Part shown: one piece after another, positions 1 through 64,000 of the stretch
How positions within the stretch are numbered: position 1 is the first letter of the stretch
Layout: each line of letters starts with the position of its first letter
DNA from: Pyrinomonadaceae bacterium
GTDB lineage: Bacteria > Acidobacteriota > Blastocatellia > Pyrinomonadales > Pyrinomonadaceae
Assembly (NCBI GenBank): GCA_021228405.1
Contig: JAJQRF010000001.1
Location: forward strand, 1-64,000
Length of the DNA stretch: 64,000 nucleotides
Direction of reading: 5' to 3'
Notes under the pieces: model-generated
Databases searched by the model: none
The model's input: the letters and a program-made list of their open reading frames with translations, nothing else
Told to the model about the DNA's origin: nothing
Position numbers and translations under genes: made by a program

Positions 1-208
1 CATCATCGTCCAAATACTTCAAGGTCGAGCCCAACACTCCGAGCGATAAAACTCCGATCACTGCCACTAACCACCATTGTTTCCTTAATTTTGTAAACAG
101 ACTCTTATTTAACGATTCATCAATTAACACTTGCGTTCGTTTTTCGGTTGTATTCGCAGAGATAACAGACACGGATGGATTGCTGTTTGATGTTTTCTTT
201 TTAGACAT
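1..208 (-). CDS. N-terminal part of a small single-span membrane protein (runs off the left edge)
   Basis: An open frame starts at the ATG whose complement is 206-208 and continues without a stop past position 1, giving the first 69 residues. The start MSKKKTSN is followed by a polar stretch to about residue 43. A basic patch (KLRKQ) then precedes a hydrophobic segment, about residues 45-63 (WWLVAVIGVLSLGVLGS), which looks like one transmembrane helix or uncleaved anchor with the N-terminus in the cytoplasm. I do not recognise the family. The most likely reading is a bitopic protein whose main domain lies outside the window. Confidence 0.55.
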   Translation of the reverse strand, partial: MSKKKTSNSNPSVSVISANTTEKRTQVLIDESLNKSLFTKLRKQWWLVAVIGVLSLGVLGSTLKYLDDD

Positions 209-465
209 ATTTATTTTCGGTTTGTAAATCGCCTGACGGAGATTTATCGACGGTTTTCCCGGACAGACCGCATCCGACATTTATCTGAGAAAATGTCCTG
301 ACGGCGGATCAATTCCGGCAATTGGAAAAAGTCCAGTGACGGTAAAACAATTGTTTGGACAAACGAATATTAAGTAGTTTGATTGATTTAAAGACAGGAA
401 ATGAAGTAAGATGCGCTTGTCACGGTACATCTTGAAGAATCATTCGTGCGTCTTTGAGATCAACC

Positions 466-510
466 AAACTACCTGACCGGTAATTCTAATTATCGATCAG
501 GTAGTTTTTT
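466..510 (+). terminator. Long hairpin with T-run, plus-strand intrinsic terminator
   Basis: The arms 466-476 and 497-507 (AAACTACCTGA / TCAGGTAGTTT) pair perfectly over 11 bp. After one mismatch a second helix of about 8 bp (CGGTAATT / AATTATCG, one G-U) closes on a very short loop. Six T follow on the plus strand only. No protein gene lies upstream on that strand inside the window, so the transcript being ended would be a non-coding RNA or one without a recognised frame. Confidence 0.65.
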
Positions 511-530
511 AACTTCTGATAAAAAATGAA

Positions 531-570
531 AAAGCCGTTCGCATCTGAAATATAAGAACGGCTTTCTTTA
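531..570. terminator. Bidirectional hairpin terminator
   Basis: A 10-bp perfect stem, AAAGCCGTTC (531-540) with GAACGGCTTT (556-565), flanked by A-rich sequence on the left and T-rich sequence on the right, so it can act in both directions. It lies 21 bases beyond the first terminator. Confidence 0.6.
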
Positions 571-1014
571 ATTTCTTTTTAGGTATGGCAGTCAAATCAA
601 ACGTCAACATTGTTGCGCCTGGCACAAAGTTTTGAGCTGAATCATAGTTTAAAATCGCCAACATAAAAAAATAAGAATCCAAGGTTAATAAACAAGCATT
701 CCGAATATTCCACAGCTTGCATACTATTCATTACTGTTTTATTTCTTAAATCGGTAAAATCCCAAAAAGTGAAGGCGATTATTCCCCGTGTGCCTTCCTC
801 AATTAAATATTGGAACTTTTAATTTGACGTTGAATACTTTAAAATAATCGGAAATATTCAACGTATTACCAATTTAACTTGGCTGCCTAATTTTTAGCAA
901 ATATACACAAAAGAAACTTGTTTGTCAACATTTATTTTAAAAAATTTTCAAAACAGTTATTTTATAAATGCAATCACTTTTCATTAGTTTTAATTCGCTC
1001 CCGGTTAAGTTATA

Positions 1015-1053
1015 CAAAAAAGGCAGTGAACCCGCACAAAAGTTCACTGCCTT
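1015..1053 (-). terminator. Intrinsic terminator of the DUF5916 gene
   Basis: The arms AAGGCAGTGAAC (1020-1031) and GTTCACTGCCTT (1042-1053) form a perfect 12-bp stem. On the minus strand the stem is followed by a run of T (complement of 1016-1021). It lies about 20 bases after the stop codon of the minus-strand gene at 1075-3699. Confidence 0.85.
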
Positions 1054-1074
1054 AAGGTTATGGATGGAGGAGCA

Positions 1075-3699
1075 TTAGAAGCTCTTTCTAAACAAATATG
1101 AGGCTCTGATGAAAAATGTTCGGCTGTTTCTTTCAAATCCAGGCTCAAACTGTCCGGTGATCGGACTGAAACCGCCATAATTGAAATTGTCGTTATATCC
1201 GACATAGAAAGCCGTTCCCGGATTCGGATTCCAACCAAAGAGAAACTGCCCGCTCGTGTTTGCTCTCAAAGTATCGTAATCGAGCCGTAACCTCGTAAAA
1301 ATGAAGCGTGTAAACTGGTAGGTCGAGCGAAACGAAAAAATGTTCGTGTCGAAAGCGACCTGTTTGTTGTCGTTTCTTCGCAGACGGCTTTTTGTGTAAT
1401 CGAGCGATATTCTGAGCGGATCGATAGGCTTATATTCACCGCCGACATTGGCATCAAACTGCCAGCCTTTTCCCGGGTCAAGTGCCGGATATTCTCCCGC
1501 AGTCTGCGGATTTTGCTGAAATCTTTGGACAAACGCAATGTATGCCGGACTGACGCGCGGATATTTGTTTCCGGCACCGAAATCGAAATCGAAGGCGTTA
1601 AAGATCGAACCGACAAATCCGTAAAGCGAAAGTTGTTTGCTGAACGTTTTATTGACGTTAACGCTGAAGTAAGGCTGTGTCGTCGAACGTGTCGGTGCGC
1701 CGAAAAAGCCGCCGCTGAGATTTATATTCGGATTGCGTCTGGCACCAAATTCATCTTCATAGAGTTTTTCAAATCCGACCCCTGTTTCGGCATAGACAAA
1801 GGTATTGCCCTGCAATGTCAGGTTTGCATTTCCTCCGACCAAAGCATCCTGACGGCGACCGTTCCAATCGTAAACGAATCTTCCGAACTGGTTGAAATTA
1901 GCGCGGATGATCTTGGCTTTCGGGTTGGATTTGGTACTCACGCGGTTTGCAAAGAAAACCGTGTTGGTGTTGGTTCGGCGCGTGAATCCGGCATCGGTTC
2001 GGTAATCCTTCGAGCGTCCGAAAACTTCCGCAAACCAGCCGTGACGGTCGGTCGTGTAATCCATACTCCAATAATAGCCGACACCGTTTCCGCTTCGGTA
2101 TTTCACCTTGTCATCATTCGGATTGTAGAAAAAACTGCGTGTATGCGTTCCGAGAACCTGAAAATTCATCACGGTTTTCGGGTTGATTTTAAACGAACCG
2201 TCAAAACCGCTCGTGTAATTTCGGTTTTTCGGAAAAGTTCGCGCGGTCGCAAAAAATCCGACATTGTTTTCCTTTCCAAAGTCGCGCTTTAGACGCAAAA
2301 CACCGAAAAGAGCGTTTTTATCGACCAGTTCTTCGATGCTTCCGCAAGGAACGTAGTTGGTAAAATACTCCCGCGACCGTTGACAATTAAGCAGTTCGGC
2401 GCGCTCGTCTTCCGTATAATTTCCCGGCGCGTTGTCCGAAGCGAGCAAAAGTCCGAACGAATTTTTACCGATCTTCCCGGTCAGCTTTGCGGCAACATCG
2501 GGATCGACGATCGTGCGCGAGTAAAACGGCTGTAAAGGTGAATCGAAAATCTCTTTTCCTTCAAGAAAGAAAGGGCGTTTTTCCTGAAAAAAGATCGGAA
2601 AACGCTGGTTCGCTGAAACAACGACCGCATCGGCTTCGATCTCCGCGAAATCGGGATTTATCGCCGCATCGAGCGTTACGTTCGGTGAAAGCGTATATTT
2701 CAAAGTCACGCCGAGATCGGTTTGAACCGGGTTATTGACAAATCTTCCGGGGTCTTGCAGTCCGTTCGGGTTAAATACCGGGTCGAACGGATTTCCTCTG
2801 ATTATCGAAGGTAAAACAGAACGTTTACGCTCTCCGGTTTCGGAAATTTTTACGGTCGGAACTATTTCGAGCGTTCTTTCATACTTGATTTCGTCCAAAC
2901 CCGTGATCTTTCCGTGTTTGATCAAAAAGCCCGAAACGTTGCGGTCGTCCGGCATCCATTGGTCGAATTCGTCATTCAGCCGATCGATGTTGCGCGCCGC
3001 GTTGAACCCCCAGTGTTTTCCTTTTCCCGCGACATAACGCAGGGATTTGAACGGGATTTTCGCTTCGACCGACCAGCCCCAATCTTCGATCACGCCTTTC
3101 GATTCCATCACGATGTCAACCGAAAAATCCGCGCCTTGTCCTTCGGTAAAAATACCGTCCTGCTGAATTCCCAGAGGGTTAAAACCTATCACGTAAGCAC
3201 GCCGCTGATCGTTGTAAGTGTCGAGCCACATCCGCACGTTGTCTTCGCCGAAAACTTCATCGCGTTTGGCGACGGTCGCCCGAATTTTGTCTTTTTCGTC
3301 CCAACATTTAAAGGCGACGTAAAGATTTTTTTCGTCATACATCACCAGAACTTCGGTCGGTTTTGACGGCGCGATATTGTCGCCCGGGTTGGTTTGGTAA
3401 AAATCCTTAAAAACCGCCGCATCCTTCCAGATTTCCTCGTCGATCTTTCCGTCGATCACGACCGGGATCGACATTTTCGGAATGTTAACGGGTTTTGCTT
3501 TTTCGGGCGGAATCGCAACCTTTGAATTGTTTTTGGGAGCTATTTTCGTTTCAACAACTTCGCTTTTTTTACCGTCATCCGAAGTATTCGTTTCGGACGA
3601 GGTTTTAGCGGTCGAAGTTTCGGACAAATTTGCAGGTTGGGCTTTTATAATAAAAAATGAAAAGAATATAATTGCAAAAAAAGCCAACGACTTTCTCAT
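1075..3699 (-). CDS. CBM9-like/DUF5916 secreted outer-membrane protein
   Basis: This 874-residue protein has a signal peptide (residues 1-20, ending KAQ), then a low-complexity Ser/Thr/Lys linker to about residue 75. A carbohydrate-binding family 9-like domain follows, about 78-270 (PVVIDGKIDEEIW, then LYVAFKCWDE and DNVRMWLDTYND). The rest matches the DUF5916 type, rich in alternating aromatic/polar strands and ending in phenylalanine (RKSF), as expected of an outer-membrane beta-barrel. Proteins of this architecture are common in Acidobacteriota and Bacteroidota, usually without a known substrate. A GAGGTG ribosome-binding site lies 4 bases before the ATG. The gene stands alone and has its own terminator. 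Confidence 0.85.
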   Translation of the reverse strand: MRKSLAFFAIIFFSFFIIKAQPANLSETSTAKTSSETNTSDDGKKSEVVETKIAPKNNSKVAIPPEKAKPVNIPKMSIPVVIDGKIDEEIWKDAAVFKDFYQTNPGDNIAPSKPTEVLVMYDEKNLYVAFKCWDEKDKIRATVAKRDEVFGEDNVRMWLDTYNDQRRAYVIGFNPLGIQQDGIFTEGQGADFSVDIVMESKGVIEDWGWSVEAKIPFKSLRYVAGKGKHWGFNAARNIDRLNDEFDQWMPDDRNVSGFLIKHGKITGLDEIKYERTLEIVPTVKISETGERKRSVLPSIIRGNPFDPVFNPNGLQDPGRFVNNPVQTDLGVTLKYTLSPNVTLDAAINPDFAEIEADAVVVSANQRFPIFFQEKRPFFLEGKEIFDSPLQPFYSRTIVDPDVAAKLTGKIGKNSFGLLLASDNAPGNYTEDERAELLNCQRSREYFTNYVPCGSIEELVDKNALFGVLRLKRDFGKENNVGFFATARTFPKNRNYTSGFDGSFKINPKTVMNFQVLGTHTRSFFYNPNDDKVKYRSGNGVGYYWSMDYTTDRHGWFAEVFGRSKDYRTDAGFTRRTNTNTVFFANRVSTKSNPKAKIIRANFNQFGRFVYDWNGRRQDALVGGNANLTLQGNTFVYAETGVGFEKLYEDEFGARRNPNINLSGGFFGAPTRSTTQPYFSVNVNKTFSKQLSLYGFVGSIFNAFDFDFGAGNKYPRVSPAYIAFVQRFQQNPQTAGEYPALDPGKGWQFDANVGGEYKPIDPLRISLDYTKSRLRRNDNKQVAFDTNIFSFRSTYQFTRFIFTRLRLDYDTLRANTSGQFLFGWNPNPGTAFYVGYNDNFNYGGFSPITGQFEPGFERNSRTFFIRASYLFRKSF

Positions 3700-3804
3700 A
3701 CTGCACCTCTTTTAAGAACAGGAGTAGAAACTAAATGATTTAATAAATTAATTACGGGCGAAAATGAATGCCGTTTATAAAACGGGCTGAAAAACGGAAA
3801 GTTT

Positions 3805-3843
3805 CAAAAAAAGAGCGAAAGATACGGTCTTTCGCTCTTTTTT
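3805..3843 (-). terminator. Intrinsic terminator of the DUF4097 gene
   Basis: AAAAAAGAGCGAAAGA and TCTTTCGCTCTTTTTT pair around the 5-base loop TACGG. The hairpin lies directly after the stop of the minus-strand gene 3849-5942. Its A-rich and T-rich flanks would let it work on both strands. Confidence 0.85.
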
Positions 3844-3848
3844 CGTAT

Positions 3849-5942
3849 TTATTTTTTATTGACGACGTTTGAATTGCGAATATAAAGCGTTCCGCTTTCG
3901 GAAGTGAAATTAAACTTTGAATCGCCGTTTCCGGTGCGCCAGGTATTTTCGTCTTCCATCACAAAGCTGACACATCCCGAACACTTTTCAGACCCAACGC
4001 TCGTAACTCTTCCGTTGCCGTTTGCGTTTTGTCCCGAAACAGCCGTGCCGTTAATAAAAACATTCTGTCCCGAACCGTAGACCGAAGTACCGTTTGCACC
4101 GATAAAACCGATCTCGTTATTGGTTTTGATAAGGGCATTGGCGGTTTCCGGCAAGGTCAGATAAATATCTCCGGCGTTCGATTTGGCGTTAATTTTCGTA
4201 AAATCGCCTTCGAGAAAAACTTCGCTGTCATTGGTTTGCGCTTCGAGTTCGCCGCGAAAACCGATAATTCTCACAAGACCGTCGGCAGTGAACAGGCGGA
4301 GTTTTCCGTCCGCGTCGCGGATGTTTACCGCGCCTTCCGTTCCGTTCAGATCAAGTTCGCCTGAAACGTTCTCGATTCTGATCTCACCGTCCGTAACGAT
4401 CTTGAGATTCGACTTTTTTGGGACAAATACCTCCACGAAAACACCTTTCGCGCCGTCGCCGAAATATTCGTCCGCGTCTTCTTTATTGTTTACGACGATT
4501 TTTACTTCCGAATCGCTCGCGTCGGCGGTCATCGCAAGCGGCTTTTTGTCACTGCTCCGCGACATCTTTTTTACGACGTATTGAACCTCCTGCTTGTCCC
4601 AACCGCGAATTTTCACGTCGCAACCGCTGGCATTGACCGTCACTTTCGGCGTGCCTTTAACCGCAAAGGTTTCGCTTTTTTTCTCGATCGCAGGCATACT
4701 TCCCGACCAGTTTATCTCCGCCAAACGGTCGAGATTCGCCAATTTTTCCAGTTTTATCGCTTCGATCTGTTTTTGTAAATCTTCGAGATTGATCTCTTTC
4801 AAACCTTTCAAACTTTCAAGCGAAGCACGCACCGACGCTTCGGCGGCAAGCGCGATTTCAGGGTCGAGGTCTTTCAATTCCAAACGCATTTCCTTTAACG
4901 CTTCTTCCATTTCCCTCTGCGCTTCCTTTATCGACACCAAACGTTCTTTGTCGGCTTCGCGCATTGCGGCGGCAACTTCCTTGTTGATCTTGCCGATTTT
5001 TACTTTCGGAACGCGCGGCGGCACGGGAACGGCAACATCCGCCGAATATTCGCCGTCTTCCGAATCTTCTTTGATGTCATTCAAAAGATTGGTCGGCTGG
5101 CTCGGATTTTTGCCGTCGTTCTTTCGATTGATGAACAAACCGCCGTTGACACTGCTGAGTTTGATCTGCGCGTTGCCGTTGCCGAGTCTGCCGTAAAGGT
5201 CTTTGCCGACATATTCGCCTTTCCGCACGGGAAGCCCGAAATCGTTAGCGATCTTGCCGTTGACCGTGTCGGCTTTAACGGTCGCGTTGGAATCGGACGG
5301 GATCAGCAGATTGACTTGTCCGTTGACGGTTTCAAGCGAGATTTTGCTTCCCGCTTCCAGATTATCGAAATCGGCGTTGACCGTTCCGTTGACGGTCGAA
5401 AGCGAAGCGTTTCCGCGTAAATTCGACGCTTTGACCTGTCCGTTGACGGCTGAAACATTGGTCGAATTAACAAAATTTGAAACCGTTACCGAACCGTTGA
5501 CGGTTTCGATCTCGTCCAAAACAGCCGTGCGCGGAATCATCAGACGAAACTGCACTTCGAGTTTCCGGTAATTTTTCCAGCCGTTCTGATTGTTTTTCCA
5601 GTTGCCGTAATCGACTTCGGCGGTGAACGAATTCTGGTTTGAATCGATTTTGATCTCGACTTCGTCGAGCGTTTCCTTGCTGTCGGCGATCTTGGTCGCT
5701 TCGAGGCGGACTTCCGGTTTGTCCCACGCTTCGACCGTGATCGAACCGTTGATGTTTGAAACGCGAACTTTTCCGTTGGCGTTCAAGGGATAGCTTTGTT
5801 CAAATTTTTCGGTTTCGTCCAACTGGATCGTCTGCGCCGAATTCGTTTCTGTTTCGAGATTGTATTGTTTGCCGGGAAGCGATATGTCGCTACCTGTCGA
5901 AATCATCAATCCGGCTAAAATAACGGAATATAACCAACTCAT
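3849..5942 (-). CDS. DUF4097-family secreted beta-repeat protein with a helical insert
   Basis: A 697-residue protein with an N-terminal hydrophobic export signal (WLYSVILAGLMIS). Residues about 55-290 and 430-690 carry the repeated VNGSV/VNGQV/VNGTV-type strands typical of the DUF4097 (putative adhesin) right-handed beta fold, for example VRVSNINGSITVEAWD near residue 59. Between the two halves, about residues 315-425, is a strongly charged Lys/Glu helical region (READKERLVSIKEAQREMEE) that should form a long helix or coiled coil. A ribosome-binding site (CAGGAG) stands 8 bases before the ATG. Role unknown; such proteins are often found next to anti-sigma or two-component genes, but none is adjacent here. 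The gene is divergent from the TPR regulator. Confidence 0.8.
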   Translation of the reverse strand: MSWLYSVILAGLMISTGSDISLPGKQYNLETETNSAQTIQLDETEKFEQSYPLNANGKVRVSNINGSITVEAWDKPEVRLEATKIADSKETLDEVEIKIDSNQNSFTAEVDYGNWKNNQNGWKNYRKLEVQFRLMIPRTAVLDEIETVNGSVTVSNFVNSTNVSAVNGQVKASNLRGNASLSTVNGTVNADFDNLEAGSKISLETVNGQVNLLIPSDSNATVKADTVNGKIANDFGLPVRKGEYVGKDLYGRLGNGNAQIKLSSVNGGLFINRKNDGKNPSQPTNLLNDIKEDSEDGEYSADVAVPVPPRVPKVKIGKINKEVAAAMREADKERLVSIKEAQREMEEALKEMRLELKDLDPEIALAAEASVRASLESLKGLKEINLEDLQKQIEAIKLEKLANLDRLAEINWSGSMPAIEKKSETFAVKGTPKVTVNASGCDVKIRGWDKQEVQYVVKKMSRSSDKKPLAMTADASDSEVKIVVNNKEDADEYFGDGAKGVFVEVFVPKKSNLKIVTDGEIRIENVSGELDLNGTEGAVNIRDADGKLRLFTADGLVRIIGFRGELEAQTNDSEVFLEGDFTKINAKSNAGDIYLTLPETANALIKTNNEIGFIGANGTSVYGSGQNVFINGTAVSGQNANGNGRVTSVGSEKCSGCVSFVMEDENTWRTGNGDSKFNFTSESGTLYIRNSNVVNKK

Positions 5943-6239
5943 AATTGCACTCCTGAAAGCTTATAAAAATGTATAAATTGAAGAAGAATTTCCTCGTAAC
6001 TACATACAAAACACCGCACGTTTTCGATTTATGACAAGTTTTTTGAAAAAAAATTCAATTTTTTATTTGACGCAGAAATTCAAGGAACGATTGCCGCAAA
6101 ATTTCGTCCTTATCATTTGGAAAATTCAAAGTTCGGAATGATAAAATCTCAGTTTTGAGAATTAAATAAAGTTTTCCTTCGTGTTTTGCAAAGCAACTTA
6201 TTATTTTTTCAAATCGTCCAAAAAATCTATTTGATCGGC
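5943..6239. promoter_or_regulatory. Divergent intergenic region
   Basis: About 300 AT-rich bases between the minus-strand DUF4097 gene and the plus-strand TPR regulator. It must hold the promoters of both genes. I see no operator-like inverted repeat clear enough to name. Confidence 0.4.
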
Positions 6240-6255
6240 AGGAGAAGTTTTTATT
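6240..6255 (+). promoter_or_regulatory. Ribosome-binding site and probable AUU initiation codon
   Basis: AGGAGAAG (6240-6247) is a strong Shine-Dalgarno sequence. The open frame that encodes the complete winged-helix domain begins just after an in-frame stop at 6232-6234. Between that stop and the domain there is no ATG, GTG or TTG. The codon at normal distance from the ribosome-binding site is ATT at 6253. Confidence 0.5.
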
Positions 6256-8160
6256 TACTACGCATTTGACGATTTTCGGCTCGATGTCGAAAACGAGAAA
6301 TTATTCAATGCAGATCAGCCCGTTTTGCTCACGCAGAAGGCTTTTGCCATTCTGCATTTGCTCTTGAAAAACTCGGGTCAATTGGTAAAAAAAGAATTTC
6401 TCATAGCGGAAATCTGGCAGGACAGCTTTGTCGAAGATGCCAATATCACGCAACAAATTTACATTTTAAGAAAAACGCTCGGCAGCGATAAAAACGGCAA
6501 ACCTTTTATCGAAACCTTACCGAAACGCGGCTACAGTTTTGTCGGCGAAGTCAGAAAATTTGAAAAAATTGCCGACGAAGCGGTCGACAACGATTTAAGC
6601 GAAGAGAAACCGATCTCAGTTGCAAACGATGAGATAAACGAAAAATCCGAATTTTCGACCGTTTCAAAAACTTTTTCCGGGAAATATTTGCAAGCCGGCT
6701 TGGTCGTTTTGGCAGTTTTTGTTTTGATTGGTGCGGTCTTTGTTTTCAAAAATAAAACGTCGACGGCAACCGGAAACGCGATCAACTCGGTCGCGGTTTT
6801 GCCGTTCAAAAATATTTCACAAAATGACGATTCTAAACTCGCTTTCGGGCTTTCAGATGCGGTTATCAACAATCTGAGCAAACAGCATAAAATTCCCGTT
6901 CGCTCGATGAGTTCGGTTTTTCAATACGCCGACAAAGAATCTTACGACCCGATCGAAGCCGGAAAAAATCTCGGTGTCGATTCCGTTTTGGAAGGAACGG
7001 TTCAGCGCGAAGGCGAACAGGTCCGAGTTTCGCTCAGACTGATAAAAATCTCCGACGGTTCGACGCTCTGGGCGGAAACCTTTAACGAAAAATCGGGCAA
7101 TATTTTCGCTTTGCAGGATTCTATTTCCGACAAAGTTACGCGTTCGCTTCCGCTGAATTTGGCAGGTTGGGAGAAACCGCTCGCCGCCAAACAGCCCGCC
7201 AATCCCGAAGCGTTTCAGTTTTATCAGCTCGGCGTTTATTTTTCCAACACGCACACTAAAGAAGGTTTTGAAAAAGCCGTTCTTTATTTTCAAAAAGCCG
7301 TCGAATTAGACCCGAATTACGCGCCGGCTTACGCAATGCTCGCCGATACTTACAACTGGCAAAACGACTCTGTAACGACCGAAAAAAGCCCTGAACTATG
7401 GAGCAAATCCGAAGAAGCCGCGAAAAAAGCGTTGGCTCTGGACGATACGGTTGCCGAAGCCTATATTGCTCTCGCTTTTGTCCAGTTTGCGAAATACAAG
7501 GATTTTGAAGCGGGCAAAAACTCGCTCGAACGCGCCGTCCGGCTTGCGCCTTTCAATCCGTTTGCCCGACTTCATTACGGCTGGGAATTGCTTCAACGCG
7601 GCGATGTCGAGAATGCTTACGCGGAGCTAAAACTCGCGCAGGAATACGCACCGCTTTCAGCGCATAACAATATGTCTTTTTGCAGTATCTTGATGTGCAA
7701 ACGCGATTATCAGCAAGCTTTGAAATATTGTGAAAAAGCCGCCCAACTCCAACCGACTCTGCCGTTCGTAAATATTCAAACGGCAAATGTTTTGTATCTC
7801 AACGGAAGAACCGACGAAGCCGTAAATTTGCTGAAATTGGAGAGTAAGGACGCATCGCAAAAATTCACCGCCTTGGGAAGTTTGGCTTATATTTACGCGA
7901 AAAACGGTAACAAAACCGAAGCCGAAATACTCTATTCACAACTCAAGGATTCGCCTGACGGGGCGAATAAATACAGCGATCTGACCTTGCTTGCCTTCAC
8001 GCTCGGCAAAAAGGACGAAGCCTTAAAATATTTCCGCCAATTGCTTAATCAATCCGCAATCCCGCCGACTTATCTGAATTTCGATCCTTACTGGGAAGAA
8101 GTTTTGAAGGACGAAAATTTCAAAAATCTGATCGTCAGAACTCCGCATCAAACTTCCTAA
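6253..8160 (+). CDS. CadC-type winged-helix regulator with TolB-like and TPR domains
   Basis: About 635 residues if translation starts at ATT 6253. The first 24 residues (YAFDDFRLDVENEKLFN...PVL) complete the N-terminal strands of an OmpR/CadC-type winged helix that ends near residue 100 (ETLPKRGYSFVGEV). A start at TTG 6325 would remove part of that domain. A single membrane helix lies at about 146-166. It is followed by a TolB/FlgO-like domain, about 176-290 (SVAVLPFKNIS, LGVDSVLEGTVQREG), and tetratricopeptide repeats to the end. Proteins of this type are membrane-anchored transcription regulators that sense through the outer part. The target is unknown; the divergent DUF4097 gene is a candidate because of position only. 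Confidence 0.8.
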   Translation: MYYAFDDFRLDVENEKLFNADQPVLLTQKAFAILHLLLKNSGQLVKKEFLIAEIWQDSFVEDANITQQIYILRKTLGSDKNGKPFIETLPKRGYSFVGEVRKFEKIADEAVDNDLSEEKPISVANDEINEKSEFSTVSKTFSGKYLQAGLVVLAVFVLIGAVFVFKNKTSTATGNAINSVAVLPFKNISQNDDSKLAFGLSDAVINNLSKQHKIPVRSMSSVFQYADKESYDPIEAGKNLGVDSVLEGTVQREGEQVRVSLRLIKISDGSTLWAETFNEKSGNIFALQDSISDKVTRSLPLNLAGWEKPLAAKQPANPEAFQFYQLGVYFSNTHTKEGFEKAVLYFQKAVELDPNYAPAYAMLADTYNWQNDSVTTEKSPELWSKSEEAAKKALALDDTVAEAYIALAFVQFAKYKDFEAGKNSLERAVRLAPFNPFARLHYGWELLQRGDVENAYAELKLAQEYAPLSAHNNMSFCSILMCKRDYQQALKYCEKAAQLQPTLPFVNIQTANVLYLNGRTDEAVNLLKLESKDASQKFTALGSLAYIYAKNGNKTEAEILYSQLKDSPDGANKYSDLTLLAFTLGKKDEALKYFRQLLNQSAIPPTYLNFDPYWEEVLKDENFKNLIVRTPHQTS

Positions 8161-8224
8161 ATTTTCGACAAAATCAAGCAAACAATCCGAATTGAGAAAA
8201 AATTGATGTTTTTTTTCTCTCAAA

Positions 8225-8428
8225 TTGAAGATTTTTAAATCGCTCAGTGTCACGATTTCCAGAGCGGGTTTTATTTTTACGCTGAACGTGGGAATTGTTT
8301 TGATTCACTCCGATCTAGGCTGGTTCGTCGGCGAACACGGCAACGGCAACAGCGAATACGGTTTTATTTTAATCGTCGCTCTTTTAACGGTTACGGCTTC
8401 AGATTCTAAACCCGATCTTCCCAAATAA
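8225..8428 (+). pseudogene. Remnant of a DoxX-family membrane protein (C-terminal part)
   Basis: The frame reads VGIVLIHSDLGWFVGEH, then EYGFILIVALLTV. This resembles the C-terminal two helices of DoxX-family proteins (an H...GWFVGEHG-type loop followed by EY and a last helix). The usual first half with its other helices is absent, because an in-frame stop lies at 8204-8206. No good start or ribosome-binding site is visible. I call it a decayed fragment. It could instead be a short expressed protein of about 67 residues starting at TTG 8225. Confidence 0.45.
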
Positions 8429-8439
8429 CTACAGATATT

Positions 8440-9909
8440 ATGAAATTTACAAGTAAATTTTTAGTTTTTATTTTTGCTTTTCTGTTTTTTTCTTCAAACA
8501 TTTTTGCCGACACGCTCGGATATGTGAGCAAAGCGGAGGCAGACAAAGCGGTTTCGGCGTTGAATATTACCAAACGGCTCAGACATTTTTGCGCGCCTTG
8601 CAACGATAAAACATTTCGCGACGAACAAGTTGATTCGGTTTATGCTTCAAAAGCCGACGAAACGAGTTACCGTGTGATCGTTAACGGCAAAGCGATCGAT
8701 CTCGGCTACGTTTATTTCCCGTTGACGGACGGAAAATGGAAAAACCTTGCCGCCTGGGTCGGTTACAAATTCGATTACATTCCCGAATTTCTCGAAATAC
8801 AAACTGCGCCGACGAATCCACCGCCAAGAAATGATACGAATGCAACAGAAATCGATTGGATGCCCGTCGTGGAAATGGACAAGCAGATATTTCCCGCGTT
8901 TTTTCTTGCGACGGCAACGAAACCGATCGTCGAAAGCCAGACCGCCGGAGTTATCGGCGACGCGCAGGGTTTGGTCGGGATGCACATCATCAATCCAAAA
9001 GCGAATACGCGATTAAAGATCGGCATCGAGATCGATTCGATCTTGAAATATCAGGAATTTGACGCGAATCTGGCGGAAAAAGGCAAATATTATCAGGTTT
9101 ACCCGAAACTGGTTTGGAATTGGAACGCGCTCAAAAGCTATAAAAAAGCCGCGCCTGCCAATGCTAGTTTTGCGCTTTATCTCGACGGAAAACTAATCGA
9201 AAAGAAAAACGTCGTCGTCAGAATCCGCTCGGTCAATGAAGCGGTTTATGCTTACAGTTATCTTCTGGATGAAAACCGCTGGGCAAATACGAAGTGGCTT
9301 TTCGCAGCTTACGTCAACGAAGATCACGAATGGATCGATCAGATTTTGAAGGAAGCATTGAACGCGAAAGTCGTTGATTCTTTTACGGGTTATCAGGAAG
9401 ATTATAAAAAAGTTTTCGCGCAGGTTTTTGCCGTTTGGTATGTTTTGCAGAAGCGAAATTTCAAATACAGCAGTATCACGAATACTTCGGGAACGGGCAC
9501 GACGACGAAAGTTTACAGTCAATACGTGCGGCTTTTCGATGAATCGATCAATGGTTCGCAGGCAAATTGTGTTGACGGTTCGGTTTTGATCGCTTCGATC
9601 CTGAAAAAGATCGGTTTGCGCGTCGGACTCGTCTTGATTCCCGGACATTGTTTTCTCGTTTTCGACATTACGGGCAAAGGCGATTGGCGCGGACTCGAAA
9701 CGACGATGATGGGAAGCACCGATCTTTCAAATTTCGGCGACGAAAAATCGAAAGCAGAAGCGTCGATGGCAGGATTTTTCAAAGCGGTCGATGCAGGCAC
9801 AAAGAGCTTTGGCGACAGCTTGCAAGGCATTAATCAAAAAGACCCGCGCTACAATTTGATTGACATCGACGAAGCCAGACGTTCGGGAATTTATCCGCTT
9901 TCCTGGTAG
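8440..9909 (+). CDS. Secreted transglutaminase-like protein
   Basis: 489 residues with a signal peptide (about 1-23, ending FAD). The middle is unrecognised. The last third has the pattern of a transglutaminase-like cysteine fold: Cys377 at the start of a helix (QANCVDGSVLIASILKKIG), His403 in PGHCFLVF, and an acidic residue (Asp409 or Glu420) downstream. Such domains act as peptidases, transglutaminases or non-catalytic binders; which applies here cannot be said. The gene stands between the DoxX remnant and a clear terminator, so it is probably transcribed alone. The ribosome-binding site is weak. Confidence 0.65.
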   Translation: MKFTSKFLVFIFAFLFFSSNIFADTLGYVSKAEADKAVSALNITKRLRHFCAPCNDKTFRDEQVDSVYASKADETSYRVIVNGKAIDLGYVYFPLTDGKWKNLAAWVGYKFDYIPEFLEIQTAPTNPPPRNDTNATEIDWMPVVEMDKQIFPAFFLATATKPIVESQTAGVIGDAQGLVGMHIINPKANTRLKIGIEIDSILKYQEFDANLAEKGKYYQVYPKLVWNWNALKSYKKAAPANASFALYLDGKLIEKKNVVVRIRSVNEAVYAYSYLLDENRWANTKWLFAAYVNEDHEWIDQILKEALNAKVVDSFTGYQEDYKKVFAQVFAVWYVLQKRNFKYSSITNTSGTGTTTKVYSQYVRLFDESINGSQANCVDGSVLIASILKKIGLRVGLVLIPGHCFLVFDITGKGDWRGLETTMMGSTDLSNFGDEKSKAEASMAGFFKAVDAGTKSFGDSLQGINQKDPRYNLIDIDEARRSGIYPLSW

Positions 9910-9933
9910 AAAAACGGTGTAAATTTAATACGG

Positions 9934-9966
9934 AAAAGAAGTTTCTGCTCGAAACTTCTTTTTTTT
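9934..9966 (+). terminator. Intrinsic terminator after the transglutaminase-like gene
   Basis: AAAAGAAGTTTC (9934-9945) pairs with GAAACTTCTTTT (9951-9962) around TGCTC and is followed by more T, 25 bases after the stop codon. Confidence 0.88.
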
Positions 9967-10280
9967 CGGACGGAACATTTCCATTTTCAAACTGTTCTGT
10001 TCAGAAAAGATATGATGTTTTCTTTTTGTATTTTTCCTTTTTACAAGGTAATAGAAATTCGCGTTGCATTTGAGCGGGTTCAAATTTAACAATAATTTTC
10101 TTAGCCTTAATCTCGGGCGATGTGGTAGAATTTTTAATTATTAAATCTGTTTTCCCGCAAATGGTTGTAAAAAATAAAGGACAACAGTTTAAGAGTTGAA
10201 AGCCATCAGAAACATTTACATCTATTTTTATATTTGATAGGTTATAAAATTTGCCGATAGCCGGAGACGGAGTAAGGAGA
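9967..10280 (+). promoter_or_regulatory. AT-rich upstream region of the PHP gene
   Basis: About 310 bases with no gene and no repeat I recognise. It should hold the promoter of the plus-strand envelope/lipid block. A ribosome-binding site, ACGGAG (10267-10272), lies 8 bases before the ATG at 10281. Confidence 0.4.
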
Positions 10281-11516
10281 ATGAACTTAAAACAAACGCG
10301 ACTGCATATTTTGCACGAAGCTGAAAACTTAGCCCCGAAAGCGAAAACAGGTATTTCTCTCCATTGTCATACCGAACACTCAAAGGAAATGCTGGATTTC
10401 GTTCCGCATTACGCCGAAAAACTGCCGATAATTGCCTTTTTCTGGGCAAGAGAACAGAAAAAATATCTCGCCCGCGAAGGAAAAGCGATCGATTTTTCAA
10501 CCGCTTTCTGGTCGCCGCCGCTGACCGCCCACGATGTTTACGGGTTTGAGCAAAAACAGATCAACGAAGCCGGATTGGATGCGATAGTTTCCATTTCGGA
10601 TCACGACAGCATCGATGCAAACTTAAAATTGAACGAAACGGCGGAAACGAAAAAAGCTCCGATCTCGCTTGAATGGACGGTTCCGTATGAATACGGATTT
10701 TTCCACGTCGGCGTGCATAATCTGCCCGAAAAACGCGCCGTCGAACTTACCAAAAATTTGGTCGGCTACACGTTCGGCGAAAATCCGAAGAACGAAAAAT
10801 TAACCGAACTTTTTGCGATGCTCAACGAGATTCCCGAAGTTCTGGTGGTTTTAAATCATCCGCTCTGGGACATCGAGATCGTCGGCAAGGAAAAGCACGA
10901 AATCTTACTCAAAAATTTCATCAAGGAACACGGACGCTGGATTCACGCTTTTGAAATTAACGGTTTTCGTTCGTGGTCGGAAAACAAAGCCGTTCTGGAA
11001 ATGGCGGAAGCACTCGGAATCCCCGTTGTTACGGGCGGCGACCGTCACGGATGCAAACCGAACACGGTCATTAATCTTTCAAACGCGCACACTTTTGAGG
11101 AATTTGCCGAAGAAATCCGCGTCGATAAAAAGAGCGAAGTCGTGCTGATGCCCGAATATAAACAGCCGCTTCAATCGCGTCAATTACAATCTTTTTCAGA
11201 GATTTTGAAACTTTATCCCGAATTTCCCGAAGGTCGCAAGAAATGGTTCGACCGTGTTCATTTCGACATCGGCGACGGTTTCGGAACGCGACCGCTTTCG
11301 GTTCATTGGGATCGCGGAGGTCCGTTGTGGCTTCGTTTGGCGATCAAAACGCTGGCGTTTTTCGGAAATCCGCGTCTGCGCCCGTTTTACCGCGCATTGA
11401 TGGACAAAAAGGATATTGTCCCGAAAAATGTCGAGAAAACGGTTTTCGAGCTTCCCGATACGCAGGATTATACGCCGCGTATTTCGACCGAATCGGTTTC
11501 GGAAAATTATTCGTAA
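10281..11516 (+). CDS. PHP-domain metal-dependent phosphoesterase
   Basis: 411 residues from the ATG at 10281; a TTG ten codons upstream is less likely because the ribosome-binding site fits the ATG. PHP-type metal-binding motifs are spread in order: HCHTEHS near residue 30, SDHDS near 112, NHPLWD near 193, and GGDRHG near 253. PHP proteins hydrolyse phosphoesters with two or three metal ions. The C-terminal 130 residues (with RLAIKTLAFFGNPRLRPFYR) are not part of the core domain and may contact membrane or partner proteins. The gene is followed by two GT4 glycosyltransferases, so a substrate in glycolipid or glycan metabolism is plausible but unproven. Confidence 0.75.
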   Translation: MNLKQTRLHILHEAENLAPKAKTGISLHCHTEHSKEMLDFVPHYAEKLPIIAFFWAREQKKYLAREGKAIDFSTAFWSPPLTAHDVYGFEQKQINEAGLDAIVSISDHDSIDANLKLNETAETKKAPISLEWTVPYEYGFFHVGVHNLPEKRAVELTKNLVGYTFGENPKNEKLTELFAMLNEIPEVLVVLNHPLWDIEIVGKEKHEILLKNFIKEHGRWIHAFEINGFRSWSENKAVLEMAEALGIPVVTGGDRHGCKPNTVINLSNAHTFEEFAEEIRVDKKSEVVLMPEYKQPLQSRQLQSFSEILKLYPEFPEGRKKWFDRVHFDIGDGFGTRPLSVHWDRGGPLWLRLAIKTLAFFGNPRLRPFYRALMDKKDIVPKNVEKTVFELPDTQDYTPRISTESVSENYS

Positions 11517-11589
11517 TAATTCATAAATTCATAAAATTACTTTTACGGCAAAAGGCGGGTTTTCCCGCCGTTTGTTATTATAGAGAGCA

Positions 11590-12798
11590 GTGAAAGAACC
11601 GATCCGCGTCGCCTTTTTTCCCGATTCGTTTCTGGAAGTAAACGGCGTTGCGATGACCAGCAACAAACTCGTCGGATATGCCAAAGAAAACGGCTATCCT
11701 TTTTTATGTATTCACGCCGGAGAAGAAACCGAAACGCGCACCGACGGCAGTGTTAGATATTTGTCTTTGAAACGTTCGCCGATTGCGTTTCCGATGGACG
11801 AAGGCTTGAAATACGACCCGCTTTTCCAGCGTCACGTCAACCGCGTTTTGCGCGAATTGATGGAATTCAAGCCCGACGTTTTTCATATCACGGGGTTGAA
11901 CGACGTAAGTATCGTCGGCGCGTATCTCGCGTGGAAATTAAAAATTCCGATGGTCGGTTCGTGGCATACGAACCTGCACGAATATGCGGCGCGGCGTTTG
12001 ACGAAAATCTTCAGATTTCTGCCGAAAAACTTTCTCGATTCGATGACCGGCTTTGCCGAGCGCAAAATTATGGACGGTGCGGTGCTTTACTACAAAATGC
12101 CGAAAATCCTGCTTGCGCCGAATCAGGAATTGATCGACATTCTGCACAACGGAACGAAACGCGAAGCGCGTCTAATGATTCGCGGCGTTGACACGGCGGC
12201 GTATTCGCCCGCCAAACGAACGGTTTCGGACAATATTTTTCGTTTCGGTTTTGTCGGCAGGCTTCGTGCTGAGAAAAATGTGCGTCTGCTTGCCGAACTC
12301 GAAAAAGCACTGTTGCAGAAGGGCAAAACGAATTTCAAATTTTTGATCGTCGGCGAAGGCAACGAGCGCGAATATCTCGAAAAAAATATGACGAAAGCCG
12401 AATTTACGGGATTTCTCGAAGGTGAACAGCTTTATACGGCGTATGCCAATATGGACGTTTTCGTTTTTCCGTCGGAAACCGACGCTTTCGGAAATGTGAT
12501 TCAGGAATCGAACGCGGCAGGAATGCCGTGTCTTGTGACCGACAAAGGCGGACCGAAATTTATCGTGCGTCACGGCGAAACGGGATTTGTCTGCAAGAAC
12601 TTTGACGAATTCGTAAATTATTCGCTCGAACTGATGGAAAATCCCGCGAAACTCGCCGGATTGAAAAAGAAATCGCGCGAATTTGCGCTAACGCGTTCGT
12701 GGAATGCGGTTTTTGAAAGCGTTTATCAAGCATATCGCGACGCTTACGAATCGCGTCAAAGCCAAACAAAATTGGAACAAAAAACATCAGACAATTGA
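11590..12798 (+). CDS. Family 4 glycosyltransferase (MgtA/SqdX-like)
   Basis: 402 residues, starting with GTG at 11590. The N-terminal Rossmann half begins IRVAFFPDSFLEVNGVAMTSNKLV, as in GT4 enzymes that glycosylate lipids (MgtA, SqdX and relatives). The C-terminal half has RFGFVGRLRAEKN, FLIVGEGNE and the nucleotide-sugar-binding stretch VFVFPSETDAFGNVIQES, where FPSETDAFG supplies the EX7E-type acidic residues. It should act at the cytoplasmic face of the membrane. Sugar and acceptor cannot be told from the sequence. It follows the PHP gene by 73 bases and precedes a membrane protein, so an operon is likely. Confidence 0.85.
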   Translation: MKEPIRVAFFPDSFLEVNGVAMTSNKLVGYAKENGYPFLCIHAGEETETRTDGSVRYLSLKRSPIAFPMDEGLKYDPLFQRHVNRVLRELMEFKPDVFHITGLNDVSIVGAYLAWKLKIPMVGSWHTNLHEYAARRLTKIFRFLPKNFLDSMTGFAERKIMDGAVLYYKMPKILLAPNQELIDILHNGTKREARLMIRGVDTAAYSPAKRTVSDNIFRFGFVGRLRAEKNVRLLAELEKALLQKGKTNFKFLIVGEGNEREYLEKNMTKAEFTGFLEGEQLYTAYANMDVFVFPSETDAFGNVIQESNAAGMPCLVTDKGGPKFIVRHGETGFVCKNFDEFVNYSLELMENPAKLAGLKKKSREFALTRSWNAVFESVYQAYRDAYESRQSQTKLEQKTSDN

Positions 12799-12899
12799 TT
12801 TATCAGCGCAATCTCGGTAGCATCTTTGTTTGGTCAAAAGCCTGCCCGAATTATAGAAGGAAAGATTTGCCCGCTCCCGAAAAGCAGAATTTTCGCAGT

Positions 12900-13715
12900 A
12901 TGAAAGAAATAACTTATGACGAAACGCCGCCCGTCAGCCAATCGAATACGATCGGCGAAGCGTGGTCTAATCTGGTTCGCAATCCCGGTTTGTTCATCCG
13001 TTACTGGAACTATAAAGGCGCGATTATGAGCGGCGCAGTTCGTGCACCGATCTTTTTTATCACTTACATCATCGGAAAGGAAAAATTATCGACCGCGCTC
13101 GGCGCAGCGTTGGCGCAGTTCGTTTTCCGCTTTCTGATCGCGGGCATCGGCGGAACCCTGATCCAGTCTTTCCGGCGCGTCGAACCGGCGTGGAAGGCAC
13201 TTTTAACGATTCTTTTCATCGTTCCGCTCATCAGCCATTTCTTTGAATTTCTCGTGCAATTTTCCTTTGCATACCTGACGGGCACGAACGATCACACGGA
13301 CGAAGCCATCGTTCGTTCGATCTGTTTTTCGATATTTTCCGCGCTTTTCACGCTTTTCATTATGCGCCGCAACGTTTTGATCGTCGGCGACTCGGAAAGC
13401 AAATCGCTGTTGAGCGACATCGCCAAACTTCCCTTTCTCATCTTTGAATTTACGATGTTCATTCCCGTCGAGATCGCTTTGATAATCAGACGCGGCGCGT
13501 ATCTGACGGGAATCGCCTGCATTCTCGCGTTCGGCGTGTTTTCGCAAATGCTCTGTCTGGCATTCACGAACAAATTTTACTGGACATACGGCGGCGGAAA
13601 ACAGATCGCTTATCTGAAATATTGGGGCGTTGACGGAATTATTTTGATTAGCATCGTCATCGTTCTCGCGCTCATTTATTTTGCAAGAAAGGATAAACGA
13701 ATGAAAGCCGAATAA
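12900..13715 (+). CDS. Multi-pass membrane protein of unknown function
   Basis: 271 residues from the ATG at 12900. A TTG at 12795 would add 35 poorly hydrophobic residues and overlap the upstream gene by 4 bases. The protein has about six hydrophobic segments, for example APIFFITYIIG, LLTILFIVPLISHFFEFLV, FLIFEFTMFIPVEIALII and IILISIVIVLALIYF, ending in a basic tail. I do not recognise the family. Its place directly behind a GT4 gene and before a terminator suggests a role in the same envelope pathway. Confidence 0.6.
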   Translation: MKEITYDETPPVSQSNTIGEAWSNLVRNPGLFIRYWNYKGAIMSGAVRAPIFFITYIIGKEKLSTALGAALAQFVFRFLIAGIGGTLIQSFRRVEPAWKALLTILFIVPLISHFFEFLVQFSFAYLTGTNDHTDEAIVRSICFSIFSALFTLFIMRRNVLIVGDSESKSLLSDIAKLPFLIFEFTMFIPVEIALIIRRGAYLTGIACILAFGVFSQMLCLAFTNKFYWTYGGGKQIAYLKYWGVDGIILISIVIVLALIYFARKDKRMKAE

Positions 13716-13742
13716 TATAAAATCTGCTTTACTTAACCGAAG

Positions 13743-13777
13743 AAACCGCTAAAACTTTTGTCTTTAGCGGTTTTTTT
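13743..13777 (+). terminator. Intrinsic terminator of the PHP-GT4-membrane protein block
   Basis: AAACCGCTAAA (13743-13753) and TTTAGCGGTTT (13763-13773) form an 11-bp stem followed by a run of T. Confidence 0.88.
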
Positions 13778-13791
13778 GTTAATCTTGGCGT

Positions 13792-14397
13792 ATGCAAGTT
13801 TTAGAATCGGTTCAATCGAATATTTCTTTTTCATCTCTGCTCAAACGCTACACGCTCGAAGAATTTTACGCGCTTCCCGAACCTGCCGACCGCTCTCATT
13901 ACGAATTAATCGAAGGAGTTTTACATATTGTGCCGCCGCCGAAGAATATACACGACGATATAATTGCAGTTCTAAGCCGTTCTTTAACACTTTTTCTAGC
14001 CGCGAACGATGATCCGGGCAGAGTTTTTCATCCGCGCGCTTCGATCTATGTCGAAAATGTCTGGGGAACGTATCTCGAACCCGATATGATGTATGTTTCA
14101 AGCGAATTGCGCGAAAAAATGGGCGAACGCCGAACGTCTGCCGACATCGTTTTTGAATGTCTTTCGGAAAGCACGGGCGTTTACGACCGCACGACCAAAG
14201 CCGACACTTATCTGGCTTTAGGCATCAAAGAACTCTGGCTGATCGATTCGGACAACGAAACCGTCGAAATCAGAAACGCCGACGCAAAAGACGGAATTTT
14301 ATTCTGGCAAAAGCGGCTTTATAGTAAAGGTGAAATTGCCGAATCCAACGTTCTCGAAAATTGGCAGATTGCCGTCAGCGAAATTTTTGCAAAATAA
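13792..14397 (+). CDS. Uma2-family (DUF820) endonuclease-like protein
   Basis: 201 residues with the Uma2 pattern: YTLEEFYALPEP, then HYELIEGVLHIVPPPKNIHDDI, then a PD-(D/E)XK-like core EPDMMYVSSE followed by DIVFECLSESTGVYDRTTKADTYLALGIKELWLID. This family is abundant in cyanobacteria and Acidobacteriota and has the restriction-endonuclease fold. Its cellular role is unknown. The gene sits between a terminator and a GT4 gene that starts 6 bases after its stop. Confidence 0.85.
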   Translation: MQVLESVQSNISFSSLLKRYTLEEFYALPEPADRSHYELIEGVLHIVPPPKNIHDDIIAVLSRSLTLFLAANDDPGRVFHPRASIYVENVWGTYLEPDMMYVSSELREKMGERRTSADIVFECLSESTGVYDRTTKADTYLALGIKELWLIDSDNETVEIRNADAKDGILFWQKRLYSKGEIAESNVLENWQIAVSEIFAK

Positions 14398-14403
14398 ATA
14401 CCC

Positions 14404-15756
14404 GTGTCGATAAAATCAGTTCACATTACAAACTATTACCACAAAAATTCGGGCGGTATCAGCACCAGTTTTAATAATCTGCTTGCCGCCGCCGAACGGC
14501 ATCAGCGTTATGTTCGCCTGATCGTTCCGGGCGAAGCGGAAGCCGTCGAAGAAGTCAATAAATTTGCGAAAATCTATTACGTTCCCGCCAAATTTTCGCC
14601 TGTTTTCGACAAACGCTATCGGCTTCTTCAGCCTTGGCAATATATGCCGAACGACTCGCCGATTCGCAAAATTCTGCTTGCCGAAATGCCCGATATGATC
14701 GAAGTCACTGATAAATACACGATTTCGATGCTCGGCGCGATGGTTCGCATCGGCAAATTCAAACAACTCAACCGCCCGATGCTCGTGCATTTCAGCGCGG
14801 AACGCATGGACGACAACATCGCTTCGTTTATGACGAAATCTTCTTTCGGCGAATGGCTGGCGCGGCGCATTATCGGCAATTACACGCTCGCAATTTTCGA
14901 TTTTCACATCGCCAATTCGGTTTACACGGCGCAGGAATTTTACAAAGCCTACAAAAAAGAAGAAAACGCGCGGCGCAACGATTGGTTTTTCAATAAAGCG
15001 TGGCAATTTTTCAAGGCTCCGCGCATTCCCGTCGAAGAACGTATCTACGTTTGTCCGCGCGGCGTGAACGCGGAAGTTTTTCGTGCGGACAGAAAAAACG
15101 ACGCGGTCAAAAAAGCGATGCGCGAACGGGCGAAAATTCCCGCCGATTCGATCGTTCTGCTTTATGCGGGACGCATTTCGCCCGAAAAAAACATCGGACT
15201 TTTGCCCGAAATGATGAAATTTCTCGCGCAGGATTCCAAACACGATTACCGACTTGTAGTTGCTGGCGCAGGACCGCAGGAAGATTTTTTACGCGAAGAA
15301 ACGGCGAAGAATTTTCCCGGTAAAATCATTCAGTTAGGGCATCTCGATAAGGAAACGCTTGCCGATTATTACGCGAACTGCGATGTTTTCGTGCATCCGA
15401 ATCCGAAAGAACCGTTCGGCATCGCGCCGCTCGAAGCAATGGTTTCGGGCGCACCGACCGTCGCGCCGAATTCGGGCGGAATTTTAAGTTATGCGACCGA
15501 CGAAAACGCGTGGCTGATGACTCCGACGGGCGCGGAGTTTGCGAAAGCCGTCCGCGAAATCGTCGAAAATCCTGACTTACGAGCGAGAAAAGTAAACAAC
15601 GCGATTCTGACCGCACTCGACAACACACGCGAAAAATCGACCGACAACCTTTTCGCCGCTTACGACAAAATGTATGCGGACTTCCAACGCCGAAAGGAGC
15701 TTTTCACCGACATCGAAAAGGCGAAAACCTATGATTTTTCAAAGGAAGTTTTATAG
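14404..15756 (+). CDS. Family 4 glycosyltransferase
   Basis: 450 residues, GTG start. The N-terminal acceptor domain opens VHITNYYHKNSGGISTSFNNLL. The donor domain carries LLYAGRISPEKNIGLLPEMM, YRLVVAGAGPQ and the signature FVHPNPKEPFGIAPLEAMVSGAPTV, with the EPFGIAPLE motif that binds the nucleotide sugar. It differs clearly from the GT4 at 11590, so the two probably add different sugars or act on different acceptors. It starts 6 bases after the Uma2 gene, but the functional link there is doubtful. Downstream comes a phased repeat array, not another gene of the unit. Confidence 0.85.
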   Translation: MSIKSVHITNYYHKNSGGISTSFNNLLAAAERHQRYVRLIVPGEAEAVEEVNKFAKIYYVPAKFSPVFDKRYRLLQPWQYMPNDSPIRKILLAEMPDMIEVTDKYTISMLGAMVRIGKFKQLNRPMLVHFSAERMDDNIASFMTKSSFGEWLARRIIGNYTLAIFDFHIANSVYTAQEFYKAYKKEENARRNDWFFNKAWQFFKAPRIPVEERIYVCPRGVNAEVFRADRKNDAVKKAMRERAKIPADSIVLLYAGRISPEKNIGLLPEMMKFLAQDSKHDYRLVVAGAGPQEDFLREETAKNFPGKIIQLGHLDKETLADYYANCDVFVHPNPKEPFGIAPLEAMVSGAPTVAPNSGGILSYATDENAWLMTPTGAEFAKAVREIVENPDLRARKVNNAILTALDNTREKSTDNLFAAYDKMYADFQRRKELFTDIEKAKTYDFSKEVL

Positions 15757-15772
15757 AGCAGAATAAAAAATT

Positions 15773-15829
15773 GTCCAACAAACTTCAATTTATTGATTAT
15801 CGCAGGCAAAAAACAAACTGAAGTTTGTT
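15773..15829. repeat. Inverted repeat (CAACAAACTTCA type)
   Basis: CAACAAACTTCA near 15776 and TGAAGTTTGTTG near 15819 are inverted copies separated by about 30 bases. A related palindrome (TCAAACTGAAGTTTGA) lies at 46765-46780. It follows the stop of the GT4 gene closely and could fold in the 3' end of the mRNA. Confidence 0.6.
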
Positions 15830-15836
15830 GAACATC

Positions 15837-16015
15837 ATCGATTTACGCGAATTTTCTCAAAATTATCTGATTTTCTCCAAATTTATGGATTTTTCGGCAA
15901 ATTTCCGAGATTTTTCACGGATTTATGAGAATTTGCGCAAATTCAGCTGATTTTTCGCAAATTTAGACGATTTTCCTCGAATTTGGCAATTTTTTCGTAA
16001 CTTCATTGATTTAAT
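15837..16015. repeat. Array A: 20-bp degenerate tandem repeat with 10-bp phased T-tracts
   Basis: About nine head-to-tail units of 20 bp. Each unit has two half-units beginning ATTT or TTTT, and the T-tracts fall every 10 bases almost without drift from 15841 to 16011. A typical unit is GATTTTTCGCAAATTTAGAC. Such phasing of A/T tracts with the helix predicts intrinsic bending. It fills the spacer between a GT4 gene and the permease gene. Units differ at many positions, so the array is old or is held by a function that tolerates variation. Confidence 0.8.
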
Positions 16016-16058
16016 CTCTTCGTTTTAACTCCGCCGAATTAAGTTTTATAATTGCTGA

Positions 16059-17156
16059 ATGCTCGAATTGGTTTTAGCAAATCTGAGAGTCCGCCCGTTT
16101 CGCACGCTGATTAGCGTGGTCGGGGTCGCGTTGGGCGTGGTTCTCGTCGTTTTATTTACCGGCTTGGCGAAGGGAATGTCGGAAGATATGGTCAAACGCG
16201 CCTCGAACTGGAAGGCGGAGATAGTGTTCACGCGCCCGGGCGGAATGGATGCTTCAAGCTCGAACACTTCTCTTTCAACGACTTATGCCGAACGGCTTTT
16301 GCAGATCGAAGGCGTCGAATCGACCGTTCCCGTCATTCGCTATATCACGCCGAACCCGAAACAGCGTTGGGGCGTTCAGCAGATCGACGGCATCGATTGG
16401 GAACCATTCGCAAAAATGAACGATATGAAGCTCGTGCAGGGACGCGGCGCAACAGCAGTCGATGAAGTGATTTTGGACGAAAGATACGTCAAGGACGAAA
16501 AAGTAAAACTCGGCGATAAGATCGGGATTTTCGGCAAAAGCTACACGGCGGTCGGCGTTTTCTCGCCGCCTTCGGGTGCGCGCATCAAGATGTCGCTTTC
16601 CGCGATGCAGAATGCGCTCGAAGCCCCGAATAAATGTTCATACATTTTAGTTAAATTGAAACAGGGCGCGAACGTTGACGAAGTAGCGGCGCGAATCGAT
16701 CAGGCTTTGCCCGGAAATAAGATAAATTTAACGAGAGATTTAATCATCGACGCGCAAGACCGGATTCCCGCACTCGGCACGTTTTTACGCGTTTTGGTCG
16801 GCTTGGGCGCGTTCGTTTCGACGATCTTCGTCCTGCTTTCGATGTATACGACGATCACCGAAAGACGCAAGGAAATCGGGATTTTGAAATCGCTCGGCGC
16901 GTCGAAAGGCTTCATCATCAAAGTTATCGAAGGCGAGGCATTTCTGATCGGCGTGCTCGGCGTTTTGCTCGGTTTCATCGTCGCTTTCGCCGCGTCTTAT
17001 CTGATCGGCGATTTCTTTGAATTGGTTTTCAGCTTCAGTTCGGGCTGGATCATCACGGCAACCGTCATTGCCATCGGCGGAAGTCTGTTCGGCGCGCTTT
17101 ATCCCGCGTGGAAGGCATCGGGAATCGATCCGGTCGAAGTGATGGTCAATGAATAG
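16059..17156 (+). CDS. MacB/FtsX-type ABC transporter permease
   Basis: 365 residues with the usual order: an N-terminal helix (VRPFRTLISVVGVALGVVLVVLFTGL), a periplasmic MacB-like domain (about 50-235), and three C-terminal helices of the FtsX domain (near 245-350, including KEIGILKSLGASKGFI). The protein ends YPAWKASGIDPVEVMVNE, the classic C-terminus of the family. These permeases couple ATP hydrolysis to movement of lipids, lipoproteins or peptides in the envelope without being pores. No ATPase gene is next to it, so the partner must be encoded elsewhere. Confidence 0.88.
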   Translation: MLELVLANLRVRPFRTLISVVGVALGVVLVVLFTGLAKGMSEDMVKRASNWKAEIVFTRPGGMDASSSNTSLSTTYAERLLQIEGVESTVPVIRYITPNPKQRWGVQQIDGIDWEPFAKMNDMKLVQGRGATAVDEVILDERYVKDEKVKLGDKIGIFGKSYTAVGVFSPPSGARIKMSLSAMQNALEAPNKCSYILVKLKQGANVDEVAARIDQALPGNKINLTRDLIIDAQDRIPALGTFLRVLVGLGAFVSTIFVLLSMYTTITERRKEIGILKSLGASKGFIIKVIEGEAFLIGVLGVLLGFIVAFAASYLIGDFFELVFSFSSGWIITATVIAIGGSLFGALYPAWKASGIDPVEVMVNE

Positions 17157-17157
17157 T

Positions 17158-17373
17158 TCAGCCTGTTATCAGGATTTTCATAATCAGAAAGATCGTCAGG
17201 GCAACGGCGAAATTTCTGGCGAAACTCTTTATTTTTTCGTTTTGCGAAAGCGTCAAAACAGCGGTGAGAAGCAGTAAAATTGAAACGATGCAACGATTGA
17301 AATCGTAAAGATCGAAATTGTAGATAGCGGCAAAAATACAGAAAAGAGCTAAAAGAATTTCGATAAGTTTCAT
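17158..17373 (-). CDS. Small membrane protein, two predicted helices
   Basis: 71 residues: MKLIEILLALFCIFAAIYNF, then a second hydrophobic block ILLLLTAVLTL and a third near the C-terminus (VALTIFLIMKILI). A ribosome-binding site (AGAGGTGA) stands 3-4 bases before the ATG, which argues for a real gene. It is convergent with the permease gene (one base apart) and divergent from btaA. No family recognised. Confidence 0.5.
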   Translation of the reverse strand: MKLIEILLALFCIFAAIYNFDLYDFNRCIVSILLLLTAVLTLSQNEKIKSFARNFAVALTIFLIMKILITG

Positions 17374-17409
17374 AAATCACCTCTGACTGATTTTTAGTTT
17401 ATACAAAAT

Positions 17410-18648
17410 ATGAGTTCGGAACAAGATTTAGTTCTCGGCGCGGTCAGACAAAAAGACGCGACCAAAAAACAAAGCATTTTGCAGAAACTTTTCGCCGTTT
17501 GGTTTGACGCGTTCGTTTACAATCAAATCTGGGAAGACCCGCGAGTCGATCTGCAAGCCTTGAAATTAGACGAAAATTCGCGCGTCGTGACGATCTCTTC
17601 GGGCGGCTGTAACGCGCTCAATTATTTGCTCGAAAATCCCGAATCAGTCACCGCCGTCGATCTCAATCGGCATCATATTTACCTGCTCAATCTAAAGATC
17701 GCCGCGCTCAAATCCTTGCCCGCTTACGAAGACTTTTTCGGCTTTTTCGGTTACGGCAAAAGCGAAAAAAACATCGCCAACTACGAAAAATTCGTCGCGC
17801 CTGCGCTGGATGCCGACACGCGCAAATTTTGGGAATCGAATTCGGGATTGAGCAAAATCCGTCACGGCAAACGCATCAATTTTTTCAAAAAAGGCGGGCT
17901 TTACGAACATTCGCGCAACGGTTATTTTCTGCGTTTTTTCCATAAATTCTCGCATCTTCTCGGATTGAAACCAGAAGAAGTCTTAAAAGCGAAAACGGCG
18001 GAAGAACAGAAAAAACTCTATGCGAAATACATCGACCCGTTTTTCGATACGTTCTTTATCAAAACCGTCGGCAAATTGCCTGTGACGATGTTCGGCTTGG
18101 GAATCCCGCCTCAGCAATACGACGAATTGAAGAAGGATTTAAGCGAAAACACCAGCATTATCGACGTTTACCGCGAACGCACGAAACGCCTTGCGACCGA
18201 TTATCCGATCTACGAGAACTACTTTGCATGGCAGGCTTTTGCCCGCAAATACGACACCGAAAACCGTCAGGCGATTCCCGAATATCTAAAGCAGGAAAAC
18301 TACGAGAAACTAAAAGCGAACGCCGAAAAGATAAACACGAAAATCGGTTCGATCACGGACGAGATCAAAAACAAACCGCAAAACGCGTTCAATCGTTTCA
18401 TCTTTTTGGACGCGCAGGATTGGATGAATTCCGAAACAATGACCGATCTTTGGAAGTCAATTTCAGAAAAGGGCGAAAAAGATTCACGGATAATTTTCCG
18501 AACCGCCGGCGCAAGCTCGCCGATCGAAACGAATTTACCGAAAGATTTGTGCGAAAAATTCGTTTACGAAAAAGAGTTTTCAAAAGAACTTTTCAAACAA
18601 GACCGCGCTTCGATCTACGGCGGATTTCATTTATATTTGCTGAAATAA
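17410..18648 (+). CDS. btaA: BtaA-like S-adenosylmethionine:diacylglycerol 3-amino-3-carboxypropyltransferase
   Basis: 412 residues of the DUF3419/BtaA family, close to the family's usual length. BtaA moves the aminocarboxypropyl group of S-adenosylmethionine to diacylglycerol, the first step to the betaine lipid DGTS. The start FAVWFDAFVYNQIWEDPRVDLQAL and the SAM-binding stretch VVTISSGGCNALNYLL followed by VTAVDLNRHHIYLLNLK are typical. The end (FLDAQDWM...IIFRTAGASSPIE) fits the second half of the family. It is followed after 2 bases by an NTF2-like gene and then a methyltransferase of the BtaB type, which supports the assignment. Betaine lipids commonly replace phospholipids under low phosphate. 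Confidence 0.85.
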   Translation: MSSEQDLVLGAVRQKDATKKQSILQKLFAVWFDAFVYNQIWEDPRVDLQALKLDENSRVVTISSGGCNALNYLLENPESVTAVDLNRHHIYLLNLKIAALKSLPAYEDFFGFFGYGKSEKNIANYEKFVAPALDADTRKFWESNSGLSKIRHGKRINFFKKGGLYEHSRNGYFLRFFHKFSHLLGLKPEEVLKAKTAEEQKKLYAKYIDPFFDTFFIKTVGKLPVTMFGLGIPPQQYDELKKDLSENTSIIDVYRERTKRLATDYPIYENYFAWQAFARKYDTENRQAIPEYLKQENYEKLKANAEKINTKIGSITDEIKNKPQNAFNRFIFLDAQDWMNSETMTDLWKSISEKGEKDSRIIFRTAGASSPIETNLPKDLCEKFVYEKEFSKELFKQDRASIYGGFHLYLLK

Positions 18649-18650
18649 AT

Positions 18651-19115
18651 ATGGAAAACGAACAATTAATTCGCACATTTTACGAAGCATTTGCGCGAAA
18701 CGATGCCGGGGCGATGGTCGCGTGTTACCACGACCGAATAGAGTTTTCCGATCTGGCGTTCGGTTCGTTGAAGGGCGAAGACGCGAAAAATATGTGGCGA
18801 ATGCTCGTCGAACGCGCCAAGGGAAATATTAAAATCGCGTTTTCAAATGTTGCCGCAGACGGCGAAAAAGGCTCGGCTGATTGGGTTGCGGATTACGCTT
18901 TCAGCAAAACAGGCAGACAGGTTCATAACGAAATTCACGCCGAATTTGAATTTAAGGACGGTAAAATCTTTCGCCATCACGACACATTCGACATTTGGAA
19001 ATGGTCGAAACAGGCATTAGGTCTAAGCGGAACTTTGCTCGGTTGGTCAAGCTTTATGCAAAATAAAATCCGCCAAAGCGCGCTCGAATTGCTCAGAGAA
19101 TACGGCAAAAAATAA
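18651..19115 (+). CDS. NTF2-like (SnoaL-type) protein inside the betaine-lipid cluster
   Basis: 154 residues from the ATG at 18651, two bases after the btaA stop. ENEQLIRTFYEAFARNDAGAMVACYHDRIEFSD, then WRMLVERAKGNIKI and HAEFEFKDGKIFRHHDTFDIWKW, is the NTF2/SnoaL alpha+beta barrel pattern. The fold serves enzymes and binding proteins of many kinds, so no reaction can be named. Its tight packing between btaA and the methyltransferase gene suggests co-translation, and perhaps a role in handling a lipid intermediate. Confidence 0.8.
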   Translation: MENEQLIRTFYEAFARNDAGAMVACYHDRIEFSDLAFGSLKGEDAKNMWRMLVERAKGNIKIAFSNVAADGEKGSADWVADYAFSKTGRQVHNEIHAEFEFKDGKIFRHHDTFDIWKWSKQALGLSGTLLGWSSFMQNKIRQSALELLREYGKK

Positions 19116-19116
19116 A

Positions 19117-19803
19117 GTGAGTTCCAAACCGATCCAAAATCCGAAATCCAAAACCCAAAATCCTTTCGAGAAAATGGATAAAATGTATCGTCACCAACGA
19201 TACTTTTACGATCTGACGCGTAAATATTATCTGCTCGGACGCGACAAGCTGATCGCGGAAATGAAGATTTCCGACGGTGAAAACATTCTCGAAATCGGGT
19301 GCGGGACGGCGCGAAACTTGATAATTCTCGCCGAAAAATATCCGGAAGCCAACTTTTTCGGACTCGACGCTTCGGCGGAAATGCTCAAAACCGCGCAATC
19401 TAAGATCGATGCGAAAAACATCAAAAATATCACGCTTAAAACCGCGCTCGCCGATGATTTCAGGTTCGATAAAACCTTTGCTCTGAACGCAAAATTTGAT
19501 GCGATATTTTTCAGTTACGCCGTTTCGATCATTCCGCCATGGAAAGAATCGATTGAAAATGCGCTCGAAAATCTGAAAACGGGCAAGACGCTTTACATTG
19601 TCGATTTCTACGATCAAGCCGATCTGCCGAAATGGTTTCGTAAATTATTGACTTCGTGGCTCAAACAATTTCACGTTAAATATCCCGAAGAGTTACTGCC
19701 GTTTCTGGAAGATTTAGAAAAGAAAGGTATCGGAAAATTAAACATCAAACCGCTCTATAAAAGGTATTCGGTTCTCATCGAACTGCTTAAAGTCGTGAAA
19801 TAA
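19117..19803 (+). CDS. btaB: BtaB-like S-adenosylmethionine-dependent methyltransferase
   Basis: Up to 228 residues from GTG 19117. A start at ATG 19174 (MDKMYRHQRYFYDLTRKYYLLGRD) is also possible and would remove 19 residues encoded by a low-complexity run of CCAAAATCC-type repeats. Motif I is ILEIGCGTARNLIILAEKYP, followed by FFGLDASAEML. BtaB trimethylates the amino group of the homoserine lipid to complete DGTS. The assignment rests on the family resemblance and on its position two genes after btaA. Confidence 0.75.
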   Translation: MSSKPIQNPKSKTQNPFEKMDKMYRHQRYFYDLTRKYYLLGRDKLIAEMKISDGENILEIGCGTARNLIILAEKYPEANFFGLDASAEMLKTAQSKIDAKNIKNITLKTALADDFRFDKTFALNAKFDAIFFSYAVSIIPPWKESIENALENLKTGKTLYIVDFYDQADLPKWFRKLLTSWLKQFHVKYPEELLPFLEDLEKKGIGKLNIKPLYKRYSVLIELLKVVK

Positions 19804-20174
19804 TTGATGAATTATGCCACAACCCGGCGCAATAGTTGATGAATTATGCCACAAATCTCTCTGACTGACCTTAATTCTTTCTAAACCTGCTATTTTTTTA
19901 TTCATATCCATTTTTTTGCAGATTTAATTATTTTTTTGTAAAGATTCTATTTATTTTTCAATTGGATATATTCCGCTCATCTCCCGGATGCGGTTCAGCT
20001 TATACCTTTATAACTATTATCTAAACTTATGCTTTTTGTCGATTTAGCTTAACGCTTCCGTCTGCCGCAATGAATTAACTCCCTGTTAGGAATAGCTATT
20101 GCTTAGATAACAATAGATTATACCCGGCAATACTTTTAGAAGAGTATATTTATCAAAAGCACAAGGAGACAAAA
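19804..20174. other. Intergenic region with a 19-bp direct repeat
   Basis: TTGATGAATTATGCCACAA occurs twice, at 19804-19822 and 19836-19854, 32 bases apart. The rest is AT-rich and must hold the promoter of the receptor gene at 20175, which has the ribosome-binding site AAGGAG. I see no gene. Confidence 0.55.
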
Positions 20175-23100
20175 ATGAAAACTATTGTTTTTACAATATT
20201 ACTTTCGGTCGTTCTTGTTTTGAGCGGAGCCAGTTCCGTTTCGGCTCAATCAACAACAGGATCGCTATCGGGAGTGGTCACGGATCAGCAGCAGGCGGTC
20301 GTGGCAAACGCAACCGTTACCGTCAAAAATACCGACACGGGTTTTACGCGAAACGGTCAAACCGATGGTGAAGGACGTTACAGATTTGTAAATTTACCGA
20401 TCGGTTCGTATGAAGTAACGGTCGAAGCTTCAAACTTTTCAAAATATGTGCAAACCGGCATTACATTGCTTGTCAATCAGGATGCGGTCGTCAATGCCGA
20501 ATTGAAAGCCGGAGGAGTTCAGGAAGTAGTCACGGTTACGGAAAACGCTTCGCTCTTAAACACTACGACCGCAGAGGTAAGCACACGGTTTGATGAAAAA
20601 CGCCTCTCCGAGCTTCCGATCGCACCAAACAGAAACGTTTACAATGTTTTATTGTCGGTTCCCGGTATCAGCCAGTTAAGTTCGGGGCAGACGGGTTTTG
20701 CCAACGGTATCAGTTTCTCGTCGAACGGCGGACGTTTGCGCTCAAACAACTTTATGCTCGACGGTCAGGACATAAATGACCCGAGCGTTTCAGGCGGACA
20801 GATCGCTATCAACAATCCCGATGCGATCGGCGAAGTTCGTATCATTACCAACCAGTTTTTGGCAGAATACGGACGCAATTCGGGTGCGGTCGTTAATTTC
20901 GTCGGTAAATCGGGAACGAATCAGTTTCACGGTTCGGGATTCATTTTTCACAACAATGAAAATTTCAATGCCTGCAGTAATCTAGACAAGCAAGCCGGAT
21001 TTTGTAATGAAAATTCGACCATCGAATCGAGAAGAAAAGCTCCGCTGAGAAAAGAATTTCAATACGGATTTACCATCGGCGGTCCGTTACATTTTTTCAA
21101 TTTCGGTGACGGCGGTCCGAGTTTTATTGACGGAAGAGACCGCACTTTCTTTTTCGGCGACTATCAACGCTGGACAGATCGTCAATTAGGTTCGGGAACC
21201 ACGATCAACGGTGCTCCGACTGCCGCAGGACGCGCAATATTACAGCAATTTGCCAATCGCCCGCAGGTTGCCGCACTACTCCGATTTTTACCTGAAGGCG
21301 CGCCCAACGGTCAGACAAGGAGCTTCGTGGTCAACGGCATAACTTATAATGTCCCGCTCGGCAATATCACCGGCTCATCTTCGGTTAAATTCGACTCGAA
21401 TCAAGGTTCGGTGCGCGTCGATCACAGATTTAACGATAAGAATTTGATGTATGGACGCTATCGATTTGATAACAACACTTCGTCCGGCACGGGTCAGGTT
21501 ACTCCGGCAGGTTTGACGACTTTCGTTCCGACCAAAACCAAAGCCGCAACGGTTGCTTTAAACTCGGTGCTGACCAGCAAATTGTCAAACGAACTTCGCA
21601 TATCGTGGTCACGCTTTGATTCGACCACCACGGCTGACGATCCGTCTTCGGAATCGATTCCTTCGATCGAAATTTCCGAACTCGGTTTGACGGGCTTCAA
21701 CGCCGCCGCCAGCCGTACCGCCATCGGATTAGCGGTAAATCTGCCGCAATTCCGCATCAATGACACATATCAAATTCAAAACTCATTGAGCTATACAACC
21801 GGGGTTCATAATTTCAAATTCGGCGTTGACCTGCGCAGAACGGATGTCAAGAGCTTCTTTATTCCGACGGTTCGCGGACGTTTGGCATACACGACACTGC
21901 AAAGCTACATCGACGACGTTGCCCAAACTGCGACGATCAATCTTCCGCTCAGGGGCGGCGATCAGATCGGTTTCTATCGCTGGAAGGAATTCTACGCATT
22001 TGCGCAGGATGAATGGCGGCTTGCGTCGAATTTTACTTTGACGCTCGGCGTGCGCTACGAGTATCCCGGCGATTCGTTCAGCTATCTTAAAGATGCAAGT
22101 GCACGAATCGTCGCGGCAAACGGAAACGATCCGCGTTTCGCGCTTACGCCCGTTCCTGAAGCGGACAAAAACAATATTATGCCGAGAATCGGGTTTAACT
22201 GGAATCCGCGAACAAGCGATAAAGGCATTCTCGGATTTTTTACCGGCGGGGATAAATTGGTTTTGCGCGGCGGATATTCACGCACTTACGACGCAAACTA
22301 TATCAACCTGAATCTGAACGTGGCAGGCGGATTTCCGTATGTTGCTTCGATCACATTTCCGGCGGCAAACGCTTTCGTAAACGTGACGACCGCGACGGCT
22401 CCGAACGTTACGAATCCGAATTCCCTGACCAGAACGGTGGTCGGTTCCGATTTCCGCGCGCCTGCGACCGATCAGTTTTCGTTTGAAGCACAGCGCGAAC
22501 TGAGTTCCGATCTGGTTATGAAGGTCGGTTATATCCGCACTCGCGGAACGGGTTTGTTCCAGACCGTCGACGGCAATCCGCGCACGATCTGCCCGACCGG
22601 AACGGCAACCAATCCTTGTCCGCGCGTCGATCCGAGCCGCGGCATTATTCGCCTTCGTGCGAATACCGCAAACTCAGTTTACGATGCGTTGCAGACGAGT
22701 TTGGAAAAACGTCTGAGCAGAAATTTCAGTGCCGGGATCAATTACACGTTCAGCACTTTCATTGATACGGCATCGGAAACATTCAACCCGTCGAATGCCG
22801 AGGTCGCAGTTGCTCAGGATTCATTCAACTTAAGAGGCGACCGCGCACGTTCGAGCTTTGACCGTCCGCATCGTCTTTCGGGAAATGCCGTTTACGAGCT
22901 TCCGTTTTACCGCTCTCAGAATGGATTTATCGGAAAACTTCTCGGCGGTTATCAGTTCAACTCGTTCTTTACGGTTCAGAGCGGCGCACCGTTTACGGTC
23001 TTAAACGGTTCCGATCCTGCCGGAGCATTAAACGGTATCGATAGCCTGGTCGGAAACGCGATTCGTCCGAATCTGGTCACGAATATGAATCTTTCGAGTA

Positions 23101-23438
23101 TGTCGATTCCCGAGATTCTCGCGGCTTGCGGCACGCCGACGACGGCAAACCGCTGCCCCGCGTTGTTCAGTTTGACAACTCAGGCGCAACGGGTCGGAAA
23201 CGCGGGACGCAACATCATCCGCGCCCAACGGCTGGCTTTGGTCGATTTCGGTATCATCAAAAATACGCAAATCTCCGAAAACGTCCGTTTTCAGGTTCGT
23301 GCGGATATGTTCAACGCCCTTAACGAACGCAACTTCGGCGTTCCCGAAGGTCGCGTCAATGCCCCGAATTTCCTTAATCAATGGGCAACGAACGGCGGAA
23401 ACCGTCGAATTATCTTAGGTGCAAGATTGGTTTTCTAA
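20175..23438 (+). CDS. Oar-like TonB-dependent receptor with carboxypeptidase-regulatory domain
   Basis: 1087 residues. A signal peptide (about 1-24, ending SAQ) is followed by a carboxypeptidase-regulatory-like beta sandwich, about 30-115 (GSLSGVVTDQQQAVVANATVTVKNTDTG). Next come a plug domain, about 120-250 (RNVYNVLLSVPGISQ, FMLDGQDINDPS, NQFLAEYGRNSGAVVNFVGKSGTN), and a long outer-membrane barrel ending ILGARLVF. This is the Oar/SusC-like type expanded in Acidobacteriota, used for uptake of large substrates or for adhesion. The substrate is unknown. The gene stands alone between a long leader region and a strong terminator. A related gene of similar build lies at 40483. Confidence 0.9.
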   Translation: MKTIVFTILLSVVLVLSGASSVSAQSTTGSLSGVVTDQQQAVVANATVTVKNTDTGFTRNGQTDGEGRYRFVNLPIGSYEVTVEASNFSKYVQTGITLLVNQDAVVNAELKAGGVQEVVTVTENASLLNTTTAEVSTRFDEKRLSELPIAPNRNVYNVLLSVPGISQLSSGQTGFANGISFSSNGGRLRSNNFMLDGQDINDPSVSGGQIAINNPDAIGEVRIITNQFLAEYGRNSGAVVNFVGKSGTNQFHGSGFIFHNNENFNACSNLDKQAGFCNENSTIESRRKAPLRKEFQYGFTIGGPLHFFNFGDGGPSFIDGRDRTFFFGDYQRWTDRQLGSGTTINGAPTAAGRAILQQFANRPQVAALLRFLPEGAPNGQTRSFVVNGITYNVPLGNITGSSSVKFDSNQGSVRVDHRFNDKNLMYGRYRFDNNTSSGTGQVTPAGLTTFVPTKTKAATVALNSVLTSKLSNELRISWSRFDSTTTADDPSSESIPSIEISELGLTGFNAAASRTAIGLAVNLPQFRINDTYQIQNSLSYTTGVHNFKFGVDLRRTDVKSFFIPTVRGRLAYTTLQSYIDDVAQTATINLPLRGGDQIGFYRWKEFYAFAQDEWRLASNFTLTLGVRYEYPGDSFSYLKDASARIVAANGNDPRFALTPVPEADKNNIMPRIGFNWNPRTSDKGILGFFTGGDKLVLRGGYSRTYDANYINLNLNVAGGFPYVASITFPAANAFVNVTTATAPNVTNPNSLTRTVVGSDFRAPATDQFSFEAQRELSSDLVMKVGYIRTRGTGLFQTVDGNPRTICPTGTATNPCPRVDPSRGIIRLRANTANSVYDALQTSLEKRLSRNFSAGINYTFSTFIDTASETFNPSNAEVAVAQDSFNLRGDRARSSFDRPHRLSGNAVYELPFYRSQNGFIGKLLGGYQFNSFFTVQSGAPFTVLNGSDPAGALNGIDSLVGNAIRPNLVTNMNLSSMSIPEILAACGTPTTANRCPALFSLTTQAQRVGNAGRNIIRAQRLALVDFGIIKNTQISENVRFQVRADMFNALNERNFGVPEGRVNAPNFLNQWATNGGNRRIILGARLVF

Positions 23439-23454
23439 TCTGACCGAAAATAAT

Positions 23455-23490
23455 AAAAAAAGGACAGCATCGACGGCTGTCCTTTTTTTT
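23455..23490. terminator. Bidirectional terminator between convergent genes
   Basis: AAAGGACAGC and GCTGTCCTTT pair around a short loop. A-rich sequence lies before and T-rich sequence after, so it can serve both the receptor gene (plus) and the EamA gene (minus). Confidence 0.88.
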
Positions 23491-23527
23491 ATTACAAATT
23501 CCAGATCGATTCAATCCAAAATCGTTT

Positions 23528-24364
23528 TCATTTTTTGCGTCCGAAGATCGCCAGCGCAACGCCGCCGAGAATCAGACAACTGGCAGATATTAAACGAAAA
23601 GACAAATTTTCGCCGAGAAACAGAACGCCGCCGAGCGCGGCGAGTGCGGGAACCGATATTTGCAAAATTCCGGCGCGTGTCGCGGTGTGAAATTTGAGAA
23701 TTGCATACCAGGCGACGTAACCGATGCCCGAAGCGACCGCGCCGGACAAGACCGCGAGCAAAATTCCCTTTGACGATAGATGCGTTTGCGGTAAAAAGAG
23801 CAACAAAACCGGGACGGCAAAAGGAACGGAACGCAAAAAATTTCCTGCTGTGTCGGCGATCGGGTTCGTGCTGTTTCTTCCGTTCAGCGTGTAAAATCCC
23901 CACGCAACTCCGGCGGAAAACATCAGCACGGAACTGAGCAACGGCGGCGCGGAAAGTCCCGGAAGGATAAGGTAGATCAAACCGCCGAAGGCAAGCACGA
24001 AGCCGAACCATTCCAGACGATGCGGACGTTCACCTTTGTAAAGTGCGGCGGCGATGAGCGTAAACTGGACGGTTCCGAACAAGACCAACGCGCCGTTTCC
24101 AGTCGTCAAACTGACGTAAGCAAACGAAAAACAGATCGCGTATAAAAACAAATAAAAGGCTGATGACCAGTTTCCGCTTTTGAATCGGGATTTGTCCCGA
24201 CTGGTAAAAAAGTTGATGAAAAACAGCATTACCGCGCCCGCCACGAGCCTGATCGCCGTAAACGAAGCGGCATCTATTTCGTCCGTTTTGAGCGCGAGGC
24301 GGCACAGGATCGAATTGAGCGCGAAACAGACGAGCGCGAAGATTGTCGTTAAAAATAGTTTCAC
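23528..24364 (-). CDS. EamA-family transporter (drug/metabolite exporter type)
   Basis: 278 residues starting with GTG at 24364. The GTGA there overlaps the stop of the upstream acyltransferase gene by 4 bases, which suggests translational coupling. Ten hydrophobic segments in two homologous halves (e.g. FLTTIFALVCFALNSILCRLAL and VLMFSAGVAWGFYTLNGR) match the EamA repeat. The second half ends ALGGVLFLGENLSFRLISASCLILGGVALAIF, typical of the family. An inner-membrane exporter of small molecules is likely. Coupling to an acyltransferase gene is unusual and gives no clear substrate. Confidence 0.85.
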   Translation of the reverse strand: MKLFLTTIFALVCFALNSILCRLALKTDEIDAASFTAIRLVAGAVMLFFINFFTSRDKSRFKSGNWSSAFYLFLYAICFSFAYVSLTTGNGALVLFGTVQFTLIAAALYKGERPHRLEWFGFVLAFGGLIYLILPGLSAPPLLSSVLMFSAGVAWGFYTLNGRNSTNPIADTAGNFLRSVPFAVPVLLLFLPQTHLSSKGILLAVLSGAVASGIGYVAWYAILKFHTATRAGILQISVPALAALGGVLFLGENLSFRLISASCLILGGVALAIFGRKK

Positions 24365-25932
24365 TTTTCGTTTTCCACGAGTTCGCCGATCTCTTTTTGC
24401 AAAGTTTGGCGTTGAACAAGAAGCCTTAAAAATAAAGCGCGCTGGCGAAACAAAAGCCACGCGGATTTTATCCAGATATTCAAATCTATCAGCGTTTCCG
24501 ACGAACGAAGCGCGATGTAGCCGCACAGGATCGTCAGCGGAATCGACAAAAGCGCGATCTGCCAACCGTAAAAATACAGAAAAACACCTGCCGAGATCAG
24601 CCACGTGAGCGGCATAAAGATCATCGCGGCGAGGATTTTCGAGGTCGAACCGGCGGCATCGACATCGTGCGTCGTGACGGTTTGACCGAGCAGATTCGAG
24701 AAAACGTAAGCGGGCGAATGAATGACCGCGCCGAGAAGCGCGAACGGTGCGAGAATTATCAAAACCAACACGCGCAGAATCAAATATCTGAAAACATACG
24801 CGGTCGGATGCTGTAAGACCGAAAGGCTTTCCGCCGTCACGCCGCTGGCTTCGAGTTTTGCTTCGTAGCGTTCGATGCGTTCGTTGAGTTCGCGCATTTT
24901 TTGCGGGTCGTTTTGGGCTAAGAGTTCGTATTTTTTCGCCAAATCCTGCAAACGTCCGAACGAACGCGTGAGCGTATCCTTGAACAAAAGATTTTCGTAA
25001 ACCGATGAAAACAACGCTTCGGCTTTGAGAATCGCGTCGAGTTCGTTTTGCGATTCGAGGTTGAGCGTCACGTTTCGGAGCGCGTTTTCGATCTTTGCGT
25101 TGAGCGCGTAAACGGCTTCGCGCGGCGGTTCGCCGTTTTCATCGAGTGCAACGGGTTCGACCTCGATGATCTCGCCGTAACGAATCAACGCTTCGCTCCG
25201 AAACGAAGTTTTCGAGGTGTAATACAAACCGACAGCCATCAATTTGAGAGATTTTGGATTTTGGATTTTGGATTTTGGATTTGAAGAAAGTTGAGCATTG
25301 CCTGACTCTAAAACACCCGCTGACTCGGAAGATATTGACAAATTCACAGTTTCGCCGTGTCCCTGCGTCTCCTCTTCTCCTCTTTTCCTCTTCTCCTCTT
25401 CTTTCCCGAATCCCAACGCGCCGAGCGCGATGCGTGCCGCGCCGGTTTTGAGCGGTTGAAGTTTGGTTTCGTTGTGCGAGATTCCCTCGGGGAAAATGGC
25501 GATACAGCGGTTTTGCGCGAGCAATTCGTAGCAATTTTGAAAGGTTTGGACGTTTTTCCGCATATCGCCCGTTGCATCGACGCGCCGGAAGACGGGCAGA
25601 ATCTCGAACATACGGAGCAAATATCCGGCAACGGGAATGTCGAAAAGCGTCGATTTGGCAAGAAACGAAACGCGCCGTGCGAGCGAAACGAAAACGAGCG
25701 CGGGATCGACCAAGCCGTTCGGGTGATTGAGCACGAAGATCAACGCTCCGTCCTTCGGCACTTTTTCGACATTGACGGCTTCGATACGGCGAAAGAAAAG
25801 CCGCAGAGCGATGCTGATAACGGCGTGCAGAACGCGCCTAACGAACGAACCTTTGCCCAGAAAGATCATCTGCCAAAGGCTCAAAACCCTGACGCTTTCG
25901 ATTTTTTCGCTGTCGTAAACTTCCCTTTTCAT
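24361..25932 (-). CDS. PlsC-like phospholipid/glycerol acyltransferase with a repeat-derived insert
   Basis: 523 residues. The acyltransferase domain (about 45-260) has the HX4D catalytic motif as NHPNGLVDP and the substrate motif FPEGISHNE. It should transfer acyl groups to lysophosphatidic acid or a similar acceptor at the inner membrane. The C-terminal half has a helical stretch and two to three membrane spans (LVLIILAPFALLGAVI and a second hydrophobic pair). Between the FPEG motif and the rest of the domain, about residues 180-228, is a low-complexity insert. Part of it is encoded by tandem 7-base repeats (TTTTGGA type at 25249-25283) and part by a C/T-rich run (25366-25405). Confidence 0.82.
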   Translation of the reverse strand: MKREVYDSEKIESVRVLSLWQMIFLGKGSFVRRVLHAVISIALRLFFRRIEAVNVEKVPKDGALIFVLNHPNGLVDPALVFVSLARRVSFLAKSTLFDIPVAGYLLRMFEILPVFRRVDATGDMRKNVQTFQNCYELLAQNRCIAIFPEGISHNETKLQPLKTGAARIALGALGFGKEEEKRKRGEEETQGHGETVNLSISSESAGVLESGNAQLSSNPKSKIQNPKSLKLMAVGLYYTSKTSFRSEALIRYGEIIEVEPVALDENGEPPREAVYALNAKIENALRNVTLNLESQNELDAILKAEALFSSVYENLLFKDTLTRSFGRLQDLAKKYELLAQNDPQKMRELNERIERYEAKLEASGVTAESLSVLQHPTAYVFRYLILRVLVLIILAPFALLGAVIHSPAYVFSNLLGQTVTTHDVDAAGSTSKILAAMIFMPLTWLISAGVFLYFYGWQIALLSIPLTILCGYIALRSSETLIDLNIWIKSAWLLFRQRALFLRLLVQRQTLQKEIGELVENEK

Positions 25933-25990
25933 TTGCAGATTCGATTTTACACGAATAAGAATGTTTGCCCACGAAAGACATGAAAAAATT

Positions 25991-26080
25991 GAACGCGGAT
26001 TTGGCGAATAAGGCGGATGAACGCAGATTTTTTATTAAATTTATCCGCGCTGATTCGCCCAATCTACCAAATCCGCGCTC
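25991..26080. repeat. Inverted-repeat element, GAACGCGGATT family, copy 1
   Basis: GAACGCGGATTTGGCGAAT at the left end and the inverted ATTCGCCC...AAATCCGCGCTC at the right end form an imperfect long hairpin of about 90 bases. Copies of the same family lie at 44628-44698 and 51998-52087. It occupies the spacer between the acyltransferase and RraB-like genes. Confidence 0.7.
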
Positions 26081-26190
26081 ATCTTTTTTTCGCTCTTTTC
26101 GTTTCTTTCGCAGGCAAAATCCTAAAATCTTCCCGAAAAAAAAGTCCGAAACGAATTCCGAACTTTTAACTTTTAATTTTGAATTTTGAA

Positions 26191-26592
26191 TTATAATTCT
26201 TCGTCTTCCTCGTCCTCTTCGTCGTAATCGCCGACTTCGCCGAACTCCCAACCGTCGTAGGTTTCGATCTCGTATTCGTCGGCGAGTTTTTGAAATTCGA
26301 CGTTTCTCTGCGCCAATGATTCGGGCGTGTGAATTTCCACTTTATCGATGTGGAGCAGATATTCGCCCGTCGATTCGTTGGTTTCCTCGTCGCCGAGCTC
26401 GAAAATATCGACGAAATCGTAGCCTTCCGCGTCGAGATGTTCGCCGAGTTTTTCGAGTTTATCAACGTCCTTATCGACAAAGTAATAGCTGAACAGCATT
26501 TCTTCGTCGAGATTCCAGCCGTCTTCCGTTTTCGCGGCATTAAAAAGTTCGTTAATGCCTTCCAATTGTGATTCCACGTTTCTGAATTCCAT
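26191..26592 (-). CDS. RraB-family (ribonuclease E inhibitor-like) protein
   Basis: 133 residues from the ATG at 26592. A longer frame upstream runs through a repeat element and is not credible. The pattern MLFSYYFVDKDVDKLEKLGEHLDAEGYDFVDI, then IDKVEIHTPESLAQRNVEFQKLADEYEIETYDGWE, matches RraB-like proteins, which in gammaproteobacteria bind RNase E and modulate RNA decay. Outside that group the role is not established. The last 12 residues are almost all Asp/Glu. No strong ribosome-binding site is seen. Confidence 0.75.
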   Translation of the reverse strand: MEFRNVESQLEGINELFNAAKTEDGWNLDEEMLFSYYFVDKDVDKLEKLGEHLDAEGYDFVDIFELGDEETNESTGEYLLHIDKVEIHTPESLAQRNVEFQKLADEYEIETYDGWEFGEVGDYDEEDEEDEEL

Positions 26593-26610
26593 AATTTTTG
26601 TTATAAATTT

Positions 26611-26673
26611 TGAGTCCCTGCTTCGGCAGGCTGAATGCTTTCGCAAACGCCGCCTGAAGGCGGGACTCTGAAC
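26611..26673. repeat. Inverted-repeat element, GAGTCCCGC family, copy 1
   Basis: GAGTCCCTGC at the left and GCGGGACTCTGAAC at the right are inverted ends of a hairpin of about 63 bases. The 26 bases 26648-26673 are repeated exactly, inverted, at 39141-39166. A third, more diverged member is at 28162-28231. Confidence 0.72.
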
Positions 26674-26676
26674 TTT

Positions 26677-26931
26677 CTATTCTTTTAAATCTACTATATC
26701 GGTCGAAGTGTCCGAACTGTTCTGAATCGCGCCGACCCCTTCGGTCGGCGCGGTTTTTTCGTGGTCTTCGGTCGAATGATCTTGTCCGGTCGGTTTGCCC
26801 GCGCCCTCGTTTTCGTCAATCGCCTGAATGTCTTCGTCGCCGATCGTGCCGTCGCCGTTGGGCAAATCCCTGCCCGTCGCGGTCGTGTCTTTTTCGCTGT
26901 CGTTAAAAAAATTGTTCTTTTCGTTTGCCAT
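26677..26931 (-). CDS. Small acidic, probably disordered protein
   Basis: 84 residues from the ATG at 26931, with the ribosome-binding site AGGGGAAG 4 bases before it. Composition is dominated by Asp, Glu, Gly, Thr and Asn, with no hydrophobic core (e.g. TGRDLPNGDGTIGDEDIQAIDENEG), so it is likely unfolded. No family recognised. Its stop is only 4 bases from the adjacent inverted-repeat element. Confidence 0.55.
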   Translation of the reverse strand: MANEKNNFFNDSEKDTTATGRDLPNGDGTIGDEDIQAIDENEGAGKPTGQDHSTEDHEKTAPTEGVGAIQNSSDTSTDIVDLKE

Positions 26932-27093
26932 AATCTTCCCCTTGTCCAATTAAATGTTAGATTTAGATTGTTTCAAGTTTCGCGCCGAAATTCAATTTGG
27001 GATAACGGATAGTTGATAATTGATGGACGATGACACAACGCAAGACTTTCTACGATCATTTACATTTTACCGAACATTATTCGGAAATTTGAC
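26932..27093. other. Spacer with short seven-base repeats
   Basis: AT-rich. Around 27000-27023 it has a few GGATAAC/GGATAGT/TGATAAT heptamers of the same family as the hairpin at 43356-43417. No gene seen. Confidence 0.4.
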
Positions 27094-27315
27094 TAATTAC
27101 ACGTGTTTTTGTCGATTTTCATCCGTTTTTTAGAATTTCCTTCTGTTAGCGCCGATTTTCACGTGTTTGTGATGATTTTCATCGTGTTTGTGACGATTTT
27201 CATCCGTTTTTAGCGATTTTCATCCGTTCGCGGCGATTTTCACTCTGTCGGGGACGATTTTCATCCGTTTTTGGCGATTTTCACCTGTTGGCGGCGAATT
27301 TCATTTATTTTTGTC
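27094..27315. repeat. Array B: 20/21-bp degenerate tandem repeat, GATTTTC type
   Basis: Ten head-to-tail units. The core GATTTTC (GAATTTC in two) starts at 27114, 27133, 27154, 27174, 27195, 27215, 27235, 27256, 27276 and 27296, so the spacing alternates between 20 and 21 with one 19. The consensus is about GTTNNNGRCGATTTTCAYCY. It lies between the acidic-protein gene and the lysS tail fragment. The 20/21 alternation keeps the units on the same face of the helix. Confidence 0.85.
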
Positions 27316-27482
27316 AAATAAAAAAAGTTCCCCGCCATTTCAATGAGTGGTGGCGCAAAGCGACGGGGTGATTATAAAACGAATGAAATTTCGACTGATT
27401 AAATTTAAATAAATCAACTTCGTCCGCAAAGTGAGAGAAAACTTCCCTTCCTGAAAAAGGAGGAAAGCCTTTTTCCTAATTA
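27316..27482. other. Spacer with a terminator-like hairpin
   Basis: GAAAAAGG (27453-27460) and CCTTTTTC (27468-27475) can pair and are followed by T-rich sequence on the minus strand, just after the end of the lysS tail fragment. Further left, 27335-27375 holds a GC-rich segment with CCCCGCC and GACGGGG arms. No gene seen. Confidence 0.4.
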
Positions 27483-27597
27483 TTATTCTGCCGTTTCTTT
27501 TTCTTCTTCTTTGACAAGGGGACGCATATGCGGAAAAGTAATCACGTCGCGGATCGAATGGTTGTTGGTCAAAAGCATCACGAGGCGGTCGATGCCG
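27483..27597 (-). pseudogene. Detached C-terminal tail of a lysyl-tRNA synthetase gene
   Basis: The frame reads [27 protein letters not shown], then a charged tail ending KETAE and a stop. This is class II motif 3 and the C-terminus of LysRS. At DNA level 27520-27597 matches the end of the intact lysS (28297-28374) at about nine in ten positions. Upstream of the match the frame is unrelated and overlaps the lipoprotein gene, so no complete synthetase exists here. It looks like the original 3' end of lysS, cut off when the 0.8-kb segment carrying the lipoprotein gene and a second tail was inserted, or else the product of a partial duplication. Confidence 0.8.
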
Positions 27598-27628
27598 CAG
27601 GTGAAGTGCAACTGTTTGGTGAAACGAT

Positions 27629-28126
27629 TTATTTCGGGTTTTCCGGCAATCTCTGAGCAAATTCGGTCATTGAGAAACTTGCGCATTTCAGTTCGTCATT
27701 CTCGACAATAACCGAAACTTGTAAAGAGTATTTTCCCATTTCCGCCTTATCGGTTTTGGCTGAATAAATAAACTTTCTCATCGGCTTTTTCGTGCCGTCG
27801 GGAAATGTCCAATAACCTATTTCTTCAGACTTATATTTTGTTTCGATCACTTTTCCAAAATGTGAATCTAATTTTTCGAGGGTCTTTGGAATTTCATCAG
27901 AAGAATAGGTTTTGCGAAACAGTCCCGTCATTTTTGAATAAAGTTCCTGATTTTTTTCCGCTATTATTTCTTCGACCGTTTCATTACTGAATTCAAACGC
28001 TTTTTCACGATCTATCGCCAACCCCATTTTCATATCAGGATCGTTTTCGCCCGTTCCGAAGTTAACGGAACAGCCGATGTTTAGTAACAGAAATGTGAGC
28101 GATAGTAAAATAATTATCTTACGCAT
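27629..28126 (-). CDS. Small lipoprotein lying between two lysS tails
   Basis: 165 residues from the ATG at 28126. The signal [20 protein letters not shown] has a lipobox ending in Cys19, so the protein is likely lipid-anchored. The mature part is about 145 residues with no family I recognise: a helical section ([19 protein letters not shown]-like) followed by beta-rich sequence with [19 protein letters not shown]. It lies between the intact lysS and the detached lysS tail, which points to arrival by insertion or tandem duplication. Confidence 0.65.
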
Positions 28127-28161
28127 ATTTATTAGAATCTGGATCATAAATGATTGGAGCA

Positions 28162-28231
28162 AGTTGAGAGTCCCGCGTTTACGCGGCTTTTCGCGCAAGC
28201 TTTTGCCGCCTGAAGGCGCGACTCTCAACGC
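28162..28231. repeat. Inverted-repeat element, GAGTCCCGC family, copy 2
   Basis: GTTGAGAGTCCCGCG on the left pairs with CGCGACTCTCAAC on the right, with inner sequence GCCGCCTGAAGG shared with the copies at 26611 and 39140. It lies between the lipoprotein gene and lysS. Confidence 0.72.
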
Positions 28232-28283
28232 TTGAAAATTATTTATGAGATGTGTTCTGGTTATCTTCTTTGTTTGTTTCGGA

Positions 28284-30221
28284 CTATTTACTTTCAGGAC
28301 GCATATGCGGGAAAAGAATCACGTCGCGAATCGAATGTTTGTTTGTCAAAAGCATCACGAGGCGGTCGATGCCGATTCCGATGCCGGCGGCGGGCGGCAT
28401 TCCGTAACTCAGCGCGCGAATGTAATCTTCGTCCAAAACCATCGCTTCCGCGTCGCCGCCTTCGCGTTCCTTCATCTGATCGACAAAACGCTCGAACTGT
28501 TCCTGCGGGTCGTTCAATTCCGAAAACCCGTTCGCGCATTCCATCCCGTTAATAAAAAGCTCGAACCGCTCGGCAATCTGCGGATTTTCAGGCGAAGCTT
28601 TCGACAAAGGCGAAATCGATTTCGGGTAATCAATGATGAATGTTGGCTGGATTAGATATTCTTCAACAAAATCTTCAAATACTGAAACAATATCCTTAGA
28701 CCTTTCTATTTCCGTTAAGTTTATTCCCGCAAATTTTTTAACGATTTCTTCCCATTTACTATCAATTAATTTATCAGCTTCTTCTTTGCTTAATTTCTCT
28801 TTTGGTTCATCTCCGCCGTCGAAATAATAAACTTCGTTATATAATTCATTTTCAATCCACCATAAAAAATCACTAAGCACTCTGATGTTTGCGCCTTTGT
28901 CTAACCAGTTGCTTATTTCTTCTGTTATATAAGATTTCGCTATTCCACTTTGGCGAGCAATAGCTTCTTTCATTGTCAATCGTTCAAACTTGGAGAAATC
29001 AATGATATTTACAGCTTCGTTGAGTATAATTCCATCCATTTCAAGAACAAATTTTTGAGAAACACCCTTATATTTCACTTGCAAACTTCCGCCTGTCGCT
29101 TTTTGCACCGATTCTTTGATCATCGCTTCGGCGAAATCCATCATTCCGTTGACATCCATATAGGCGCAATAGAATTCGAGCATCGTAAATTCGGGATTGT
29201 GTTTATACGACAAACCTTCGTTGCGGAAATTGCGGTTGAGTTCGTAAACCTTTTCAAAACCGCCGACCGTCAGGCGTTTGAGATAAAGTTCGGGCGCGAT
29301 GCGCGCATAAAGCGGAATTCCCAACGCTTCGTGAAAAGTTTCAAACGGAGTCGCCGCCGCGCCCGTCGCTTTCGGCGTGAGCATCGGCGTTTCGACTTCG
29401 ATGTAACCCGCATCGTCGAGAAATCGGCGCATTCCGCTAATCAATTTCGCCCGCCGCTCGAAAACTTCGCGCGTCGTCAAACCTTCGTGTTCGACCTGAA
29501 GGCTCGACGCGATGAGATCGGCATAACGGTAACGGCGGCGCAGTTCGGGATCAGCAATGCCGTGCATCTTGTCGGGCATCGGGAGCAGAGCTTTTGAAAG
29601 AAACTGAAACGTTTCGACGTGCACCGAAAGTTCGCCCGTGTTGGTCAAAAACAAAAATCCTTCCGCGCCGACAAAATCGCCGTGATCGAGAAGTTTGAAA
29701 ACTTCCCAACCGTCAATAGTGGTCGGTGGTCGGTGATCGGCGGTCGGTTCATTTTCTTCATTCTGACCACTGACCACTGACCACTGACCACTATTATAAA
29801 TGGCTTTTGCATCATCGCGCCGAACGTAAATCTGCAAACGATTAATGCCGTCGCTCAGGTGAACGAACGCCGCTTTGCCCATCACACGCGGCGGAACGGC
29901 GAGGCGACCCGAAATCCGTGCATTGCCAAAGGCTTTTAGTTTTTCATTGAGTTGCGCCTTTAATTCTTGGTCGGGCTTTTCGCCTTCGGGCGTTGCGTCT
30001 TTAAGTTGTTTGACGATTTCCGCGACAGGCGCAAACTTCAAAAGATTCGAGATCGTATCTTCAACTCCCGAAATCTTCGAGCGTTCGTATTTATTCGGAT
30101 AAGAATTTCCGATCAGAGCTTCCAACGCCTTCAAATGCTCGACGCGCGCCTGCACCTGATCGTTGTCTTCGATAATTTCCGCTTCAATGATTGTTTTTGT
30201 GTTCGTATTCGCAATAGACAT
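28284..30221 (-). CDS. lysS: Lysyl-tRNA synthetase, class II, with two insertions
   Basis: 645 residues from the ATG at 30221, clearly longer than the roughly 500 of typical bacterial LysRS. The OB-fold anticodon domain (about 90-240) precedes the catalytic core: motif 2 as [22 protein letters not shown] and motif 3 as [28 protein letters not shown]. Extra sequence comes from two places. First, about residues 142-170 are encoded by inverted seven-base repeats (29713-29796, GTCGGTG/TGACCAC type). Second, residues about 377-530 lie in an AT-rich block (28632-29090) and include an unusual segment with [24 protein letters not shown]. It charges tRNA-Lys. A copy of its 3' end is found at 27520-27597. 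Confidence 0.92.
29713..29796. repeat. In-frame inverted heptamer repeats inside lysS
   Basis: The left arm is built of GGTCGGT-like and the right arm of ACTGACC-like seven-base units that are complementary to one another. It is read through in frame as GQWSVVSGQ and related residues. It sits in the OB-fold domain of lysS, presumably in a surface loop. Confidence 0.8.
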
Positions 30222-30403
30222 AAAATTATTCGGTTCGTTGTTCGTGGTTCGTTGCCGAATTCGGATTAACGGCTGCCAACTCGTATAACTTACGAATTTA
30301 AAAATTATAAGCGAGCGTTGCAGAGTCGGCAATCAAGATTTTATGAAAGCGTGATTGTTTGTTGCATTAGTAAATCTTAGAATAAATGTTTTGAACAATA
30401 AAA

Positions 30404-33400
30404 ATGAACTTTGCGGCGGAAACATCAAACGAATTAAAAAGCTTGCGCGACGAAATAAAGCGCGGAACGCGTGTCATTTCCTTGAACGGCTTAACCTCGA
30501 TCGCCTCGAAAGCGTTCGTTTTATCGAAAATTCAAGCCGAAACCCGCAAAACCTTTGTCATCGTCACCGATTCAAACAAAGAACTCGAAGCCTGGAACTG
30601 CGATCTGGATTTCTGGCGAAACACTCCAAAGTCCAAAGTCCAAAGTCCGAAGCCGGCAAACGAAGACTCAGGACTCAAGACTCAGGACGCAGGACTGCTG
30701 ATTTTGCCATCGTTTGAAACCGACGTTTATTCAGGCACTTCGCCGCACGCCGAAACGCAGGAAGAACGCGCTCTGACGCTCTGGAGGCTAGTCGCGGAAA
30801 AATCAGGAAAACCCGATTTTCTGATTCTTTCGGCAAAATCTTTGATAACGAAAACACTCTCGCCCGCTGAAATTAAAAACTTAGGCGCAAATCTGAAACG
30901 CGACGAAGATTTTCCGCCCGAAGAATTGATCGAAAAGCTCGTCGCCTGCGGTTACGTGCGCGAAGAACCGATCAAGAACGTCGGCGAATTTTCCGTGCGC
31001 GGCGGGATTCTGGATGTTTGGTCGCCAACGGCGGAAAATCCCGTCCGCATCGAATTTTTCGGCGATACGGTCGATTCGATCAGGGAGTTCGATGCCGAAA
31101 CCCAGCTTTCGATCGGGCAGATAAAAGAAATTTCAATCGCCCCGATGCGCGAATTTTCCGCCGTTTCGTCGGATTTCAACGATTGGTCGTTCTTTGCGCG
31201 CGAAAGATTCGCGGACGAAAAATTTGCCCGCGCCGTCAAAGACCGCGCCGATTTTGCCGACGAAGGCGAGGATTTTTCGGGTTGGGAATTTATGTTGCCG
31301 CTCGTCAAACTGCGTGAATCGAGTGTTCTCGATTTTCTCAAAGATTGCGTTTTCATTATCGACGAACCTGCGCAAATCGAACAAACGCTGACCAATTTTT
31401 ACGAAACGCTCGAAAAACGTTACGCCGAGATTAGCGAAGCCGGCGAGATCGGGCTTGCGCCGGATGAATTGTTTCTGGACGGCGTAAGTTTGCGCGAAAA
31501 TCTTGAAAAAAGATCACGCGTCGAGCTTCGCGCACTGGGGAAAACTGCCGCCGCGACAGATGAGCAGTTTATCTTGTCGGAACCGTCTGCGGTAGTGGGC
31601 GGGTTAAAATTCGGCGAATCAGATGCGACGGATTCCCCAGCCGCTACCGCAGACGGTTCTGACCTGCAACGCCGACCGCTCTTCTTGTTCACAACCGCCG
31701 AAAAATCGGCAGATTTCGAGATCATATCGCGCTCAACGCGCAAGTTTCACGGCAACGTCCGCGAATTCGCGAACCAATTCAAAGACCAAAAACCAAAGCC
31801 CGAAGATCAATCTTTGATCGTCATCCAATCGCAGGGAATCGCCGAAAGATTCACGGAGATTATGCGCGAATTCGACGTTTCGGTTGCGCCTGACACTCTA
31901 TTTGTCGGCGATCTGTCGAACGGTTTTGAAATTCCGTCCCTGAATCTGACCGTTTACACCGAAAACGACATTTTCGGCGAATCGACGCAAGCCGAATACA
32001 AACAGCCGAAGACCAAAACCCAGAGATCGAAAACCAATCTCGGCGCGTTCATTTCCGACTTCCGCGATCTGAAACCGGGTGATTACGTCGTGCACGTCGA
32101 TCACGGAATCGGACGTTTTGAAGGGTTGCAGACGATCAGTTCGCAGGGCGTTGAGCGCGAATTTATGTTGCTCATCTACGCCGAAAACTCGAAATTGTTC
32201 GTCCCTGTCGAAAGATTGGATTTAGTTTCGCGTTTCTCTTCGGGCGAAGGCACGGCTCCGGCTCTCGAACGCTTGGGCGGTCTGGGCTGGCAGAAAACCA
32301 AAGCCAAGGCGAAACGCGCAATGCGCGATATGGCGGACGAACTGCTTCGACTTTACGCCGAACGCAAAATGGTTTCGGGCTTTGCCTTTTCGGGCGATTC
32401 GCCGTGGCAGGAAGAATTCGAGGACGCTTTTCCATACGCGCTCACAACCGATCAGGCAAAAGCGATTGACGATGTGAAAAACGATATGCAGACAGCGGTT
32501 CCGATGGACAGATTGATCGTCGGCGATGTCGGCTACGGCAAAACCGAAGTTGCGATGCGCGCCGCGTTCAAAGCCGTGATGGACGGAAAACAGGTCGCCG
32601 TGCTCACACCGACGACCGTTCTGGCGTATCAGCATTTCGAGAATTTCAAAAAACGCTTTAATGCTTTTCCGATCAAAATAGATTTGCTTTCGCGTTTTCG
32701 CTCGTCAAAGGAACAAAAGCTCGTCGTCGAATCTGCCGAAAAAAAACAGATCGACATTCTGATCGGAACGCACCGCATTCTTTCGACCGACGTGAAAATG
32801 CCGAATCTCGGCTTGGTCGTGGTTGACGAAGAACAGCGTTTCGGCGTGGCGCACAAGGAAAAGCTCAAACAATTAAAGAAAAAAGTCGATGTTCTGACGC
32901 TTTCGGCAACGCCGATTCCGCGCACTTTGAATATGTCGCTGCTCGGAATGCGCGATATGTCCGTCATCGAAACGCCGCCGCGCGACCGGCTGGCGATCAA
33001 CACGCAGGTCGTCCAGTTTTCCGAAGGCGTGATTAAATCCGCGATCGAACTCGAACTTGCACGAAACGGTCAGGTTTTCTTTATTCACAACCGCGTCGAA
33101 TCCATCGAAGCGATTGCCGCGCACGTCAAAAAGATCGTGCCGAATGCGCGCGTCGTCATCGCGCACGGGCAGATGAACGAAAAGGAAATGGAACAAGCCG
33201 TGCTCGATTTTGTCGATTATCAATACGACGTTCTCGTGGCGACGACGATCATCGAAAACGGCATCGACATTCCGCGCGCCAACACGATCATTATCAACCG
33301 CGCCGACAACTACGGACTTTCACAACTCTACCAGCTTCGCGGGCGCGTCGGTCGCTCGAACCGCCGCGCTTATGCTTATTTGCTGATTCCTTCGGAACTC

Positions 33401-34048
33401 GAATTAACGCCGATCGCGCGGCGCAGACTTTCGGCAATCCGCGAATTTTCCGATCTCGGCGCGGGATTTCGCATTGCCGCGCTCGATTTGGAACTGCGCG
33501 GCGCGGGAAACATTCTCGGCGGTCAGCAGTCGGGACAACTGGACGCGCTCGGCTTCGATCTTTACACGAAAATGTTGGAGCGCACGATCCAGGAATTGAA
33601 AGGCGAAACGGTCGAAGACGAAATTTCGGTTTCGATCAATCTGGGCATCGACGTTTCGATTCCGAAGGATTACATCGTCGAAACTTCACAGCGTTTGAGA
33701 ACTTACAAACGCATTTCGTCGGCTTCAAACGATGAGGAATTGAACAAAATTTACAGCGAAATTTCCGACCGTTACGGCAAGATTCCCGAATCGGTCGATT
33801 GTTTGTTTGAATATGCGCGATTAAGAAAAACAGCCGAAGAAATGCGGATCATCTCGGTCGATAAAACGGCGAACGGTTTCGCGGTCAAATTCGACCAAAA
33901 CGCAAAGGTTTCGCCCGACAAATTGATGGAATTATTGACGGACGAAAGCGTTTATAACTTTTCGCCGAACGGCATTTTACGAGTCGTGACGGATGAGGAA
34001 AATCTTATCGAAGCGGCGCGGAAACTGCTTTTGAATATTCAGGAATAA
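30404..34048 (+). CDS. mfd: Transcription-repair coupling factor Mfd
   Basis: 1214 residues. The UvrB-like N-terminal part is followed by the RNA-polymerase-interacting domain near residue 559 (GDYVVHVDHGIGRFEG). The two RecG-like helicase lobes have Walker A GDVGYGKTE near 706, DEEQRFGV near 807 and SATPIPRTLNMSLLGMRD. RGRVGRSNRRAYAYLL lies in the second lobe, and the TRCF C-terminal domain ends the protein. Mfd removes stalled RNA polymerase and recruits UvrA. Three stretches look inserted: heptamer repeats at 30629-30705, a palindromic element at 31577-31663, and a short CCAAA-type run near 31780-31810. All keep the frame and lie in the less conserved first third. Divergent from lysS. Confidence 0.95.
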   Translation: MNFAAETSNELKSLRDEIKRGTRVISLNGLTSIASKAFVLSKIQAETRKTFVIVTDSNKELEAWNCDLDFWRNTPKSKVQSPKPANEDSGLKTQDAGLLILPSFETDVYSGTSPHAETQEERALTLWRLVAEKSGKPDFLILSAKSLITKTLSPAEIKNLGANLKRDEDFPPEELIEKLVACGYVREEPIKNVGEFSVRGGILDVWSPTAENPVRIEFFGDTVDSIREFDAETQLSIGQIKEISIAPMREFSAVSSDFNDWSFFARERFADEKFARAVKDRADFADEGEDFSGWEFMLPLVKLRESSVLDFLKDCVFIIDEPAQIEQTLTNFYETLEKRYAEISEAGEIGLAPDELFLDGVSLRENLEKRSRVELRALGKTAAATDEQFILSEPSAVVGGLKFGESDATDSPAATADGSDLQRRPLFLFTTAEKSADFEIISRSTRKFHGNVREFANQFKDQKPKPEDQSLIVIQSQGIAERFTEIMREFDVSVAPDTLFVGDLSNGFEIPSLNLTVYTENDIFGESTQAEYKQPKTKTQRSKTNLGAFISDFRDLKPGDYVVHVDHGIGRFEGLQTISSQGVEREFMLLIYAENSKLFVPVERLDLVSRFSSGEGTAPALERLGGLGWQKTKAKAKRAMRDMADELLRLYAERKMVSGFAFSGDSPWQEEFEDAFPYALTTDQAKAIDDVKNDMQTAVPMDRLIVGDVGYGKTEVAMRAAFKAVMDGKQVAVLTPTTVLAYQHFENFKKRFNAFPIKIDLLSRFRSSKEQKLVVESAEKKQIDILIGTHRILSTDVKMPNLGLVVVDEEQRFGVAHKEKLKQLKKKVDVLTLSATPIPRTLNMSLLGMRDMSVIETPPRDRLAINTQVVQFSEGVIKSAIELELARNGQVFFIHNRVESIEAIAAHVKKIVPNARVVIAHGQMNEKEMEQAVLDFVDYQYDVLVATTIIENGIDIPRANTIIINRADNYGLSQLYQLRGRVGRSNRRAYAYLLIPSELELTPIARRRLSAIREFSDLGAGFRIAALDLELRGAGNILGGQQSGQLDALGFDLYTKMLERTIQELKGETVEDEISVSINLGIDVSIPKDYIVETSQRLRTYKRISSASNDEELNKIYSEISDRYGKIPESVDCLFEYARLRKTAEEMRIISVDKTANGFAVKFDQNAKVSPDKLMELLTDESVYNFSPNGILRVVTDEENLIEAARKLLLNIQE
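30629..30705 (+). repeat. In-frame heptamer repeats inside mfd
   Basis: TCCAAAG occurs three times in a row, followed by TCCGAAG, and after a short gap come ACTCAGG/ACTCAAG/ACTCAGG/ACGCAGG. They are translated as low-complexity residues (TPKSKVQSPK, then LKTQDAG). Confidence 0.82.
31577..31663. repeat. Palindromic element inserted in frame in mfd
   Basis: The left arm GTCGGAACCGTCTGCGGTAG and the right arm CTACCGCAGACGGTTCTGAC are near-perfect inverted copies bracketing about 45 bases. The 87-base element adds about 29 codons without breaking the frame. A fragment of the same element (AGAACCGTCTGCGGCAGCGG) occurs at 51164-51183 between two genes. Confidence 0.78.
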
Positions 34049-34192
34049 GTTTGCCTACAAAAGAAACAAGAAAAACGAAAGCCGAAAGAATTGTTTGTAA
34101 TTAATCTTTCATCTGATAATTCGTGCATTGCTAAAGCTATCTTTTATTTTTTGATTTTTTCGTTTCTTTCGTTTATTTCGCAGGCTAAATTC

Positions 34193-34849
34193 TTATTCCG
34201 TGCAATCGTTGTATAGATTGGTTTCACAGACGAACAAATTCGGGACTACTTCTTTCGTTTGAGTTCTGACGGTTTGCCAGACTTCCGAGTTTGGATAGTT
34301 TTCCTTTGTCCAGCCAAGTTTTTTACGGTTTTTCCAGACAAATTCATACGCTTCTTTTTCGTCCGCGCCTTTCAGATGCTGTGCTTCGTGCAGAAGAATC
34401 GCGGCGCGTTCGAGGTCGTCGGTCGAACGATTGAAAAAGTCGGGATAGATCGTCATAATTTCGAGCGGATAATTGGTCGCGGCATAGGCATTTTCCTTGA
34501 CGACCGAAGCGTTCAGCCAATGATCGTTGGCGCGGTAAACCGTAAAATATCTGAGCATTCGCACTTCACTCGTAAAACCTTTCGCTTCGAGAACATCGAT
34601 GGCGCGTTCGACCGTTTTTCCTTCTTCATAACTTAAACGTTTGGCGGAAAAAATGAGCGAAAAATAAAAACCCAGAACCGAAAAGACGACGACCAGCAAA
34701 CAAACGGCGGCGCGTTTGAAGATTTTCGACCGCAAAAATGAGTTATTTGTCGGTAGATTATTGACTTCGACGAGATGCGACTGGCAACGCGCACAATTTT
34801 CAGCGGTCGGAAAGTTGACCAATTTACAGCTCGGACATTTTTTATTCAT
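34193..34849 (-). CDS. Membrane-anchored zinc-ribbon protein with HExxH metallopeptidase motif
   Basis: 218 residues. Cys5, Cys8, Cys19 and Cys22 (CPSC...CARC) form an N-terminal zinc ribbon. One membrane helix spans about 46-66. The outer part contains LLHEAQHLKGADEKEAYEF, with His154, Glu155 and His158 as the HExxH metal site and Glu164 or Glu166 as possible third ligand. This arrangement suggests a small peptidase facing the periplasm and a zinc ribbon in the cytoplasm. Two cysteines near the C-terminus (VCETNLYNDC) may pair. I know no exact family. The gene is convergent with mfd. Confidence 0.65.
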   Translation of the reverse strand: MNKKCPSCKLVNFPTAENCARCQSHLVEVNNLPTNNSFLRSKIFKRAAVCLLVVVFSVLGFYFSLIFSAKRLSYEEGKTVERAIDVLEAKGFTSEVRMLRYFTVYRANDHWLNASVVKENAYAATNYPLEIMTIYPDFFNRSTDDLERAAILLHEAQHLKGADEKEAYEFVWKNRKKLGWTKENYPNSEVWQTVRTQTKEVVPNLFVCETNLYNDCTE

Positions 34850-35039
34850 CTCGGTAAGGTGCGGTTTTGCGGAAAACCTGCTATTAATTAAAAAGTTTCA
34901 ATTTCGCCGCTTTCCACGAATTTATATGTTTTTGAGTTCAAAAGAAACGCAGGCGGTTTTTTGTGCATCAAACTCCCAAGTTGCCAAACACGAGCATAGA
35001 ATATTAATATTTTCAGTTACATTTCTTAAGGAGTAAACA

Positions 35040-36095
35040 ATGAAATTTATCAACTCCGCAATTTTTTCGATTGCAGTAATTTTAATTTTGAATCTTTCCG
35101 CCTTTGCGCAGGAAACACAGGTCAAGGTCGTCGATGAGGTCGTCGCCGTTGTCAACGACGGTGTGATCACACTTTCACGCATCAAACGCGAGATGAAAAG
35201 CGTCGTCGATTCGTTCGTTGCCGAAGGCAAACCGCGCGAAGAAGCGGAAAAATTGGTCGAAGAAAAGAAAGGCGAATTGATCGCAGGTCTAATCAACGAA
35301 GAGCTTTTGATTCAAAAAGCCAAGGAAGCCGGTTTGGATAAAGAGATCGATGCGAATATCAACCAGAGATTTATTGATATTATGAAACAGCAAAATATCA
35401 AAACCATCGAAGAACTTTATCAGGTGATGGAATCGCAAAACGTCAACCCGCAGGAAATCCGTGAAATCTGGCGCAAACAGGCGACCCGCGAATCGGTTAT
35501 CAACCGCGAAGTAAATTCAAAAATTTATTGGGGCGTAAGCTCGAAAGATTTGAAGGAATATTTTGAAAAGAACAAAGAAAAATTTACCAAGCCCGAAAAA
35601 GTTACTTTAAGCGAGATTTTCCTGAGTTTTGCCGGACGCAATGAAGCCGCCGTCCGCGAAAAAGCGAAACAGCTTGTCGCCCAGCTGAAAGGGGGCGCGG
35701 ATTTTCAAAAACTCGCCGTCGAAAACTCCGACCGTGAAAATGTCGCGCAAAATAAAGGAAAGGTCGATACTTTTACGGTGAAAGACCTCGATCCGAAATT
35801 TGCCGTTGCCATCAAGGATTTGAAAGCGGGCGGAGTCACGGAACCGGTCGAGATCGATCAGGTCGGCATCGAAATTCTTCGCGTCGATGAAAGAACCGCC
35901 GCGAGCAACGAGTCGTTTTTCGACGAAAACGCCGTCCGTCTGGCGTTGATGCAGGAACGCGCTCCGGCTGAACAAAAGAAATTTATGTCAACCCTGCGTC
36001 AGGAAGCATACATCAAGATCAACGACGAATATCGCCCGATCGTTTCGCCGATTCTTTTTGCCGACGAAAGACGCGCCGAAAAAACCGATAAATAA
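35040..36095 (+). CDS. SurA-like periplasmic peptidyl-prolyl isomerase/chaperone
   Basis: 351 residues. A signal peptide ends near residue 23 (SAFAQ). A SurA-type helical N-domain follows (EVVAVVNDGVITLSRIKREM, with GELIAGLINEELLIQKAKE). A single parvulin/rotamase domain occupies about 175-290 (KPEKVTLSEIFLSFAG, KQLVAQLKGGADFQKLAVENSD, GKVDTFTVKDLDPKFA). Such proteins help outer-membrane proteins fold, which fits the large barrel proteins in this window. A good ribosome-binding site (AAGGAG) lies 8 bases before the ATG. Confidence 0.88.
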   Translation: MKFINSAIFSIAVILILNLSAFAQETQVKVVDEVVAVVNDGVITLSRIKREMKSVVDSFVAEGKPREEAEKLVEEKKGELIAGLINEELLIQKAKEAGLDKEIDANINQRFIDIMKQQNIKTIEELYQVMESQNVNPQEIREIWRKQATRESVINREVNSKIYWGVSSKDLKEYFEKNKEKFTKPEKVTLSEIFLSFAGRNEAAVREKAKQLVAQLKGGADFQKLAVENSDRENVAQNKGKVDTFTVKDLDPKFAVAIKDLKAGGVTEPVEIDQVGIEILRVDERTAASNESFFDENAVRLALMQERAPAEQKKFMSTLRQEAYIKINDEYRPIVSPILFADERRAEKTDK

Positions 36096-36170
36096 CTGAT
36101 AACTGATAACTGATAACGGAAAATGGAAAATGATTCAAAAATTTTCCATTTTCCGTTTTCCGTTTTACAC
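36093..36170. repeat. Heptamer repeats forming a perfect 15-bp hairpin
   Basis: AACTGAT occurs three times, followed by CGGAAAATGGAAAAT (36117-36131), whose exact inverse ATTTTCCATTTTCCG lies at 36141-36155 with a 9-base loop. T-rich sequence follows. It may also serve as terminator of the SurA-like gene. Confidence 0.75.
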
Positions 36171-36177
36171 TTAAATT

Positions 36178-36450
36178 ATGCGATTAGATTTATTCTTAAA
36201 AGCTAGCCGTTTGATCCTGCGGAGAAGCTTGGCGCAGGAATTTTGCGATGCGGGATTGATCTTCGTCAACGGTGCAAAGGCAAAATCTTCAAAGGAAATA
36301 AAGGCGAACGACGAGATCGAGATCAAACGCCGCACACGCATCACGAAAATCAGGGTCCGGGAAATCCCCGCGAAAAAGCAGGTTTCAAAGGAACACGCCG
36401 CCGAGCTTTACGAAATTATCTCGGAACAAATATTGGAAGAAGAATTTTAA
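36178..36450 (+). CDS. S4-domain RNA-binding protein (RqcP/Hsp15-like)
   Basis: 90 residues. MRLDLFLKASRLILRRSLAQEFCDAGLIFVNGAKAKSSKEIKANDEIEIK is a complete S4 domain with its positively charged RNA-binding face. The short tail fits RqcP/Hsp15-type proteins, which act on ribosomes with stalled nascent chains. The exact subgroup is inferred. Its stop overlaps by 4 bases with the stop of the convergent gene at 36447. Confidence 0.82.
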   Translation: MRLDLFLKASRLILRRSLAQEFCDAGLIFVNGAKAKSSKEIKANDEIEIKRRTRITKIRVREIPAKKQVSKEHAAELYEIISEQILEEEF

Positions 36451-36923
36451 TTGAGAATATCTTTGATCGAATTTTCAAAGATTTCCACCTTTTTAAGGGC
36501 GCGTTTCACGTCGGGATGTTCGTCATTATATTTTTTCCGCAAATCCCAAAGGTCTGTTTCAAACCCGGCTTTTCTGATAATGATTTTTCCCAAAGCCAAC
36601 GTCAGCTTTGAACTTTCTTCGGTTTTCACGGTCAAAAGCCTGTTCAATTCCCTGTTTAAAACGTCCAGCTCAAAACGGATTTCCTTAACCTTAGGAAACT
36701 CTTCCGTGTAATTTACGAGCAAAGATTCGACTTCGGCGCGCAGTTCCGCGCGGCGCAGAGAGATTTCCGCAAACGCCGGAGAAGATTTCAAAGCGGGTAA
36801 GATCGTTTGAGTATCAACAGTTTTCTTTACCGCAATAGTTTTCGGTTTGGTCTGTGAAAAACAAACCGAACAGAAAACACAAATCGAGATCAAAACAAAT
36901 ATATATTTAGTCATAAAAATCAT
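36447..36923 (-). CDS. Secreted coiled-coil protein of unknown function
   Basis: 158 residues. A signal peptide is followed by a mostly helical mature part (ISLRRAELRAEVESLLVNYTEEFPKVKEIRFELDVLNRELNRLL) that should form a coiled coil. Its start codon overlaps the stop of dusB (ATGA), so translation is probably coupled. A second ATG four codons later is also possible. The sequence has a faint likeness to the helical arms of polysaccharide chain-length proteins (YTEEFPKVKEIRFEL), but without their membrane helices. Confidence 0.6.
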   Translation of the reverse strand: MIFMTKYIFVLISICVFCSVCFSQTKPKTIAVKKTVDTQTILPALKSSPAFAEISLRRAELRAEVESLLVNYTEEFPKVKEIRFELDVLNRELNRLLTVKTEESSKLTLALGKIIIRKAGFETDLWDLRKKYNDEHPDVKRALKKVEIFENSIKDILN

Positions 36924-38005
36924 CCTGCCGCCGCAATTTCACAACTCGTTTCTTCTTCCGAAAAGGCATCGCACGACATAATTTCCAAATCTTTATCGGC
37001 TTCGGTCAGACCGTCGCCGAAGGTTTTTCTTTTCGTCAGGGTTTCAAAATAAACCGTGATATTGTCCAGAATTTCCTGCGCCGAATGCGAATGATAAAGC
37101 GTTTGGCGAAACTGCGCGCCGCCGACCAAACCTTTCGTAAATTGCCCGGCAAGCTGTTTCATTTTGCCGAGCGCGGGCAGTTCGGGCATTTCTTCACGCA
37201 CAAGCTCGAAAAATTCGAGCAAAACGGCTTTCTTTTCTTCGAGGTCGGGCTGATACGGTTCGCGCCCGTTGAGAACGTCGTTGAACTGGCGGAAAATCCA
37301 CGGATTCTGCATCGCGCCGCGCCCGATCAGGATGCCGTCAACGCCCGATTCCGCCCATTTTTTCATCCCGTATTCGATCGTCGTAATGTCGCCGTTGCCC
37401 GAAACGGGAACGTTCACGGCTTCTTTAACCGCGCGGATAAAATCCCAGTTCGCCAAGCCTTTGTAGCCTTGTTCCTTCGTGCGACCGTGCACCTGAATAT
37501 GTTCAACGCCGCATTGTTCCGCCATTTTCGCGACTTCGACCGCGTTGATCGTCGAATCCGAAAAGCCGACACGCATCTTCAAAGTGAGCGGAATCGTGAT
37601 CGTCTTTTTGATCTCTTTGAGAATCGTTTCCAGGCGCGGCAGATCGCGCAACAATCCCGAACCGCCGCCGTGTTTGACGACCTTCGGCGCGGGACAGCCG
37701 CAGTTTACGTCGAGAATATCCGCGCCGACTTCCTGCGCCATTTCCGCGCCGAGAGCCATTCGCTCTGGCTGTCCGCCGAAAATCTGCACCGCAAACGGGC
37801 GTTCTTCCTCGTCGAAACGCATCTGCCGTTTCGCCTTCGGGTTGTGGCGCGTCAAGCCTTCGACCGAGATAAACTCCGACACCACCAGCCCGACACCGCC
37901 GCGCCGTTTGATAAGGCGGCGAAAAGTATAATCCGTCACACCCGCCATCGGCGAAAGGATCAACGGCGGATTTATTTCAATATTTCTGATCTTAAAAGGT
38001 TTCAT
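36920..38005 (-). CDS. dusB: tRNA-dihydrouridine synthase B
   Basis: 361 residues, somewhat longer than usual at the C-terminus. The FMN-binding TIM barrel starts PPLILSPMAGVTDYTFRRLIKRRG. The catalytic cysteine is in DVNCGCPAPKVVKHGGGSGLL, followed by VHGRTKEQGYKGLANWDFI and VSGNGDI, and GVDGILIGRGAMQNPWIF closes the FMN site. It reduces uridine to dihydrouridine in the tRNA D-loop. Its last bases overlap the start of the coiled-coil gene, and a PIN-domain gene stops 3 bases upstream of its start. Confidence 0.94.
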   Translation of the reverse strand: MKPFKIRNIEINPPLILSPMAGVTDYTFRRLIKRRGGVGLVVSEFISVEGLTRHNPKAKRQMRFDEEERPFAVQIFGGQPERMALGAEMAQEVGADILDVNCGCPAPKVVKHGGGSGLLRDLPRLETILKEIKKTITIPLTLKMRVGFSDSTINAVEVAKMAEQCGVEHIQVHGRTKEQGYKGLANWDFIRAVKEAVNVPVSGNGDITTIEYGMKKWAESGVDGILIGRGAMQNPWIFRQFNDVLNGREPYQPDLEEKKAVLLEFFELVREEMPELPALGKMKQLAGQFTKGLVGGAQFRQTLYHSHSAQEILDNITVYFETLTKRKTFGDGLTEADKDLEIMSCDAFSEEETSCEIAAAG

Positions 38006-38008
38006 TAT

Positions 38009-38380
38009 TTAAGGTTTTTCGATTTTCAGTCCTTTGATGAATCGAAAATCTTTGACGTTGTAGGTCAGCAACTTTAAATCGTTTTCCAAACAAGTTGCGG
38101 CAATTATCGCATCGCCGAACATTAAACTGTGGCTTTTAGAATACGTTCTGATAAGTTCAAGCGTTCTGTGGGAAATAAGATGGTCAAAGTGAATAACGTC
38201 GAACCGGGTCAGATATTTTTCTATCTTTTGAACTTCCGATTTATTTTTTGAGCCTTGAATCAACTCCGCATAAACGGTCGTATCCAATGCACAAGAGGAA
38301 TTTTCGATCAACGTTTTCAAACTTGCGTCCCCCTTGAGAATGGCAATAAAAATATTCGTGTCGATCAAATATTCGGTCAT
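38009..38380 (-). CDS. PIN-domain (VapC-type) toxin
   Basis: 123 residues. The acidic PIN residues are Asp7 (YLIDTNIFI), Glu39 (AELIQG), Asp90 (FGDAIIAATC) and Asp108 (TYNVKDFRFI). VapC toxins cleave tRNA or rRNA. Its start overlaps by 4 bases the stop of the small upstream gene, the usual arrangement of an antitoxin-toxin pair. Confidence 0.85.
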   Translation of the reverse strand: MTEYLIDTNIFIAILKGDASLKTLIENSSCALDTTVYAELIQGSKNKSEVQKIEKYLTRFDVIHFDHLISHRTLELIRTYSKSHSLMFGDAIIAATCLENDLKLLTYNVKDFRFIKGLKIEKP

Positions 38381-38604
38381 TTTTTCAGATTCCGATTGTT
38401 TGAACTTTCCCTCAGCTTTTCTGCTATTTCTTCGACCGTTTCACTTCTGTCCGCCCAGAGTCCCAGAATTTCTTCGTCATCGATCTTGTTTTCTTTTTTC
38501 AATAATTTTTCGAGTTCCGCCAAAACTTCCTTTGCCGAACTTTCGGAAACGATCCGATATTTTCGATTCATTTTTTGCGGAATTTCGATGGTAATTTGTC
38601 CCAT
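38377..38604 (-). CDS. Putative VapB-type antitoxin
   Basis: 75 residues directly upstream of and overlapping the PIN gene. It begins MGQITIEIPQKMNRKYRIVS, a short beta-strand start of the kind seen in ribbon-type antitoxins, followed by a charged helical region (LAELEKLLKKENKID). The assignment is mainly from position and size; the exact family is not clear. Confidence 0.7.
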   Translation of the reverse strand: MGQITIEIPQKMNRKYRIVSESSAKEVLAELEKLLKKENKIDDEEILGLWADRSETVEEIAEKLRESSNNRNLKK

Positions 38605-38677
38605 AATGCCAGAAATTATAACATATTAAACATAACCGAACGGCGAAAATGTGCTCCTCTCCTGGAAGGTTTCACTA

Positions 38678-39025
38678 TTATTCAGACTTTAAATCCTGCA
38701 ATATTCCCGCGATTTGTTCAAATTTTTCGAGCGGGATTTCGTTGAGCAATGTCGGCAAATCCTTTTCGCCCGCGCGCTTCAGACCGTTCAGCGAATGATT
38801 TTCGGAAACGTTCTGCGAAGCGTTCGGCTTCCATTCGAGCAGATCGTTCGGCGTGCAGTTCAACGCCAGACACAGTGCCTCGAGCTGTTCGAGTTTGACG
38901 ATAAAAGGCTCATCAACGATGACCTTCCGGGCGGTCGCTTTGATAAATCCGATACTCCGTAAAAATTCATAATGATTGTCCACACCGCGCAACCGCATTA
39001 CTCTTTTCACATTTAAATAAAGCAT
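38678..39025 (-). CDS. XRE-type helix-turn-helix regulator
   Basis: 115 residues. MLYLNVKRVMRLRGVDNHYEFLRSIGFIKATARKVIVDEPFIVKLEQLEALCLALNCTPNDLLEW matches a Cro/C1-type domain in which the second helix pair is IKLEQLEALCLALNCTPNDLL. The C-terminal half is polar with a last amphipathic helix (LEKFEQIAGILQDL). It lies upstream of the toxin-antitoxin pair on the same strand (73-base gap), so it may regulate it. Confidence 0.75.
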   Translation of the reverse strand: MLYLNVKRVMRLRGVDNHYEFLRSIGFIKATARKVIVDEPFIVKLEQLEALCLALNCTPNDLLEWKPNASQNVSENHSLNGLKRAGEKDLPTLLNEIPLEKFEQIAGILQDLKSE

Positions 39026-39139
39026 TTTATTCTCCTCTCTTCATAAAAATTAGATTGCCGCTAAAACTTTAAATAATATTCATCCGGCTTTACGCTCAAT
39101 TAATATTTTGTAGAACTCACCTCATATATATTTTTTAAG

Positions 39140-39202
39140 CGTTCAGAGTCCCGCCTTCAGGCGGCGATGCTTAGAAAAAAAGTCTTCTAAGGAACTCTAA
39201 AC
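39140..39202. repeat. Inverted-repeat element, GAGTCCCGC family, copy 3
   Basis: GTTCAGAGTCCCGCC (39141-39155) on the left and GGAACTCTAAAC on the right form the ends. The first 26 bases are an exact inverted copy of 26648-26673, 12.5 kb away. Confidence 0.72.
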
Positions 39203-39235
39203 TTGGAACAAAACATTTTCATTGCGTTTCGCAAG

Positions 39236-39424
39236 ACTCATATGGACTGTGGCGTTTCCATCTGGACTGTCGCATTTCCATCTGGACTGTCGTATTTTCA
39301 TCTGGACTATGGCGTTTCCGTCTGGACTGTTTTGTTTTCGTCTGGACTATAGTGTTTTCATATAGACTGTGCCGTTTTCGTATAGCCTGTGCCAAGCTCG
39401 TTTAGACTCTAAGATTTCCATTTT
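39236..39424. repeat. Array C: exact 20-bp period tandem repeat, TCTGGACTGT type
   Basis: Nine units of exactly 20 bases. The GGACTGT element or its variant starts at 39244, 39264, 39284, 39304, 39324, 39344, 39364, 39384 and 39404. A typical unit is CATCTGGACTGTCGCATTTC. The middle units are the most alike and the last two are decayed. It lies between the XRE gene and the carboxypeptidase-regulatory-domain gene, both on the minus strand, ending only about 10 bases from the latter's stop. Confidence 0.88.
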
Positions 39425-39434
39425 CTTCCCGGTT

Positions 39435-40226
39435 CTAATGATTGATGCCGAAAATCTGCTCTTGAAAATAGTTTCGCTCCAAAAACCCGAGATATTTATC
39501 TCGCACCTCGTTGTAATTGTCGGTTTGCTGTTTGAGCACCAATTTAAAGGGCTTCGTCTGCGCATCGAGGATAAAAATCCCGGAATCGGCGATGCCCGTG
39601 ATGACGGGCGGCGCGGTCATAAAAGGTTCGGGGTCTTTTTCAAACATAATCGCGCGGATTTGATATTGGCGGTCGGAAAAAGCGTTTAGCGAAAAGTTTC
39701 CGGCTTTATCGGTCTTTACCACGCCGAACGAAACGCCGAAACCGCCCGTGATGCCGCGCAAACCGATCCACGCTTTGAATGCCGGATTTCCCTTTTCATT
39801 TACCACTCTTCCACTCACCCTTTGAACGCCGAGCGCGGGCGGCGCACGAAAAACGATCGTTTGCGGCGGAGTTTTTTCGTCGATCGTGAACACTTCGGCT
39901 TTTTCGCGTTCGGCTGATTGAGGGTAAAACGTCGTCACAAAAGGTGAAAGTATCGACGGGTTTTCGTCGAAATTTATGCTCAAAGTGTATTTTCCTTGCG
40001 GCAGACGAAACGTAAACAAGCCCGACGCGCTCGTGGTCACATTCATTCGCGGGTCGATGACGATCTTGTCGGATTCGACGGGAACCATTTCGATCTCCGT
40101 GTAAGCGAGCGGCGTTCCGTCGGATTTTAATAATTTCCCGCGAATTTGCGCGGAACTTTGGCTGAAACTTGCCGAAAACAAAAGCAGGAATAATGCGAAA
40201 AAGGCGGTAAAAATCTGATTTTGCAT
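39435..40226 (-). CDS. Secreted protein with two carboxypeptidase-regulatory-like domains
   Basis: 263 residues. A signal peptide (ending SSAQ) precedes a first beta-sandwich (IRGKLLKSDGTPLAYTEIEMVPVES, then SGLFTFRLPQGKYTLSINFDE). A second one begins VSGRVVNEKGNPAFKAWIGLRGI and has DKAGNFSLNAFSDRQYQIRA. Such domains bind or decorate envelope proteins; here no enzyme domain follows. It is divergent from the Oar-like receptor at 40483, which has the same kind of N-terminal domain, so a link is possible. Confidence 0.7.
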   Translation of the reverse strand: MQNQIFTAFFALFLLLFSASFSQSSAQIRGKLLKSDGTPLAYTEIEMVPVESDKIVIDPRMNVTTSASGLFTFRLPQGKYTLSINFDENPSILSPFVTTFYPQSAEREKAEVFTIDEKTPPQTIVFRAPPALGVQRVSGRVVNEKGNPAFKAWIGLRGITGGFGVSFGVVKTDKAGNFSLNAFSDRQYQIRAIMFEKDPEPFMTAPPVITGIADSGIFILDAQTKPFKLVLKQQTDNYNEVRDKYLGFLERNYFQEQIFGINH

Positions 40227-40482
40227 AAAACCTCGGATGAAGATTCGTTTTGCACCAGATTATCACAGAAGCCTTTGAATTGAACAGATTTTTCGTGCGG
40301 ACGGTTGCGCCTTTTAAATATTTAACATTTCGGAATTTGGGGTTTATTATATAAAAGTTTTATAATTCGCGTGTTCCGAATTATTAACCTGAATTTAATA
40401 TCTTTCGCAAAATTACGAAAATTTTGCCGGAATTTCAGGTTTGTATTTACCCTGTTTAAGAATAAATTTTGAGGAGATTTTT
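40227..40482. promoter_or_regulatory. Divergent promoter region upstream of the second Oar-like receptor
   Basis: About 250 AT-rich bases between two divergent envelope genes. GAGGAG (40471-40476) is the ribosome-binding site of the receptor. I see no clear operator. Confidence 0.4.
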
Positions 40483-43350
40483 ATGAATAGAACTCTGCGT
40501 ATCTATTTCGTTTTGCTGTTTACATTTATTTTCAGTATTTCCGTTTTTGCGCAATCGCAAGCGACGACGGGCTTGATTCAAGGCACGGTGACAGACCCGA
40601 ACGGCGCATTTATCGCGGGCGCAAGCATCAACGTCAAAAATACAGGCACAGGATTCGAGCGAACCGTCACGAGCAATTCGGACGGTTTTTTTAGTGCGCC
40701 GCTCCTGCCGCTCGGCAAATACCGCATCACGACTTCCGCCTCGGGCTTTACGAATTCCGTGCTTGAGAACGTCGAGGTGTCGGTCGGTCAGACGATCTCT
40801 CTGAAGATCGATATGAAGGTCGGCGGTTCGGTCGAAACGGTCGATGTTTCCGCCGAACCCGAGGGCGTGGAGATCGCCCGCACCGAGCTTTCGACGCAGA
40901 TCAACGAGCGTTCGGTCGAAAATCTGCCGATCAACCGCCGCGATTTTTCGCGTTTCGCGCTTCTAACGCCGGGCGTTTCGATCGTGCAGGGTCCCGACGG
41001 CGACGAGATCACGATCAACGGGCAGAAAGGCATCCAAAACAACGTTTCGATCGACGGTGCAGACGCGAACAACCCGTTTTTCGGCGAACAGCGCGGCGGT
41101 CAGCGTCCGGCGTTTACGATCTCGCTCGAATCCGTCAAGGAATTTCAGGTCGTGCCCGTCGGCGCGTCGGCTGAATTCGGCAGATCAAGCGGCGGATTCA
41201 TCAACGCCGTCACGAAATCGGGCACGAACGAATTTTCGGGTTCGGCGTTCGTCTTCTTCCGCAATCAATCGCTTTCGAGCCAGAATCCCGACGCGGTTGA
41301 CGCGGGACTTCCCGTCGAAGATTTCCGCAATTATCAATTCGGCGGCAACCTCGGCGGACCGATCAAAAGGGACAAGGCGTTTTTCTTCGTCGCCTACGAA
41401 CGCAACGACGGACGCAGTGAAAAACCGAACTCGATCGACCCCGTTCTCGCGAATATTTTCCGAACCCGTTTCAATTCCGTCGAACAAGGCATCATCGAAC
41501 GCACGAACGTTGCCGACGTTTTGCTCGGCAAAGTGGACATCAACGTGGATAAAAACAATCTGCTGACCCTGCGCCACAATTTCAGCCGCGCCGAACAGGT
41601 CAACGGAACGTTCGACGTGCCGACGTGGGGCATCAGCGCGAACGGACGCGAAACCGACAAATCGAACTCGTTCATCGGTCAATTGGTGACGAACATTTCA
41701 TCGAATCTACTCAACGAATTCCGCTTTCAATGGGCGAAAGAAGAGCGTCCGCGCTTTTACGATGGTCCCGATCTGCCCGACACAACCATCGGCACGTTCG
41801 ACGGTTCGATCTCTTACCGTTTCGGTCGCCCGTTCTTTCTGCCCGTTCCGTCAAACGACACGCGCCTCCAGTTTACGGACAATTTCACGATTCTGCGCGG
41901 CAATCATTCGATCAAACTCGGCATCGACTTTAACCGCGTCAACGTTTCGCAGACATTTATCGGCTTTGCACGCGGTCGCTACATCTTTGCCGACGCGACC
42001 ATCGGCGGCGCGATTCAGGGATTCCAGAATTACATCAACGGTGTGAACGCCAACGCGCTTCAGCTTTATCTGCAATTTGCGCCGATCGGCAACCGCACGG
42101 TCGAAGAAGCGGGAACGCAGTCGTTCAACGTTTACGAACCCGGCATTTACGTGCAGGACAACTGGCAGGTGCGCCCTAATCTGACGCTGAATCTCGGTTT
42201 CCGCTGGGAAGGACAATTCGAGCCCGACCCGATCAACAATCCTTCGGCGACGCGTTACGGGCAATTTTTGAGCGATCCGCGTTTCCCGTCCGACGGTTCG
42301 ATTCCCGATTTCACGGACGGTTATTCGCCGCGTCTCGGTCTTTCGTGGTCGCCGGGCAAGGACGGCAAAACCGCGATTCGGCTGGGCGCGGGTATTTACT
42401 ATGCGCGTATTCCGGGGCTTGTGCTGGCAGGACCGCGCAACACGGACGGCGTGATCGCGGGCAACATTTTCTTTGCCAATTTCCTTTGCACGGGTGCAGG
42501 TCTGGGCGGTTGCCCCGTTTTTCCGGGCATCGTTCCGACGGCGGGTTTTACGCCGTTCAATCCGGGCATCGCGGTCTTTGCGAAGGGATTTAAAAATCCG
42601 CGCACGATTCAATACAGCGCGAGCGTCGAACGCGAGATATTTAAAAACACGTCTCTGCTCGTCGCGTATAATCTCGCCAAATCCGACCGCCTGACGCGCT
42701 TCGTCAACCGCAACGATCCGCGTCTTTACAACGGTGTGGCGATCTTTGAACGCGCCAACGGTTCGGGTGTCGGCGAGATTCGTTCGACGGAAAGCTCGGC
42801 AAAATCGCTTTATCAGGGCTTGACGCTGACGCTCAACCGCCGCTTTGCGAACCGCTTCCAGTTTCAGGCGAATTATCTACTGTCATTCGACAAATCCGAC
42901 GACGACAACGAACGCGACCCGTTCACGTTCCGCTACGCCGACCCGCGCGATCTGAGCGCGGAATACAACTGGTCAGACCGCGACCAACGCCACCGTTTCA
43001 ACGCTTTTGCGACAATCATCGCACCGTATGACATCAATATTTCGCCGATCGTCCAGATTCGTTCGGCACAGCCGACCTCGGTGACGAATCGCGGGACGTT
43101 CCCGAATCTGGTCAAACGCAACACTCTGCGGCTCGAAAACGAATTCTTTACGTTCGACATCCGCACGTCGAAGGCGTTCAAATTCACGGAAAAAGTTTCG
43201 CTCGAAGCGATCTTTGAAGCGTTCAACCTCTTCAACAACCGCAACCAACGAAGCCTTCCGCGTCCGCTCACGTTCAACTTCGACGGCACGGTTTCCGCCG
43301 GCTTCGGCGAACCGCGCCAAGCGCAGTTAGGCTTAAAGTTGAAATTCTAA
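40483..43350 (+). CDS. Oar-like TonB-dependent receptor with carboxypeptidase-regulatory domain
   Basis: 955 residues from the ATG at 40483, supported by GAGGAG six bases upstream; a TTG 14 codons earlier lacks a ribosome-binding site. A signal peptide (ending FAQ) precedes a regulatory-like domain (GLIQGTVTDPNGAFIAGASINVKNTGTGFERTV). The plug follows (INRRDFSRFALLTPGVSI, VSIDGADANNPFFGEQRGG, PVGASAEFGRSSGGFINAVTKSGTNEFSG), then a barrel ending RQAQLGLKLKF. It is of the same type as 20175-23438 but shorter and only distantly alike. Substrate unknown. Confidence 0.9.
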   Translation: MNRTLRIYFVLLFTFIFSISVFAQSQATTGLIQGTVTDPNGAFIAGASINVKNTGTGFERTVTSNSDGFFSAPLLPLGKYRITTSASGFTNSVLENVEVSVGQTISLKIDMKVGGSVETVDVSAEPEGVEIARTELSTQINERSVENLPINRRDFSRFALLTPGVSIVQGPDGDEITINGQKGIQNNVSIDGADANNPFFGEQRGGQRPAFTISLESVKEFQVVPVGASAEFGRSSGGFINAVTKSGTNEFSGSAFVFFRNQSLSSQNPDAVDAGLPVEDFRNYQFGGNLGGPIKRDKAFFFVAYERNDGRSEKPNSIDPVLANIFRTRFNSVEQGIIERTNVADVLLGKVDINVDKNNLLTLRHNFSRAEQVNGTFDVPTWGISANGRETDKSNSFIGQLVTNISSNLLNEFRFQWAKEERPRFYDGPDLPDTTIGTFDGSISYRFGRPFFLPVPSNDTRLQFTDNFTILRGNHSIKLGIDFNRVNVSQTFIGFARGRYIFADATIGGAIQGFQNYINGVNANALQLYLQFAPIGNRTVEEAGTQSFNVYEPGIYVQDNWQVRPNLTLNLGFRWEGQFEPDPINNPSATRYGQFLSDPRFPSDGSIPDFTDGYSPRLGLSWSPGKDGKTAIRLGAGIYYARIPGLVLAGPRNTDGVIAGNIFFANFLCTGAGLGGCPVFPGIVPTAGFTPFNPGIAVFAKGFKNPRTIQYSASVEREIFKNTSLLVAYNLAKSDRLTRFVNRNDPRLYNGVAIFERANGSGVGEIRSTESSAKSLYQGLTLTLNRRFANRFQFQANYLLSFDKSDDDNERDPFTFRYADPRDLSAEYNWSDRDQRHRFNAFATIIAPYDINISPIVQIRSAQPTSVTNRGTFPNLVKRNTLRLENEFFTFDIRTSKAFKFTEKVSLEAIFEAFNLFNNRNQRSLPRPLTFNFDGTVSAGFGEPRQAQLGLKLKF

Positions 43351-43355
43351 TTTAA

Positions 43356-43430
43356 GTGGATAACGGATAGTTGATAGTTGATAACTGTTTTTTCACTATC
43401 AACTATCCGTTATCCACTATCCGTTATCAA
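43356..43430. repeat. Heptamer repeats forming a perfect 23-bp hairpin
   Basis: 43356-43378 and 43395-43417 are exact inverted copies over 23 bases, built of GGATAAC/GGATAGT/TGATAGT units and their complements. The loop is 16 bases. Further units continue to 43430. It begins 6 bases after the receptor stop codon and may also act as a terminator. Confidence 0.82.
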
Positions 43431-43679
43431 AAAACTTCTTTACAATTCAAAAATAATAATTTATATTGCTTTGCATCAATAAATGAAAGCTCCGACCGTT
43501 TAGCCGTGACGGTAAAATCAGCTTCTTGATGCCCGAAACGGCAGACGGAAACGCTTGCGTTCATTCGATACGTTTACACAATCGTCGAATCGTGCGAACG
43601 ATTCTTTACCCGATCCCGAACGCGATGCCAAACACACGTTTCAACTTTTCGGAAACACCGCGCAACTTGCAAGCAGCGC
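43431..43679. other. Spacer before array D, no gene supported
   Basis: An open frame runs from 43526 through the array, but its second half only reads the repeat. I see no ribosome-binding site and no recognisable protein in the first half. Confidence 0.4.
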
Positions 43680-43902
43680 AAAACACCGTGCAAGTGCCTC
43701 GGTGCGGCTTGCAAGCGTCGTGGTGCGCCGTGCAAGTGCCTCGGTGCGCGTTTTTTCGTCGTGGTGCGGCTTGCAAGTGCCTCGGTGCGGACTGCAAGCG
43801 TCGCGGTGCGCCGTTTAGTGACGTGGTGCGGACTGCAAGCGTCGTGGTGCGGGATTTTTTAACGTGGTGCGCCGTGCAAGTGTCGCAGTGCGGATTTTTT
43901 CA
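43680..43902. repeat. Array D: 20/21-bp GC-rich tandem repeat, GGTGCG type
   Basis: Ten units; GGTGCG (AGTGCG in the last) starts at 43701, 43722, 43743, 43763, 43784, 43805, 43825, 43846, 43866 and 43887. Spacings are 21, 21, 20, 21, 21, 20, 21, 20, 21. A typical unit is GCAAGTGCCTCGGTGCGGCTT. Two sub-types (GCAAGTGCCTC and GCAAGCGTCGT) tend to alternate. Some units have the left half replaced by a T-run. It lies between the receptor and a coiled-coil gene on the same strand. Confidence 0.88.
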
Positions 43903-43948
43903 ACCCTAAATTACTTTAAATCAATAGAAAACGGAGGAATTTAATAAT

Positions 43949-44611
43949 ATGCCGAGCAGATTTAACCGCGAAGCGGAAAGAAACATTAGAACAAACGATT
44001 TTTTACAGGAAAACAAGACCGATTTTACCGCGAACGCATTTGTAACAGGCAAGATCGCCGAGCTGAAAACCGAACTCGAAACGATGGGCGATAAGCGCGA
44101 AGAACAGATTTCGAGCGACGGCGGTGCGCGACAGAATTACGATATTGCCGAAGAAGCGAACGATTCTTTGAAGGAATTAATGCAGGATGTTGCCGATCTT
44201 GCCGTCACAATGGGCGACGACATCGAAGGCATCGAGGAGAAATTCCGCTTTACGCGAACAGGCGGAAAACGCGCCCGCCTTGCCCGCGCACGCGCCTTTG
44301 CAACGGATGCTTTGGAACACCGCGCGATGTTTGTCGAACGCGGACTCGAATCAAATTTCATCGACGAATTAAACGCGCGAGCCGACGCGCTCGAACAAGC
44401 CCTGGAAAATGCCGTGTCGAAAACTGCCGCCCGCGTCGGTGCGGTCGAATCGAAAATGCAATCACACAAAAAGCAAAAGAAGATCATCGAACAGCTCGAC
44501 CCGATCATCCGCCGCCATTACCGCGATAATCCGGCAAAGCTCGCCGCGTGGGAATTTGCCAGCAAAATCCAACGCGACGAACAACCGAAAACCAAACCGC
44601 CGACCGCTTAA
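43949..44611 (+). CDS. Coiled-coil protein of unknown function
   Basis: 220 residues, with a good ribosome-binding site (GGAGG) before the ATG. Nearly all helical and charged: FVTGKIAELKTELETMGDKREEQ, a long acidic helix with LKELMQDVADLAVTMGDDIEGIEEKF, then an Arg/Ala-rich stretch and FIDELNARADALEQALENAVSKTAARVGAVESKM. No signal peptide, so it should be cytoplasmic. I do not recognise the family. It lies alone between array D and an inverted-repeat element. Confidence 0.6.
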   Translation: MPSRFNREAERNIRTNDFLQENKTDFTANAFVTGKIAELKTELETMGDKREEQISSDGGARQNYDIAEEANDSLKELMQDVADLAVTMGDDIEGIEEKFRFTRTGGKRARLARARAFATDALEHRAMFVERGLESNFIDELNARADALEQALENAVSKTAARVGAVESKMQSHKKQKKIIEQLDPIIRRHYRDNPAKLAAWEFASKIQRDEQPKTKPPTA

Positions 44612-44627
44612 AGATCGTCGGAATGGT

Positions 44628-44698
44628 GAACGCGGAGCGGGCAGATCGACACGGACAAATCAATTAACAATTCGTTTAAATTTGCCCGATTCGCGTGG
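44628..44698. repeat. Inverted-repeat element, GAACGCGGATT family, copy 2
   Basis: The left end GAACGCGGAGCGGGCAGATC and the right end AAATTTGCCCGATTCGCGTGG form an imperfect hairpin. The outer and inner motifs match the copies at 25991 and 51998. Confidence 0.65.
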
Positions 44699-44718
44699 AC
44701 AAAATTATCGACAAAGGT

Positions 44719-44784
44719 GTCAGCAGCCCGCGCGTAAGCAAAGGCTGAAAAATGTTAACCCTTGCTTACGCGCGGGCTACTGAC
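44719..44784. repeat. 26-bp inverted repeat with short loop
   Basis: 44719-44744 and 44759-44784 match as inverted copies at 24 of 26 positions (GTCAG.AGCCCGCGCG...); the loop is 14 bases. It is directly upstream of the TPR gene, so if transcribed it would form a very stable structure in the leader. Confidence 0.82.
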
Positions 44785-44836
44785 ATATCGCAGTTTTTTG
44801 TTAATAATTAATCTGTCCATCTGCTTACAGACAATT

Positions 44837-46708
44837 ATGACCAACGCAATCAATTTAGACGGCGACGATAATATCGTCGTTCAAGGTTCCGAAAACGTAA
44901 ATATTACCGTCAACAAGATTCTCTCGAAATCGCACGACTACAATACAATGCTCGGCGAATTGCGCGAACAGCAGGAAATATTCGACGGCATCTCGGAAGA
45001 AAATTTGAGTCTGCGACTGAAAATCAGCACAAAGATAAATCAGTTAAACGACAGCATCGAACAATTCAAACGCGAGATCATCCAATTAGCCGAAACCTTC
45101 GACAAGCTCGAAGTAAACAGCGAACGACTTCAGCAAGCCCGCGAATTCTTTGAAAAAGGCGAGATCGGCGAAGCCCGCGCCCTGCTCAACGACGACAACG
45201 AAAGACTCGCCGACGAAGAAACCCAACTCTGGCGCAAACGCGACTATTACGAAACCGAGATCGAACCCAAACTAATCGCCAAAGCCGAAGAACGCTATAT
45301 CCAAGCCTTACTCAGCCGAACCGATTACGCCAACCCGAACTGGTTCGCCGACACCCGCAACTATTTCAACCTTTCGATCAAAAGCTACCCGACCAAAGAT
45401 AATATTTTTCAATTTGCATACTTTCTCAAAGACCATAATCAATTTGATGAAGCCGAAAAATATTATTCAAAATATCTGAATGATTTTTCAAACCAAATCT
45501 CGGAAAACGAATACGCAGATGCCTTGAACAATCTGGCTAATTTGCATCGAAATCAAACCCGTTATGACGAAGCCTTGACGGAATTTGAAGAAGCGTTGGC
45601 AATCAGACGCAAGTTGGCGGAAACGAATCCGAACACCTTTTTGCCTGATGTGGCGATGACCTTGAACAATCTGGCTATTTTGCATCAAGCTCAAAACCGC
45701 TATGACGAAGCGTTGAGTGAATATGAAGAAGCCTTGACAATCTATCGCAAGTTAGCGGAAACCAATCCGCATACTTATTTACCTAATGTTGCCACGACCT
45801 TGAACAATCTGGCTGTTTTGCATCAAGCTCAAAACCGCTATGACGAAGCGTTGACGGAATTTGAAGAAGCGTTGGCAATCAGACGCAAGTTGGCGGAAAC
45901 GAATCCGAACACCTTTTTGCCTGATGTGGCGACGACCTTGAACAATCTGGCTATTTTGCATCAAGCTCAAAACCGCTATGACGAAGCGTTGCGTGAATAT
46001 GAAGAAGCCTTGGCAATCTATCGCAAGTTGGCGGAAACCAATCCGCAGACCTTTTTGCCTTTTGTTGCCACGACCTTGAACAATCTGGCTATTTTGCATG
46101 CCGATCAAAACCGTTATGACGAAGCCTTGAGCGAATATGAAGAAGCCTTGGCAATCTATCGCAAGTTGGCGGAAACCAATCCGCATACTTATTTGCCTTT
46201 TGTGGCGATGACCTTGAACAATCTGGCTGTTTTGCATGCCGATCAAAACCGCTATGACGAAGCCTTGAGCGAATATGAAGAAGCCTTGGCAATCTATCGC
46301 AAGTTGGCGGAAACCAATCCGCATACTTATTTGCCCGATGTGGCGATGACCTTGAACAATCTGGCTCTTTTGCATCAAGCTCAAAACCGCTATGACGAAG
46401 CCTTATGCGAATATGGAGAAGCTTTAGAGATTAGAGAATCATTGGCGGAAACCAATCCAATGGTTTATAAAGTTAAAGTTGCTCAAACCAATTATAATCT
46501 GGCAATACTTTATCAAGACGATTTGCCTGATCGTGATAAATCTATTTCGTATGTTTTAACGACTATTGCGATTCTTTTAGAAATCTCGGATGTAGTTATT
46601 TATACAAGGAAATATTTGGAAGCCTCTATTAACATTCTGAAAAAATGGGGTTTGAGCGATGAAGAAATTGACCGAATGATCGCGGAAAAGATGAAAGAAA
46701 GTGAGTAA
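44837..46708 (+). CDS. Tetratricopeptide protein with seven near-identical 46-residue repeats
   Basis: 623 residues from the ATG at 44837. The start INLDGDDNIVVQGSENVNITVNKIL is a short beta element of the kind (DGDNIVIQGV...ITVN) often seen at the N-terminus of multi-domain bacterial conflict or signalling proteins; this is an inference from resemblance. A charged helical region follows (about 45-160). Then come kinesin-light-chain-type TPRs of 46 residues (NNLAILHQAQNRYDEAL.EYEEALAIYRKLAETNP) whose DNA starts at 45524, 45662, 45800, 45938, 46076, 46214 and 46352, exactly 138 bp apart. The copies differ little, so they were multiplied or homogenised recently. No signal peptide. Partner unknown. 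Confidence 0.8.
   Translation: MTNAINLDGDDNIVVQGSENVNITVNKILSKSHDYNTMLGELREQQEIFDGISEENLSLRLKISTKINQLNDSIEQFKREIIQLAETFDKLEVNSERLQQAREFFEKGEIGEARALLNDDNERLADEETQLWRKRDYYETEIEPKLIAKAEERYIQALLSRTDYANPNWFADTRNYFNLSIKSYPTKDNIFQFAYFLKDHNQFDEAEKYYSKYLNDFSNQISENEYADALNNLANLHRNQTRYDEALTEFEEALAIRRKLAETNPNTFLPDVAMTLNNLAILHQAQNRYDEALSEYEEALTIYRKLAETNPHTYLPNVATTLNNLAVLHQAQNRYDEALTEFEEALAIRRKLAETNPNTFLPDVATTLNNLAILHQAQNRYDEALREYEEALAIYRKLAETNPQTFLPFVATTLNNLAILHADQNRYDEALSEYEEALAIYRKLAETNPHTYLPFVAMTLNNLAVLHADQNRYDEALSEYEEALAIYRKLAETNPHTYLPDVAMTLNNLALLHQAQNRYDEALCEYGEALEIRESLAETNPMVYKVKVAQTNYNLAILYQDDLPDRDKSISYVLTTIAILLEISDVVIYTRKYLEASINILKKWGLSDEEIDRMIAEKMKESE
45524..46489 (+). repeat. 138-bp tandem repeats within the TPR gene
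   Basis: Seven copies with an exact 138-bp period. The stretch TTGAACAATCTGGCT opens each copy without change. Variation is limited mostly to a few codons (HQAQ/HADQ/HRNQ, AIRRK/AIYRK, NTFLPDV/HTYLPFV). Confidence 0.9.
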
Positions 46709-46715
46709 ATCGTTC

Positions 46716-46792
46716 CGTGTTCAGAGTTCAAAGTGCGTTCCGCGTTTGGACTTCGCTTAGTGATTCAAACTGAAGTTTGAACTGCGGAACAC
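46716..46792. repeat. Inverted repeat after the TPR gene
   Basis: CGTGTTC...GTTCAAA on the left and TTTGAAC...GGAACACG on the right are inverted. Inside lies the palindrome TCAAACTGAAGTTTGA (46765-46780), related to the inverted repeat at 15773-15829. Confidence 0.55.
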
Positions 46793-46840
46793 GTTTAGGC
46801 TTCAAAATTATGGTCTGTTGAAAATAAATCTAACAATCGC

Positions 46841-47005
46841 GGCTGTGCCGCCCGATGTGCGGAAAGGCTTTGCCTTTCCGAGAGATTCTTCCCAGATTTC
46901 TGAGGCTTTGCCTCGCTTTTAGTCTGATTCGGAGGCGAAGCCTCAAATCGTTAGAGAGCGATTTACGGAAAGGCAAAGCCTTTCCGCACATCGGCGGGCA
47001 AAGCC
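46841..47005. repeat. Nested palindromic element with a perfect 29-bp inverted repeat
   Basis: 46852-46880 and 46966-46994 are exact inverted copies of 29 bases, 85 bases apart. Each arm is itself a hairpin (GGAAAGGC-TTT-GCCTTTCC). Between them are two more small hairpins of the same build: GAGGC-TTT-GCCTC at 46902-46914 and GAGGC-GAA-GCCTC at 46932-46944. The outer ends add a weaker GGCTNTGCC/GGCAAAGCC pair. It could fold as a multi-armed structure. Confidence 0.85.
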
Positions 47006-47101
47006 CTTTCAGAACTTTTATGTTAATTTTATTTTATTACCGTTTCGGCAGCTTTACCTTTCATCAGCCGGCTTTCAGAACTTTTATGTTAATTTTATTT
47101 T
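47006..47101. repeat. 30-bp perfect direct repeat
   Basis: 47006-47035 and 47072-47101 are identical (each begins CTTTCAGAACTTTTATGTTA and ends in an AT-rich run). They are separated by 36 bases and directly abut the nested palindrome. Confidence 0.85.
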
Positions 47102-47131
47102 GAACAAAACTTTAGTTTGAATTGACTAAAC

Positions 47132-47166
47132 AAAAGGTCGCCGAACTTATTCGGCGACCTTTTTTA
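47132..47166. terminator. Bidirectional terminator
   Basis: AAAAGGTCGCCGAA and TTCGGCGACCTTTT form a 14-bp stem with a 4-base loop. It is close to the stop of the DUF4920 gene on the minus strand. Confidence 0.88.
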
Positions 47167-47185
47167 ACTTTTAATTTTTAACTTT

Positions 47186-47710
47186 TTACTTACTCTTGCG
47201 CGTCAGTTCGATGCCCGATGCTTCAAAAGAGATTTCGGTGACGGTGCCGTCGGCGTTGATGTTGTCGAATTTTGCGCCGTCGTCTTTGACGAGATGATCG
47301 ACTTCGGCTTTCGACAGCGTTTTAACTTTGAACGTACCTTCGGCTTTTGCCATCGCTCCGGCTGATTCGAGCGGGACGAAAAAGGCGTGGTCTTTCATCG
47401 TCACACGGACGGATTTTGCATCCGTTTTCGGAGCGAGTTCGAGCCAACAGCCTTCCTTTTTACACGAACGGACGATCACACCCTCGACGCGCACCGATTT
47501 TCCGGCGTATTTATTCGGGTCTTTCATCACTTTTGCGAGCGAAACCTTTTTCGAGTCGCCGAGCGGCGCACCGCGTTTCAGGTAAGCATTGGTCGGAATC
47601 GCTTCCGTTTTATCCTTATCGGTCGGCTTGGCGTGTTCCATTTTTTCCTGTGCGAACGCCGAAACCGACAACGCCAACGCTAATGTTAATAAAGCAATTA
47701 TTTTTTTCAT
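47186..47710 (-). CDS. Secreted DUF4920-domain protein
   Basis: 174 residues from the ATG at 47710. A signal peptide (ending AFAQ) precedes a domain with YAGKSVRVEGVIVRSCKKEGCWLELAPKTDAKSVRVTMKDHAFFVP, which matches DUF4920: an OB-like beta barrel with the paired cysteines C..GCW. These proteins may bind a metal or take part in envelope redox chemistry; the function is not settled. It lies 38 bases after the amidohydrolase gene and is probably the last gene of that run. Confidence 0.75.
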   Translation of the reverse strand: MKKIIALLTLALALSVSAFAQEKMEHAKPTDKDKTEAIPTNAYLKRGAPLGDSKKVSLAKVMKDPNKYAGKSVRVEGVIVRSCKKEGCWLELAPKTDAKSVRVTMKDHAFFVPLESAGAMAKAEGTFKVKTLSKAEVDHLVKDDGAKFDNINADGTVTEISFEASGIELTRKSK

Positions 47711-47748
47711 ATTTTTACGATCTGCTCCTTGATAGAATGATTTCAAAA

Positions 47749-49281
47749 TTATTTTTTCTGATATACGATCTTTCCGTCCATCACCGTCGTTAAAACTTTC
47801 GTGTTTACGATGGCGTTCGGGTTTATTACAAAAATATCGTCCGACAAAATCACGAAATCTGCAAGTTTGCCGACGGCTAATGTCCCTTTGACGTTTTCCT
47901 GAAATTCCGCGTAAGCCGAACCGAACGTGTAAGCGCGCACCGCTTCTTCGACCGTAAATTTCGGTTTTCCCGCTTTTCCGCGATAAATTGCCGCGTAAAT
48001 GCCGTCAAAAGGGCTGAAACTTTTCATCGAAGCGTCCGAACCGAACGCCAGCGAAACGTTTGCATCCGCAACGGCACGAAATCTTTCGGCATCATTGCCG
48101 TCTGCACCGAAAAAAAGAAACGGCTGCATCGAAGCGATAGTCTGCGTTTCGGCAAAGCGTTGCAGGTCATGGTCGCGGAAATTGTGCGCGTGTTCGATGC
48201 GAAAACGCCTGTTTCTACTGCCGTTCGTTTTCGCGACGCGCTCGAAAAGGCTCAAAACAAGGTCGTTCGCTTCGGCACCGATGGCGTGCATCAAAACTTG
48301 TGCGTTTGCTTTATCGGCGTTTGCGATCAACCCGTAAAGCTCCGCCGATTCTTCCCGGTCGCCTTCCGAAAATCCTTTCAGACAACCGCTTCTGACTAAT
48401 TTTTTGTCGGAAACCCTTCGCAGTCCGGCAAGTTCGATCTTTTTGAGATCGTAAAGCGAAACACATTCGTAAACGCGATTTTTTAAAACTCCGCGCCTTT
48501 CCATTTCCTGCAAAACCGCGAAATTGTCGTCCGAATGAACGTCCTGAATCGTGGTGATTCCGAGCGATGCGGCATAATTTGAAGCGGCTTCGAGAACGGC
48601 GGATTTATCGATCCGGCTAAGATTCGGCGCGATTGCTTTCACGAGTTCGACGGCTTTTCCCTTCAAAATCCCGGTCGGTTCGCCGCTTGCATCGCGCACG
48701 ATCTCGCCGTCCGCGATTTCTTTCGTATTTTTATCGATTTTCGCAAGTTTCAGCGCAAGGCTGTTCACCAAAACGATCTGCGGATTTGAATGATAAAGAA
48801 AAACCGGATTGTCGGGCGCGACCGCGTCGAGCAGTTCCTTGGTCGGCAAAGTCTTGTCTTTCCACTTTTCCTGATTCCAGTTTCCGCCTAAAATCCATTG
48901 TCCCTTCGGCACGAAACGAAGATTTCCCTTCAACTTTGCGGCGATCTCCAGCGGCAAAGAAACGTTTTGAAGTTCGACCCGAAAAAACGCGTTGCCGACT
49001 GCAAAAAAGTGAACGTGGCTGTCGTTAAATCCGGGAATCAGGAGTTTTCCCTGCGCGTCGATTATTTTCGTTTCGGCACCTGCGAGGTTTTTAATTTCCG
49101 CGCTCTTCCCGATCGCGACGATCTTGTTTTGCTTGATGGCGACGGCTTCGGCAAGCGGTTTCGCCGCATCCATCGTGCGGATTTTTGCATTTATAACGAT
49201 CAAATCCGCCTTCAGCGTTTGCGCCGAAAGCGGATTCAGAAAAACGCATAAAACCAAAATCGCGAAAGCGGCAAATTTCAT
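47749..49281 (-). CDS. YtcJ-like metal-dependent amidohydrolase, exported
   Basis: 510 residues from the ATG at 49281, which overlaps the stop of the upstream gene by one base (TGATG). A signal peptide (ending LSAQ) is unusual for the family but seen in Acidobacteriota. YtcJ marks are GFNDSHVHFF (metal HxH), YHSNPQIVLVNSLAL, VLMHAIGAEANDLV, FRIEHAHNF and LAFGSDASMKSFSPF. Members hydrolyse amide or related bonds of small molecules. The substrate is unknown. Confidence 0.88.
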   Translation of the reverse strand: MKFAAFAILVLCVFLNPLSAQTLKADLIVINAKIRTMDAAKPLAEAVAIKQNKIVAIGKSAEIKNLAGAETKIIDAQGKLLIPGFNDSHVHFFAVGNAFFRVELQNVSLPLEIAAKLKGNLRFVPKGQWILGGNWNQEKWKDKTLPTKELLDAVAPDNPVFLYHSNPQIVLVNSLALKLAKIDKNTKEIADGEIVRDASGEPTGILKGKAVELVKAIAPNLSRIDKSAVLEAASNYAASLGITTIQDVHSDDNFAVLQEMERRGVLKNRVYECVSLYDLKKIELAGLRRVSDKKLVRSGCLKGFSEGDREESAELYGLIANADKANAQVLMHAIGAEANDLVLSLFERVAKTNGSRNRRFRIEHAHNFRDHDLQRFAETQTIASMQPFLFFGADGNDAERFRAVADANVSLAFGSDASMKSFSPFDGIYAAIYRGKAGKPKFTVEEAVRAYTFGSAYAEFQENVKGTLAVGKLADFVILSDDIFVINPNAIVNTKVLTTVMDGKIVYQKK

Positions 49282-49751
49282 CAATTATTTTCTTCTTTCA
49301 TTTTTTGAAAATAGACTTTTCCCGATTTGGCTTTCGGGTCGATCGAAGGCGTGAATTTGCTCCAATATGTGAGAATTTGCTCTTTGCCTTTGACGGCTTT
49401 CTTTTCGAGCGTGAGAAGCAGATCGCCCTGCGCGTATTTTTCAAACATATTGTCTTCGCCGTAGCTGTCAAAGTAGATCAGCAGTTTGTTTCCCTGAACT
49501 TTCGCGGTGCAGTTCAGATCGATCGACGTTTGATAACCCGCGCTTGTAATCCTTGCGATCAAACCGTCGTCAGTTTCCGTGATGTCGAGTTGGTGCGAAA
49601 TGAAAACCGCCGTTCCGCCAGCCGTTTTGCCGCCGTCTTCGGCGAAATCGTATTTGCCGACCCAATCGCTCTGCGCGTTTGCCGCGATGCAGAAAACTAA
49701 TGTGATTAATAAAATTGCCGTGTTTTTAAGTATAAATTTCATTATTTCCAT
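49281..49751 (-). CDS. Small secreted beta-rich protein (DUF5991-like)
   Basis: 156 residues from ATG 49751, or 153 from the ATG at 49742, which overlaps the upstream stop as TAATG. A signal peptide (ending ANAQ) precedes DWVGKYDFAEDGGKTAGGTAVFISHQLDIT, then a Cys-containing strand (IDLNCTAKVQGNKLLIYF) and a basic C-terminus. The pattern resembles DUF5991; I am only moderately sure. It is coupled on both sides, to the caspase-like lipoprotein and to the amidohydrolase. Confidence 0.65.
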   Translation of the reverse strand: MEIMKFILKNTAILLITLVFCIAANAQSDWVGKYDFAEDGGKTAGGTAVFISHQLDITETDDGLIARITSAGYQTSIDLNCTAKVQGNKLLIYFDSYGEDNMFEKYAQGDLLLTLEKKAVKGKEQILTYWSKFTPSIDPKAKSGKVYFQKMKEENN

Positions 49752-50587
49752 CCTGTTACGAGTAAATTTTGCGCCGCTTTCTGGCTGATTCGCTGATATT
49801 TTGCGTAAGCCGCCGCCGCGCGTGTTTGAATCTGCACGTCCGTTTCACCGTTTACCCAACCTTCGAGCGCGTCGTGCAGAATATAGGCTTCGGGAGCCAT
49901 CAGGTTTGATGTCCAAAGCAACGGATTGGCGGAAGTTTTTTTCAAAGGTTCGGTAAAATAACTGCGGCTGGCGCAAGCCAGAATCACGGCATCACGTTCG
50001 TCGTCGTCAAACTTTTTCGGCTGATCTTTCAAGTCAAAATCCATCAAACCGTTATGCCCGACAAACGCGACGAGATTTGCGCTTCCCAAAATTTGCAGTT
50101 TTGTGCCTTTGATTTCAACGTTTTCGCGTTGCTTGCCCGAAACCGCCGCGAAAAAATCGTCGATGGTTTCCTTCATTTTGCTTCCGCGGTAAGCGTCGGC
50201 GACGAGATAAACGTTTTGCGTTCGGTGTTTGAAAACAATTCGCTGCAAAACGTTTTCCTTTGGATTTTCGATCCCGGCAAGCTTTTCCCAGTTTCGGCTT
50301 TTACCGAAATAGGTTTTCACGCCGTAAGCCGCGCCCCAATAAAGGTTTTTCTTCGTATCTTCGCCGTCGCCGAGAAATGACGGAACCGGCACGATTCCCT
50401 GATTTTCGTTATCGCAAAGCGCGACGAGAACGTGGACGACTTTGCCCGGATTTTGGATTTTTGCAACTGTTTCGTTTTTCTGTTCGTTTTTTGTAAGTGG
50501 TTCGGAATTATTAATTTGCGCTTTTGTGCAACCGCAAATACCCAAAATTGATACTAAAAGCAGGGCGAAAATTTTAAGGTTTGACAT
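49742..50587 (-). CDS. Lipoprotein with a caspase-like His/Cys pattern
   Basis: 281 residues from the ATG at 50587; a Met four codons upstream is also possible. The signal MSNLKIFALLLVSILGICGC has the lipobox Cys at residue 20. The mature part alternates strands and helices: VVHVLVALCDNENQG, QNVYLVADAYRG, ANLVAFVGHNGLMDF and DAVILACASRSYF. The His in GHNG and the Cys in LACAS stand where the catalytic dyad lies in clan CD peptidases (caspase fold). This is an inference from the pattern. First gene of a run of three overlapping genes. Confidence 0.6.
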   Translation of the reverse strand: MSNLKIFALLLVSILGICGCTKAQINNSEPLTKNEQKNETVAKIQNPGKVVHVLVALCDNENQGIVPVPSFLGDGEDTKKNLYWGAAYGVKTYFGKSRNWEKLAGIENPKENVLQRIVFKHRTQNVYLVADAYRGSKMKETIDDFFAAVSGKQRENVEIKGTKLQILGSANLVAFVGHNGLMDFDLKDQPKKFDDDERDAVILACASRSYFTEPLKKTSANPLLWTSNLMAPEAYILHDALEGWVNGETDVQIQTRAAAAYAKYQRISQKAAQNLLVTGWK

Positions 50588-50630
50588 TGAAAAATCCATC
50601 TCTCAAACTGATTCAGGCGAAATTATAGCA

Positions 50631-51158
50631 ATGAAAGAAAAATATCTCCAGATTTTCGGCATCGCTTTGACCGTTTTTTACGGTCTGTTCGTTGCCTGGA
50701 TTTACATTGCCGAACCGAAAAATTTGACCGAATTGCCGACCAAAGCGCAGGAAACCATCGAAAAAGCGACGACGACGGCGCAGGTCATCACGAACACTTA
50801 CGAAATCGACCGGACTAAATTCAACGAAGGCTTAACGGCTTTCCGCAATGATAATTTCCTCGTTGCGCGTGACAGTTTTGCCAAAGCCGATCCTGAAAAT
50901 CGCGACGCTAAAACCCAATATTACATCGCTTACAGTTTTTACAGGCAAGGTTTCGGCAAAGTTTCAAACGACGACGAGCTTTTCAAAAAAGGCTTGGAGC
51001 AAGTCAATAAAGTGATTCAACTGGACAAAAATTTCAAATCGGACGACGCAAATCTGCAATTGAAAACGCCAGTCGAACTGAAAAACGAATTTGAAGAAGG
51101 CTTGAAAGTTACGCCGAGCGATTTCAATCCGCTCAAGGTTTTCCGCGAACGGAAATAA
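50631..51158 (+). CDS. Small membrane-anchored TPR-like protein
   Basis: 175 residues from the ATG at 50631. An N-terminal helix (YLQIFGIALTVFYGLFVAWIYIA) anchors it. The rest is a helical repeat with FNEGLTAFRNDNFLVARDSFAKADPENRDAKTQYYIAYSFYRQG and LEQVNKVIQLDKNFKSDD, which is TPR-like. Partner unknown. It diverges from the lipoprotein gene. Confidence 0.6.
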   Translation: MKEKYLQIFGIALTVFYGLFVAWIYIAEPKNLTELPTKAQETIEKATTTAQVITNTYEIDRTKFNEGLTAFRNDNFLVARDSFAKADPENRDAKTQYYIAYSFYRQGFGKVSNDDELFKKGLEQVNKVIQLDKNFKSDDANLQLKTPVELKNEFEEGLKVTPSDFNPLKVFRERK

Positions 51159-51160
51159 AA

Positions 51161-51191
51161 GGTCAGAACCGTCTGCGGCAGCGGGAGGGTT
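51161..51191. repeat. Fragment of the mfd palindromic element
   Basis: GGTCAGAACCGTCTGCGGCA, continuing GCGGGAGGGTTA, matches one arm of the in-frame element in mfd (31577-31663) with few changes. Only one arm is present here. Confidence 0.6.
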
Positions 51192-51203
51192 ATAGTTTAG
51201 AAA

Positions 51204-51998
51204 ATGGAAAATACGCCGATAAACAAATCCGAATTGACCGATTCAAACGATTTTCAGATCGTTGACGGCGAGCTTCTCGACGTTTCGAGCGGCGCGGAGA
51301 TCGAACAATTCGACGAAGAAAAGACCATCGTTCACGCCAAAAACCAAAAACCAAAAACCAAAGACCAAAAACCGAATTCGACCAATCAAAAGACTTATCT
51401 GCTTTTACCGTTTCTGTTTCTGACGGTCGCGCTTTTGGGCGGTTTGCGGTTTTCTTCGCCCGATAATGCTTTTGTTTTTTTGCGTCCCGCGCTCGTTTGT
51501 CTGATCTTTGCGGCGATTCTGCTGTTTTTGTTTGCGCGGGCAAATTTGATAAAACTCGAAGGCTGGTTTTCGGAAGATTTTTCGAGTTTGAAGAATGCCG
51601 CCAATGCGTCGGTGATAATTACGCTTTTTGCGGCTTCGGTGCAGGTTTTCAATTCTCTTTTGCCCGAACGCGGTTTCCCGTTTTGGGTCGTCGCATTCTG
51701 TTTTTTCTGGACGCTTTGGAACAATATTTTCGCCGAATTCGACACGAAAAAGCTGATAAAAAGCCTCGGCGCGATGTTCGGTTTGGCGTTTGTGGTGAAA
51801 TATCTGGTGCTGGCAAATCTGACCGCCCCCGCGAATGAAAGCTGGCTGAAATCGCTCTGGGAAAATCCGGCGCAGGAGTTTTTTACAAATATTTTCGATC
51901 TTCCGCGTTTCGCGGCGGCAACGGGTTATGTGCAGTTTTTTACGCTGATCTTTTATTTGATCGGCTTGTTCTTATTACCGAATTCAACGAAGAAATAG
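51204..51998 (+). CDS. Multi-pass membrane protein with a repeat-encoded linker
   Basis: 264 residues. A polar N-terminal 45 residues is followed by a stretch encoded by AACCAAA-type heptamers (51340-51380; read as NQKPKTKDQKPN). Then come six or so hydrophobic segments (LLLPFLFLTVALLGGL, PALVCLIFAAILLFLFA, SVIITLFAASVQVF, FWVVAFCFFWTLW, FTLIFYLIGLFLL). No family recognised. It begins 46 bases after the TPR-like gene. Confidence 0.6.
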   Translation: MENTPINKSELTDSNDFQIVDGELLDVSSGAEIEQFDEEKTIVHAKNQKPKTKDQKPNSTNQKTYLLLPFLFLTVALLGGLRFSSPDNAFVFLRPALVCLIFAAILLFLFARANLIKLEGWFSEDFSSLKNAANASVIITLFAASVQVFNSLLPERGFPFWVVAFCFFWTLWNNIFAEFDTKKLIKSLGAMFGLAFVVKYLVLANLTAPANESWLKSLWENPAQEFFTNIFDLPRFAAATGYVQFFTLIFYLIGLFLLPNSTKK

Positions 51999-52087
51999 AA
52001 CGCGGATTGGGCAGATCGGGCAGATTAAAACGGATTATTTATTTAAGATTGTCCTGTAAATCCGTCTGATTCGCCCAATCCGTGTTC
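51998..52087. repeat. Inverted-repeat element, GAACGCGGATT family, copy 3
   Basis: The left end GAACGCGGATTGGGCAGATC and the right end TCTGATTCGCCCAATCCGTG form a long imperfect hairpin of 90 bases. It begins at the last base of the upstream stop codon and ends 10 bases before the next start. Confidence 0.78.
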
Positions 52088-52096
52088 CCGAACTAT

Positions 52097-53611
52097 ATGA
52101 AATTCAATTTTTTGTTTTTATTCATTTTTCTTTTTTCGATCAATGCTTTCGCGCAATCGCCGAGCAAAGTTTTGAAGCAAGCGGAAAAGGCTTTGGGCGG
52201 TGCGAAAATTTTGAAAACCGTTCGTTCGTGGCAGAAAGTCGGCAAAATAACGCGTATCAAAGACGGCGCGGAAGGAAACTTTATCGAACAGGTTTCACAG
52301 CCGAATCTTTATAATATTGCCTACGATTTCGGCGGTTTTGAAACGGAAAAAGGCTTTAACGGCAAATCGAGTTGGGCGCGTGATTCGCGTGAAGGATTGC
52401 AGACTTTGACCGGCAGACAAAGCGTCGATTTTCAGGCGGAAGCCGATTTTCGCAACACGCTCTGGCTCGATTACAAAAAGGATAAATCGAAGATCGCCGC
52501 CGCCGGAAAAGCCGATGTCAACGGGAAATCCGCCAACGCGATTCTTCTGACGACCGCGAAAGGCGTTTCCGTCAAGCTTTATTTCGACGCGGTTTCAGGT
52601 CTTTTGATTCGTGAAGAATTTCCCTTCGGCGACGACAAAATGAGCTTCGATTACGACGATTTTCGCGCCGTCGGCGGCGTAAAAATCCCGTTTTCGACCA
52701 AATTTCAGATCGCCGATGAAAAGTTCGAGATCAGGCTCGACGACGTAAAGATCAACCCGCAGATCGCCAAAGCGGAATTCGATTTTCCGAAACTTTCAAA
52801 CGAACCGCTTCCCGACATTGCCGCGCTTCTCAAGGAATTGCAGGCGAACGAGGACAAAGTCGAAGAGCTTCTGGACAAATATTCGTTCACGCAGAAAAGC
52901 ACGAAACGCGAACTCGGCAAAGACGGAATTTTGCGCGAAACCGATTCGGAAACGACCCAGCTTTCGTTTTACAAAGGCTATCGCATTGCGCGTGTCGTCG
53001 AGAAAAACGGCAAGCCTTTGAGCGAAAAGGAACAAAGAGAAGAAGACAAGGAAGTTCAGAAACGCGTCGAGGAGATCGAAAAGAAAATTGCCAAACAGGA
53101 AGCCAAAACCGTTCAGCAGTCTTCGACCGGAACGCCCGACGAAGAAGGCAGACGCGTTTCGATCGCCGAAGTTTTGCGGGCTTCAAATCTCGTCAATCCG
53201 CGCCGTGAACGTTTTCGCGGGCGCGACGTGATCGTTTTCGATTTTGAACCGAATCCGAATTTCGATTACAAAAACGCGAAAAGTTTTCTGAAATTTTTCG
53301 GCAAAACCGTCGGCGTGATGTGGATCGACGAAAAAGACAAACAGGTTGCGCGCATCGAAGCGGTTTTGGCGGACAGCTTCAATGTCGGCGGCGGCGTGCT
53401 CGCGAAACTTCGGAAAGGCGCGTCGTTCACGCTCGAACAGGAGCGCGTCGGCAACGAAATCTGGCTTCCGTCGGTCGCGGACATCAATTTATCGGTTCGC
53501 GTCCTGCTCGTCAAAGGAATCGATATTAATCAATTAATCAAGTCTTACAACTACCGAAAATTTGAAACCGAAGTGAAGGACGCGAAGGTGGATGAAGTCA
53601 AAAATCAATAG
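52097..53611 (+). CDS. Secreted LolA-like (outer-membrane lipoprotein-sorting type) protein
   Basis: 504 residues from the ATG at 52097. A signal peptide (ending AFAQ) precedes VLKQAEKALGGAKILKTVRSWQKVGKITRI, then repeated strand pairs (GVSVKLYFDAVSGLLIREEFPFGDDKMSFDYDDFRAVGGVKIPF) of the kind found in LolA/LolB-like and zinc-protease-associated proteins. The second half carries a charged helix (EEDKEVQKRVEEIEKKIAKQEAK) and another strand block. It may carry lipid or lipoprotein, but there is no direct evidence for that. Confidence 0.65.
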   Translation: MKFNFLFLFIFLFSINAFAQSPSKVLKQAEKALGGAKILKTVRSWQKVGKITRIKDGAEGNFIEQVSQPNLYNIAYDFGGFETEKGFNGKSSWARDSREGLQTLTGRQSVDFQAEADFRNTLWLDYKKDKSKIAAAGKADVNGKSANAILLTTAKGVSVKLYFDAVSGLLIREEFPFGDDKMSFDYDDFRAVGGVKIPFSTKFQIADEKFEIRLDDVKINPQIAKAEFDFPKLSNEPLPDIAALLKELQANEDKVEELLDKYSFTQKSTKRELGKDGILRETDSETTQLSFYKGYRIARVVEKNGKPLSEKEQREEDKEVQKRVEEIEKKIAKQEAKTVQQSSTGTPDEEGRRVSIAEVLRASNLVNPRRERFRGRDVIVFDFEPNPNFDYKNAKSFLKFFGKTVGVMWIDEKDKQVARIEAVLADSFNVGGGVLAKLRKGASFTLEQERVGNEIWLPSVADINLSVRVLLVKGIDINQLIKSYNYRKFETEVKDAKVDEVKNQ

Positions 53612-53617
53612 AAAATC

Positions 53618-53651
53618 AAAAAGGAGAACTCGCAAGAATTCTCCTTTTTAC
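53618..53651. terminator. Terminator after the LolA-like gene
   Basis: AAAAAGGAGAA pairs with TTCTCCTTTTT around a short internal loop, 10 bases after the stop codon. Confidence 0.82.
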
Positions 53652-53700
53652 CGTTAAAATTGATCGACAGTCATTCGTAATAATTCGAGTCAGACGTTGG

Positions 53701-53865
53701 GAATTTGTCGAATTCCGCGGGAATTTGCTAAATTCTCGCGGAATTTGACGATTTCACGCGGAATTTGACGATTTCCCGCGGAATCTGGTAAATTCCCGCG
53801 GAATTCGGCAATTTCCCGCTGTTTTCGGCAAATTCCCGCAGAATTTGACGATTTTTACGGAATCG
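53701..53865. repeat. Array E: exact 20-bp period tandem repeat, GAATTTGACG type
   Basis: Eight full units begin at 53701, 53721, 53741, 53761, 53781, 53801, 53821 and 53841 without any drift; a ninth (GAATCG) is cut. A typical unit is GAATTTGACGATTTCCCGCG. It lies between convergent genes and runs into the last codons of the C25 peptidase gene, whose stop codon (53855-53857) is inside the final unit. Confidence 0.88.
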
Positions 53866-56512
53866 TAACGAGTCTTTGCGTCGGATCGCCCATAAAAATA
53901 TAGGTTTTTCTGACATCGGGCACGTAATACAAGGCTTTCGTGTCGCGCGCCGCTTCGCCGATGCGCATTCCGCTGAAGAGCTTCTGGTAGAAATCCTTCG
54001 CCATAAATTCCTGCACGTCTGCCGTGTTCGACCCCGAAGCCGACCACGAAGCGAACGCGCCGCCGTTCGGGTTTCTCATCACGGTTTCGGCAAGACTGTC
54101 GATGCTCGTTTCGGCAAACGCGCCGTTCAGACAGGCAACCATTATCGCCAAAGTCGGGCGTTTGAGATTGAACATACTCGGCGAATCGGCGTTTTGGAGA
54201 ATGTTCTGACTCGTCCAATTGTAAACGTTTCCGTGTCCGAAATAACTCAGGATCGCCGTTCCCGCATTGATTCTGGCGAGAATCTGCTCTTTTACGGCGG
54301 CGGTGCTTTGCGAACCTTTGTCGATGTAATAAGGCGTAACTCCCGCAGGAATCAGCGAAGTGATGCGGCGGTTTCCGGCGGAAAAATCGTAACCGACAAA
54401 AGAATCCGCCACAAACGTCACGCCGCGCCCGTTAATTTCGCTCAAAGTCATCGGCTGAATGTGCAGAATCTTGTTCACCATTCTTTCCATCTCGTCCTGC
54501 GTCCGCACGGGAAGTCTGCCGATGACCATTTCGCCGATGAAATCGCCCGTAAAATCGACCAGAAGTTCGTCCGAAACGGCTTCCATATCCCACGTGTCGG
54601 TGAACATCGTTGGAATAATGTCGGCGTTGTCGCCGCCGAAGCCCGAAAAATTGCGCGGATCGATGCTCGCATCGCCGACGAGCATCACGTAATTAGGCTT
54701 GACCGCCCAATTCTGTTTGGCAAACTGGAGAAAATCCTTGACGGCTTTCGCGCTTTTGATGCCGTTATTGAACTCGTCGTAAATATCGACGATGTCAACG
54801 AATTTCGTCATCAAACCTTCCTGATCGCGAAGCGTTTTCATTCCCCAGAAAACTTTCTGATATTTGCGCGGAACGATAATCAGAAAGTTCGCACCGTTTG
54901 CCGTATTTTTCAGATCGGACGCGACATTTTTCGTCAAACTGCCCGAAGTCAGCATTGTTGCGCCGCTTCCCTGCGCTTTCATCACGCGTGTCGAAGCCGC
55001 CGCCGAAACCGAAACCGAATATGTTCCGTCCGCTTCAAGAAAGGTCTGCGCGTCGTAATCCTTCACGTTCAAAGCATCCGTGAGATCGAAAATCCGGACA
55101 TTCGGCGAAGTAAAGCCTTTTAATTTCAAAGCCGTTCCCGCCGCCGCCTGAAAATCCAACTGATCGTTTTCGGCAATATTCCGGCGCGGATAGCTGACGC
55201 GAACCGATTCGACAAAACTCATATCCGTCGTCGTCGAACCTTTTAACAAAACCGTGTTCGCGCCTTCGATAAAACTCGACAAAGGCAAGGTAATGCTGTA
55301 TTCCTTGCGGTTCGTGTAGTTAAAACCCGTCTGCCCGACTTCGATGCCGTTGAGTATGACCTTAACCGTGTGAACGTTTGTCCCGATTCCCTGAAGATCG
55401 ACGTAAAGCGTTGCCGTCTGTCCGCTTTCGGTCGCAATGCGGTTCAAATTTACCGTTTGACTCAAACCCGTTCCGTAGATCAACCCCGAATACCAGTTTT
55501 CCCGTTCGCCGTTCAAAATGCCCGCCGCAAACATCGCGCGGTCGCGTTTTTCGGCAACGATCCGCGTCCAGGTTTCGACCGCCGAGGGATTGAAACTTTC
55601 CGTCATTTTAACGATTCTTCTGCCCGGCGCGCCCGTCGGCGTGAGCCAGTAAATGCGTGTTCCCGAATAGATCGTGTCGATTGACGTTCCGTAAAATTCG
55701 ATCGAGCCGTCGGAATTTACAGTCATCGGCTGTTCGATGCCGTCCGTGTATAATTTCCACGATTCGGCGGTTTGATAATTGAAACCGTTTTGCTGTAAGC
55801 TCGCCGCCGAAATCTTATACCAACCCGTTTGCTTGATTTCCAATTTGATCGCCGAATTGTCGTTCGTCAGCGATTCCGCTTCGCTATTTACAAAATTTTC
55901 GGCTTTGACATTGCTGATCTCGATCGGCTTATATTCAACGCCGTCAATCTGTCCGGGTTGTCCGCCGGGTTGATTTTCCGCTTTTGAAAGGTCGGGCAAG
56001 TTTAATGATTTGAACAAATTCAAAGCATCGTTCCGCACACTGTAAAAACCGAACCACTGGCTTGTGCTGTCGCCTTTGATCGCTTCGAGCCGATACAAAC
56101 TGTTTGCCGTTCCTTCGCGGTCGAAAATTCTGTATTCGCTGCCGAACTCCGCCTTTCCCTGCGCCGTTTTCAAATAGCTCGCCGGCACAAGGTTTTCGTT
56201 GACAGGTTCTCTGATTCCTCGTTCTTCGCGCCAAACACGAAAACCGACAATCTTAGATTCAAACGCTGTTCTCCAAACGATCTGCACGGCATCGGCAAAT
56301 TTTTCCGCCTGGAAATCGCTTAATCTAATGTCGGTTACGATTTCTTTTTCCGGTTTTTGAATCGTTTTCAGTTTAGATTGACTGAAAACAAAAGAGTTAT
56401 TGAGTAAAATTGTGAAGATCAGCGCAAAGGCGACCAAAACAACTTTGAGTGAAAAACTTACACAGTTTTCAAGACGTAGGCTTCCAGATTGGGAGTTTCT
56501 TTTGCCAAACAT
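53855..56512 (-). CDS. Peptidase C25 (gingipain-family) secreted protein
   Basis: 885 residues. A hydrophobic export segment (about 22-44, VVLVAFALIFTILLNNSFVFSQ) is followed by beta-rich N-terminal domains (about 60-460). The catalytic region from about 545 has FLIIVPRKYQKVFWGMKTLRDQEG, YVMLVGDASIDPRNFSG, the catalytic His in ILSYFGHGNVYNW and the catalytic Cys in IMVACLNGAFAE, as in C25 cysteine peptidases (clan CD). It stops soon after the catalytic domain, with no recognisable type IX secretion tail. The 3' end is inside repeat array E. Confidence 0.85.
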   Translation of the reverse strand: MFGKRNSQSGSLRLENCVSFSLKVVLVAFALIFTILLNNSFVFSQSKLKTIQKPEKEIVTDIRLSDFQAEKFADAVQIVWRTAFESKIVGFRVWREERGIREPVNENLVPASYLKTAQGKAEFGSEYRIFDREGTANSLYRLEAIKGDSTSQWFGFYSVRNDALNLFKSLNLPDLSKAENQPGGQPGQIDGVEYKPIEISNVKAENFVNSEAESLTNDNSAIKLEIKQTGWYKISAASLQQNGFNYQTAESWKLYTDGIEQPMTVNSDGSIEFYGTSIDTIYSGTRIYWLTPTGAPGRRIVKMTESFNPSAVETWTRIVAEKRDRAMFAAGILNGERENWYSGLIYGTGLSQTVNLNRIATESGQTATLYVDLQGIGTNVHTVKVILNGIEVGQTGFNYTNRKEYSITLPLSSFIEGANTVLLKGSTTTDMSFVESVRVSYPRRNIAENDQLDFQAAAGTALKLKGFTSPNVRIFDLTDALNVKDYDAQTFLEADGTYSVSVSAAASTRVMKAQGSGATMLTSGSLTKNVASDLKNTANGANFLIIVPRKYQKVFWGMKTLRDQEGLMTKFVDIVDIYDEFNNGIKSAKAVKDFLQFAKQNWAVKPNYVMLVGDASIDPRNFSGFGGDNADIIPTMFTDTWDMEAVSDELLVDFTGDFIGEMVIGRLPVRTQDEMERMVNKILHIQPMTLSEINGRGVTFVADSFVGYDFSAGNRRITSLIPAGVTPYYIDKGSQSTAAVKEQILARINAGTAILSYFGHGNVYNWTSQNILQNADSPSMFNLKRPTLAIMVACLNGAFAETSIDSLAETVMRNPNGGAFASWSASGSNTADVQEFMAKDFYQKLFSGMRIGEAARDTKALYYVPDVRKTYIFMGDPTQRLVTIP

Positions 56513-56756
56513 TTTTTTCTCCAGTGATATTAAATTGTATTTTCAGAGTTTCAGAATCGATTTTTTTGAGAAATCCGTTGCAGGATCGGTAAATTTTTTC
56601 TGACACAGTAAGAGCAGATATTGAAATCGACTCTATATTTAAACTAGAGTGTTTGGCTTAGGTTTGTCAAGATAAATATTGTTTTACTTTTGATGCAAAA
56701 TGTTTCATCAATAGATTTGAACGGTGCTTCGATGTTAAGTCGTAAATGAGGAAATA
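56513..56756. promoter_or_regulatory. Upstream region of the C25 gene
   Basis: About 240 AT-rich bases with no gene. It should contain the promoter of the minus-strand peptidase gene. The ribosome-binding site (CTGGAG) lies next to its ATG. No repeat seen. Confidence 0.4.
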
Positions 56757-56786
56757 AAAAAGGTTGGCTTTTCAAACCAACCTTTA
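56757..56786 (-). terminator. Terminator of the sigma/anti-sigma operon
   Basis: AAAGGTTGG and CCAACCTTT pair. A run of T follows on the minus strand, 42 bases after the anti-sigma stop. Confidence 0.85.
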
Positions 56787-56827
56787 CTATAAAAGTGCAA
56801 TTTAATTTCAAATTCACCCGGACTTTA

Positions 56828-57694
56828 TTATTTATTCATTTCAAGAGAAATATTTTTGCCGTTTCGGATGACCTGAATCACTTTTACGTTGAAGCTGTGA
56901 TTACTCATCGCGGCACTGCCGAGTTTATTTCCATCTATCGCTTCGATGAGGTCGCCGACCCTGATACCTGCGCGTGCCGCCATATTACTCCCGTCAACCG
57001 CCGTTACCTTCCATTTTTCAGACTCAAAAACTGCCGTAATTCCGATGAAATTGAAAATCTGTTTGACGGAATCGGCGGATTTTGTAGAGAGGACGGTCGG
57101 TTTATTGATTTCCGGCAACGTAATTCCGTTCGGTGTCAATATTTCCCCGGTTCCTGAAGCCATATCCCGGCTGAGAGTTTTATCATCTTCCTTAGATTTC
57201 GGCAAAACTTCCTTTTTACTGTTTTGCACACTCGCAATGTCGGAGGTTGCGGCTTTTTTTACCGTATTCGCAGATGCCGTCATTTTATCTTCCGCAACAA
57301 TGAAATTTGCCGGTGTCGGCAAATAGTTTGCGGTTGCCGTCGAATTGTTCGCGGTTGGTGAACTTACAATCGGGCTTTCCTCTAATTTTTGCGGCTGAAC
57401 CGTTGCCTGGACGATTTCTTCATTATTTTTCGAGGTTAGAAAAATATTAAAGCCGACAAAAACAGCCAGCAAAATCACTACGCTGAACGGAAGCAGGTAG
57501 CGTAGGAAAGGAACCAGCGAAGCCGTCTGAAAATCTTCGGGGTTGGCTTTGGCGATTCTGGCTTTCAGATGAAAATCGAAATTTTTCGGCGCGCCGACTT
57601 TTTTCAAACCATTGCACATCAGCCGCAGTTTTTCGTCATCGGCAGACAAAATTTCGGTTTCCGAATCACCTTTTTGTAATTCATTTTCAGTCAT
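56828..57694 (-). CDS. Membrane anti-sigma-like protein with C-terminal PDZ domain
   Basis: 288 residues. The cytoplasmic part (1-63) has LRLMCNGLKKVGAPKNFDFHLKARI, a pattern common in short anti-sigma domains of this phylum. A membrane helix (about 64-87, FLRYLLPFSVVILLAVFVGFNIFL) follows, then a Ser/Thr/Ala-rich linker. The PDZ domain (about 210-285) has VTAVDGSNMAARAGIRVGDLIEAIDGNKL. The gene starts 7 bases after the ECF sigma gene, so the pair is almost certainly co-transcribed. The PDZ domain probably senses an envelope signal or a protease substrate. Confidence 0.75.
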   Translation of the reverse strand: MTENELQKGDSETEILSADDEKLRLMCNGLKKVGAPKNFDFHLKARIAKANPEDFQTASLVPFLRYLLPFSVVILLAVFVGFNIFLTSKNNEEIVQATVQPQKLEESPIVSSPTANNSTATANYLPTPANFIVAEDKMTASANTVKKAATSDIASVQNSKKEVLPKSKEDDKTLSRDMASGTGEILTPNGITLPEINKPTVLSTKSADSVKQIFNFIGITAVFESEKWKVTAVDGSNMAARAGIRVGDLIEAIDGNKLGSAAMSNHSFNVKVIQVIRNGKNISLEMNK

Positions 57695-57701
57695 TGTTTT
57701 A

Positions 57702-58334
57702 TTAAAAATAATGTTTTAATTTTTCCTTCAAGAGTCCGCGCGCACGGCTTATACGAGATTTGGTCGTTCCCAAACCGAGCTGTAAAATTTGCGCGATCTC
57801 TTCATAACTTTTACCTTCGACTTCGCGCAACACGATCGGTGCGCGGTATTTGTCGGGTAAAGTTGCGATTGCTTTCGCAATCACGCGGCTTTTCTCGTCT
57901 TCGATCAAATCCTCGTCCGGCAGAGATTTTTCGTCGGTCGGCTGAAATTCGGTTTCGTTTTCTTCTTCCGACTGAAATAATCCCGTCAGAGAGAAAAGCC
58001 TTCGGCGTTTTCGTTTGCGAATCTCGCTGATCGCGAGATTGGTCGCAATCCTGTAAATATAGGTCGAAAAAGCATATTCGGTGTGATACCGTTCGAGCGC
58101 ATAGTAAACACGGACAAATGTTTCCTGCGCCAGATCGACCGCTTCCTCGTAATCGTTCAAAAAACGATAAAGATAGTTTGTGATCGGATTGCGATAACGG
58201 GCAACGATCTGGGCAAATGCCTCTTCGTTACCTTCTTTCGTGGCTTTGATCAGAGCGTGATCGGAAAAATCTTTAAATGACACGGCGTTTTGCCACACCT
58301 CCGCGCCCGTGTTCACGATTTTGTCCATTCCCAT
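57702..58334 (-). CDS. ECF-type RNA polymerase sigma factor
   Basis: 210 residues. Region 2 is HALIKATKEGNEEAFAQIVARYRNPITNYLYRFLNDYEEAVDLAQETFVRVYYAL with the following YAFSTYIYRIATNLAISEIRKRKRR. Region 4 is IATLPDKYRAPIVLREVEGKSYEEIAQILQLGLGTTKSRISRARGLLKEKL. It directs RNA polymerase to a small regulon and is likely held by the PDZ anti-sigma protein encoded next. The start could be Met1 or Met3. Confidence 0.93.
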   Translation of the reverse strand: MGMDKIVNTGAEVWQNAVSFKDFSDHALIKATKEGNEEAFAQIVARYRNPITNYLYRFLNDYEEAVDLAQETFVRVYYALERYHTEYAFSTYIYRIATNLAISEIRKRKRRRLFSLTGLFQSEEENETEFQPTDEKSLPDEDLIEDEKSRVIAKAIATLPDKYRAPIVLREVEGKSYEEIAQILQLGLGTTKSRISRARGLLKEKLKHYF

Positions 58335-58457
58335 ACACGCATACTTTTTTACAATATAATTGCAATCAAAACAAAAGCCGCTTTGCAGTTTAATTCACGC
58401 CGTGCTTTTGAAAAGGTTGCGAAATCTGGCGAAAATTTATTTCCGCATAACATTTAA

Positions 58458-58502
58458 AAATAAAATCGGCTCGTTATCTGAGATAAACAAGCCGATTTTA
58501 TC
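58458..58502 (-). terminator. Terminator of the gene at 58521
   Basis: TAAAATCGGC (58461-58470) and GCCGATTTTA (58491-58500) pair. It lies about 20 bases after the stop of the minus-strand gene. Confidence 0.75.
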
Positions 58503-58520
58503 TAACTTTTGTTTTAGCTT

Positions 58521-59363
58521 TTAGCCTTCTTGAAAAAGTGCTTCGTCAACCTTTTGACCGTAAGTCACCGTTCCGACCTCGATCACCTGCACTTCCTTGT
58601 TGTTTGCCCAAAGCACCGAACGATACGGAACGAGCGTGCCTTGTGCATAGTTGTAATCGTAAAACTTGCGGCGGTATTTCGTGCCCGCATCTTCATATTC
58701 GAGCATCATCACGCGGAACGATTTGGCACTGACATAAAATCTCGTCTTATTATTTTGCTTATCGGTCACGTCAAGCAGAAAGAAATCGACGTTTTGAATT
58801 TTTTCGCGTCCCGCAAGTTCGATCTTCGATTCGTTTTCCTTGTAGCGCAAAAGCGCGTCGAGTCCGTGCCAGATTTGATTTTGAAATGATTTCAACGCAT
58901 CTTCGCGCGGAGTGAAGACCGTATTGTTGAAGATACCGAAATATTTCGTGCCGTCGTAGATCAGTCCGTATTTTGCGTTCGGAAATTCCTGTTCGAGGCG
59001 GTTTTTTTCCTTTTCGAGCTTTTCACCGCGAATGATCCAGCGTTGATAATTTGCCGTATCGGTTTTGCCGTCCGCCGCAAGGACGCTCAGTTTTCCGCGT
59101 TCGATGGTCGTTTTACGAATCTGGTTAAGCGTATCTCTGCCGCGTAAACCGCCGTAGATCAAAACCGTCGATTCAGCGATCTGTTCAGCCGTAAAATTAT
59201 TGTTTCCGGTTTGATTTTTCTTTTCATCTTTCTTTTCATCTTTCTTTTCATCCTTTTTGTCCCGGTTGTCCTTGACCGTAACATTCTGCTGGGCAGACAC
59301 GAAAACGATGCTTGAAAGAATCGCGGCAATGATTAAAATTATGGTCTTAAAACGCAAAAACAC
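58521..59363 (-). CDS. Secreted protein of unknown function with a KDEK repeat
   Basis: 280 residues. A signal peptide (ending VSAQ) precedes a short run of KDEKKDEKKDEKK, encoded by three copies of a 12-base repeat (GATGAAAAGAAA). The mature part has STVLIYGGLRGRDTLNQIRKTTIERGKL, then beta-rich sequence with FPNAKYGLIYDGTKYFGIFNNTVFTPREDAL and VDFFLLDVTDKQNNKTRFYVSAKSFRVMMLEYE. That pattern resembles LolA-type sorting proteins; the resemblance is weak. It is followed by its own terminator. Confidence 0.6.
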   Translation of the reverse strand: MFLRFKTIILIIAAILSSIVFVSAQQNVTVKDNRDKKDEKKDEKKDEKKNQTGNNNFTAEQIAESTVLIYGGLRGRDTLNQIRKTTIERGKLSVLAADGKTDTANYQRWIIRGEKLEKEKNRLEQEFPNAKYGLIYDGTKYFGIFNNTVFTPREDALKSFQNQIWHGLDALLRYKENESKIELAGREKIQNVDFFLLDVTDKQNNKTRFYVSAKSFRVMMLEYEDAGTKYRRKFYDYNYAQGTLVPYRSVLWANNKEVQVIEVGTVTYGQKVDEALFQEG

Positions 59364-59578
59364 TAATAAATTTCTCCTTGTTTAAGTTGAAAATTCACAA
59401 ATGCGGATTGTAGCACAAACAAAAATAATCTCACATTACGCAGTTGAGAACACTTGTGAATTGATGATGATTCAATGAATTAGGATGCTTCAAAATCGGA
59501 AAAATGGCAATCTGCTTTGTTAATTTTTATAATTTTCGGGCAAACTATTTGCTGAAATATATCAAAATTTATAAACCT

Positions 59579-60040
59579 ATGCTTCATATCGCTCTTGTCG
59601 AACCTGAAATTCCGCCGAATACGGGAAATATTGCCCGCCTGTGCGCGGCGACCTTTACCGATCTGCACATTGTCGGCGTGACGGGCTTTCGGATGGACGA
59701 CCGCACGTTGAAACGTGCCGGTTTGGACTATTGGGAAAACGTCAAACTGCATCGTCACATCGACCTCGAAAGACTTTATAAATCCTTGCCCGGTTCGCGA
59801 TTTTTATATTTTACGACGAAAACCGACAGGCTTTACAGCGATTGGGAATATCAGGAAGGCGATTGTCTGATCTTCGGTCGCGAAACGCGCGGACTGCCCG
59901 AAGAGTTGCTCAAAGCGAACGAAGAACATTGTCTGACGATTCCGATGCCGAACAAAAACGTCCGCAGTTTGAATCTCGCAAACAGCGTCGGGATCGTGCT
60001 TTACGAAGCCTTACGGCAACTCGGATTTTCCAATAAATAA
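59579..60040 (+). CDS. trmL: tRNA (cytidine(34)-2'-O)-methyltransferase
   Basis: 153 residues from the ATG at 59579; an upstream GTG/ATG-poor extension is not credible. The SPOUT-fold marks are MLHIALVEPEIPPNTGNIARLCAAT near the start, LIFGRETRGLPEELL and the knot region LTIPMPNKNVRSLNLANSVGIVLYEALRQ. It methylates the wobble ribose of tRNA-Leu and some other tRNAs. Length is normal for TrmL. Confidence 0.92.
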   Translation: MLHIALVEPEIPPNTGNIARLCAATFTDLHIVGVTGFRMDDRTLKRAGLDYWENVKLHRHIDLERLYKSLPGSRFLYFTTKTDRLYSDWEYQEGDCLIFGRETRGLPEELLKANEEHCLTIPMPNKNVRSLNLANSVGIVLYEALRQLGFSNK

Positions 60041-60157
60041 AAGGGCTTCACGGCTTTTTTCTTGACAATAATTTACAAATAAACTGCATCTCGAAAGCCC
60101 GTTTTTTCATCTTATCTGTGTCATAGAATTGTGACTTTGAAAAGGAGAATAAGGGTT

Positions 60158-60709
60158 ATGAAAAGATTAAGAAATTTATTTGCATTGTCATTCGCAATTT
60201 TAACTTTAGCTTTTGTGAACGTGAACGCCCAAGATTATTCGGCGGATAGAACCGTCAGAAACATCGAGCAAAAAGTATTCAAAAAAATTAACGGGCTTCC
60301 CTATTACGGGTTGTTCGATCACATTGCCTTTCAGGTAAACGGCGATACCGTGACGCTTTACGGGAAGGTTTTACGCGGAACTAATAAAAGCGGTGCGGAA
60401 AACGTCGTGGAAGACATTCCGGGTGTAAGACGGGTTATCAACAAGATCGAGATTTTACCGGCATCGCCGGGAGATGACAGAATCCGTCGGCAGCTCGTGC
60501 GTGAATTTTCAAATCGCGGCGGACTTTACCGTTACCTGCTCGGCACGAGTCCATCGGTCAGAATTATTGTTGATCGCGGTCGCGTCGAACTCGAAGGTTA
60601 TGTTTCAAACCGTACGGATGCAAACCTGATGAACATTACCGCAAACGGCGTGTTCGGTGTTTTCAATGTCGAAAACAATCTGATCGTCGGTAAGGACAAT
60701 GCTCGTTAA
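60158..60709 (+). CDS. Secreted protein with two BON domains
   Basis: 183 residues from the ATG at 60158 (AAGGAG and AAGGG stand before it). A signal peptide (ending VNAQ) precedes two BON repeats: IEQKVFKKINGLPYYGLFDHIAFQVNGDTVTLYGKV, followed by VEDIPGVRRVINKIEILP, and a second half with VRIIVDRGRVELEGYVSNRTDANLMNI. BON domains are thought to bind phospholipid surfaces in the periplasm and help keep the membrane stable under stress. Confidence 0.85.
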   Translation: MKRLRNLFALSFAILTLAFVNVNAQDYSADRTVRNIEQKVFKKINGLPYYGLFDHIAFQVNGDTVTLYGKVLRGTNKSGAENVVEDIPGVRRVINKIEILPASPGDDRIRRQLVREFSNRGGLYRYLLGTSPSVRIIVDRGRVELEGYVSNRTDANLMNITANGVFGVFNVENNLIVGKDNAR

Positions 60710-60738
60710 AGGCTTGTATATTCTCACGATAATCATCC

Positions 60739-60768
60739 AAAAGGAACAAATTTCGGTTTGTTCCTTTT
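60739..60768 (+). terminator. Terminator of the BON gene
   Basis: AAAAGGAACAAA and TTTGTTCCTTTT pair perfectly around TTTCGG. Confidence 0.85.
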
Positions 60769-60860
60769 CTTATTTTTAAATCGAATGAAGTGTTTTAGTT
60801 TGCCTTTTCGTTTTATATAAGTCATTATTTTCGTTTGTCTTTTAAGGCAGAATTACATCT

Positions 60861-62675
60861 ATGATTGAAACAAACAATATTAGAAACATCGCCATCATCG
60901 CACACGTTGACCACGGCAAGACGACTCTGGTCGATGCGATGCTGAAACAATCGGGCACTTTTCGCGACAACGAAGAAGTTGCCGAACGCGTGATGGATTC
61001 GATGGACCTCGAACGCGAACGCGGCATCACGATCATGGCGAAAAATACTTCCGTAAGATACGGCGATTACAAAATTAACATCGTCGATACGCCCGGACAC
61101 GCCGATTTCGGCGGCGAGGTCGAACGCGTTTTGAAAATGGTTGACGGCATCGTTTTGCTCGTTGACGCGGCGGAAGGCTGTCTGCCGCAGACGCGCTTCG
61201 TTTTGCGTAAAGCGTTGGAATTAGACCTTCCCGCAATCGCGCTCGTCAACAAGATCGACCGCCAGGATTCGCGTCCCGAAGAAGTTTTAGACGAAATTTA
61301 CGACCTTTTTATCGATCTGGGCGCGGACGACGATCAGATCGAATTTCCCGTTCTTTATTCGATTTCGCGCGACGGAATGGCAAAGAAAAATCTTTCCGAC
61401 GAATCGAATTCCTTAAAACCGCTCTTCGAGCAAATCATCGAAACCGTTCCGCCGCCGAAAGCGGTTCGGCAGGATTCGCTCCAATTGCTCGTGGCGAACA
61501 TCGACTACAATCCGTTCGTCGGACGGCTGGCGATCGGCAGAATTTTCTCGGGCGAAATCTCGAAAAATCAGGAAGTCATCGTTTCAAAACGCGACGGTTC
61601 GACGCAGAAAACACGCGTCAAGGAGCTGTACGTTTTTGAAGGCTTGAACCGTGAAACGACCGATAAGGCGGGCGTTGGCGAAATCGTCGCGCTGGCGGGT
61701 TTTGACGACATCAATATCGGCGAAACGATCACGCTCGTCGATAATCCGAAACCGCTTCCCGTGATCGCCGTCGACGAACCGACGATCGCGATGATCTTCG
61801 GCGTTAATACTTCACCGTTTTCGGGTTTGGAAGGAAAATACGTCACGTCGCGCCAGATCAGAGAACGGCTCGAAAAGGAATTGCTCGGCAACGTCGCGCT
61901 TCGCGTTACAGACACCGATTCGCCCGATAGTTTCAGAGTTTCGGGACGTGGTGAATTACAACTTGCGATTTTGATCGAAATGATGCGCCGCGAAGGTTTC
62001 GAGCTTCAGGTGTCGAAGCCCGAGGTCATCACGCGCAAGACGGAGAACGGTTTGGAAGAACCGATCGAACTGGTCGTGATCGACGTTCCCGAAGATTTTA
62101 TCGGCGTTGTTACCGAAGCACTCGGTCGCCGCAAAGGTCAGATGACGAAGATGATAAATAACGGAACGGGTCGCGTTCGGCTCGAATACGAAGTTCCGTC
62201 ACGCGGTCTGATCGGTTTTCGCGGTGAATTTTTGACCGAAACGAAAGGAACCGGACTTTTGAACACGATGTTTCTGCGTTTCGACAAATGGCAGGGCGAT
62301 ATGAAGGGACGCGGCACGGGTTCGCTCGTCGCCGACCGCATGGGCGAAACGACGACTTACGCGCTTTATGCACTGCAAGAGCGCGGAACGCTGTTTGTCC
62401 GCCCGCAAACAAAGGTTTACGAAGGAATGCTGGTCGGTGAAAACGCCCGCGCCGTCGATCTCGACGTGAACGCGATCAAGGAAAAGAAACTGACGAATAT
62501 GCGCACGTCGTCGGCAGACGAAGCACTGCGCCTCGTTCCCGTCCGCGAAATGTCGCTGGAAAGAGCGTTGGAATTTATCGCCGACGATGAACTCGTCGAA
62601 GTCACGCCGCAATCGATCCGCCTCCGAAAACGCGTTCTGAAACCCAACGAAAGACCGAAAAAACAAGCGTCTTAA
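60861..62675 (+). CDS. typA: GTP-binding protein TypA/BipA
   Basis: 604 residues, the usual length. The G-domain has [15 protein letters not shown] (G1), RGITI (G2), [12 protein letters not shown] (G3) and NKIDR (G4). The elongation-factor-type domains follow, and the BipA-specific C-terminal domain has [27 protein letters not shown]. It binds ribosomes and helps 50S assembly and stress adaptation. Start at ATG 60861. Confidence 0.96.
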
Positions 62676-62735
62676 CGAATAATTAAAAGTCGATAACTGC
62701 TGACTGTTTTTCATCGAAGGTTGGCAGTTAGCGCT

Positions 62736-64000
62736 TTATTTATCGAGAATTTCTCTCACTTTATCGAGCAAAGTTTCCAATGAAAAAGGCTTTTGCAGAA
62801 AGTTTCTGCCTTCGTCGGTCACGCCGTGGCGAATGACGGAATCATCCGTGTAGCCGGACGTAAATAAAACCTTCAGCCCGGGATGCACAGCCGCCAGTTT
62901 TGCGGCAAGTTCACTGCCGCCCATTTCCGGCATCACGACATCCGTCATCAGCAGGTCGATCACGATGCCGCCTTCGGAATAGATTTTCAAAGCTTCGACA
63001 CCGTTACGGGCTTCGATTACTTTATAACCGTAAGATTCGAGAATTTCGCGGTTGAGATTTCTGACAAGGTCTTCGTCTTCGACAAGAAGAATCGTTTCCG
63101 AACCCGTTTTTGAAGTTTCGTTGCTGCTTTCCATATTTTTTCTGACTTGGTCAATGATCGCAGGTAAATAAATTTTGAATGATGTGCCGTTTCCCGGCTC
63201 GCTGTAAACCCAAATGTAGCCGTCCGATTGTTTGACGAAACCGTAAACGGTCGCCAACCCTAAACCGGTTCCCTTGCCGACTTCCTTGGTCGTGTAGAAA
63301 GGCTCGAAGATATGTTCTTTTTCCTCGTCCGTCATCCCTATTCCCGTGTCGGAAACGGTCATCACGACATAATCTCCGGCTTTCGCGCCCATCACTCTTT
63401 CGGCGTAATATCTGTCTAAATAAATATTGTTCGTTTCGATGGTAATGATGCCGCCTTTCGGCATCGCATCACGCGAATTGACGGCGAGATTGACGATCAC
63501 CTGCGATAAATGCCCGGGATCGACCTTTACCTGGTTGATGTCGGAACGCAGAATGGTTTGCAAAATGACATCTTCACCGATCAGGCGTTTGAGCAACGCG
63601 CTCGTGTCGTTAATGACCGTGTTGAGATTGGTAATTTCGGGTTTGAGAACCTGTTTGCGGCTGAACGCCAGCAATTGCTGTGTCAGTTCCGCCGAACGCG
63701 CACCCGCTTTCCTGATCTCTTCGAGATTATGCCGAAAGGGGCTTTTACTGCCGATCTGTCGGAGCGTCAGATCGCTGTAGCCGTTGATGGCGGTGAGCAT
63801 ATTGTTGAAGTCGTGCGCGATGCCGCCCGCCAGCCGTCCGACCGATTCGAGTTTTTGCGACTGCAAAAGTTTTTCTTCGGTCTTGCGGAGTTCATCTTCG
63901 GCAAGCTTGCGGTCGCTGATGTCGTAAATAATCGAGAGCAGACATTCCTCGCCGTTGAGTTCGATCAGTTCGGTCGAAACCAGCGTATACATATCTCTGC
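62736..64000 (-). CDS. Hybrid sensor histidine kinase/response regulator (5' end beyond the window)
   Basis: At least 421 residues are visible, and the frame continues past 64000. It begins in the end of a PAS domain (CLLSIIYDISDRKLAEDELRKTEEKL). The dimerisation domain has the phospho-accepting His in GGIAHDFNNMLTAINGYSD. The ATPase domain has NLAVNSRDAMPKGG, DTGIGM and GKGTGLGLATVYGFV. A receiver domain at the C-terminus (TILLVEDEDLVRNLNREIL, LLMTDVVMPEMGG with the phospho-accepting Asp, and FLQKPFSLETLLDKV) completes it. It converges with typA. The sensory input is not visible here. Confidence 0.92.
   Translation of the reverse strand, partial: RDMYTLVSTELIELNGEECLLSIIYDISDRKLAEDELRKTEEKLLQSQKLESVGRLAGGIAHDFNNMLTAINGYSDLTLRQIGSKSPFRHNLEEIRKAGARSAELTQQLLAFSRKQVLKPEITNLNTVINDTSALLKRLIGEDVILQTILRSDINQVKVDPGHLSQVIVNLAVNSRDAMPKGGIITIETNNIYLDRYYAERVMGAKAGDYVVMTVSDTGIGMTDEEKEHIFEPFYTTKEVGKGTGLGLATVYGFVKQSDGYIWVYSEPGNGTSFKIYLPAIIDQVRKNMESSNETSKTGSETILLVEDEDLVRNLNREILESYGYKVIEARNGVEALKIYSEGGIVIDLLMTDVVMPEMGGSELAAKLAAVHPGLKVLFTSGYTDDSVIRHGVTDEGRNFLQKPFSLETLLDKVREILDK

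Follow-up and report, generated by a model that had tools for sequence, protein, structure and literature searches.

Bacterial genes known to start at AUU outside infC are very few, and such starts as a rule keep the amount of protein low. Documented cases are pcnB of Escherichia coli and cvfC1 of Staphylococcus aureus, beside which stands the AUA start of ccpN, and the rarity stated in a previous sequence-only reading of the locus described here is thus borne out. The AUU start of E. coli pcnB, described by Binns and Masters in 2002, reportedly limits its translation. In S. aureus, ribosome profiling identified AUU as the start codon of cvfC1 and AUA as that of infC and ccpN; all three follow an extended Shine-Dalgarno (SD) sequence, and the near-cognate starts of cvfC1 and ccpN are conserved (PMC13009471). 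Reporters of cvfC1, ccpN and citZ reached about 10% of the AUG level in poor medium, while in rich medium the ccpN AUA rose to 30% and the cvfC1 AUU was unchanged (PMC13009471). Among membrane-associated transcription regulators, CadC is maintained at 1-3 molecules in each cell (PMC6320335).

Here we report on a window of 64,000 nucleotides from a Pyrinomonadaceae bacterium (GenBank assembly GCA_021228405.1, contig JAJQRF010000001.1, positions 1 to 64,000), in which a regulator gene on the forward strand (6253..8160, +) very probably starts at the AUU codon 6253, placed by an AGGAG sequence, the usual start codon having probably been lost in an ancestor. The product, 635 aa long if begun at ATT 6253, is by its predicted architecture a ToxR/CadC-like one-component regulator, as judged from Pfam, PDB sequence matches and the translation. 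Its N-terminus matches Trans_reg_C (PF00486), an OmpR-type winged helix, over the cut-off (E 5e-17), and many TPR matches are found in the same protein, together with a weak FlgO-like match below the cut-off. At around residues 149-170, the hydrophobic segment LQAGLVVLAVFVLIGAVFVF was read by eye in the translation as one candidate transmembrane helix. The PDB sequence matches include the DNA-binding domains of CadC, ToxR (listed as cholera toxin transcriptional activator), OmpR and PhoP, and several of the wHTH alignments begin at query residue 3 or 4. An AlphaFold model of the first 115 residues, built from two sequences, had a mean pLDDT of 52 and was not used. Directly 3' of the regulator gene lies a short TTG-initial frame (8226-8429, +), which by eye apparently encodes a small hydrophobic protein.

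The regulator frame (6235-8160, +) opens after an in-frame TGA stop (6232..6234, +), ends with the stop at 8158-8160 and, just as the sequence-only reading had described, contains no ATG, GTG or TTG before the domain. The letters after the TGA are TCG GCA GGA GAA GTT TTT ATT(6253) TAC TAC GCA TTT GAC GAT TTT CGG CTC GAT, and the first usual start codon is TTG 6325 (6325..6327, +), which we read as an internal Leu codon. The strong ribosome-binding site noticed in that reading is present as the SD element AGGAGAAG (6240..6247, +; core AGGAG, 6240-6244). It ends 5 nt before the proposed AUU start codon (6253..6255, +), with a TTTTT run in between, and the gap from the AGGAG core to the ATT is 8 nt. 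On the same contig, a strong SD core precedes 139 of the 592 genes that start with ATG (23%) vs 14 of 592 control positions (2.4%). Given this enrichment and the recurrence of AGGAG at the corresponding codon of an ortholog, the AGGAG ahead of ATT 6253 is more than chance. Translational coupling or reinitiation was also considered and set aside, because the upstream neighbour is on the opposite strand at both loci.

The closest ortholog (G026:C2, locus L044; GenBank JAIBCC010000055.1) comes from Pyrinomonadaceae bacterium SSF56, a member of another genus of the same family, with 64% identity between the two proteins across query residues 1-626. In the ortholog, too, the frame (TTT TTT TAG GAG AGC ATT ATT TAC TAC GAT TTT) is devoid of a usual start: an in-frame TAG overlaps the AGGAG and is followed by AGGAGAGCATT-ATT-TAC-TAC. 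Where orthologs might have shown an ATG in place of the window's ATT, the opposite was found, as the sole close ortholog carries ATT at the aligned codon, 6 nt past its AGGAG, and a second ATT one codon further upstream. The spacers between SD and ATT differ, being AAGTTTTT in the window gene and AGCATT in the ortholog, so both sites have diverged yet retained the SD and the ATT. The AUU start put forward from the window is hence supported more strongly than by the window sequence alone. A third ortholog was sought among genomes of the order and in 162 genomes of the class, and none was found. Because the flanking genes are unlike at the two loci, both upstream and downstream, orthology is called solely from the protein tree; the gene downstream of the ortholog (L044 5942-6619) encodes 225 aa with a Cys-rich C-terminal half and has no Pfam match.

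In a tree of 40 proteins, the two AUU genes group as sisters (100/100); the next branch is G026:C7 (100/100), a relative with 53% identity, followed by L012 from G019. G026:C7 can begin at GTG (GTG GAA GAA GTT TTC TAC TAC), with TTC replacing the ATT, and L012 begins with ATG GCA GTT TGT GAA AGC ATT TAT TAC. At the codon aligned to the proposed start, L012 thus has ATT, and L046 has ATC; in those relatives beyond the pair that were examined, a usual start lies a few codons upstream of this position. As the outgroup G026:C7 has both the GTG option and TTC, the putative AUU start is confined to one small clade whose carriers are the two orthologs only. Since the outgroups keep the usual upstream start, this start probably disappeared in the pair's ancestor, in which a pre-existing Ile codon near the SD, also present in some relatives, would have been recruited as the start codon, a scenario inferred from few sequences, with G026:C7 having TTC at the ATT position.

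A start at TTG 6325 would yield a protein of 611 aa without the N-terminal wHTH segment, which we regard as quite unlikely. TTG is a common start candidate on the contig, being the first usual start codon in 203 of the 976 selected ORFs; it is also present at the matching codon of the ortholog, and Trans_reg_C is still matched from it (profile 6-77, 58.5 bits, vs profile 2-77, 62.1 bits, from ATT). The earlier claim that this start would delete the first strands of the domain therefore stands in part: the loss from the Pfam profile is confined to its first positions, but the segment removed is the conserved N-terminal YxFxxFRLD, which is found throughout the family and aligns to OmpR/PhoP wHTH structures. 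No SD was seen before TTG 6325, and initiation there would leave the conserved AGGAG-ATT unexplained. The 24 codons ahead of the TTG are, moreover, under protein-level constraint. Over codons 2-24, dN and dS are 0.27 and 0.77 against the ortholog and 0.29 and 1.21 against G026:C7, and dN/dS is about 0.24-0.36, a rough ratio as it covers 23 codons only; third positions account for 10 of 19 and 12 of 21 differences, respectively. In the 72 nt upstream, ungapped identity falls to background (16/72 with the ortholog and 25/72 with G026:C7). Together, these values mean that the protein-coding signal extends as far upstream as the ATT but not clearly past it. Both this constraint and the ATT shared by two genera can be read directly from the sequences.

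That a usual start is concealed by faulty sequencing or assembly, whether by reading ATG as ATT or by an indel that splits off an upstream start, is scarcely credible. The TTTTT run before the ATT is a typical place for an indel, but a separate assembly, at 64% protein identity, repeats the ribosome-binding site and the ATT at the aligned codon, with a different spacer and an in-frame TAG at the SD, and the combination of an upstream start with a frameshift, named in the sequence-only reading, would need an identical accident in two diverged genomes. Another view, that the gene has lost its start and is either a decaying pseudogene or the source of a leak-level product only, is very improbable: the usual start has probably been lost, as relatives outside the pair have one upstream, but both copies retain an intact frame of more than 600 codons and a strong SD, and their N-terminal dN/dS is below 1. 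The AUU could also be a dedicated regulatory start that senses the level of IF3 or the growth state, which would be compatible with, and add to, initiation at AUU 6253 as we propose it. An IF3-sensing start has been proposed for infC, and a growth-dependent start has been seen for ccpN. Two genera have retained the AUU, even though a single base change would give ATG, and the efficiency of the ccpN AUA shifts with the medium; however, only two lineages are involved, and the cvfC1 AUU shows no medium effect (PMC13009471). Folding of the start region is not unusual in either AUU gene (z 0.41 and -0.03), and an Rfam search of 5900-6400 gave no match, which also speaks against such a sensing start and leaves it unlikely.

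The window gene is exceptional within its genome, in which it is the only one of the 15 Trans_reg_C genes without a usual start. A codon-usage scan covered contig C4, which spans 1.19 Mb or about 21% of the genome and carries 976 selected ORFs, some spurious; it looked for coding signal ahead of the first usual start in combination with a strong SD and ATT, ATC, ATA or CTG. The window gene was the only convincing case, the two other positive scorers being near zero, in a scan that is blind to genes also having an in-frame usual codon upstream. Across 162 genomes of the class, a search for the pattern of GGAG and ATH ahead of the YxFxxF motif returned 14 matches, only three of them without a usual start, namely the AUU pair and a distant relative from G005. 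The same pattern with ATG, GTG or TTG gave 20 matches irrespective of frame. The G005 member (L160 1501-1520 / L171; G005:C74:8937 onward) encodes a wHTH-TPR regulator and has no ATG, GTG or TTG before the domain; its letters are TGA ATA GTT TCT GGA GGT TGT ATC TTT CAC, so that GGAGG-TTGT-ATC suggests a possible AUC start behind GGAGG. This case is a lead only, because no close ortholog of it was found in the order. It is doubtful that AUH starts are a recurrent device that sets or senses expression in acidobacterial TPR-type ToxR-like regulators. In most of the family genomes examined (L066-L095), a conserved ATG is missing from the start of infC; ATA, ATC or ATT precedes a conserved Ala or Pro codon behind a GGAG-like sequence, as read by eye from the translations. 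Because infC of the family apparently starts at these codons, near-cognate starts seem to be in use in this lineage.

We propose that the initiator tRNA would read AUU 6253 as Met, with the ribosome positioned by the AGGAG 8 nt upstream. By analogy with S. aureus, such initiation may be weak, on the order of 10% of AUG, and a weak start may keep a low-copy membrane regulator scarce. With infC, pcnB, cvfC1 and ccpN as analogies and CadC at 1-3 molecules per cell, the most likely role that we infer for the AUU is to hold the ToxR/CadC-like regulator at a low level. No paper on AUU starts in Acidobacteria turned up in a literature search. Conserved AUH starts are already known from other genes, and what would be new here is such a start in a protein family for which the literature search showed none. 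Gene finders restricted to ATG, GTG and TTG would truncate this regulator, and the conservation in two genera suggests that near-cognate starts are under-annotated and discoverable by ortholog comparison.

The infC gene and the window gene share a near-cognate AUH start that follows a good SD. They differ in that IF3 discriminates against the start of its own gene, which results in feedback, while the window product is an unrelated transcription regulator. The latter is a wHTH-TPR membrane regulator and not a factor that acts on start-codon selection, and an infC-like feedback or sensing role for the window gene is not supported; nor is such feedback needed. pcnB shares the AUU start, but its product is a poly(A) polymerase with no homology to the window regulator. 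cvfC1 and ccpN are similar in having a conserved near-cognate start and a strong SD in a gene whose product is, or may be, a regulator; in contrast, they are Firmicutes genes for unrelated proteins, and their starts were mapped by ribosome profiling, whereas that of the window gene is placed from sequence only. CadC and ToxR share with the window regulator an N-terminal OmpR-type wHTH followed by a membrane stretch, read by eye in the window gene, but the C-terminal part of the window regulator is TPR-rich. After work by Ude in 2013, a polyproline stretch, rather than the start codon, is said to limit translation of CadC. For the window gene an AUU start is proposed, which offers a testable route to a scarce membrane regulator beside the polyproline stall of CadC.

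Follow-up and report, generated by a model that had tools for sequence, protein, structure and literature searches.

Within a window of 64,000 nt of the genome of a Pyrinomonadaceae bacterium (the whole stretch of DNA analysed here), five spacers between genes contain arrays of head-to-tail units which have a common period of 20-21 bp but different unit sequences. The question is what keeps the period when the sequence is not kept. All five arrays are confirmed at the positions given in a preliminary description (Table 1). Their best self-matches at lags 15-45 are 0.59 (A), 0.58 (B), 0.72 (C), 0.60 (D) and 0.70 (E), compared to shuffle maxima of 0.44-0.50, and none of 2000 Markov shuffles of each array reaches the observed value.

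Table 1. Repeat arrays of the window and a hairpin next to array E
Feature	Position	Strand	Description
Array A	15837..16015	.	period of 20 bp; trimming leaves about 8 units; consensus TA.g.GATTTTtCgCAAATT
Array B	27094..27315	.	mixed 20/21-bp steps; core GATTTTCA; spacer co-directional according to our own gene calls
Array C	39236..39424	.	20-bp period; 9 units; core CTGGACTGT; no dyad
Array D	43680..43902	.	core GGTGCG; steps 21,21,20,21,21,20,21,20,21; no dyad
Array E	53701..53865	.	20-bp period; 8 units; dyad GGAATTTG.CAAATTCC
Hairpin resembling an intrinsic terminator	53618..53649	+	AAAAAGGAGAA...TTCTCCTTTTT; follows the gene ending at 53611 and precedes array E; found by eye, missed by the automatic finder

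Arrays A, C and E indeed step by exactly 20 bp, and in C the match stays constant over the lags (0.72, 0.68 and 0.71 at 20, 40 and 60). The reported mixture of 20 and 21 bp was found in both B and D, and B additionally has a single 19-bp step between 27114 and 27133. A loose core GRCGATTTYC had been proposed for A, B, C and E; the profile similarities A-B and A-E are above the 99% null, but C is absent from the 25 best pairs listed. Array A is flanked by the genes of a glycosyltransferase and an ABC permease, both on the plus strand, array C is located directly 3' of the gene 39435-40226 (minus strand), and array E sits between convergent genes ending at 53611 (plus) and 53855 (minus). In line with the preliminary description, no cas, rep or transposase domain was detected among 10 nearby proteins scanned with Pfam, and the degenerate head-to-tail units are not separated by spacers. 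CRISPR was rejected on the latter grounds, since unique spacers are lacking.

Each of the five arrays has relatives elsewhere in the same genome. They were found at C7:308711-308834 for A (69% identity), at C20:74641, C6:262637 and C7:320720 for B, at C5:14854-14946 for C (84% identity), at C18:363025-363170 for D (89% identity, with an identical step pattern that is shifted by one unit), and at C18:179908, C19:263056 and C4:896366 for E.

The original observation is right, and it is larger than first reported. Our survey of 1.18 Mb of the genome, including 130 kb of intergenic DNA, revealed 42 intergenic arrays with a 20- or 21-bp period, a few of which may be coding, since our own hexamer-based ORF calls miss some genes (in E. 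coli they missed gfcA, and one coding repeat there looked intergenic). The intergenic arrays have a median of 11 units, with 4-24 units per array as determined by leave-one-out trimming, and ten of them have the 20-bp period; 12 more arrays lie within predicted genes. By extrapolation, about 200 arrays are present in the chromosome. They are much rarer in the genomes of relatives, and divergent spacers hold some of the weak calls there as well as one call of 19 units in the more distant genome L102.

The autocorrelation of the intergenic DNA is raised at 21, 42, 63, 84, 105 and 126 bp, and also at lags 7 and 14, while lags 28 and 35 show no such rise. Deviations were seen in only 15 of 399 unit steps, but mismatches to the consensus at 2698 of 9180 positions. 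Over 38 arrays a second harmonic near 10.5 bp was found in the purine profile (0.228 vs. 0.100) and the keto profile (0.170 vs. 0.101), whereas that of A/T was not significant (p 0.11; the harmonic tests number 15 and their p-values are uncorrected). The earlier suggestion of a period more conserved than the sequence, and of a possible importance of helical spacing, is thus supported, while the curved DNA considered along with it is a weak option. There is no consensus shared genome-wide, and profile similarity is above its 99% null in 49 of 703 array pairs.

The arrays are also unevenly located. Among spacers of at least 200 bp, arrays are borne by 15 of 33 between convergent genes, by 24 of 150 between co-directional genes and by 2 of 79 between divergent genes (one long array was entered in two spacers). 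Dyad symmetry of the unit consensus was found in 25 of the 42 intergenic arrays and in none of the 12 genic arrays. In the window the dyad is found in E alone, and A, B, C and D belong to the 17 intergenic arrays without a significant dyad. The dyads, the avoidance of divergent spacers and the relatives of each window array were not part of the preliminary description.

The explanation that we favor, tentatively and with somewhat less than even confidence, is that the arrays are selected DNA-level elements, which would serve in promoter-free spacers as phased platforms to which a dimeric protein, or one that wraps DNA, would bind. Each would offer a short core, in many cases a dyad, in about 8-15 copies, and because the spacing of 20 or 21 bp corresponds to two helical turns, the cores would all face the same side of the helix. 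The protein would load co-operatively along the array, in promoter-free DNA behind genes and chiefly between convergent genes, and could thereby insulate neighboring transcription units, block read-through or handle supercoils at converging genes. Sites for a nucleoid protein, which had been offered as one possible role, are in this sense retained as a candidate reading. Our search yielded no candidate for the binding protein: the genome has three HU-type genes, as do 9 of the 11 other members of the bacterial family searched, and a histone-fold gene was not found. Against this explanation also stand the differences in core between array families, all of which a single sequence-specific protein would be unable to read, the 17 intergenic arrays without a significant dyad and the scarcity of arrays in relatives.

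A serious rival, which we regard as quite possible if somewhat doubtful, is that the arrays are neutral or selfish degenerate minisatellites, the units being made by slippage or local recombination and the arrays being spread by copying. Their survival would be limited to promoter-free spacers and thus they would gather after genes; avoidance of promoters would explain the scarcity in divergent spacers equally well. Duplication of units is evidenced by periods of 42 and 63 bp and by alternating unit types, the relatives of the arrays are dispersed in the genome, and unit number varies in the A family (about 8 vs. 10) and in the B family (12 and 8), while C and D are equal to their relatives. 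Further, segments inverted in place occur in 8.5% of the unit pairs, a share that falls to 2.7% when columns are shuffled and to 2.6% in the reverse-only control. Inversion was favored over pairing in only 16 of 23 arrays by our own count, and the evidence that the dyads arose by inversion in place is suggestive only.

Minisatellites do not easily account for a family of eight diverged arrays in which the 21-bp register is kept at 43-74% identity. Scored against a profile built from the remaining members, 11-13 units exceed 5 bits in seven members and 9 units in the eighth, while the off-phase mean is about -17 bits, and the gaps in five gapped pairwise alignments are confined to the leader or lie near the end of one array. 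In three independent pairs the core columns changed several-fold more slowly (12 of 144 cells, 8%) than the other columns (208 of 612 cells, 34%), and cores picked from held-out members gave p-values of 2e-3, 2e-4 and 1e-4. The unit contains a variable four-base stretch flanked by conserved TC and GA, which is unlike the outcome of tract conversion between units. In close pairs, units at the same place are more alike than shifted ones (for example 0.72 vs. 0.52), and homogenisation is therefore slow there, whereas in distant pairs the two values are equal (for example 0.45 and 0.46). The kept register and the slow core argue for selection acting on geometry plus a small core, with the rate evidence coming from this one family.

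A variant of the preferred platform reading, which we consider unlikely, would be a purely geometric DNA element. The about 200 sites would then be defined by the two-turn spacing and often a dyad and not by sequence. A single protein of architectural or topological function, for instance a nucleoid protein or a wrapping topoisomerase, would read them, with the cores drifting in each family.

It is improbable that the arrays act as RNA elements, i.e. that they are transcribed at the 3' side as hairpin arrays which terminate transcription or protect the mRNA. The position after genes fits this option, which was also raised in the preliminary description, and 29 of 38 arrays fold more than 2 deviations better than column-permuted copies; this gain is, however, accounted for by the dyads. 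The sense strand folds better in 17 of 22 co-directional arrays (p 0.013), but the bias does not differ significantly from that of array-free spacers (p 0.18). A crude finder, used without control, detected a terminator-like site on either strand in 19 of 42 arrays. With the same finder, which missed the hairpin listed in Table 1, terminators were present in 9 of 42 gene-to-array gaps and at 147 of 552 array-free 3' ends, suggesting that the arrays neither replace nor require terminators.

The covariation is not convincing either. Over 23 arrays, the value for one hairpin type was 0.565, both observed and expected, and for the other 0.575 vs. 0.572; in the eight-member family the paired cells amount to 75.5% vs. 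75.2% and 70.1% vs. 69.3%. Local pairing over the 23 arrays, no better than that of random units, is expected if the half-sites are independent. One of ten covariation measures was raised in this family (25 intra-unit double-changed cells vs. 17.6; 15 of 500 shuffles). When columns 3 and 15 were compared in a two-by-two test, neighboring units had p 0.015 but one control offset had p 0.008, and such p-values are thus unreliable in this material. Local hairpins with compensatory change were rejected, except for unit 1 of the family, the compensated palindromes of which could not be generalised. There was no Rfam match at gathering score in the window.

It is very improbable that the arrays are coding repeats with units of seven codons, whether decayed or hidden: 21 bp would fit, 12 of 54 arrays lie inside predicted genes, our gene calls overlook some genes, at least one of six frames is open in 14 of 28 long 21-bp intergenic arrays, and the mostly transitional changes in columns 3, 15 and 18 of the eight-member family resemble two-fold codons, but the period is 20 bp in ten intergenic arrays, none of the 31 intergenic arrays with a 21-bp period gave a third-position signal (the positive control is itself weak, the signal being present in 1 of 10 genic arrays), and 3-8 stops interrupt the fitting frame in seven of the eight members, one being stop-free. 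RNA hairpins, a coding origin and known repeats are not supported.

Bacterial spacers are commonly interpreted via sequence motifs. The most constant property of the arrays is their periodicity, which is outside the scope of motif and RNA-family searches. Spacing that is held while the sequence drifts may indicate a type of DNA landmark that has gone unrecognised, and not plain junk repeats. If a protein reads the arrays, they would be a directly testable chromosomal landmark, defined by DNA geometry and placed at the ends of converging transcription.

Among the open-licence PMC papers listed by our searches, none describes such arrays in its title or in the opening of its abstract. REP and BIME elements have a role connected with gyrase and are located after genes. 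According to the excerpted part of PMC3733652, REPs are extragenic palindromes of 20-40 bp, are present in many copies, fall into few sequence families and have proposed roles in supercoiling and termination. The arrays are similar in being extragenic and numerous and, in many cases, palindromic, but their cores are family-specific and the period is what stays constant. They share with REPs the location after genes and the rarity in divergent spacers; a common consensus was not found, and dyads are present in 25 arrays vs. 17 without.

Plasmid centromeres such as pSK41 parC contain 20-bp tandem repeats bound by ParR. Like these and iterons, the arrays have about two turns per unit, sites on one face and half-sites, and co-operative loading would be possible; in contrast, they are chromosomal, numerous by extrapolation, and their many cores are unrelated. 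The 10 flanking proteins scanned with Pfam contained neither a rep domain nor a par domain of the parR/parM type. Separately, the Mfd protein had only matches below 60% identity in a plasmid collection. Cyanobacterial heptamer STRR and LTRR are short tandem repeats in spacers. The spacer location, the presence of heptamers in the window and the raised lags 7 and 14 recall them, but lags 28 and 35 are flat here while the 21-bp multiples are raised.

Last, a survey of prokaryotic satellites (PMC6749651) required internal regularity and, in the part available, gives group medians of 0-3 satellites per Mb, a few species such as Leptospira interrogans having dispersed satellite families with long repeats. 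The arrays are likewise non-coding tandem repeats in dispersed families, and, as in the satellite definition, all have four or more tandem units with a length in the range 10-200 nt; they differ in being degenerate and in their positional rule. With about 35 degenerate arrays per Mb and a strong preference for one period, they would stand out against the medians obtained in that survey under stricter rules even if they were nothing more than satellites.

The period of 20-21 bp reported preliminarily for the five intergenic arrays of the window (A to E, listed below) is real: none of 2000 shuffles of each array matched the observed value. The exact 20-bp steps described for A, C and E were found again, and so was the mixture of 20- and 21-bp steps in B and D, B having one 19-bp step as well. 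In array C the unit match is flat with distance (0.72, 0.68 and 0.71 at 20, 40 and 60 bp).

Repeats and genes of the window, with relatives of the arrays elsewhere in the same genome (C-handles)
Feature	Position	Properties	Relatives
Array A	15837-16015	dyad p 0.07	C7
Array B	27094-27315	no dyad; poorly phased under a 20-bp model	C20, C6, C7
Array C	39236-39424	no dyad	C5
Array D	43680-43902	no dyad	C18; short pieces elsewhere
Array E	53701-53865	only window array passing the dyad test (column permutation)	C18, C19, C4; those at C19:263056 (L284) and C4:896366 (L281) are mosaics of E-like units and GTAACGTTAC-type palindromes
REP-like palindrome	39130-39215	core CCGCCTTCAGGCGG; adjoins array C; 47 genome matches at E<=1; also adjoins arrays at C7:61296, C7:78151 and C7:353372	
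Short heptamer tandem repeats	19132, 25250, 26160, 29719, 29763, 30233, 30625, 30665, 36092-36166, 43366, 47162, 51337	sequences differ	
138-bp tandem repeat	45518-46422	6.6 copies, 88% match; 46-residue units within ORF 44762-46708	
Peptidase C25 (gingipain-type) gene	53855-56512	matches in 15 of 30 genomes searched, this one counted; 17 in one genome	

For a census, 1.12 Mb outside the window was added, so that two unbroken blocks (664 and 520 kb) covered about 21% of the genome. A stringent scan for any period yielded 79 periodic stretches versus none in one Markov shuffle. The intergenic autocorrelation (130 kb) is highest at lag 21, followed by 42, 63, 105 and 84, with 126 equal to 12; smaller peaks exist at lags 7, 14 and 20, the last being 3.7 robust deviations over the median. 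With a finder tuned to 20/21 bp, 64 candidates were obtained versus one in one shuffle, and trimming left 54 arrays with at least four units, 42 of them intergenic and 12 inside genes predicted by our own ORF calls. The intergenic arrays have period 21 (32 arrays) or 20 (10 arrays) and contain 4-24 units each (median 11). Scaled up by proportion, the whole genome may harbour about 200 arrays.

The arrays are located preferentially behind genes. Among spacers of at least 200 bp, arrays occur in 15/33 convergent, 24/150 co-directional and 2/79 divergent ones, one long array that falls in two spacers being counted in both (Fisher, each class versus the rest: convergent p 1e-5, divergent p 3e-5). 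Since spacer length is in part a product of the array itself, all adjacent gene pairs were recounted, and arrays were present in 16/124 convergent, 25/708 co-directional and 2/124 divergent pairs. In co-directional spacers the median gap is 85 bp from the end of the upstream gene and 137 bp to the start of the downstream gene.

Unit sequence is array-specific, except within families of relatives. Tested by column permutation, the unit consensus is significantly dyad-symmetric (p at most 0.05) in 25/42 intergenic versus 0/12 genic arrays, and 22 of the 42 reach p 0.01; examples are GGAATTTG.CAAATTCC, GCAGAAA...TTTCTGC, ACCTA....TAGGT and TTCTCC...GGAGAA. Register is kept better than sequence, with 15 of 399 unit steps deviating versus 2698 of 9180 positions off consensus. 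In the unit profiles of 38 arrays, power near 10.5 bp is about twice the expectation for purine (p 0.005) and keto (p 0.014), and the equal excess for A/T is not significant (p 0.11), these being three of 15 uncorrected tests.

Signs of constraint come from a larger dispersed family, eight arrays of 21-bp period, in which a common T- and A-rich leader is followed by GARTY/RAYTC units. Its start pattern occurs at seven places in the genome with at most three mismatches and at none when read backward; a shorter version was found, with two mismatches, in one other genome among 59. Scored with a profile from the other seven members, 13, 13, 13, 13, 12, 11, 11 and 9 of 13 units in exact 21-bp register reach at least 5 bits, while units preceding the first give at most 2.7 bits and the off-phase mean is about -17 bits. 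Gapless identity between members is 0.43-0.74; in gapped alignments of five closer pairs, two have no gap, two have leader gaps and one has 5-base gaps near the array end. In three independent pairs, 12/144 cells changed in four core columns versus 208/612 in the other 17 (p 2e-3, 2e-4 and 1e-4 with core columns picked from other members). A variable four-base stretch lies between conserved TC and GA, which is unlike the expected outcome of tract conversion between units. From this one family, we take a small core and the register to be under selection.

A function at the level of RNA finds little encouragement. In 23 arrays, local pairing within a unit and between adjacent units is at the level seen for randomly chosen pairs of units. 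Under two hairpin schemes for the eight-member family, 75.5% and 70.1% of cells are paired versus 75.2% and 69.3% in shuffles; of ten measures only double-changed cells in the second scheme are raised (25 versus 17.6; 15 of 500 shuffles). RNAalifold gives this family a covariation term of just -0.76, with a double change in some sequence at 17 of 51 predicted pairs. An exception is unit 1 of this family, with the compensated palindromes GGAACCGAGCTCGGTTCC and GGAGTCTAGCTAGACTCC. Terminator-like hairpins are not enriched ahead of arrays (9/42 gaps versus 147/552 array-free gene ends); 19/42 arrays contain a terminator-like site on either strand, a count without control. Independent variation of half-sites would be compatible with a protein reading each half-site on DNA.

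In the main rival reading, the arrays would be a satellite that evolves slowly. That units have been duplicated is clear from periods of 42 and 63 bp and from the alternation of unit types, and unit number is variable in two families. After trimming, it differs between A and its relative (8 vs 10) and between B and its relatives (the latter with 12 and 8), and is equal for C (9 vs 9) and D (12 vs 12); the C18 relative of D also keeps the step pattern 21,21,20,21,21,20,21 with a one-unit shift.

We favour the view that the arrays are phased DNA platforms to which a dimeric or wrapping protein would bind in promoter-free DNA behind genes, where they could act as insulators, roadblocks or topological sites. 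Because cores differ between families, a single sequence-specific protein is disfavoured, leaving several proteins or one reader of geometry. Three HU-type genes are present in this genome, likewise in 9/11 other family members searched; no histone-fold gene was found in 18 genomes searched.

In the named genome collection the window's LysS protein matches Pyrinomonadaceae and other Acidobacteriota (Blastocatellia), with 69-71% identity at best, and none of the 59 relatives listed belongs to the same genus. In relatives, 78 loci around LysS (1.18 Mb in all) give an intergenic spectrum that likewise tops at 21, followed by 7, 14 and 42, and a period of 21, 42 or 63 is shown by 10 of their 34 intergenic arrays. 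The 7- and 14-bp lags are elevated in relatives too. A finer scan gave 11 intergenic arrays, about seven of them clear, with 13 units at loci L129 and L136; the call at L124 is made of heptamers, and those at L181 and L186 (two at the latter) are weak. No clear array lies in a divergent spacer; both L186 calls do. Two GC-rich relatives have 22-bp arrays at gene edges, missing from the finer scan's intergenic list. For seven other relatives, the stretches scanned contain two arrays, one or none with a period of about 20-22 bp or double that; a 19-unit call (L102) in the most distant of the seven lies in a divergent spacer. Given these sparse calls, the class is thinly spread among relatives and rich in this genome.

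In the consulted part of PMC6749651, prokaryotic satellites have group medians of 0-3 per Mb, and transposed non-coding satellite families with long repeats are given for Leptospira interrogans and Methanocella conradii only. Among the open-licence PMC papers listed in literature searches, no title or abstract opening describes such arrays. The systems with which they can be compared are ParR/parC, iterons, BIME-gyrase, STRR and LTRR.

Follow-up and report, generated by a model that had tools for sequence, protein, structure and literature searches.

A 20-bp tandem array with A/T half-sites in 10.0-bp register behind a GT4 glycosyltransferase gene of Pyrinomonadaceae, a putative left-handed coil former or protein-wrapping site

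Analysis of the spacer downstream of a GT4 glycosyltransferase gene in a Pyrinomonadaceae genome (G000) identified a tandem array, referred to here as array A, whose type is, judged by sequence comparison, kept at this fixed site in at least two genera. In arrays of this type the A/T half-sites are 10.0 bp apart over up to 440 bp, and indels are rare relative to substitutions. With confidence a little below even, array A is interpreted here as a non-coding, spacing-constrained 20-bp tandem element of a dispersed family, and as a putative left-handed coil former and/or protein-wrapping site. The identity and conservation of the array family are well supported, and the mechanism is one that we infer. 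The window, i.e., the whole 64-kb stretch of DNA that was analyzed, lies at the beginning of a contig of 1.19 Mb in a genome of 5.72 Mb, and the features around array A in window positions are the following.

Positions 14404 to 15756, plus strand: GT4 glycosyltransferase (Glycos_transf_1), assigned by domain and synteny.
Positions 15772 to 15834, no strand: imperfect inverted repeat, 87% complementary in its 23-nt arms, located after the GT4 stop codon and before array A.
Positions 15841 to 16015, plus strand: array A, about 8.5 degenerate 20-bp units with the consensus ATTTATGAGATTTTTCGCAA and an A/T phase of 10.0 bp.
Positions 16059 to 17156, plus strand: MacB/FtsX-type ABC transporter permease, assigned by domain and orthologues.

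An earlier note on this DNA had placed the array between a GT4 gene and a permease gene, and the identities of the flanks agree; array A itself lies outside called genes. The same note had reported ATTT or TTTT at nearly every 10-base step from 15841 to 16011, and these tetramers were indeed found at the start of 14 of the 17 steps (rows from 15841). Steps with at least three T in their first four bases also numbered 14 of 17, above the maximum of 12 (mean 6.7) in 5000 dinucleotide-Markov simulations. The A/T Fourier power at a period of 9.95-10.0 was 31.6, whereas 1000 simulations averaged 3.5 and never exceeded 17.8; because the power at 10.5 bp was only 1.3, the spacing is 10.0 bp and not 10.5 bp. 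The description of array A as the strongest phasing in the window held in rank, as array A has the highest power (31.8) of any 180-bp segment in the 64 kb, but in practice it is tied with positions 53700-53857 (31.5). TRF returned array A as a degenerate 20-bp tandem repeat, and matches at lags 20, 40 and 60 numbered 65, 64 and 59 per 100. The true unit is 20 bp because half-units of the AAATTT type alternate with those of the GATTTTTC type. Mismatches to the consensus amounted to 24%, with 0 indels in the 160 bp scored, and the dyad within the unit was not significant (p = 0.06). The tandem unit of array A carries the GATTTT(C)/AAATTT half-sites of the Pyrinomonadaceae 20-bp family in the register of that family, and its A/T tracts stay in phase over many turns. 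The adjacent inverted repeat has a related hairpin-forming copy at C4:186983-187051 (83%), and none was seen in the GT4-permease gap of G074, a genome of another genus.

Forty-six arrays of 20- or 21-bp period were detected in 1.66 Mb of G000, five of them in the window, with starts at 15841, 27102, 39238, 43686 and 53700. Those other than array A are listed below.

Positions 27102 to 27304, plus strand: array B, 20-bp family, CGATTTTCATCCGTTTTTAG type.
Positions 39238 to 39420, plus strand: array C, 20-bp family (CATTTTCATCTGGACTGTGG), without 10-bp A/T phasing.
Positions 43686 to 43900, no strand: array D, units of about 20.7 bp (41-bp dimers), module-swapped.
Positions 53700 to 53857, plus strand: array E, 20-bp family (GGAATTTGACAAATTCCCGC), A/T power of 31.5 at 10.0 bp, flanked by convergent genes.

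Control periods returned next to nothing, heptamer repeats aside, and an indel-tolerant TRF search assigned a period of 20 or 21 to 47 of 55 intergenic arrays. No non-coding 20/21-bp array was found in 1.01 Mb sampled from relatives; at the density of G000, this sample should have contained about 27. The arrays fall into two classes, 8 near 20 bp and 38 at 20.5-21 bp, and the 10-bp A/T harmonic was dominant in 7/8 of the former versus 5/38 of the latter (p = 1e-4). The 20-bp arrays have a single register, in which the core GATTTTCA is followed by an AAAT/TTT-type half-site, and 8 of their 28 pairs scored above the 99th percentile of the null, with 0.28 expected. Comparison of the units thus indicates that the 20-bp arrays form one homologous, dispersed family whose register and unit sequence are common to different loci and genera. 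The 21-bp arrays comprise several unrelated unit families, mostly without A/T phasing and without a common core. A 10-bp A/T harmonic dominates in the 20-bp subclass alone, and curvature was therefore rejected as a common property of the whole 20/21-bp class; the property common to the class is two-turn spacing.

The larger class (C4:1-864000 and C7:200001-1000000 of G000) is mostly non-coding, often with a dyad per unit. The units of array D, in which A/T phasing at half the unit was absent, look as if they were built from interchangeable modules (TGCAAG/TTTTTT/TTTAG with TGCCTCGG/CGTCGTGG, etc.), and across arrays the mismatch correlation between neighboring columns declines from 0.19 at distance 1 to 0.05 at distance 9, as would result from an exchange of short blocks. 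Amongst the other repeats, a dispersed REP-like family (75-83% identical, 55-115 bp) was seen at 39125-39202 and at more than 20 places in G000; one copy adjoins array C and others lie near further arrays. Many heptanucleotide tandem repeats occupy spacers (25250-25282, 29763-29792, 36092-36117, 51337-51373 and elsewhere) and are also present in relatives, and a 138-bp repeat with 6.6 copies and 88% match at 45518-46422 appears by eye to be TPR-like coding sequence.

A serious rival to our reading, and a real if minority possibility, is a neutral minisatellite, in which slippage or unequal recombination in lax spacers, rare copying and decay would produce the arrays, and the period and curvature would be by-products of the founding unit. 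The arrays do contain 42- and 63-bp higher-order structure, which together with the correlation of neighboring columns resembles repeated tandem duplication. Paralogous arrays at distant loci point in the same direction, and amongst the 21-bp arrays whole-array copies were found, e.g., C4:573227 and C7:688454 (264 bp, 73%). Arbitrary founder lengths, however, should yield many periods, and only 20 and 21 were found besides the 7-bp repeats. The arrays resemble bacterial minisatellites and VNTR loci in being intergenic tandem repeats of short units with structure of a higher order, and differ from them in their restricted periods, in units that are about 25% diverged yet almost free of indels, and in the conservation of array A at an orthologous site in another genus.

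The rarity of indels bears on the same question. Compared to their own consensus, the arrays had 27 indels and 2712 mismatches (ratio 0.010). The corresponding indel/mismatch ratio was 0.025 for pairs of paralogous arrays and 0.119 for dispersed repeats of the flanks, so that indels are approximately 5-12 times rarer than in flanking repeats, contrary to what a minisatellite origin would lead one to expect; this comparison is biased, as detection at fixed lag disfavors indel-rich arrays, and the flanking repeats used as control may be indel-prone.

Further evidence was provided by relatives, which by permease orthology are Pyrinomonadaceae/Acidobacteriota MAGs. The 699-bp GT4-permease gap of G074, a locus reached by synteny and not by array similarity, contains an array of the array A type in the same orientation, with 22 units of 20 bp, no indel, an A/T period of 10.05 and a power of 67. 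The half-units at the two junctions are alike (GATTTATGAGAATTTTCCGA in G074 and, as an example from array A, GATTTATGAGAATTTGCGCA in the window). The GT4 and permease proteins of G074 and G000 are 76-77% identical in amino acids. At such a distance, spacer DNA that is free of constraint can normally no longer be aligned, and the persistence of the unit type at this orthologous site therefore speaks against neutral decay. The array in this gap is the strongest result of the analysis. The remaining orthologous gaps are 0-78 bp long, or longer without phasing (powers at most 5.0). Array A is missing in most relatives, including G019 (gap of 61 bp) and G016 (gap of 11 bp), so that it is dispensable or recently spread, and this patchy presence across genera is what the minisatellite explanation would predict. 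In the permease tree G019 groups with G000 and G074 (93/95) and has no array, so the array was either lost in G019 or gained twice. Additionally, an orthologous counterpart of array B was found in a third genus (G023), between lysS and a RraB-like gene, with 14 units and an A/T period of 10.35, and the sites of arrays B and F in G074 had no array.

A sequence model of three units (R1), trained on phased arrays, detected some 15 members of the 20-bp family in G000. In a search of 119 genomes of the bacterial family it gave matches in only three others, G023, G074 and G013, and the phasing of its matches is not independent evidence because of this training. Array A, itself in the training set, was matched at 15939-15984 (E 5.5e-4). 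Unit subtypes held in common with G000 included the array B type (locus L208 of G074), the type of C4:127292 and C7:928012 (L209 of G074) and that of C7:819626 (L204 of G013). Apart from these matches of R1, a hit in G016 (L164) was rejected as an array, as it reads as coding sequence.

The core GATTTTCAY is kept across loci and three genera while the rest of the unit has diverged, and this, combined with the two-turn spacing and a unit dyad in about 23 of the 46 arrays, could be expected of arrayed sites for one sequence-specific oligomerizing protein, with two-turn repeats of iteron- or centromere-like logic and A/T phasing that merely reflects the site. We consider this explanation improbable, since the 21-bp arrays have no common core and one protein cannot serve them all, and since no similar DNA was detected for arrays A and B amongst 72,556 plasmids or for array B amongst 50,697 phages. 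The same searches led us to reject a plasmid or phage origin. In plasmid iterons, direct repeats about 20-22 bp long follow one another at a strict two-turn spacing. The arrays resemble them as direct repeats of similar length and spacing, and differ in having many chromosomal copies in spacers and no match amongst the plasmids searched.

The genomic position of the arrays was also informative. The 43 non-coding arrays lie in 18 convergent, 22 co-directional and 3 divergent spacers, and relative to a baseline of 200-600 bp spacers, delimited by a home-made gene caller (33 convergent, 148 co-directional, 71 divergent), they are over-represented in convergent spacers (p = 3e-5) and under-represented in divergent spacers (p = 0.002). 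Two arrays fall within called ORFs. Tolerance of insertions in convergent spacers would be in keeping with a minisatellite. For most arrays a stop codon lies no more than about 120 bp from the array start, and an intrinsic-terminator detector applied from stop to array scored 40/255, a figure to be read with the detector's failure to separate true 3' ends (to which this count refers) from controls (26/291). Location behind stop codons, together with the dyads in many 21-bp units, could fit a functional RNA (an array of 3' UTR hairpins) or a repeat-coding peptide, which we regard as very improbable. The orientation of the array unit is independent of gene direction, the unit dyads showed no compensatory changes (52 double Watson-Crick changes vs 44.9 in shuffles), and the window gave no Rfam match. 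As for a peptide, a 20-bp period breaks any frame and the 21-bp arrays have no 3-base periodicity of column variability; coding heptad repeats were rejected for array A on the first of these grounds.

Our preferred reading, an element constrained in its spacing, draws on the predicted shape of the DNA. The minimum end-to-end/contour ratio of array A over 105 bp was 0.63 in a Bolshoy-type wedge model (shuffled mean 0.86) and 0.56 in a De Santis-like model (shuffled mean 0.93), both with p <= 0.005 against dinucleotide shuffles. The earlier note had named a bend no greater than that of random sequence as the outcome that would count against it, and the calculations gave the opposite. Its marked static bend is upheld insofar as the calculated bend exceeds that of shuffled sequence, but the predicted shape is a left-handed coil and no single planar bend. 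With a period of 10.0 bp on a helical repeat of about 10.5 bp, the bend direction rotates along the array, and both models gave a left-handed coil for arrays A, B and E and for the G074 array; an ideal 11-bp repeat gave a right-handed coil in both, the sign convention having been checked on ideal helices. In the two models arrays A, B and E exceeded shuffled sequence, the curvature of array C was weak and model-dependent, and array D was not curved. Array A ranked top in the De Santis-like model; in the Bolshoy model array B was more curved, and array A was the 20th of 1824 windows. In the sampled genome, coding and spacer DNA alike have a bulk AA/TT period of 11.3-11.55 bp.

The sequence data suggest that exact spacing may matter for DNA coiling or binding, with a putative role in either. 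Fixed spacing would then be the selected property, either because it shapes the DNA or because it permits cooperative wrapping. On a helix of about 10.5 bp, an A/T repeat of 10.0 bp would form a left-handed coil, which could store negative writhe, pin a plectoneme or absorb supercoiling in the spacer behind the gene. Curved DNA pins plectonemes in single-molecule work, where about 70 bp of curvature suffices in vitro (PMC6301789). The array could also, or instead, offer a row of near-equivalent sites for a left-handed wrapping protein (HU-like) or a cooperative binder, and a DNA-wrapping protein would be an equally good candidate partner. A histone-fold protein is an unlikely partner; PF00808 was absent in eight genomes (G000, G074, G023 and five others), and control archaea were positive.

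Discussion of curved DNA in bacteria usually concerns either a weak statistical signal at 11 bp or single promoter bends. REP/BIME elements have a known gyrase role. Phased A/T DNA and AA/TT periodicity of about 11 bp are known in bacterial spacers, and in E. coli curved DNA has been described on the downstream side of genes (PMC516772); it is disputed whether the periods seen in genomes are a reflection of supercoiling (PMC7537859). Array A is like curved phased A-tract DNA in having A/T tracts near the helical repeat in a spacer and calculated curvature above random, and is unlike the usual bacterial period of about 11 bp in its 10.0-bp spacing on a tandem 20-bp family conserved between genera. 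REP/BIME elements are dispersed in spacers at gene 3' ends (PMC3733652), a location that the arrays share along with a proposed supercoiling role, but those are interspersed palindromic units of 20-40 bp, whereas the arrays are tandem 20-bp direct repeats and array A is not palindromic. The combination of features seen in the arrays was not found in the openly licensed papers that were searched, where nothing was found on tandem repeats in Pyrinomonadaceae either.

A broader reading, which we hold to be rather unlikely, is that the arrays belong to a class of spacer elements selected for helical spacing, in which divergent 20/21-bp units would set superhelix handedness or provide a wrapping platform behind genes, the 10.0-bp subclass being left-handed against an 11.4-bp background. 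The GT4-permease junction of two genera retains up to 44 consecutive A/T half-sites in 10.0-bp register, against a period of about 11.4 bp in the rest of the genome. Selection on DNA shape or helical spacing, rather than on sequence, in a bacterial spacer thus becomes directly testable, as does the possibility that a left-handed coil former may buffer transcription-driven supercoiling.

Follow-up and report, generated by a model that had tools for sequence, protein, structure and literature searches.

Within the window, by which we mean the whole analysed stretch of 64,000 nucleotides at positions 1 to 64,000 of the forward strand of contig JAJQRF010000001.1 from a Pyrinomonadaceae bacterium, the interval 43351-47185 had been read as one accessory stretch packed with repeats around two orphan genes. 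That reading lumps unrelated things, and the real discovery in it is a tandem array, array D, together with the gene that follows it at 43949-44611. From the sequence, the pairing has the look of a protein reading a DNA array of its own, in a system so far undescribed. Genes for small unnamed proteins (families A, B and C and a 227-aa protein) follow, on the same strand, about 8-18 tandem units of 20-22 bp, in which a short core is conserved and the rest of the unit is variable. We give an even chance to the proposal that array D and 43949-44611 are a single instance of a recurring gene-plus-array module, and that in each instance the array is bound by the protein beside it or by a dedicated partner. 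A literature search, with most subscription papers and preprints outside its scope, found no account of such arrays. If the proposal is right, it would define a new class of bacterial DNA recognition with fast specificity turnover, fixed geometry and many insulated copies per cell, and would offer natural orthogonal protein-DNA pairs as well as a clear example of how a protein and its binding site diverge together; it would also give three unannotated protein families a likely context.

Family A and the arrays upstream of its genes

The features of the pairing are as follows.

43439..43467, plus strand: promoter-like TTTACA-17-TATATT upstream of array D (consensus scan only)
43663..43903, plus strand: array D, also delimited as 43686-43900 (TRF, repeat finder and unit model)
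43949..44611, plus strand: family A gene, encoding a 220-aa helical-bundle protein of an unnamed family

Array D is made up of some ten strict units of 20-21 bp (periods of 21 and 41 bp), with degenerate units at its 5' end, and the unit is composed of a core, CGYGGTGCG, and 11-12 variable bases. The consensus scan gave three sites like the TTTACA-17-TATATT sequence against 1.5 expected; because this promoter-like site precedes array D, the array may lie in a 5' leader. The description of the stretch as accessory held up. The family A gene is patchy among relatives (14 of 60 genomes, source included), and a 57% orthologue of 43949 in genome G023 is flanked by different genes; the array D unit can be recognized by eye upstream of that orthologue.

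The source genome has 10 copies of family A, the other nine being 26-32% identical to the 43949 protein, and 9 of the 10 genes have an array within 450 bp upstream, with lags of 20-21 bp or multiples, compared with 14 of 374 control genes from the same genome (13 of 373 without 43949; Fisher p 1e-11), where the control gene calls were greedy ORFs and arrays were counted by a self-lag score, thresholded by eye over a background of about 7-18. Across all scored family A genes, meaning intact genes preceded by 400 bp or more of sequence, an array is found upstream in 21/34 and downstream in 1/34, and the lags of all these arrays are again 20-21 bp or multiples. Of the 34 genes, 13 fall below the array threshold; loci below it include L031, L039, L049, L050, L051, L072, L077-L081, L097 and L100, and some of these loci look degenerate by eye.

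The sequence of the unit is private, differing from locus to locus, and the period alone is constant. Over 24 loci, similarity between units is uncorrelated with the identity of the proteins (r=0.04, p=0.34), and therefore either the units turn over fast or there is another reader. The near-orthologues L102 and L104 illustrate the contrast between gene and array: the genes are identical at 660/681 nt (97%) and the promoter and leader at 150/156, while in the arrays the core agrees in 88/104 cells and the other unit positions in 98/169, a difference of which whole-unit gain and loss may explain part.

Pfam, NCBIfam, PADLOC and PHROGs gave nothing specific in favour of a conflict or defence role, PADLOC gave no strong match to the 43949 product, and no DNA-binding domain was recognized in the family. 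The AlphaFold2 model of the 43949 protein (P0002), built from 13 sequences, is all-helical with pLDDT 86 and pTM 0.58, and Foldseek found no significant match to it in the PDB or among viral models; no candidate from the fold searches was a convincing relative, the best (VIA Z 10) being at a level usual for helical bundles. The most conserved positions in the family alignment include W201, F99, A114, F128 and R115. Positions 7, 14, 67, 71, 100, 115, 188, 206 and 209 are repeatedly basic, and a nucleic-acid surface is possible; the source-genome proteins are mostly acidic (pI 5.1-6.4).

Phylum-wide, family A is present in at least 20 of 396 genomes, in several as C-terminal remnants alone, and these counts are lower bounds because the survey scored up to seven candidates per genome. 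Named relatives come from MAGs of Pyrinomonadaceae and other Acidobacteriota, with a single Pseudobdellovibrio MAG and another labelled Akkermansia (MAG labels can be wrong); no family A member was found in viral contigs or plasmids. C-terminal remnants occur in many genomes (L082-L089 and related loci, genus g9), which suggests frequent loss of family A genes. In the upstream regions of L016, L045, L048, L049, L050, L102 and L104, a GGAAGG...CCTTCC-complementary leader recurs before the ribosome-binding site, and it is perhaps a translational control hairpin of family A genes.

Families B and C, unit symmetry and the candidate reader

Genes behind supposed orphan arrays revealed further unnamed small proteins, including families B and C. 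Family B proteins are about 200 aa long, with a helical part and a C-terminal part that is Fn3-like by eye, and 5 of 7 members have arrays. In family C (about 120 aa), an array is present in 13 of the 15 members whose upstream sequence reached 400 bp, a scoring that left out two members with short upstream sequence and several fragments; among added loci, L289, L290 and L291 have an array and L285 has none, and L288 was too short upstream to score. Pfam and NCBIfam gave no credible match for either family. An hhalign comparison (probability 70, E 4e-5) matches the helical part of B to the C-terminal half of A, which is suggestive of homology between these two families, and homology of A with C or of B with C is unsupported. 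One 227-aa protein is also preceded by an array. The hosts of these protein-array pairs are soil bacteria, plus one cyanobacterium, Nostoc sp. UHCC 0926, whose plasmid pn1 carries the family C locus L291 (NZ_CP117772.1:965932-966303; 33% identity, E 1e-10). A 21-bp array precedes this gene, and another with an identical unit lies about 1.2 kb further upstream. The Nostoc array was placed at 10 sites by BLAST, probably as overlapping pieces, and at 3 by a second search. No family B member was found in plasmids and no family C member in phages.

Units with significant dyad symmetry (p<=0.05) were found in 3/24 arrays beside A, 5/5 beside B, 13/16 beside C and 1/1 beside the 227-aa protein (Fisher p 7e-7), and in 9 of 16 orphan arrays. 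Dyads being common beside B and C and rare beside A, array symmetry follows the neighbouring protein, and this is the strongest pointer to that protein, or a factor travelling with it, as the reader. In 21 arrays, the dyad arms kept Watson-Crick pairing in 85 of 579 cells against 89.6 expected, and RNA-stem covariation was absent overall and clear in one array (L261); since the arms do not covary, DNA half-sites are favoured over RNA stems.

Under the proposed module, each unit would be a DNA site, and the spacing of two helical turns between successive sites would let the product of the adjacent gene or a dedicated partner assemble along one face of the helix, with readers of the B and C type meeting inverted half-sites and those of the A type direct ones. 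The likeliest role would be autoregulation through a multimer seated on the array, and cognate orphan arrays would then serve as extra docking sites, which might titrate the protein or be bridged to the gene. Weighing against the module are the unrecognized DNA-binding domain and generic helical-bundle model of the A protein, the acidity of most source-genome A proteins, the missing correlation between unit and protein similarity, the variable placement of the array with respect to the promoter, the A genes that score no array, the many orphan arrays for which no cognate was found and an array excess that depends largely on one genome.

Plasmid iterons and centromeres of the ParR/parC type are helix-phased tandem DNA sites beside the gene for their binder, with private sequences in coexisting systems. 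The arrays described here share the helix phase and the position beside a gene, which would in this case encode the binder, but they lie mostly on chromosomal-type contigs, with many systems per genome and dispersed cognate arrays, and no Rep or Par domain was matched in Pfam or NCBIfam by the array-linked proteins searched. Type III toxin-antitoxin systems (ToxIN-like) have RNA repeats of about 36 nt and a terminator before the gene. They likewise place tandem repeats upstream of a small gene, whereas the units here are 20-22 bp, and a simple scan found no plus-strand terminator-like site in 43340-44860, and so none between array D and its gene; in a comparison with the ToxN-like fold, the predicted model of the 43949 protein was all-helical and had no significant match. 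TIGR-Tas loci, as described in PMC12045711, have two alternating repeats of 8-12 nt with 9-nt spacers, 36-nt guide RNAs and a Nop-domain protein. They resemble our loci in an array beside a single gene, in locus-private repeats of 5-15 units and in having one direct-repeat and one stem-loop array type (PMC12045711). They differ in that the repeats here are a single unit of 20-22 bp at lags of 20-21 bp and multiples, with no alternation of two repeats, and in that the dyad arms show no covariation. No Nop domain was matched in Pfam by 28 members at E<=0.01 or by P0002 at E<=1, and fold searches gave no significant match.

These comparisons bear on an RNA-level alternative, in which RNA transcribed from the array would bind the neighbouring protein through its repeats, much as type III toxin-antitoxin or TIGR-Tas RNAs do. 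Such a system would suit arrays beside and on the same strand as a small gene, with private repeats in about 5-18 units, as well as the promoter-like site before array D and the array of L073, which extends into the ribosome-binding site. Loci differ, however, in where the array stands: apparently between promoter and gene at some (array D included) and upstream of the promoter at others, where in several relatives it lies upstream of a TATAAT box; and this placement, the lack of covariation in the dyad arms, the fixed two-turn period, which has no explanation at the RNA level, and the Nop result make the alternative improbable.

Arrays across the genome and their relation to neighbouring genes

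Beyond array D, four further arrays were placed in the window.

15841..15984: array, 20-bp period
27102..27304: array B, 20/21 bp
39238..39407: array C, 20 bp, upstream of the minus-strand HTH_26 gene 38678-39025
53698..53854: array, 20 bp, with dyad unit GGAATTTGACAAATTCC, between convergent genes

Over 464 kb of the source contig, strong self-matches fall at 20-21 bp and multiples, with exceptions limited to isolated matches at lags including 12, 18 and 66, plus three at lag 129. There are 52 arrays in 1.264 Mb of the source genome (median 199 bp; 47 under slightly different counting rules), or roughly 235 by extrapolation to 5.72 Mb. Short minus-strand ORFs at 27340-28228, beside array B, resemble by eye, in a C-terminal motif, pieces of the lysyl-tRNA-synthetase-like gene 28284-30332, of which they are perhaps a decayed duplicate.

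The HTH_26 gene beside array C has a paralogue of 41% identity at L032:2209-2556, each of the two lying beside a 20-21-bp array, and these genes are possibly a further array-linked family. They also raise the alternative that the arrays are operators of other regulators, such as HTH genes, and that the small proteins are merely regulated cargo. The L032 paralogue is divergent from a family A gene with the array between them, and the absence of a known DNA-binding domain in the A proteins would fit this arrangement as well; yet an HTH gene is present at two loci only in the compared set, no other regulator recurs beside orphan arrays, private units would demand one regulator for each locus, and the symmetry of the units follows the adjacent family. 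We therefore consider operators of this kind unlikely, if somewhat less so than RNA-level binding.

Most of the source-genome arrays (44 of 52) are orphans. Of the intergenic ones, 2/37 lie in divergent gaps, against 96 of 392 gaps overall, and 11/37 in convergent gaps, against 58/392. Five relatives without families A, B and C had no array in 578.8 kb, and six family A genomes had 54 in 1,864 kb, 47 of them in the source genome and the remainder in G034 (3), G018 (1) and G222 (3), with none in G013 or G026 (60 kb each); the excess in family-positive genomes thus depends largely on one genome. G018, G034 and G222 each have one array of their set directly upstream of the local family A gene. 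In G222, a distant genome, the period is 22 bp instead of 20-21 (G222:C19:5856, 22797 and 137275).

Arrays with a common private unit occur as pairs or small groups. The partner of array D, at G000:C18:363025-363170, is 89% identical to it over 146 bp with dissimilar flanks, the array of L037 is matched by others on C4, C7 and C10, and one orphan pair also shares a leader of about 50 bp. At a score of at least 60, 5/44 orphans match gene-linked arrays of the source genome and 0/44 match foreign ones; at a score of at least 30 the figures are 15/44 and 10/44, and because this lower score separates source from foreign less well, strong matches alone were used. For most of the 44 orphans, no cognate gene-linked array was found.

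This distribution would also suit selfish tandem satellites that spread and decay, with the gene link reflecting hitch-hiking or a mobility partnership, given that orphans avoid divergent gaps and favour convergent ones, that cognate copies stand at unrelated sites and that several genomes retain C-terminal remnants of family A. Most pairs, though, have no common ends or flanks, no family A remnant was found beside source-genome arrays that are without a family A gene, and the core is conserved while other positions change, and we accord satellites the same low probability as RNA-level binding. The gene-plus-array module may belong to something broader, and as a tentative generalization we suggest a cross-phylum class of sequence-private addressing systems, in which small helical families would be paired with fast-evolving arrays, the two-turn geometry would be the sole constant, the family would set the symmetry, and many insulated copies per genome would seed distant cognate arrays to form a private docking or bridging network.

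The TPR gene and the dispersed repeats of the interval

Both genes of the interval exist as they had been read, 43949-44611 encoding 220 aa and 44837-46708 encoding a long TPR protein of 623 aa in which the 138-bp units are near-identical. The suggestion that a coiled-coil protein and a TPR protein form one conflict or signalling module in a repeat hotspot did not survive comparison. The non-TPR N-terminal 221 aa of the TPR protein are found in 4 of 60 genomes (the source, G026 twice, G028, and G037 weakly), and of the three others only G026 has family A, on separate contigs, so that 43949 and 44837 are not one module in the 60 genomes compared. PADLOC gave no family specific to either protein, with generic TPR matches only for the TPR product, and the single-sequence AlphaFold2 model of the TPR N-terminus has pLDDT 61, with residues 1-52 below 50 (low confidence). 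A TPR paralogue of 63% identity lies at G000:C19:107650-110673, with a family C gene and its array some 0.3 kb away, and both source-genome TPR copies consequently adjoin an array-linked small gene. This, with the adjacency of the two genes, is what speaks for a coiled-coil and TPR module, but the genes do not co-occur and, out to about 1.5 kb, the surroundings of the TPR homologues of G026 and G028 contain neither arrays nor family genes, which leaves the idea scarcely tenable.

The other repeats of the interval were re-examined, with the following result.

43355-43378/43395-43418: perfect inverted repeat, 24 nt, heptad-type
44718-44744/44759-44785: inverted repeat, 27 nt, 93%
45518-46422: 138-bp repeats, 6.6 copies, within the TPR gene
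46841-47005: nested palindrome, 40-nt arms, 93%
47006/47072: exact 30-bp direct repeat
47132-47163: terminator-like hairpin

All of the repeats that had been claimed for the interval are present except exact GAACGCGGATT, which is found in the window only at 25991 and 51998 and whose closest match in 43351-47185 is a one-mismatch copy at 44336, inside gene 43949-44611. An Rfam scan gave no match at gathering scores, and matches to plant miRNAs were rejected as hairpin artefacts. In 1.264 Mb of the source genome there are 13 copies of the heptad motif, about 8 of the nested palindrome and 4 of the REP core (about two pairs), and because copies occur elsewhere in the genome, the hairpins and palindromes of the interval are ordinary dispersed repeats outside the module of array D and 43949. 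The hairpin at 44718-44785 is made of two copies of GTAGCCCGCGCGTAAGCAAGGG in opposed orientation, one with two mismatches, and it has the GTAG tag and palindrome, in an inverted pair, of a GTAG REP; the GTAG-REP motif was found 2 times against 0.00 expected in shuffled sequence. The likeness to GTAG REP/RAYT systems (PMC3733652), which concerns this hairpin and not the arrays, lies in the GTAG-tagged inverted pair and in the nine Y1_Tnp genes of the source genome.
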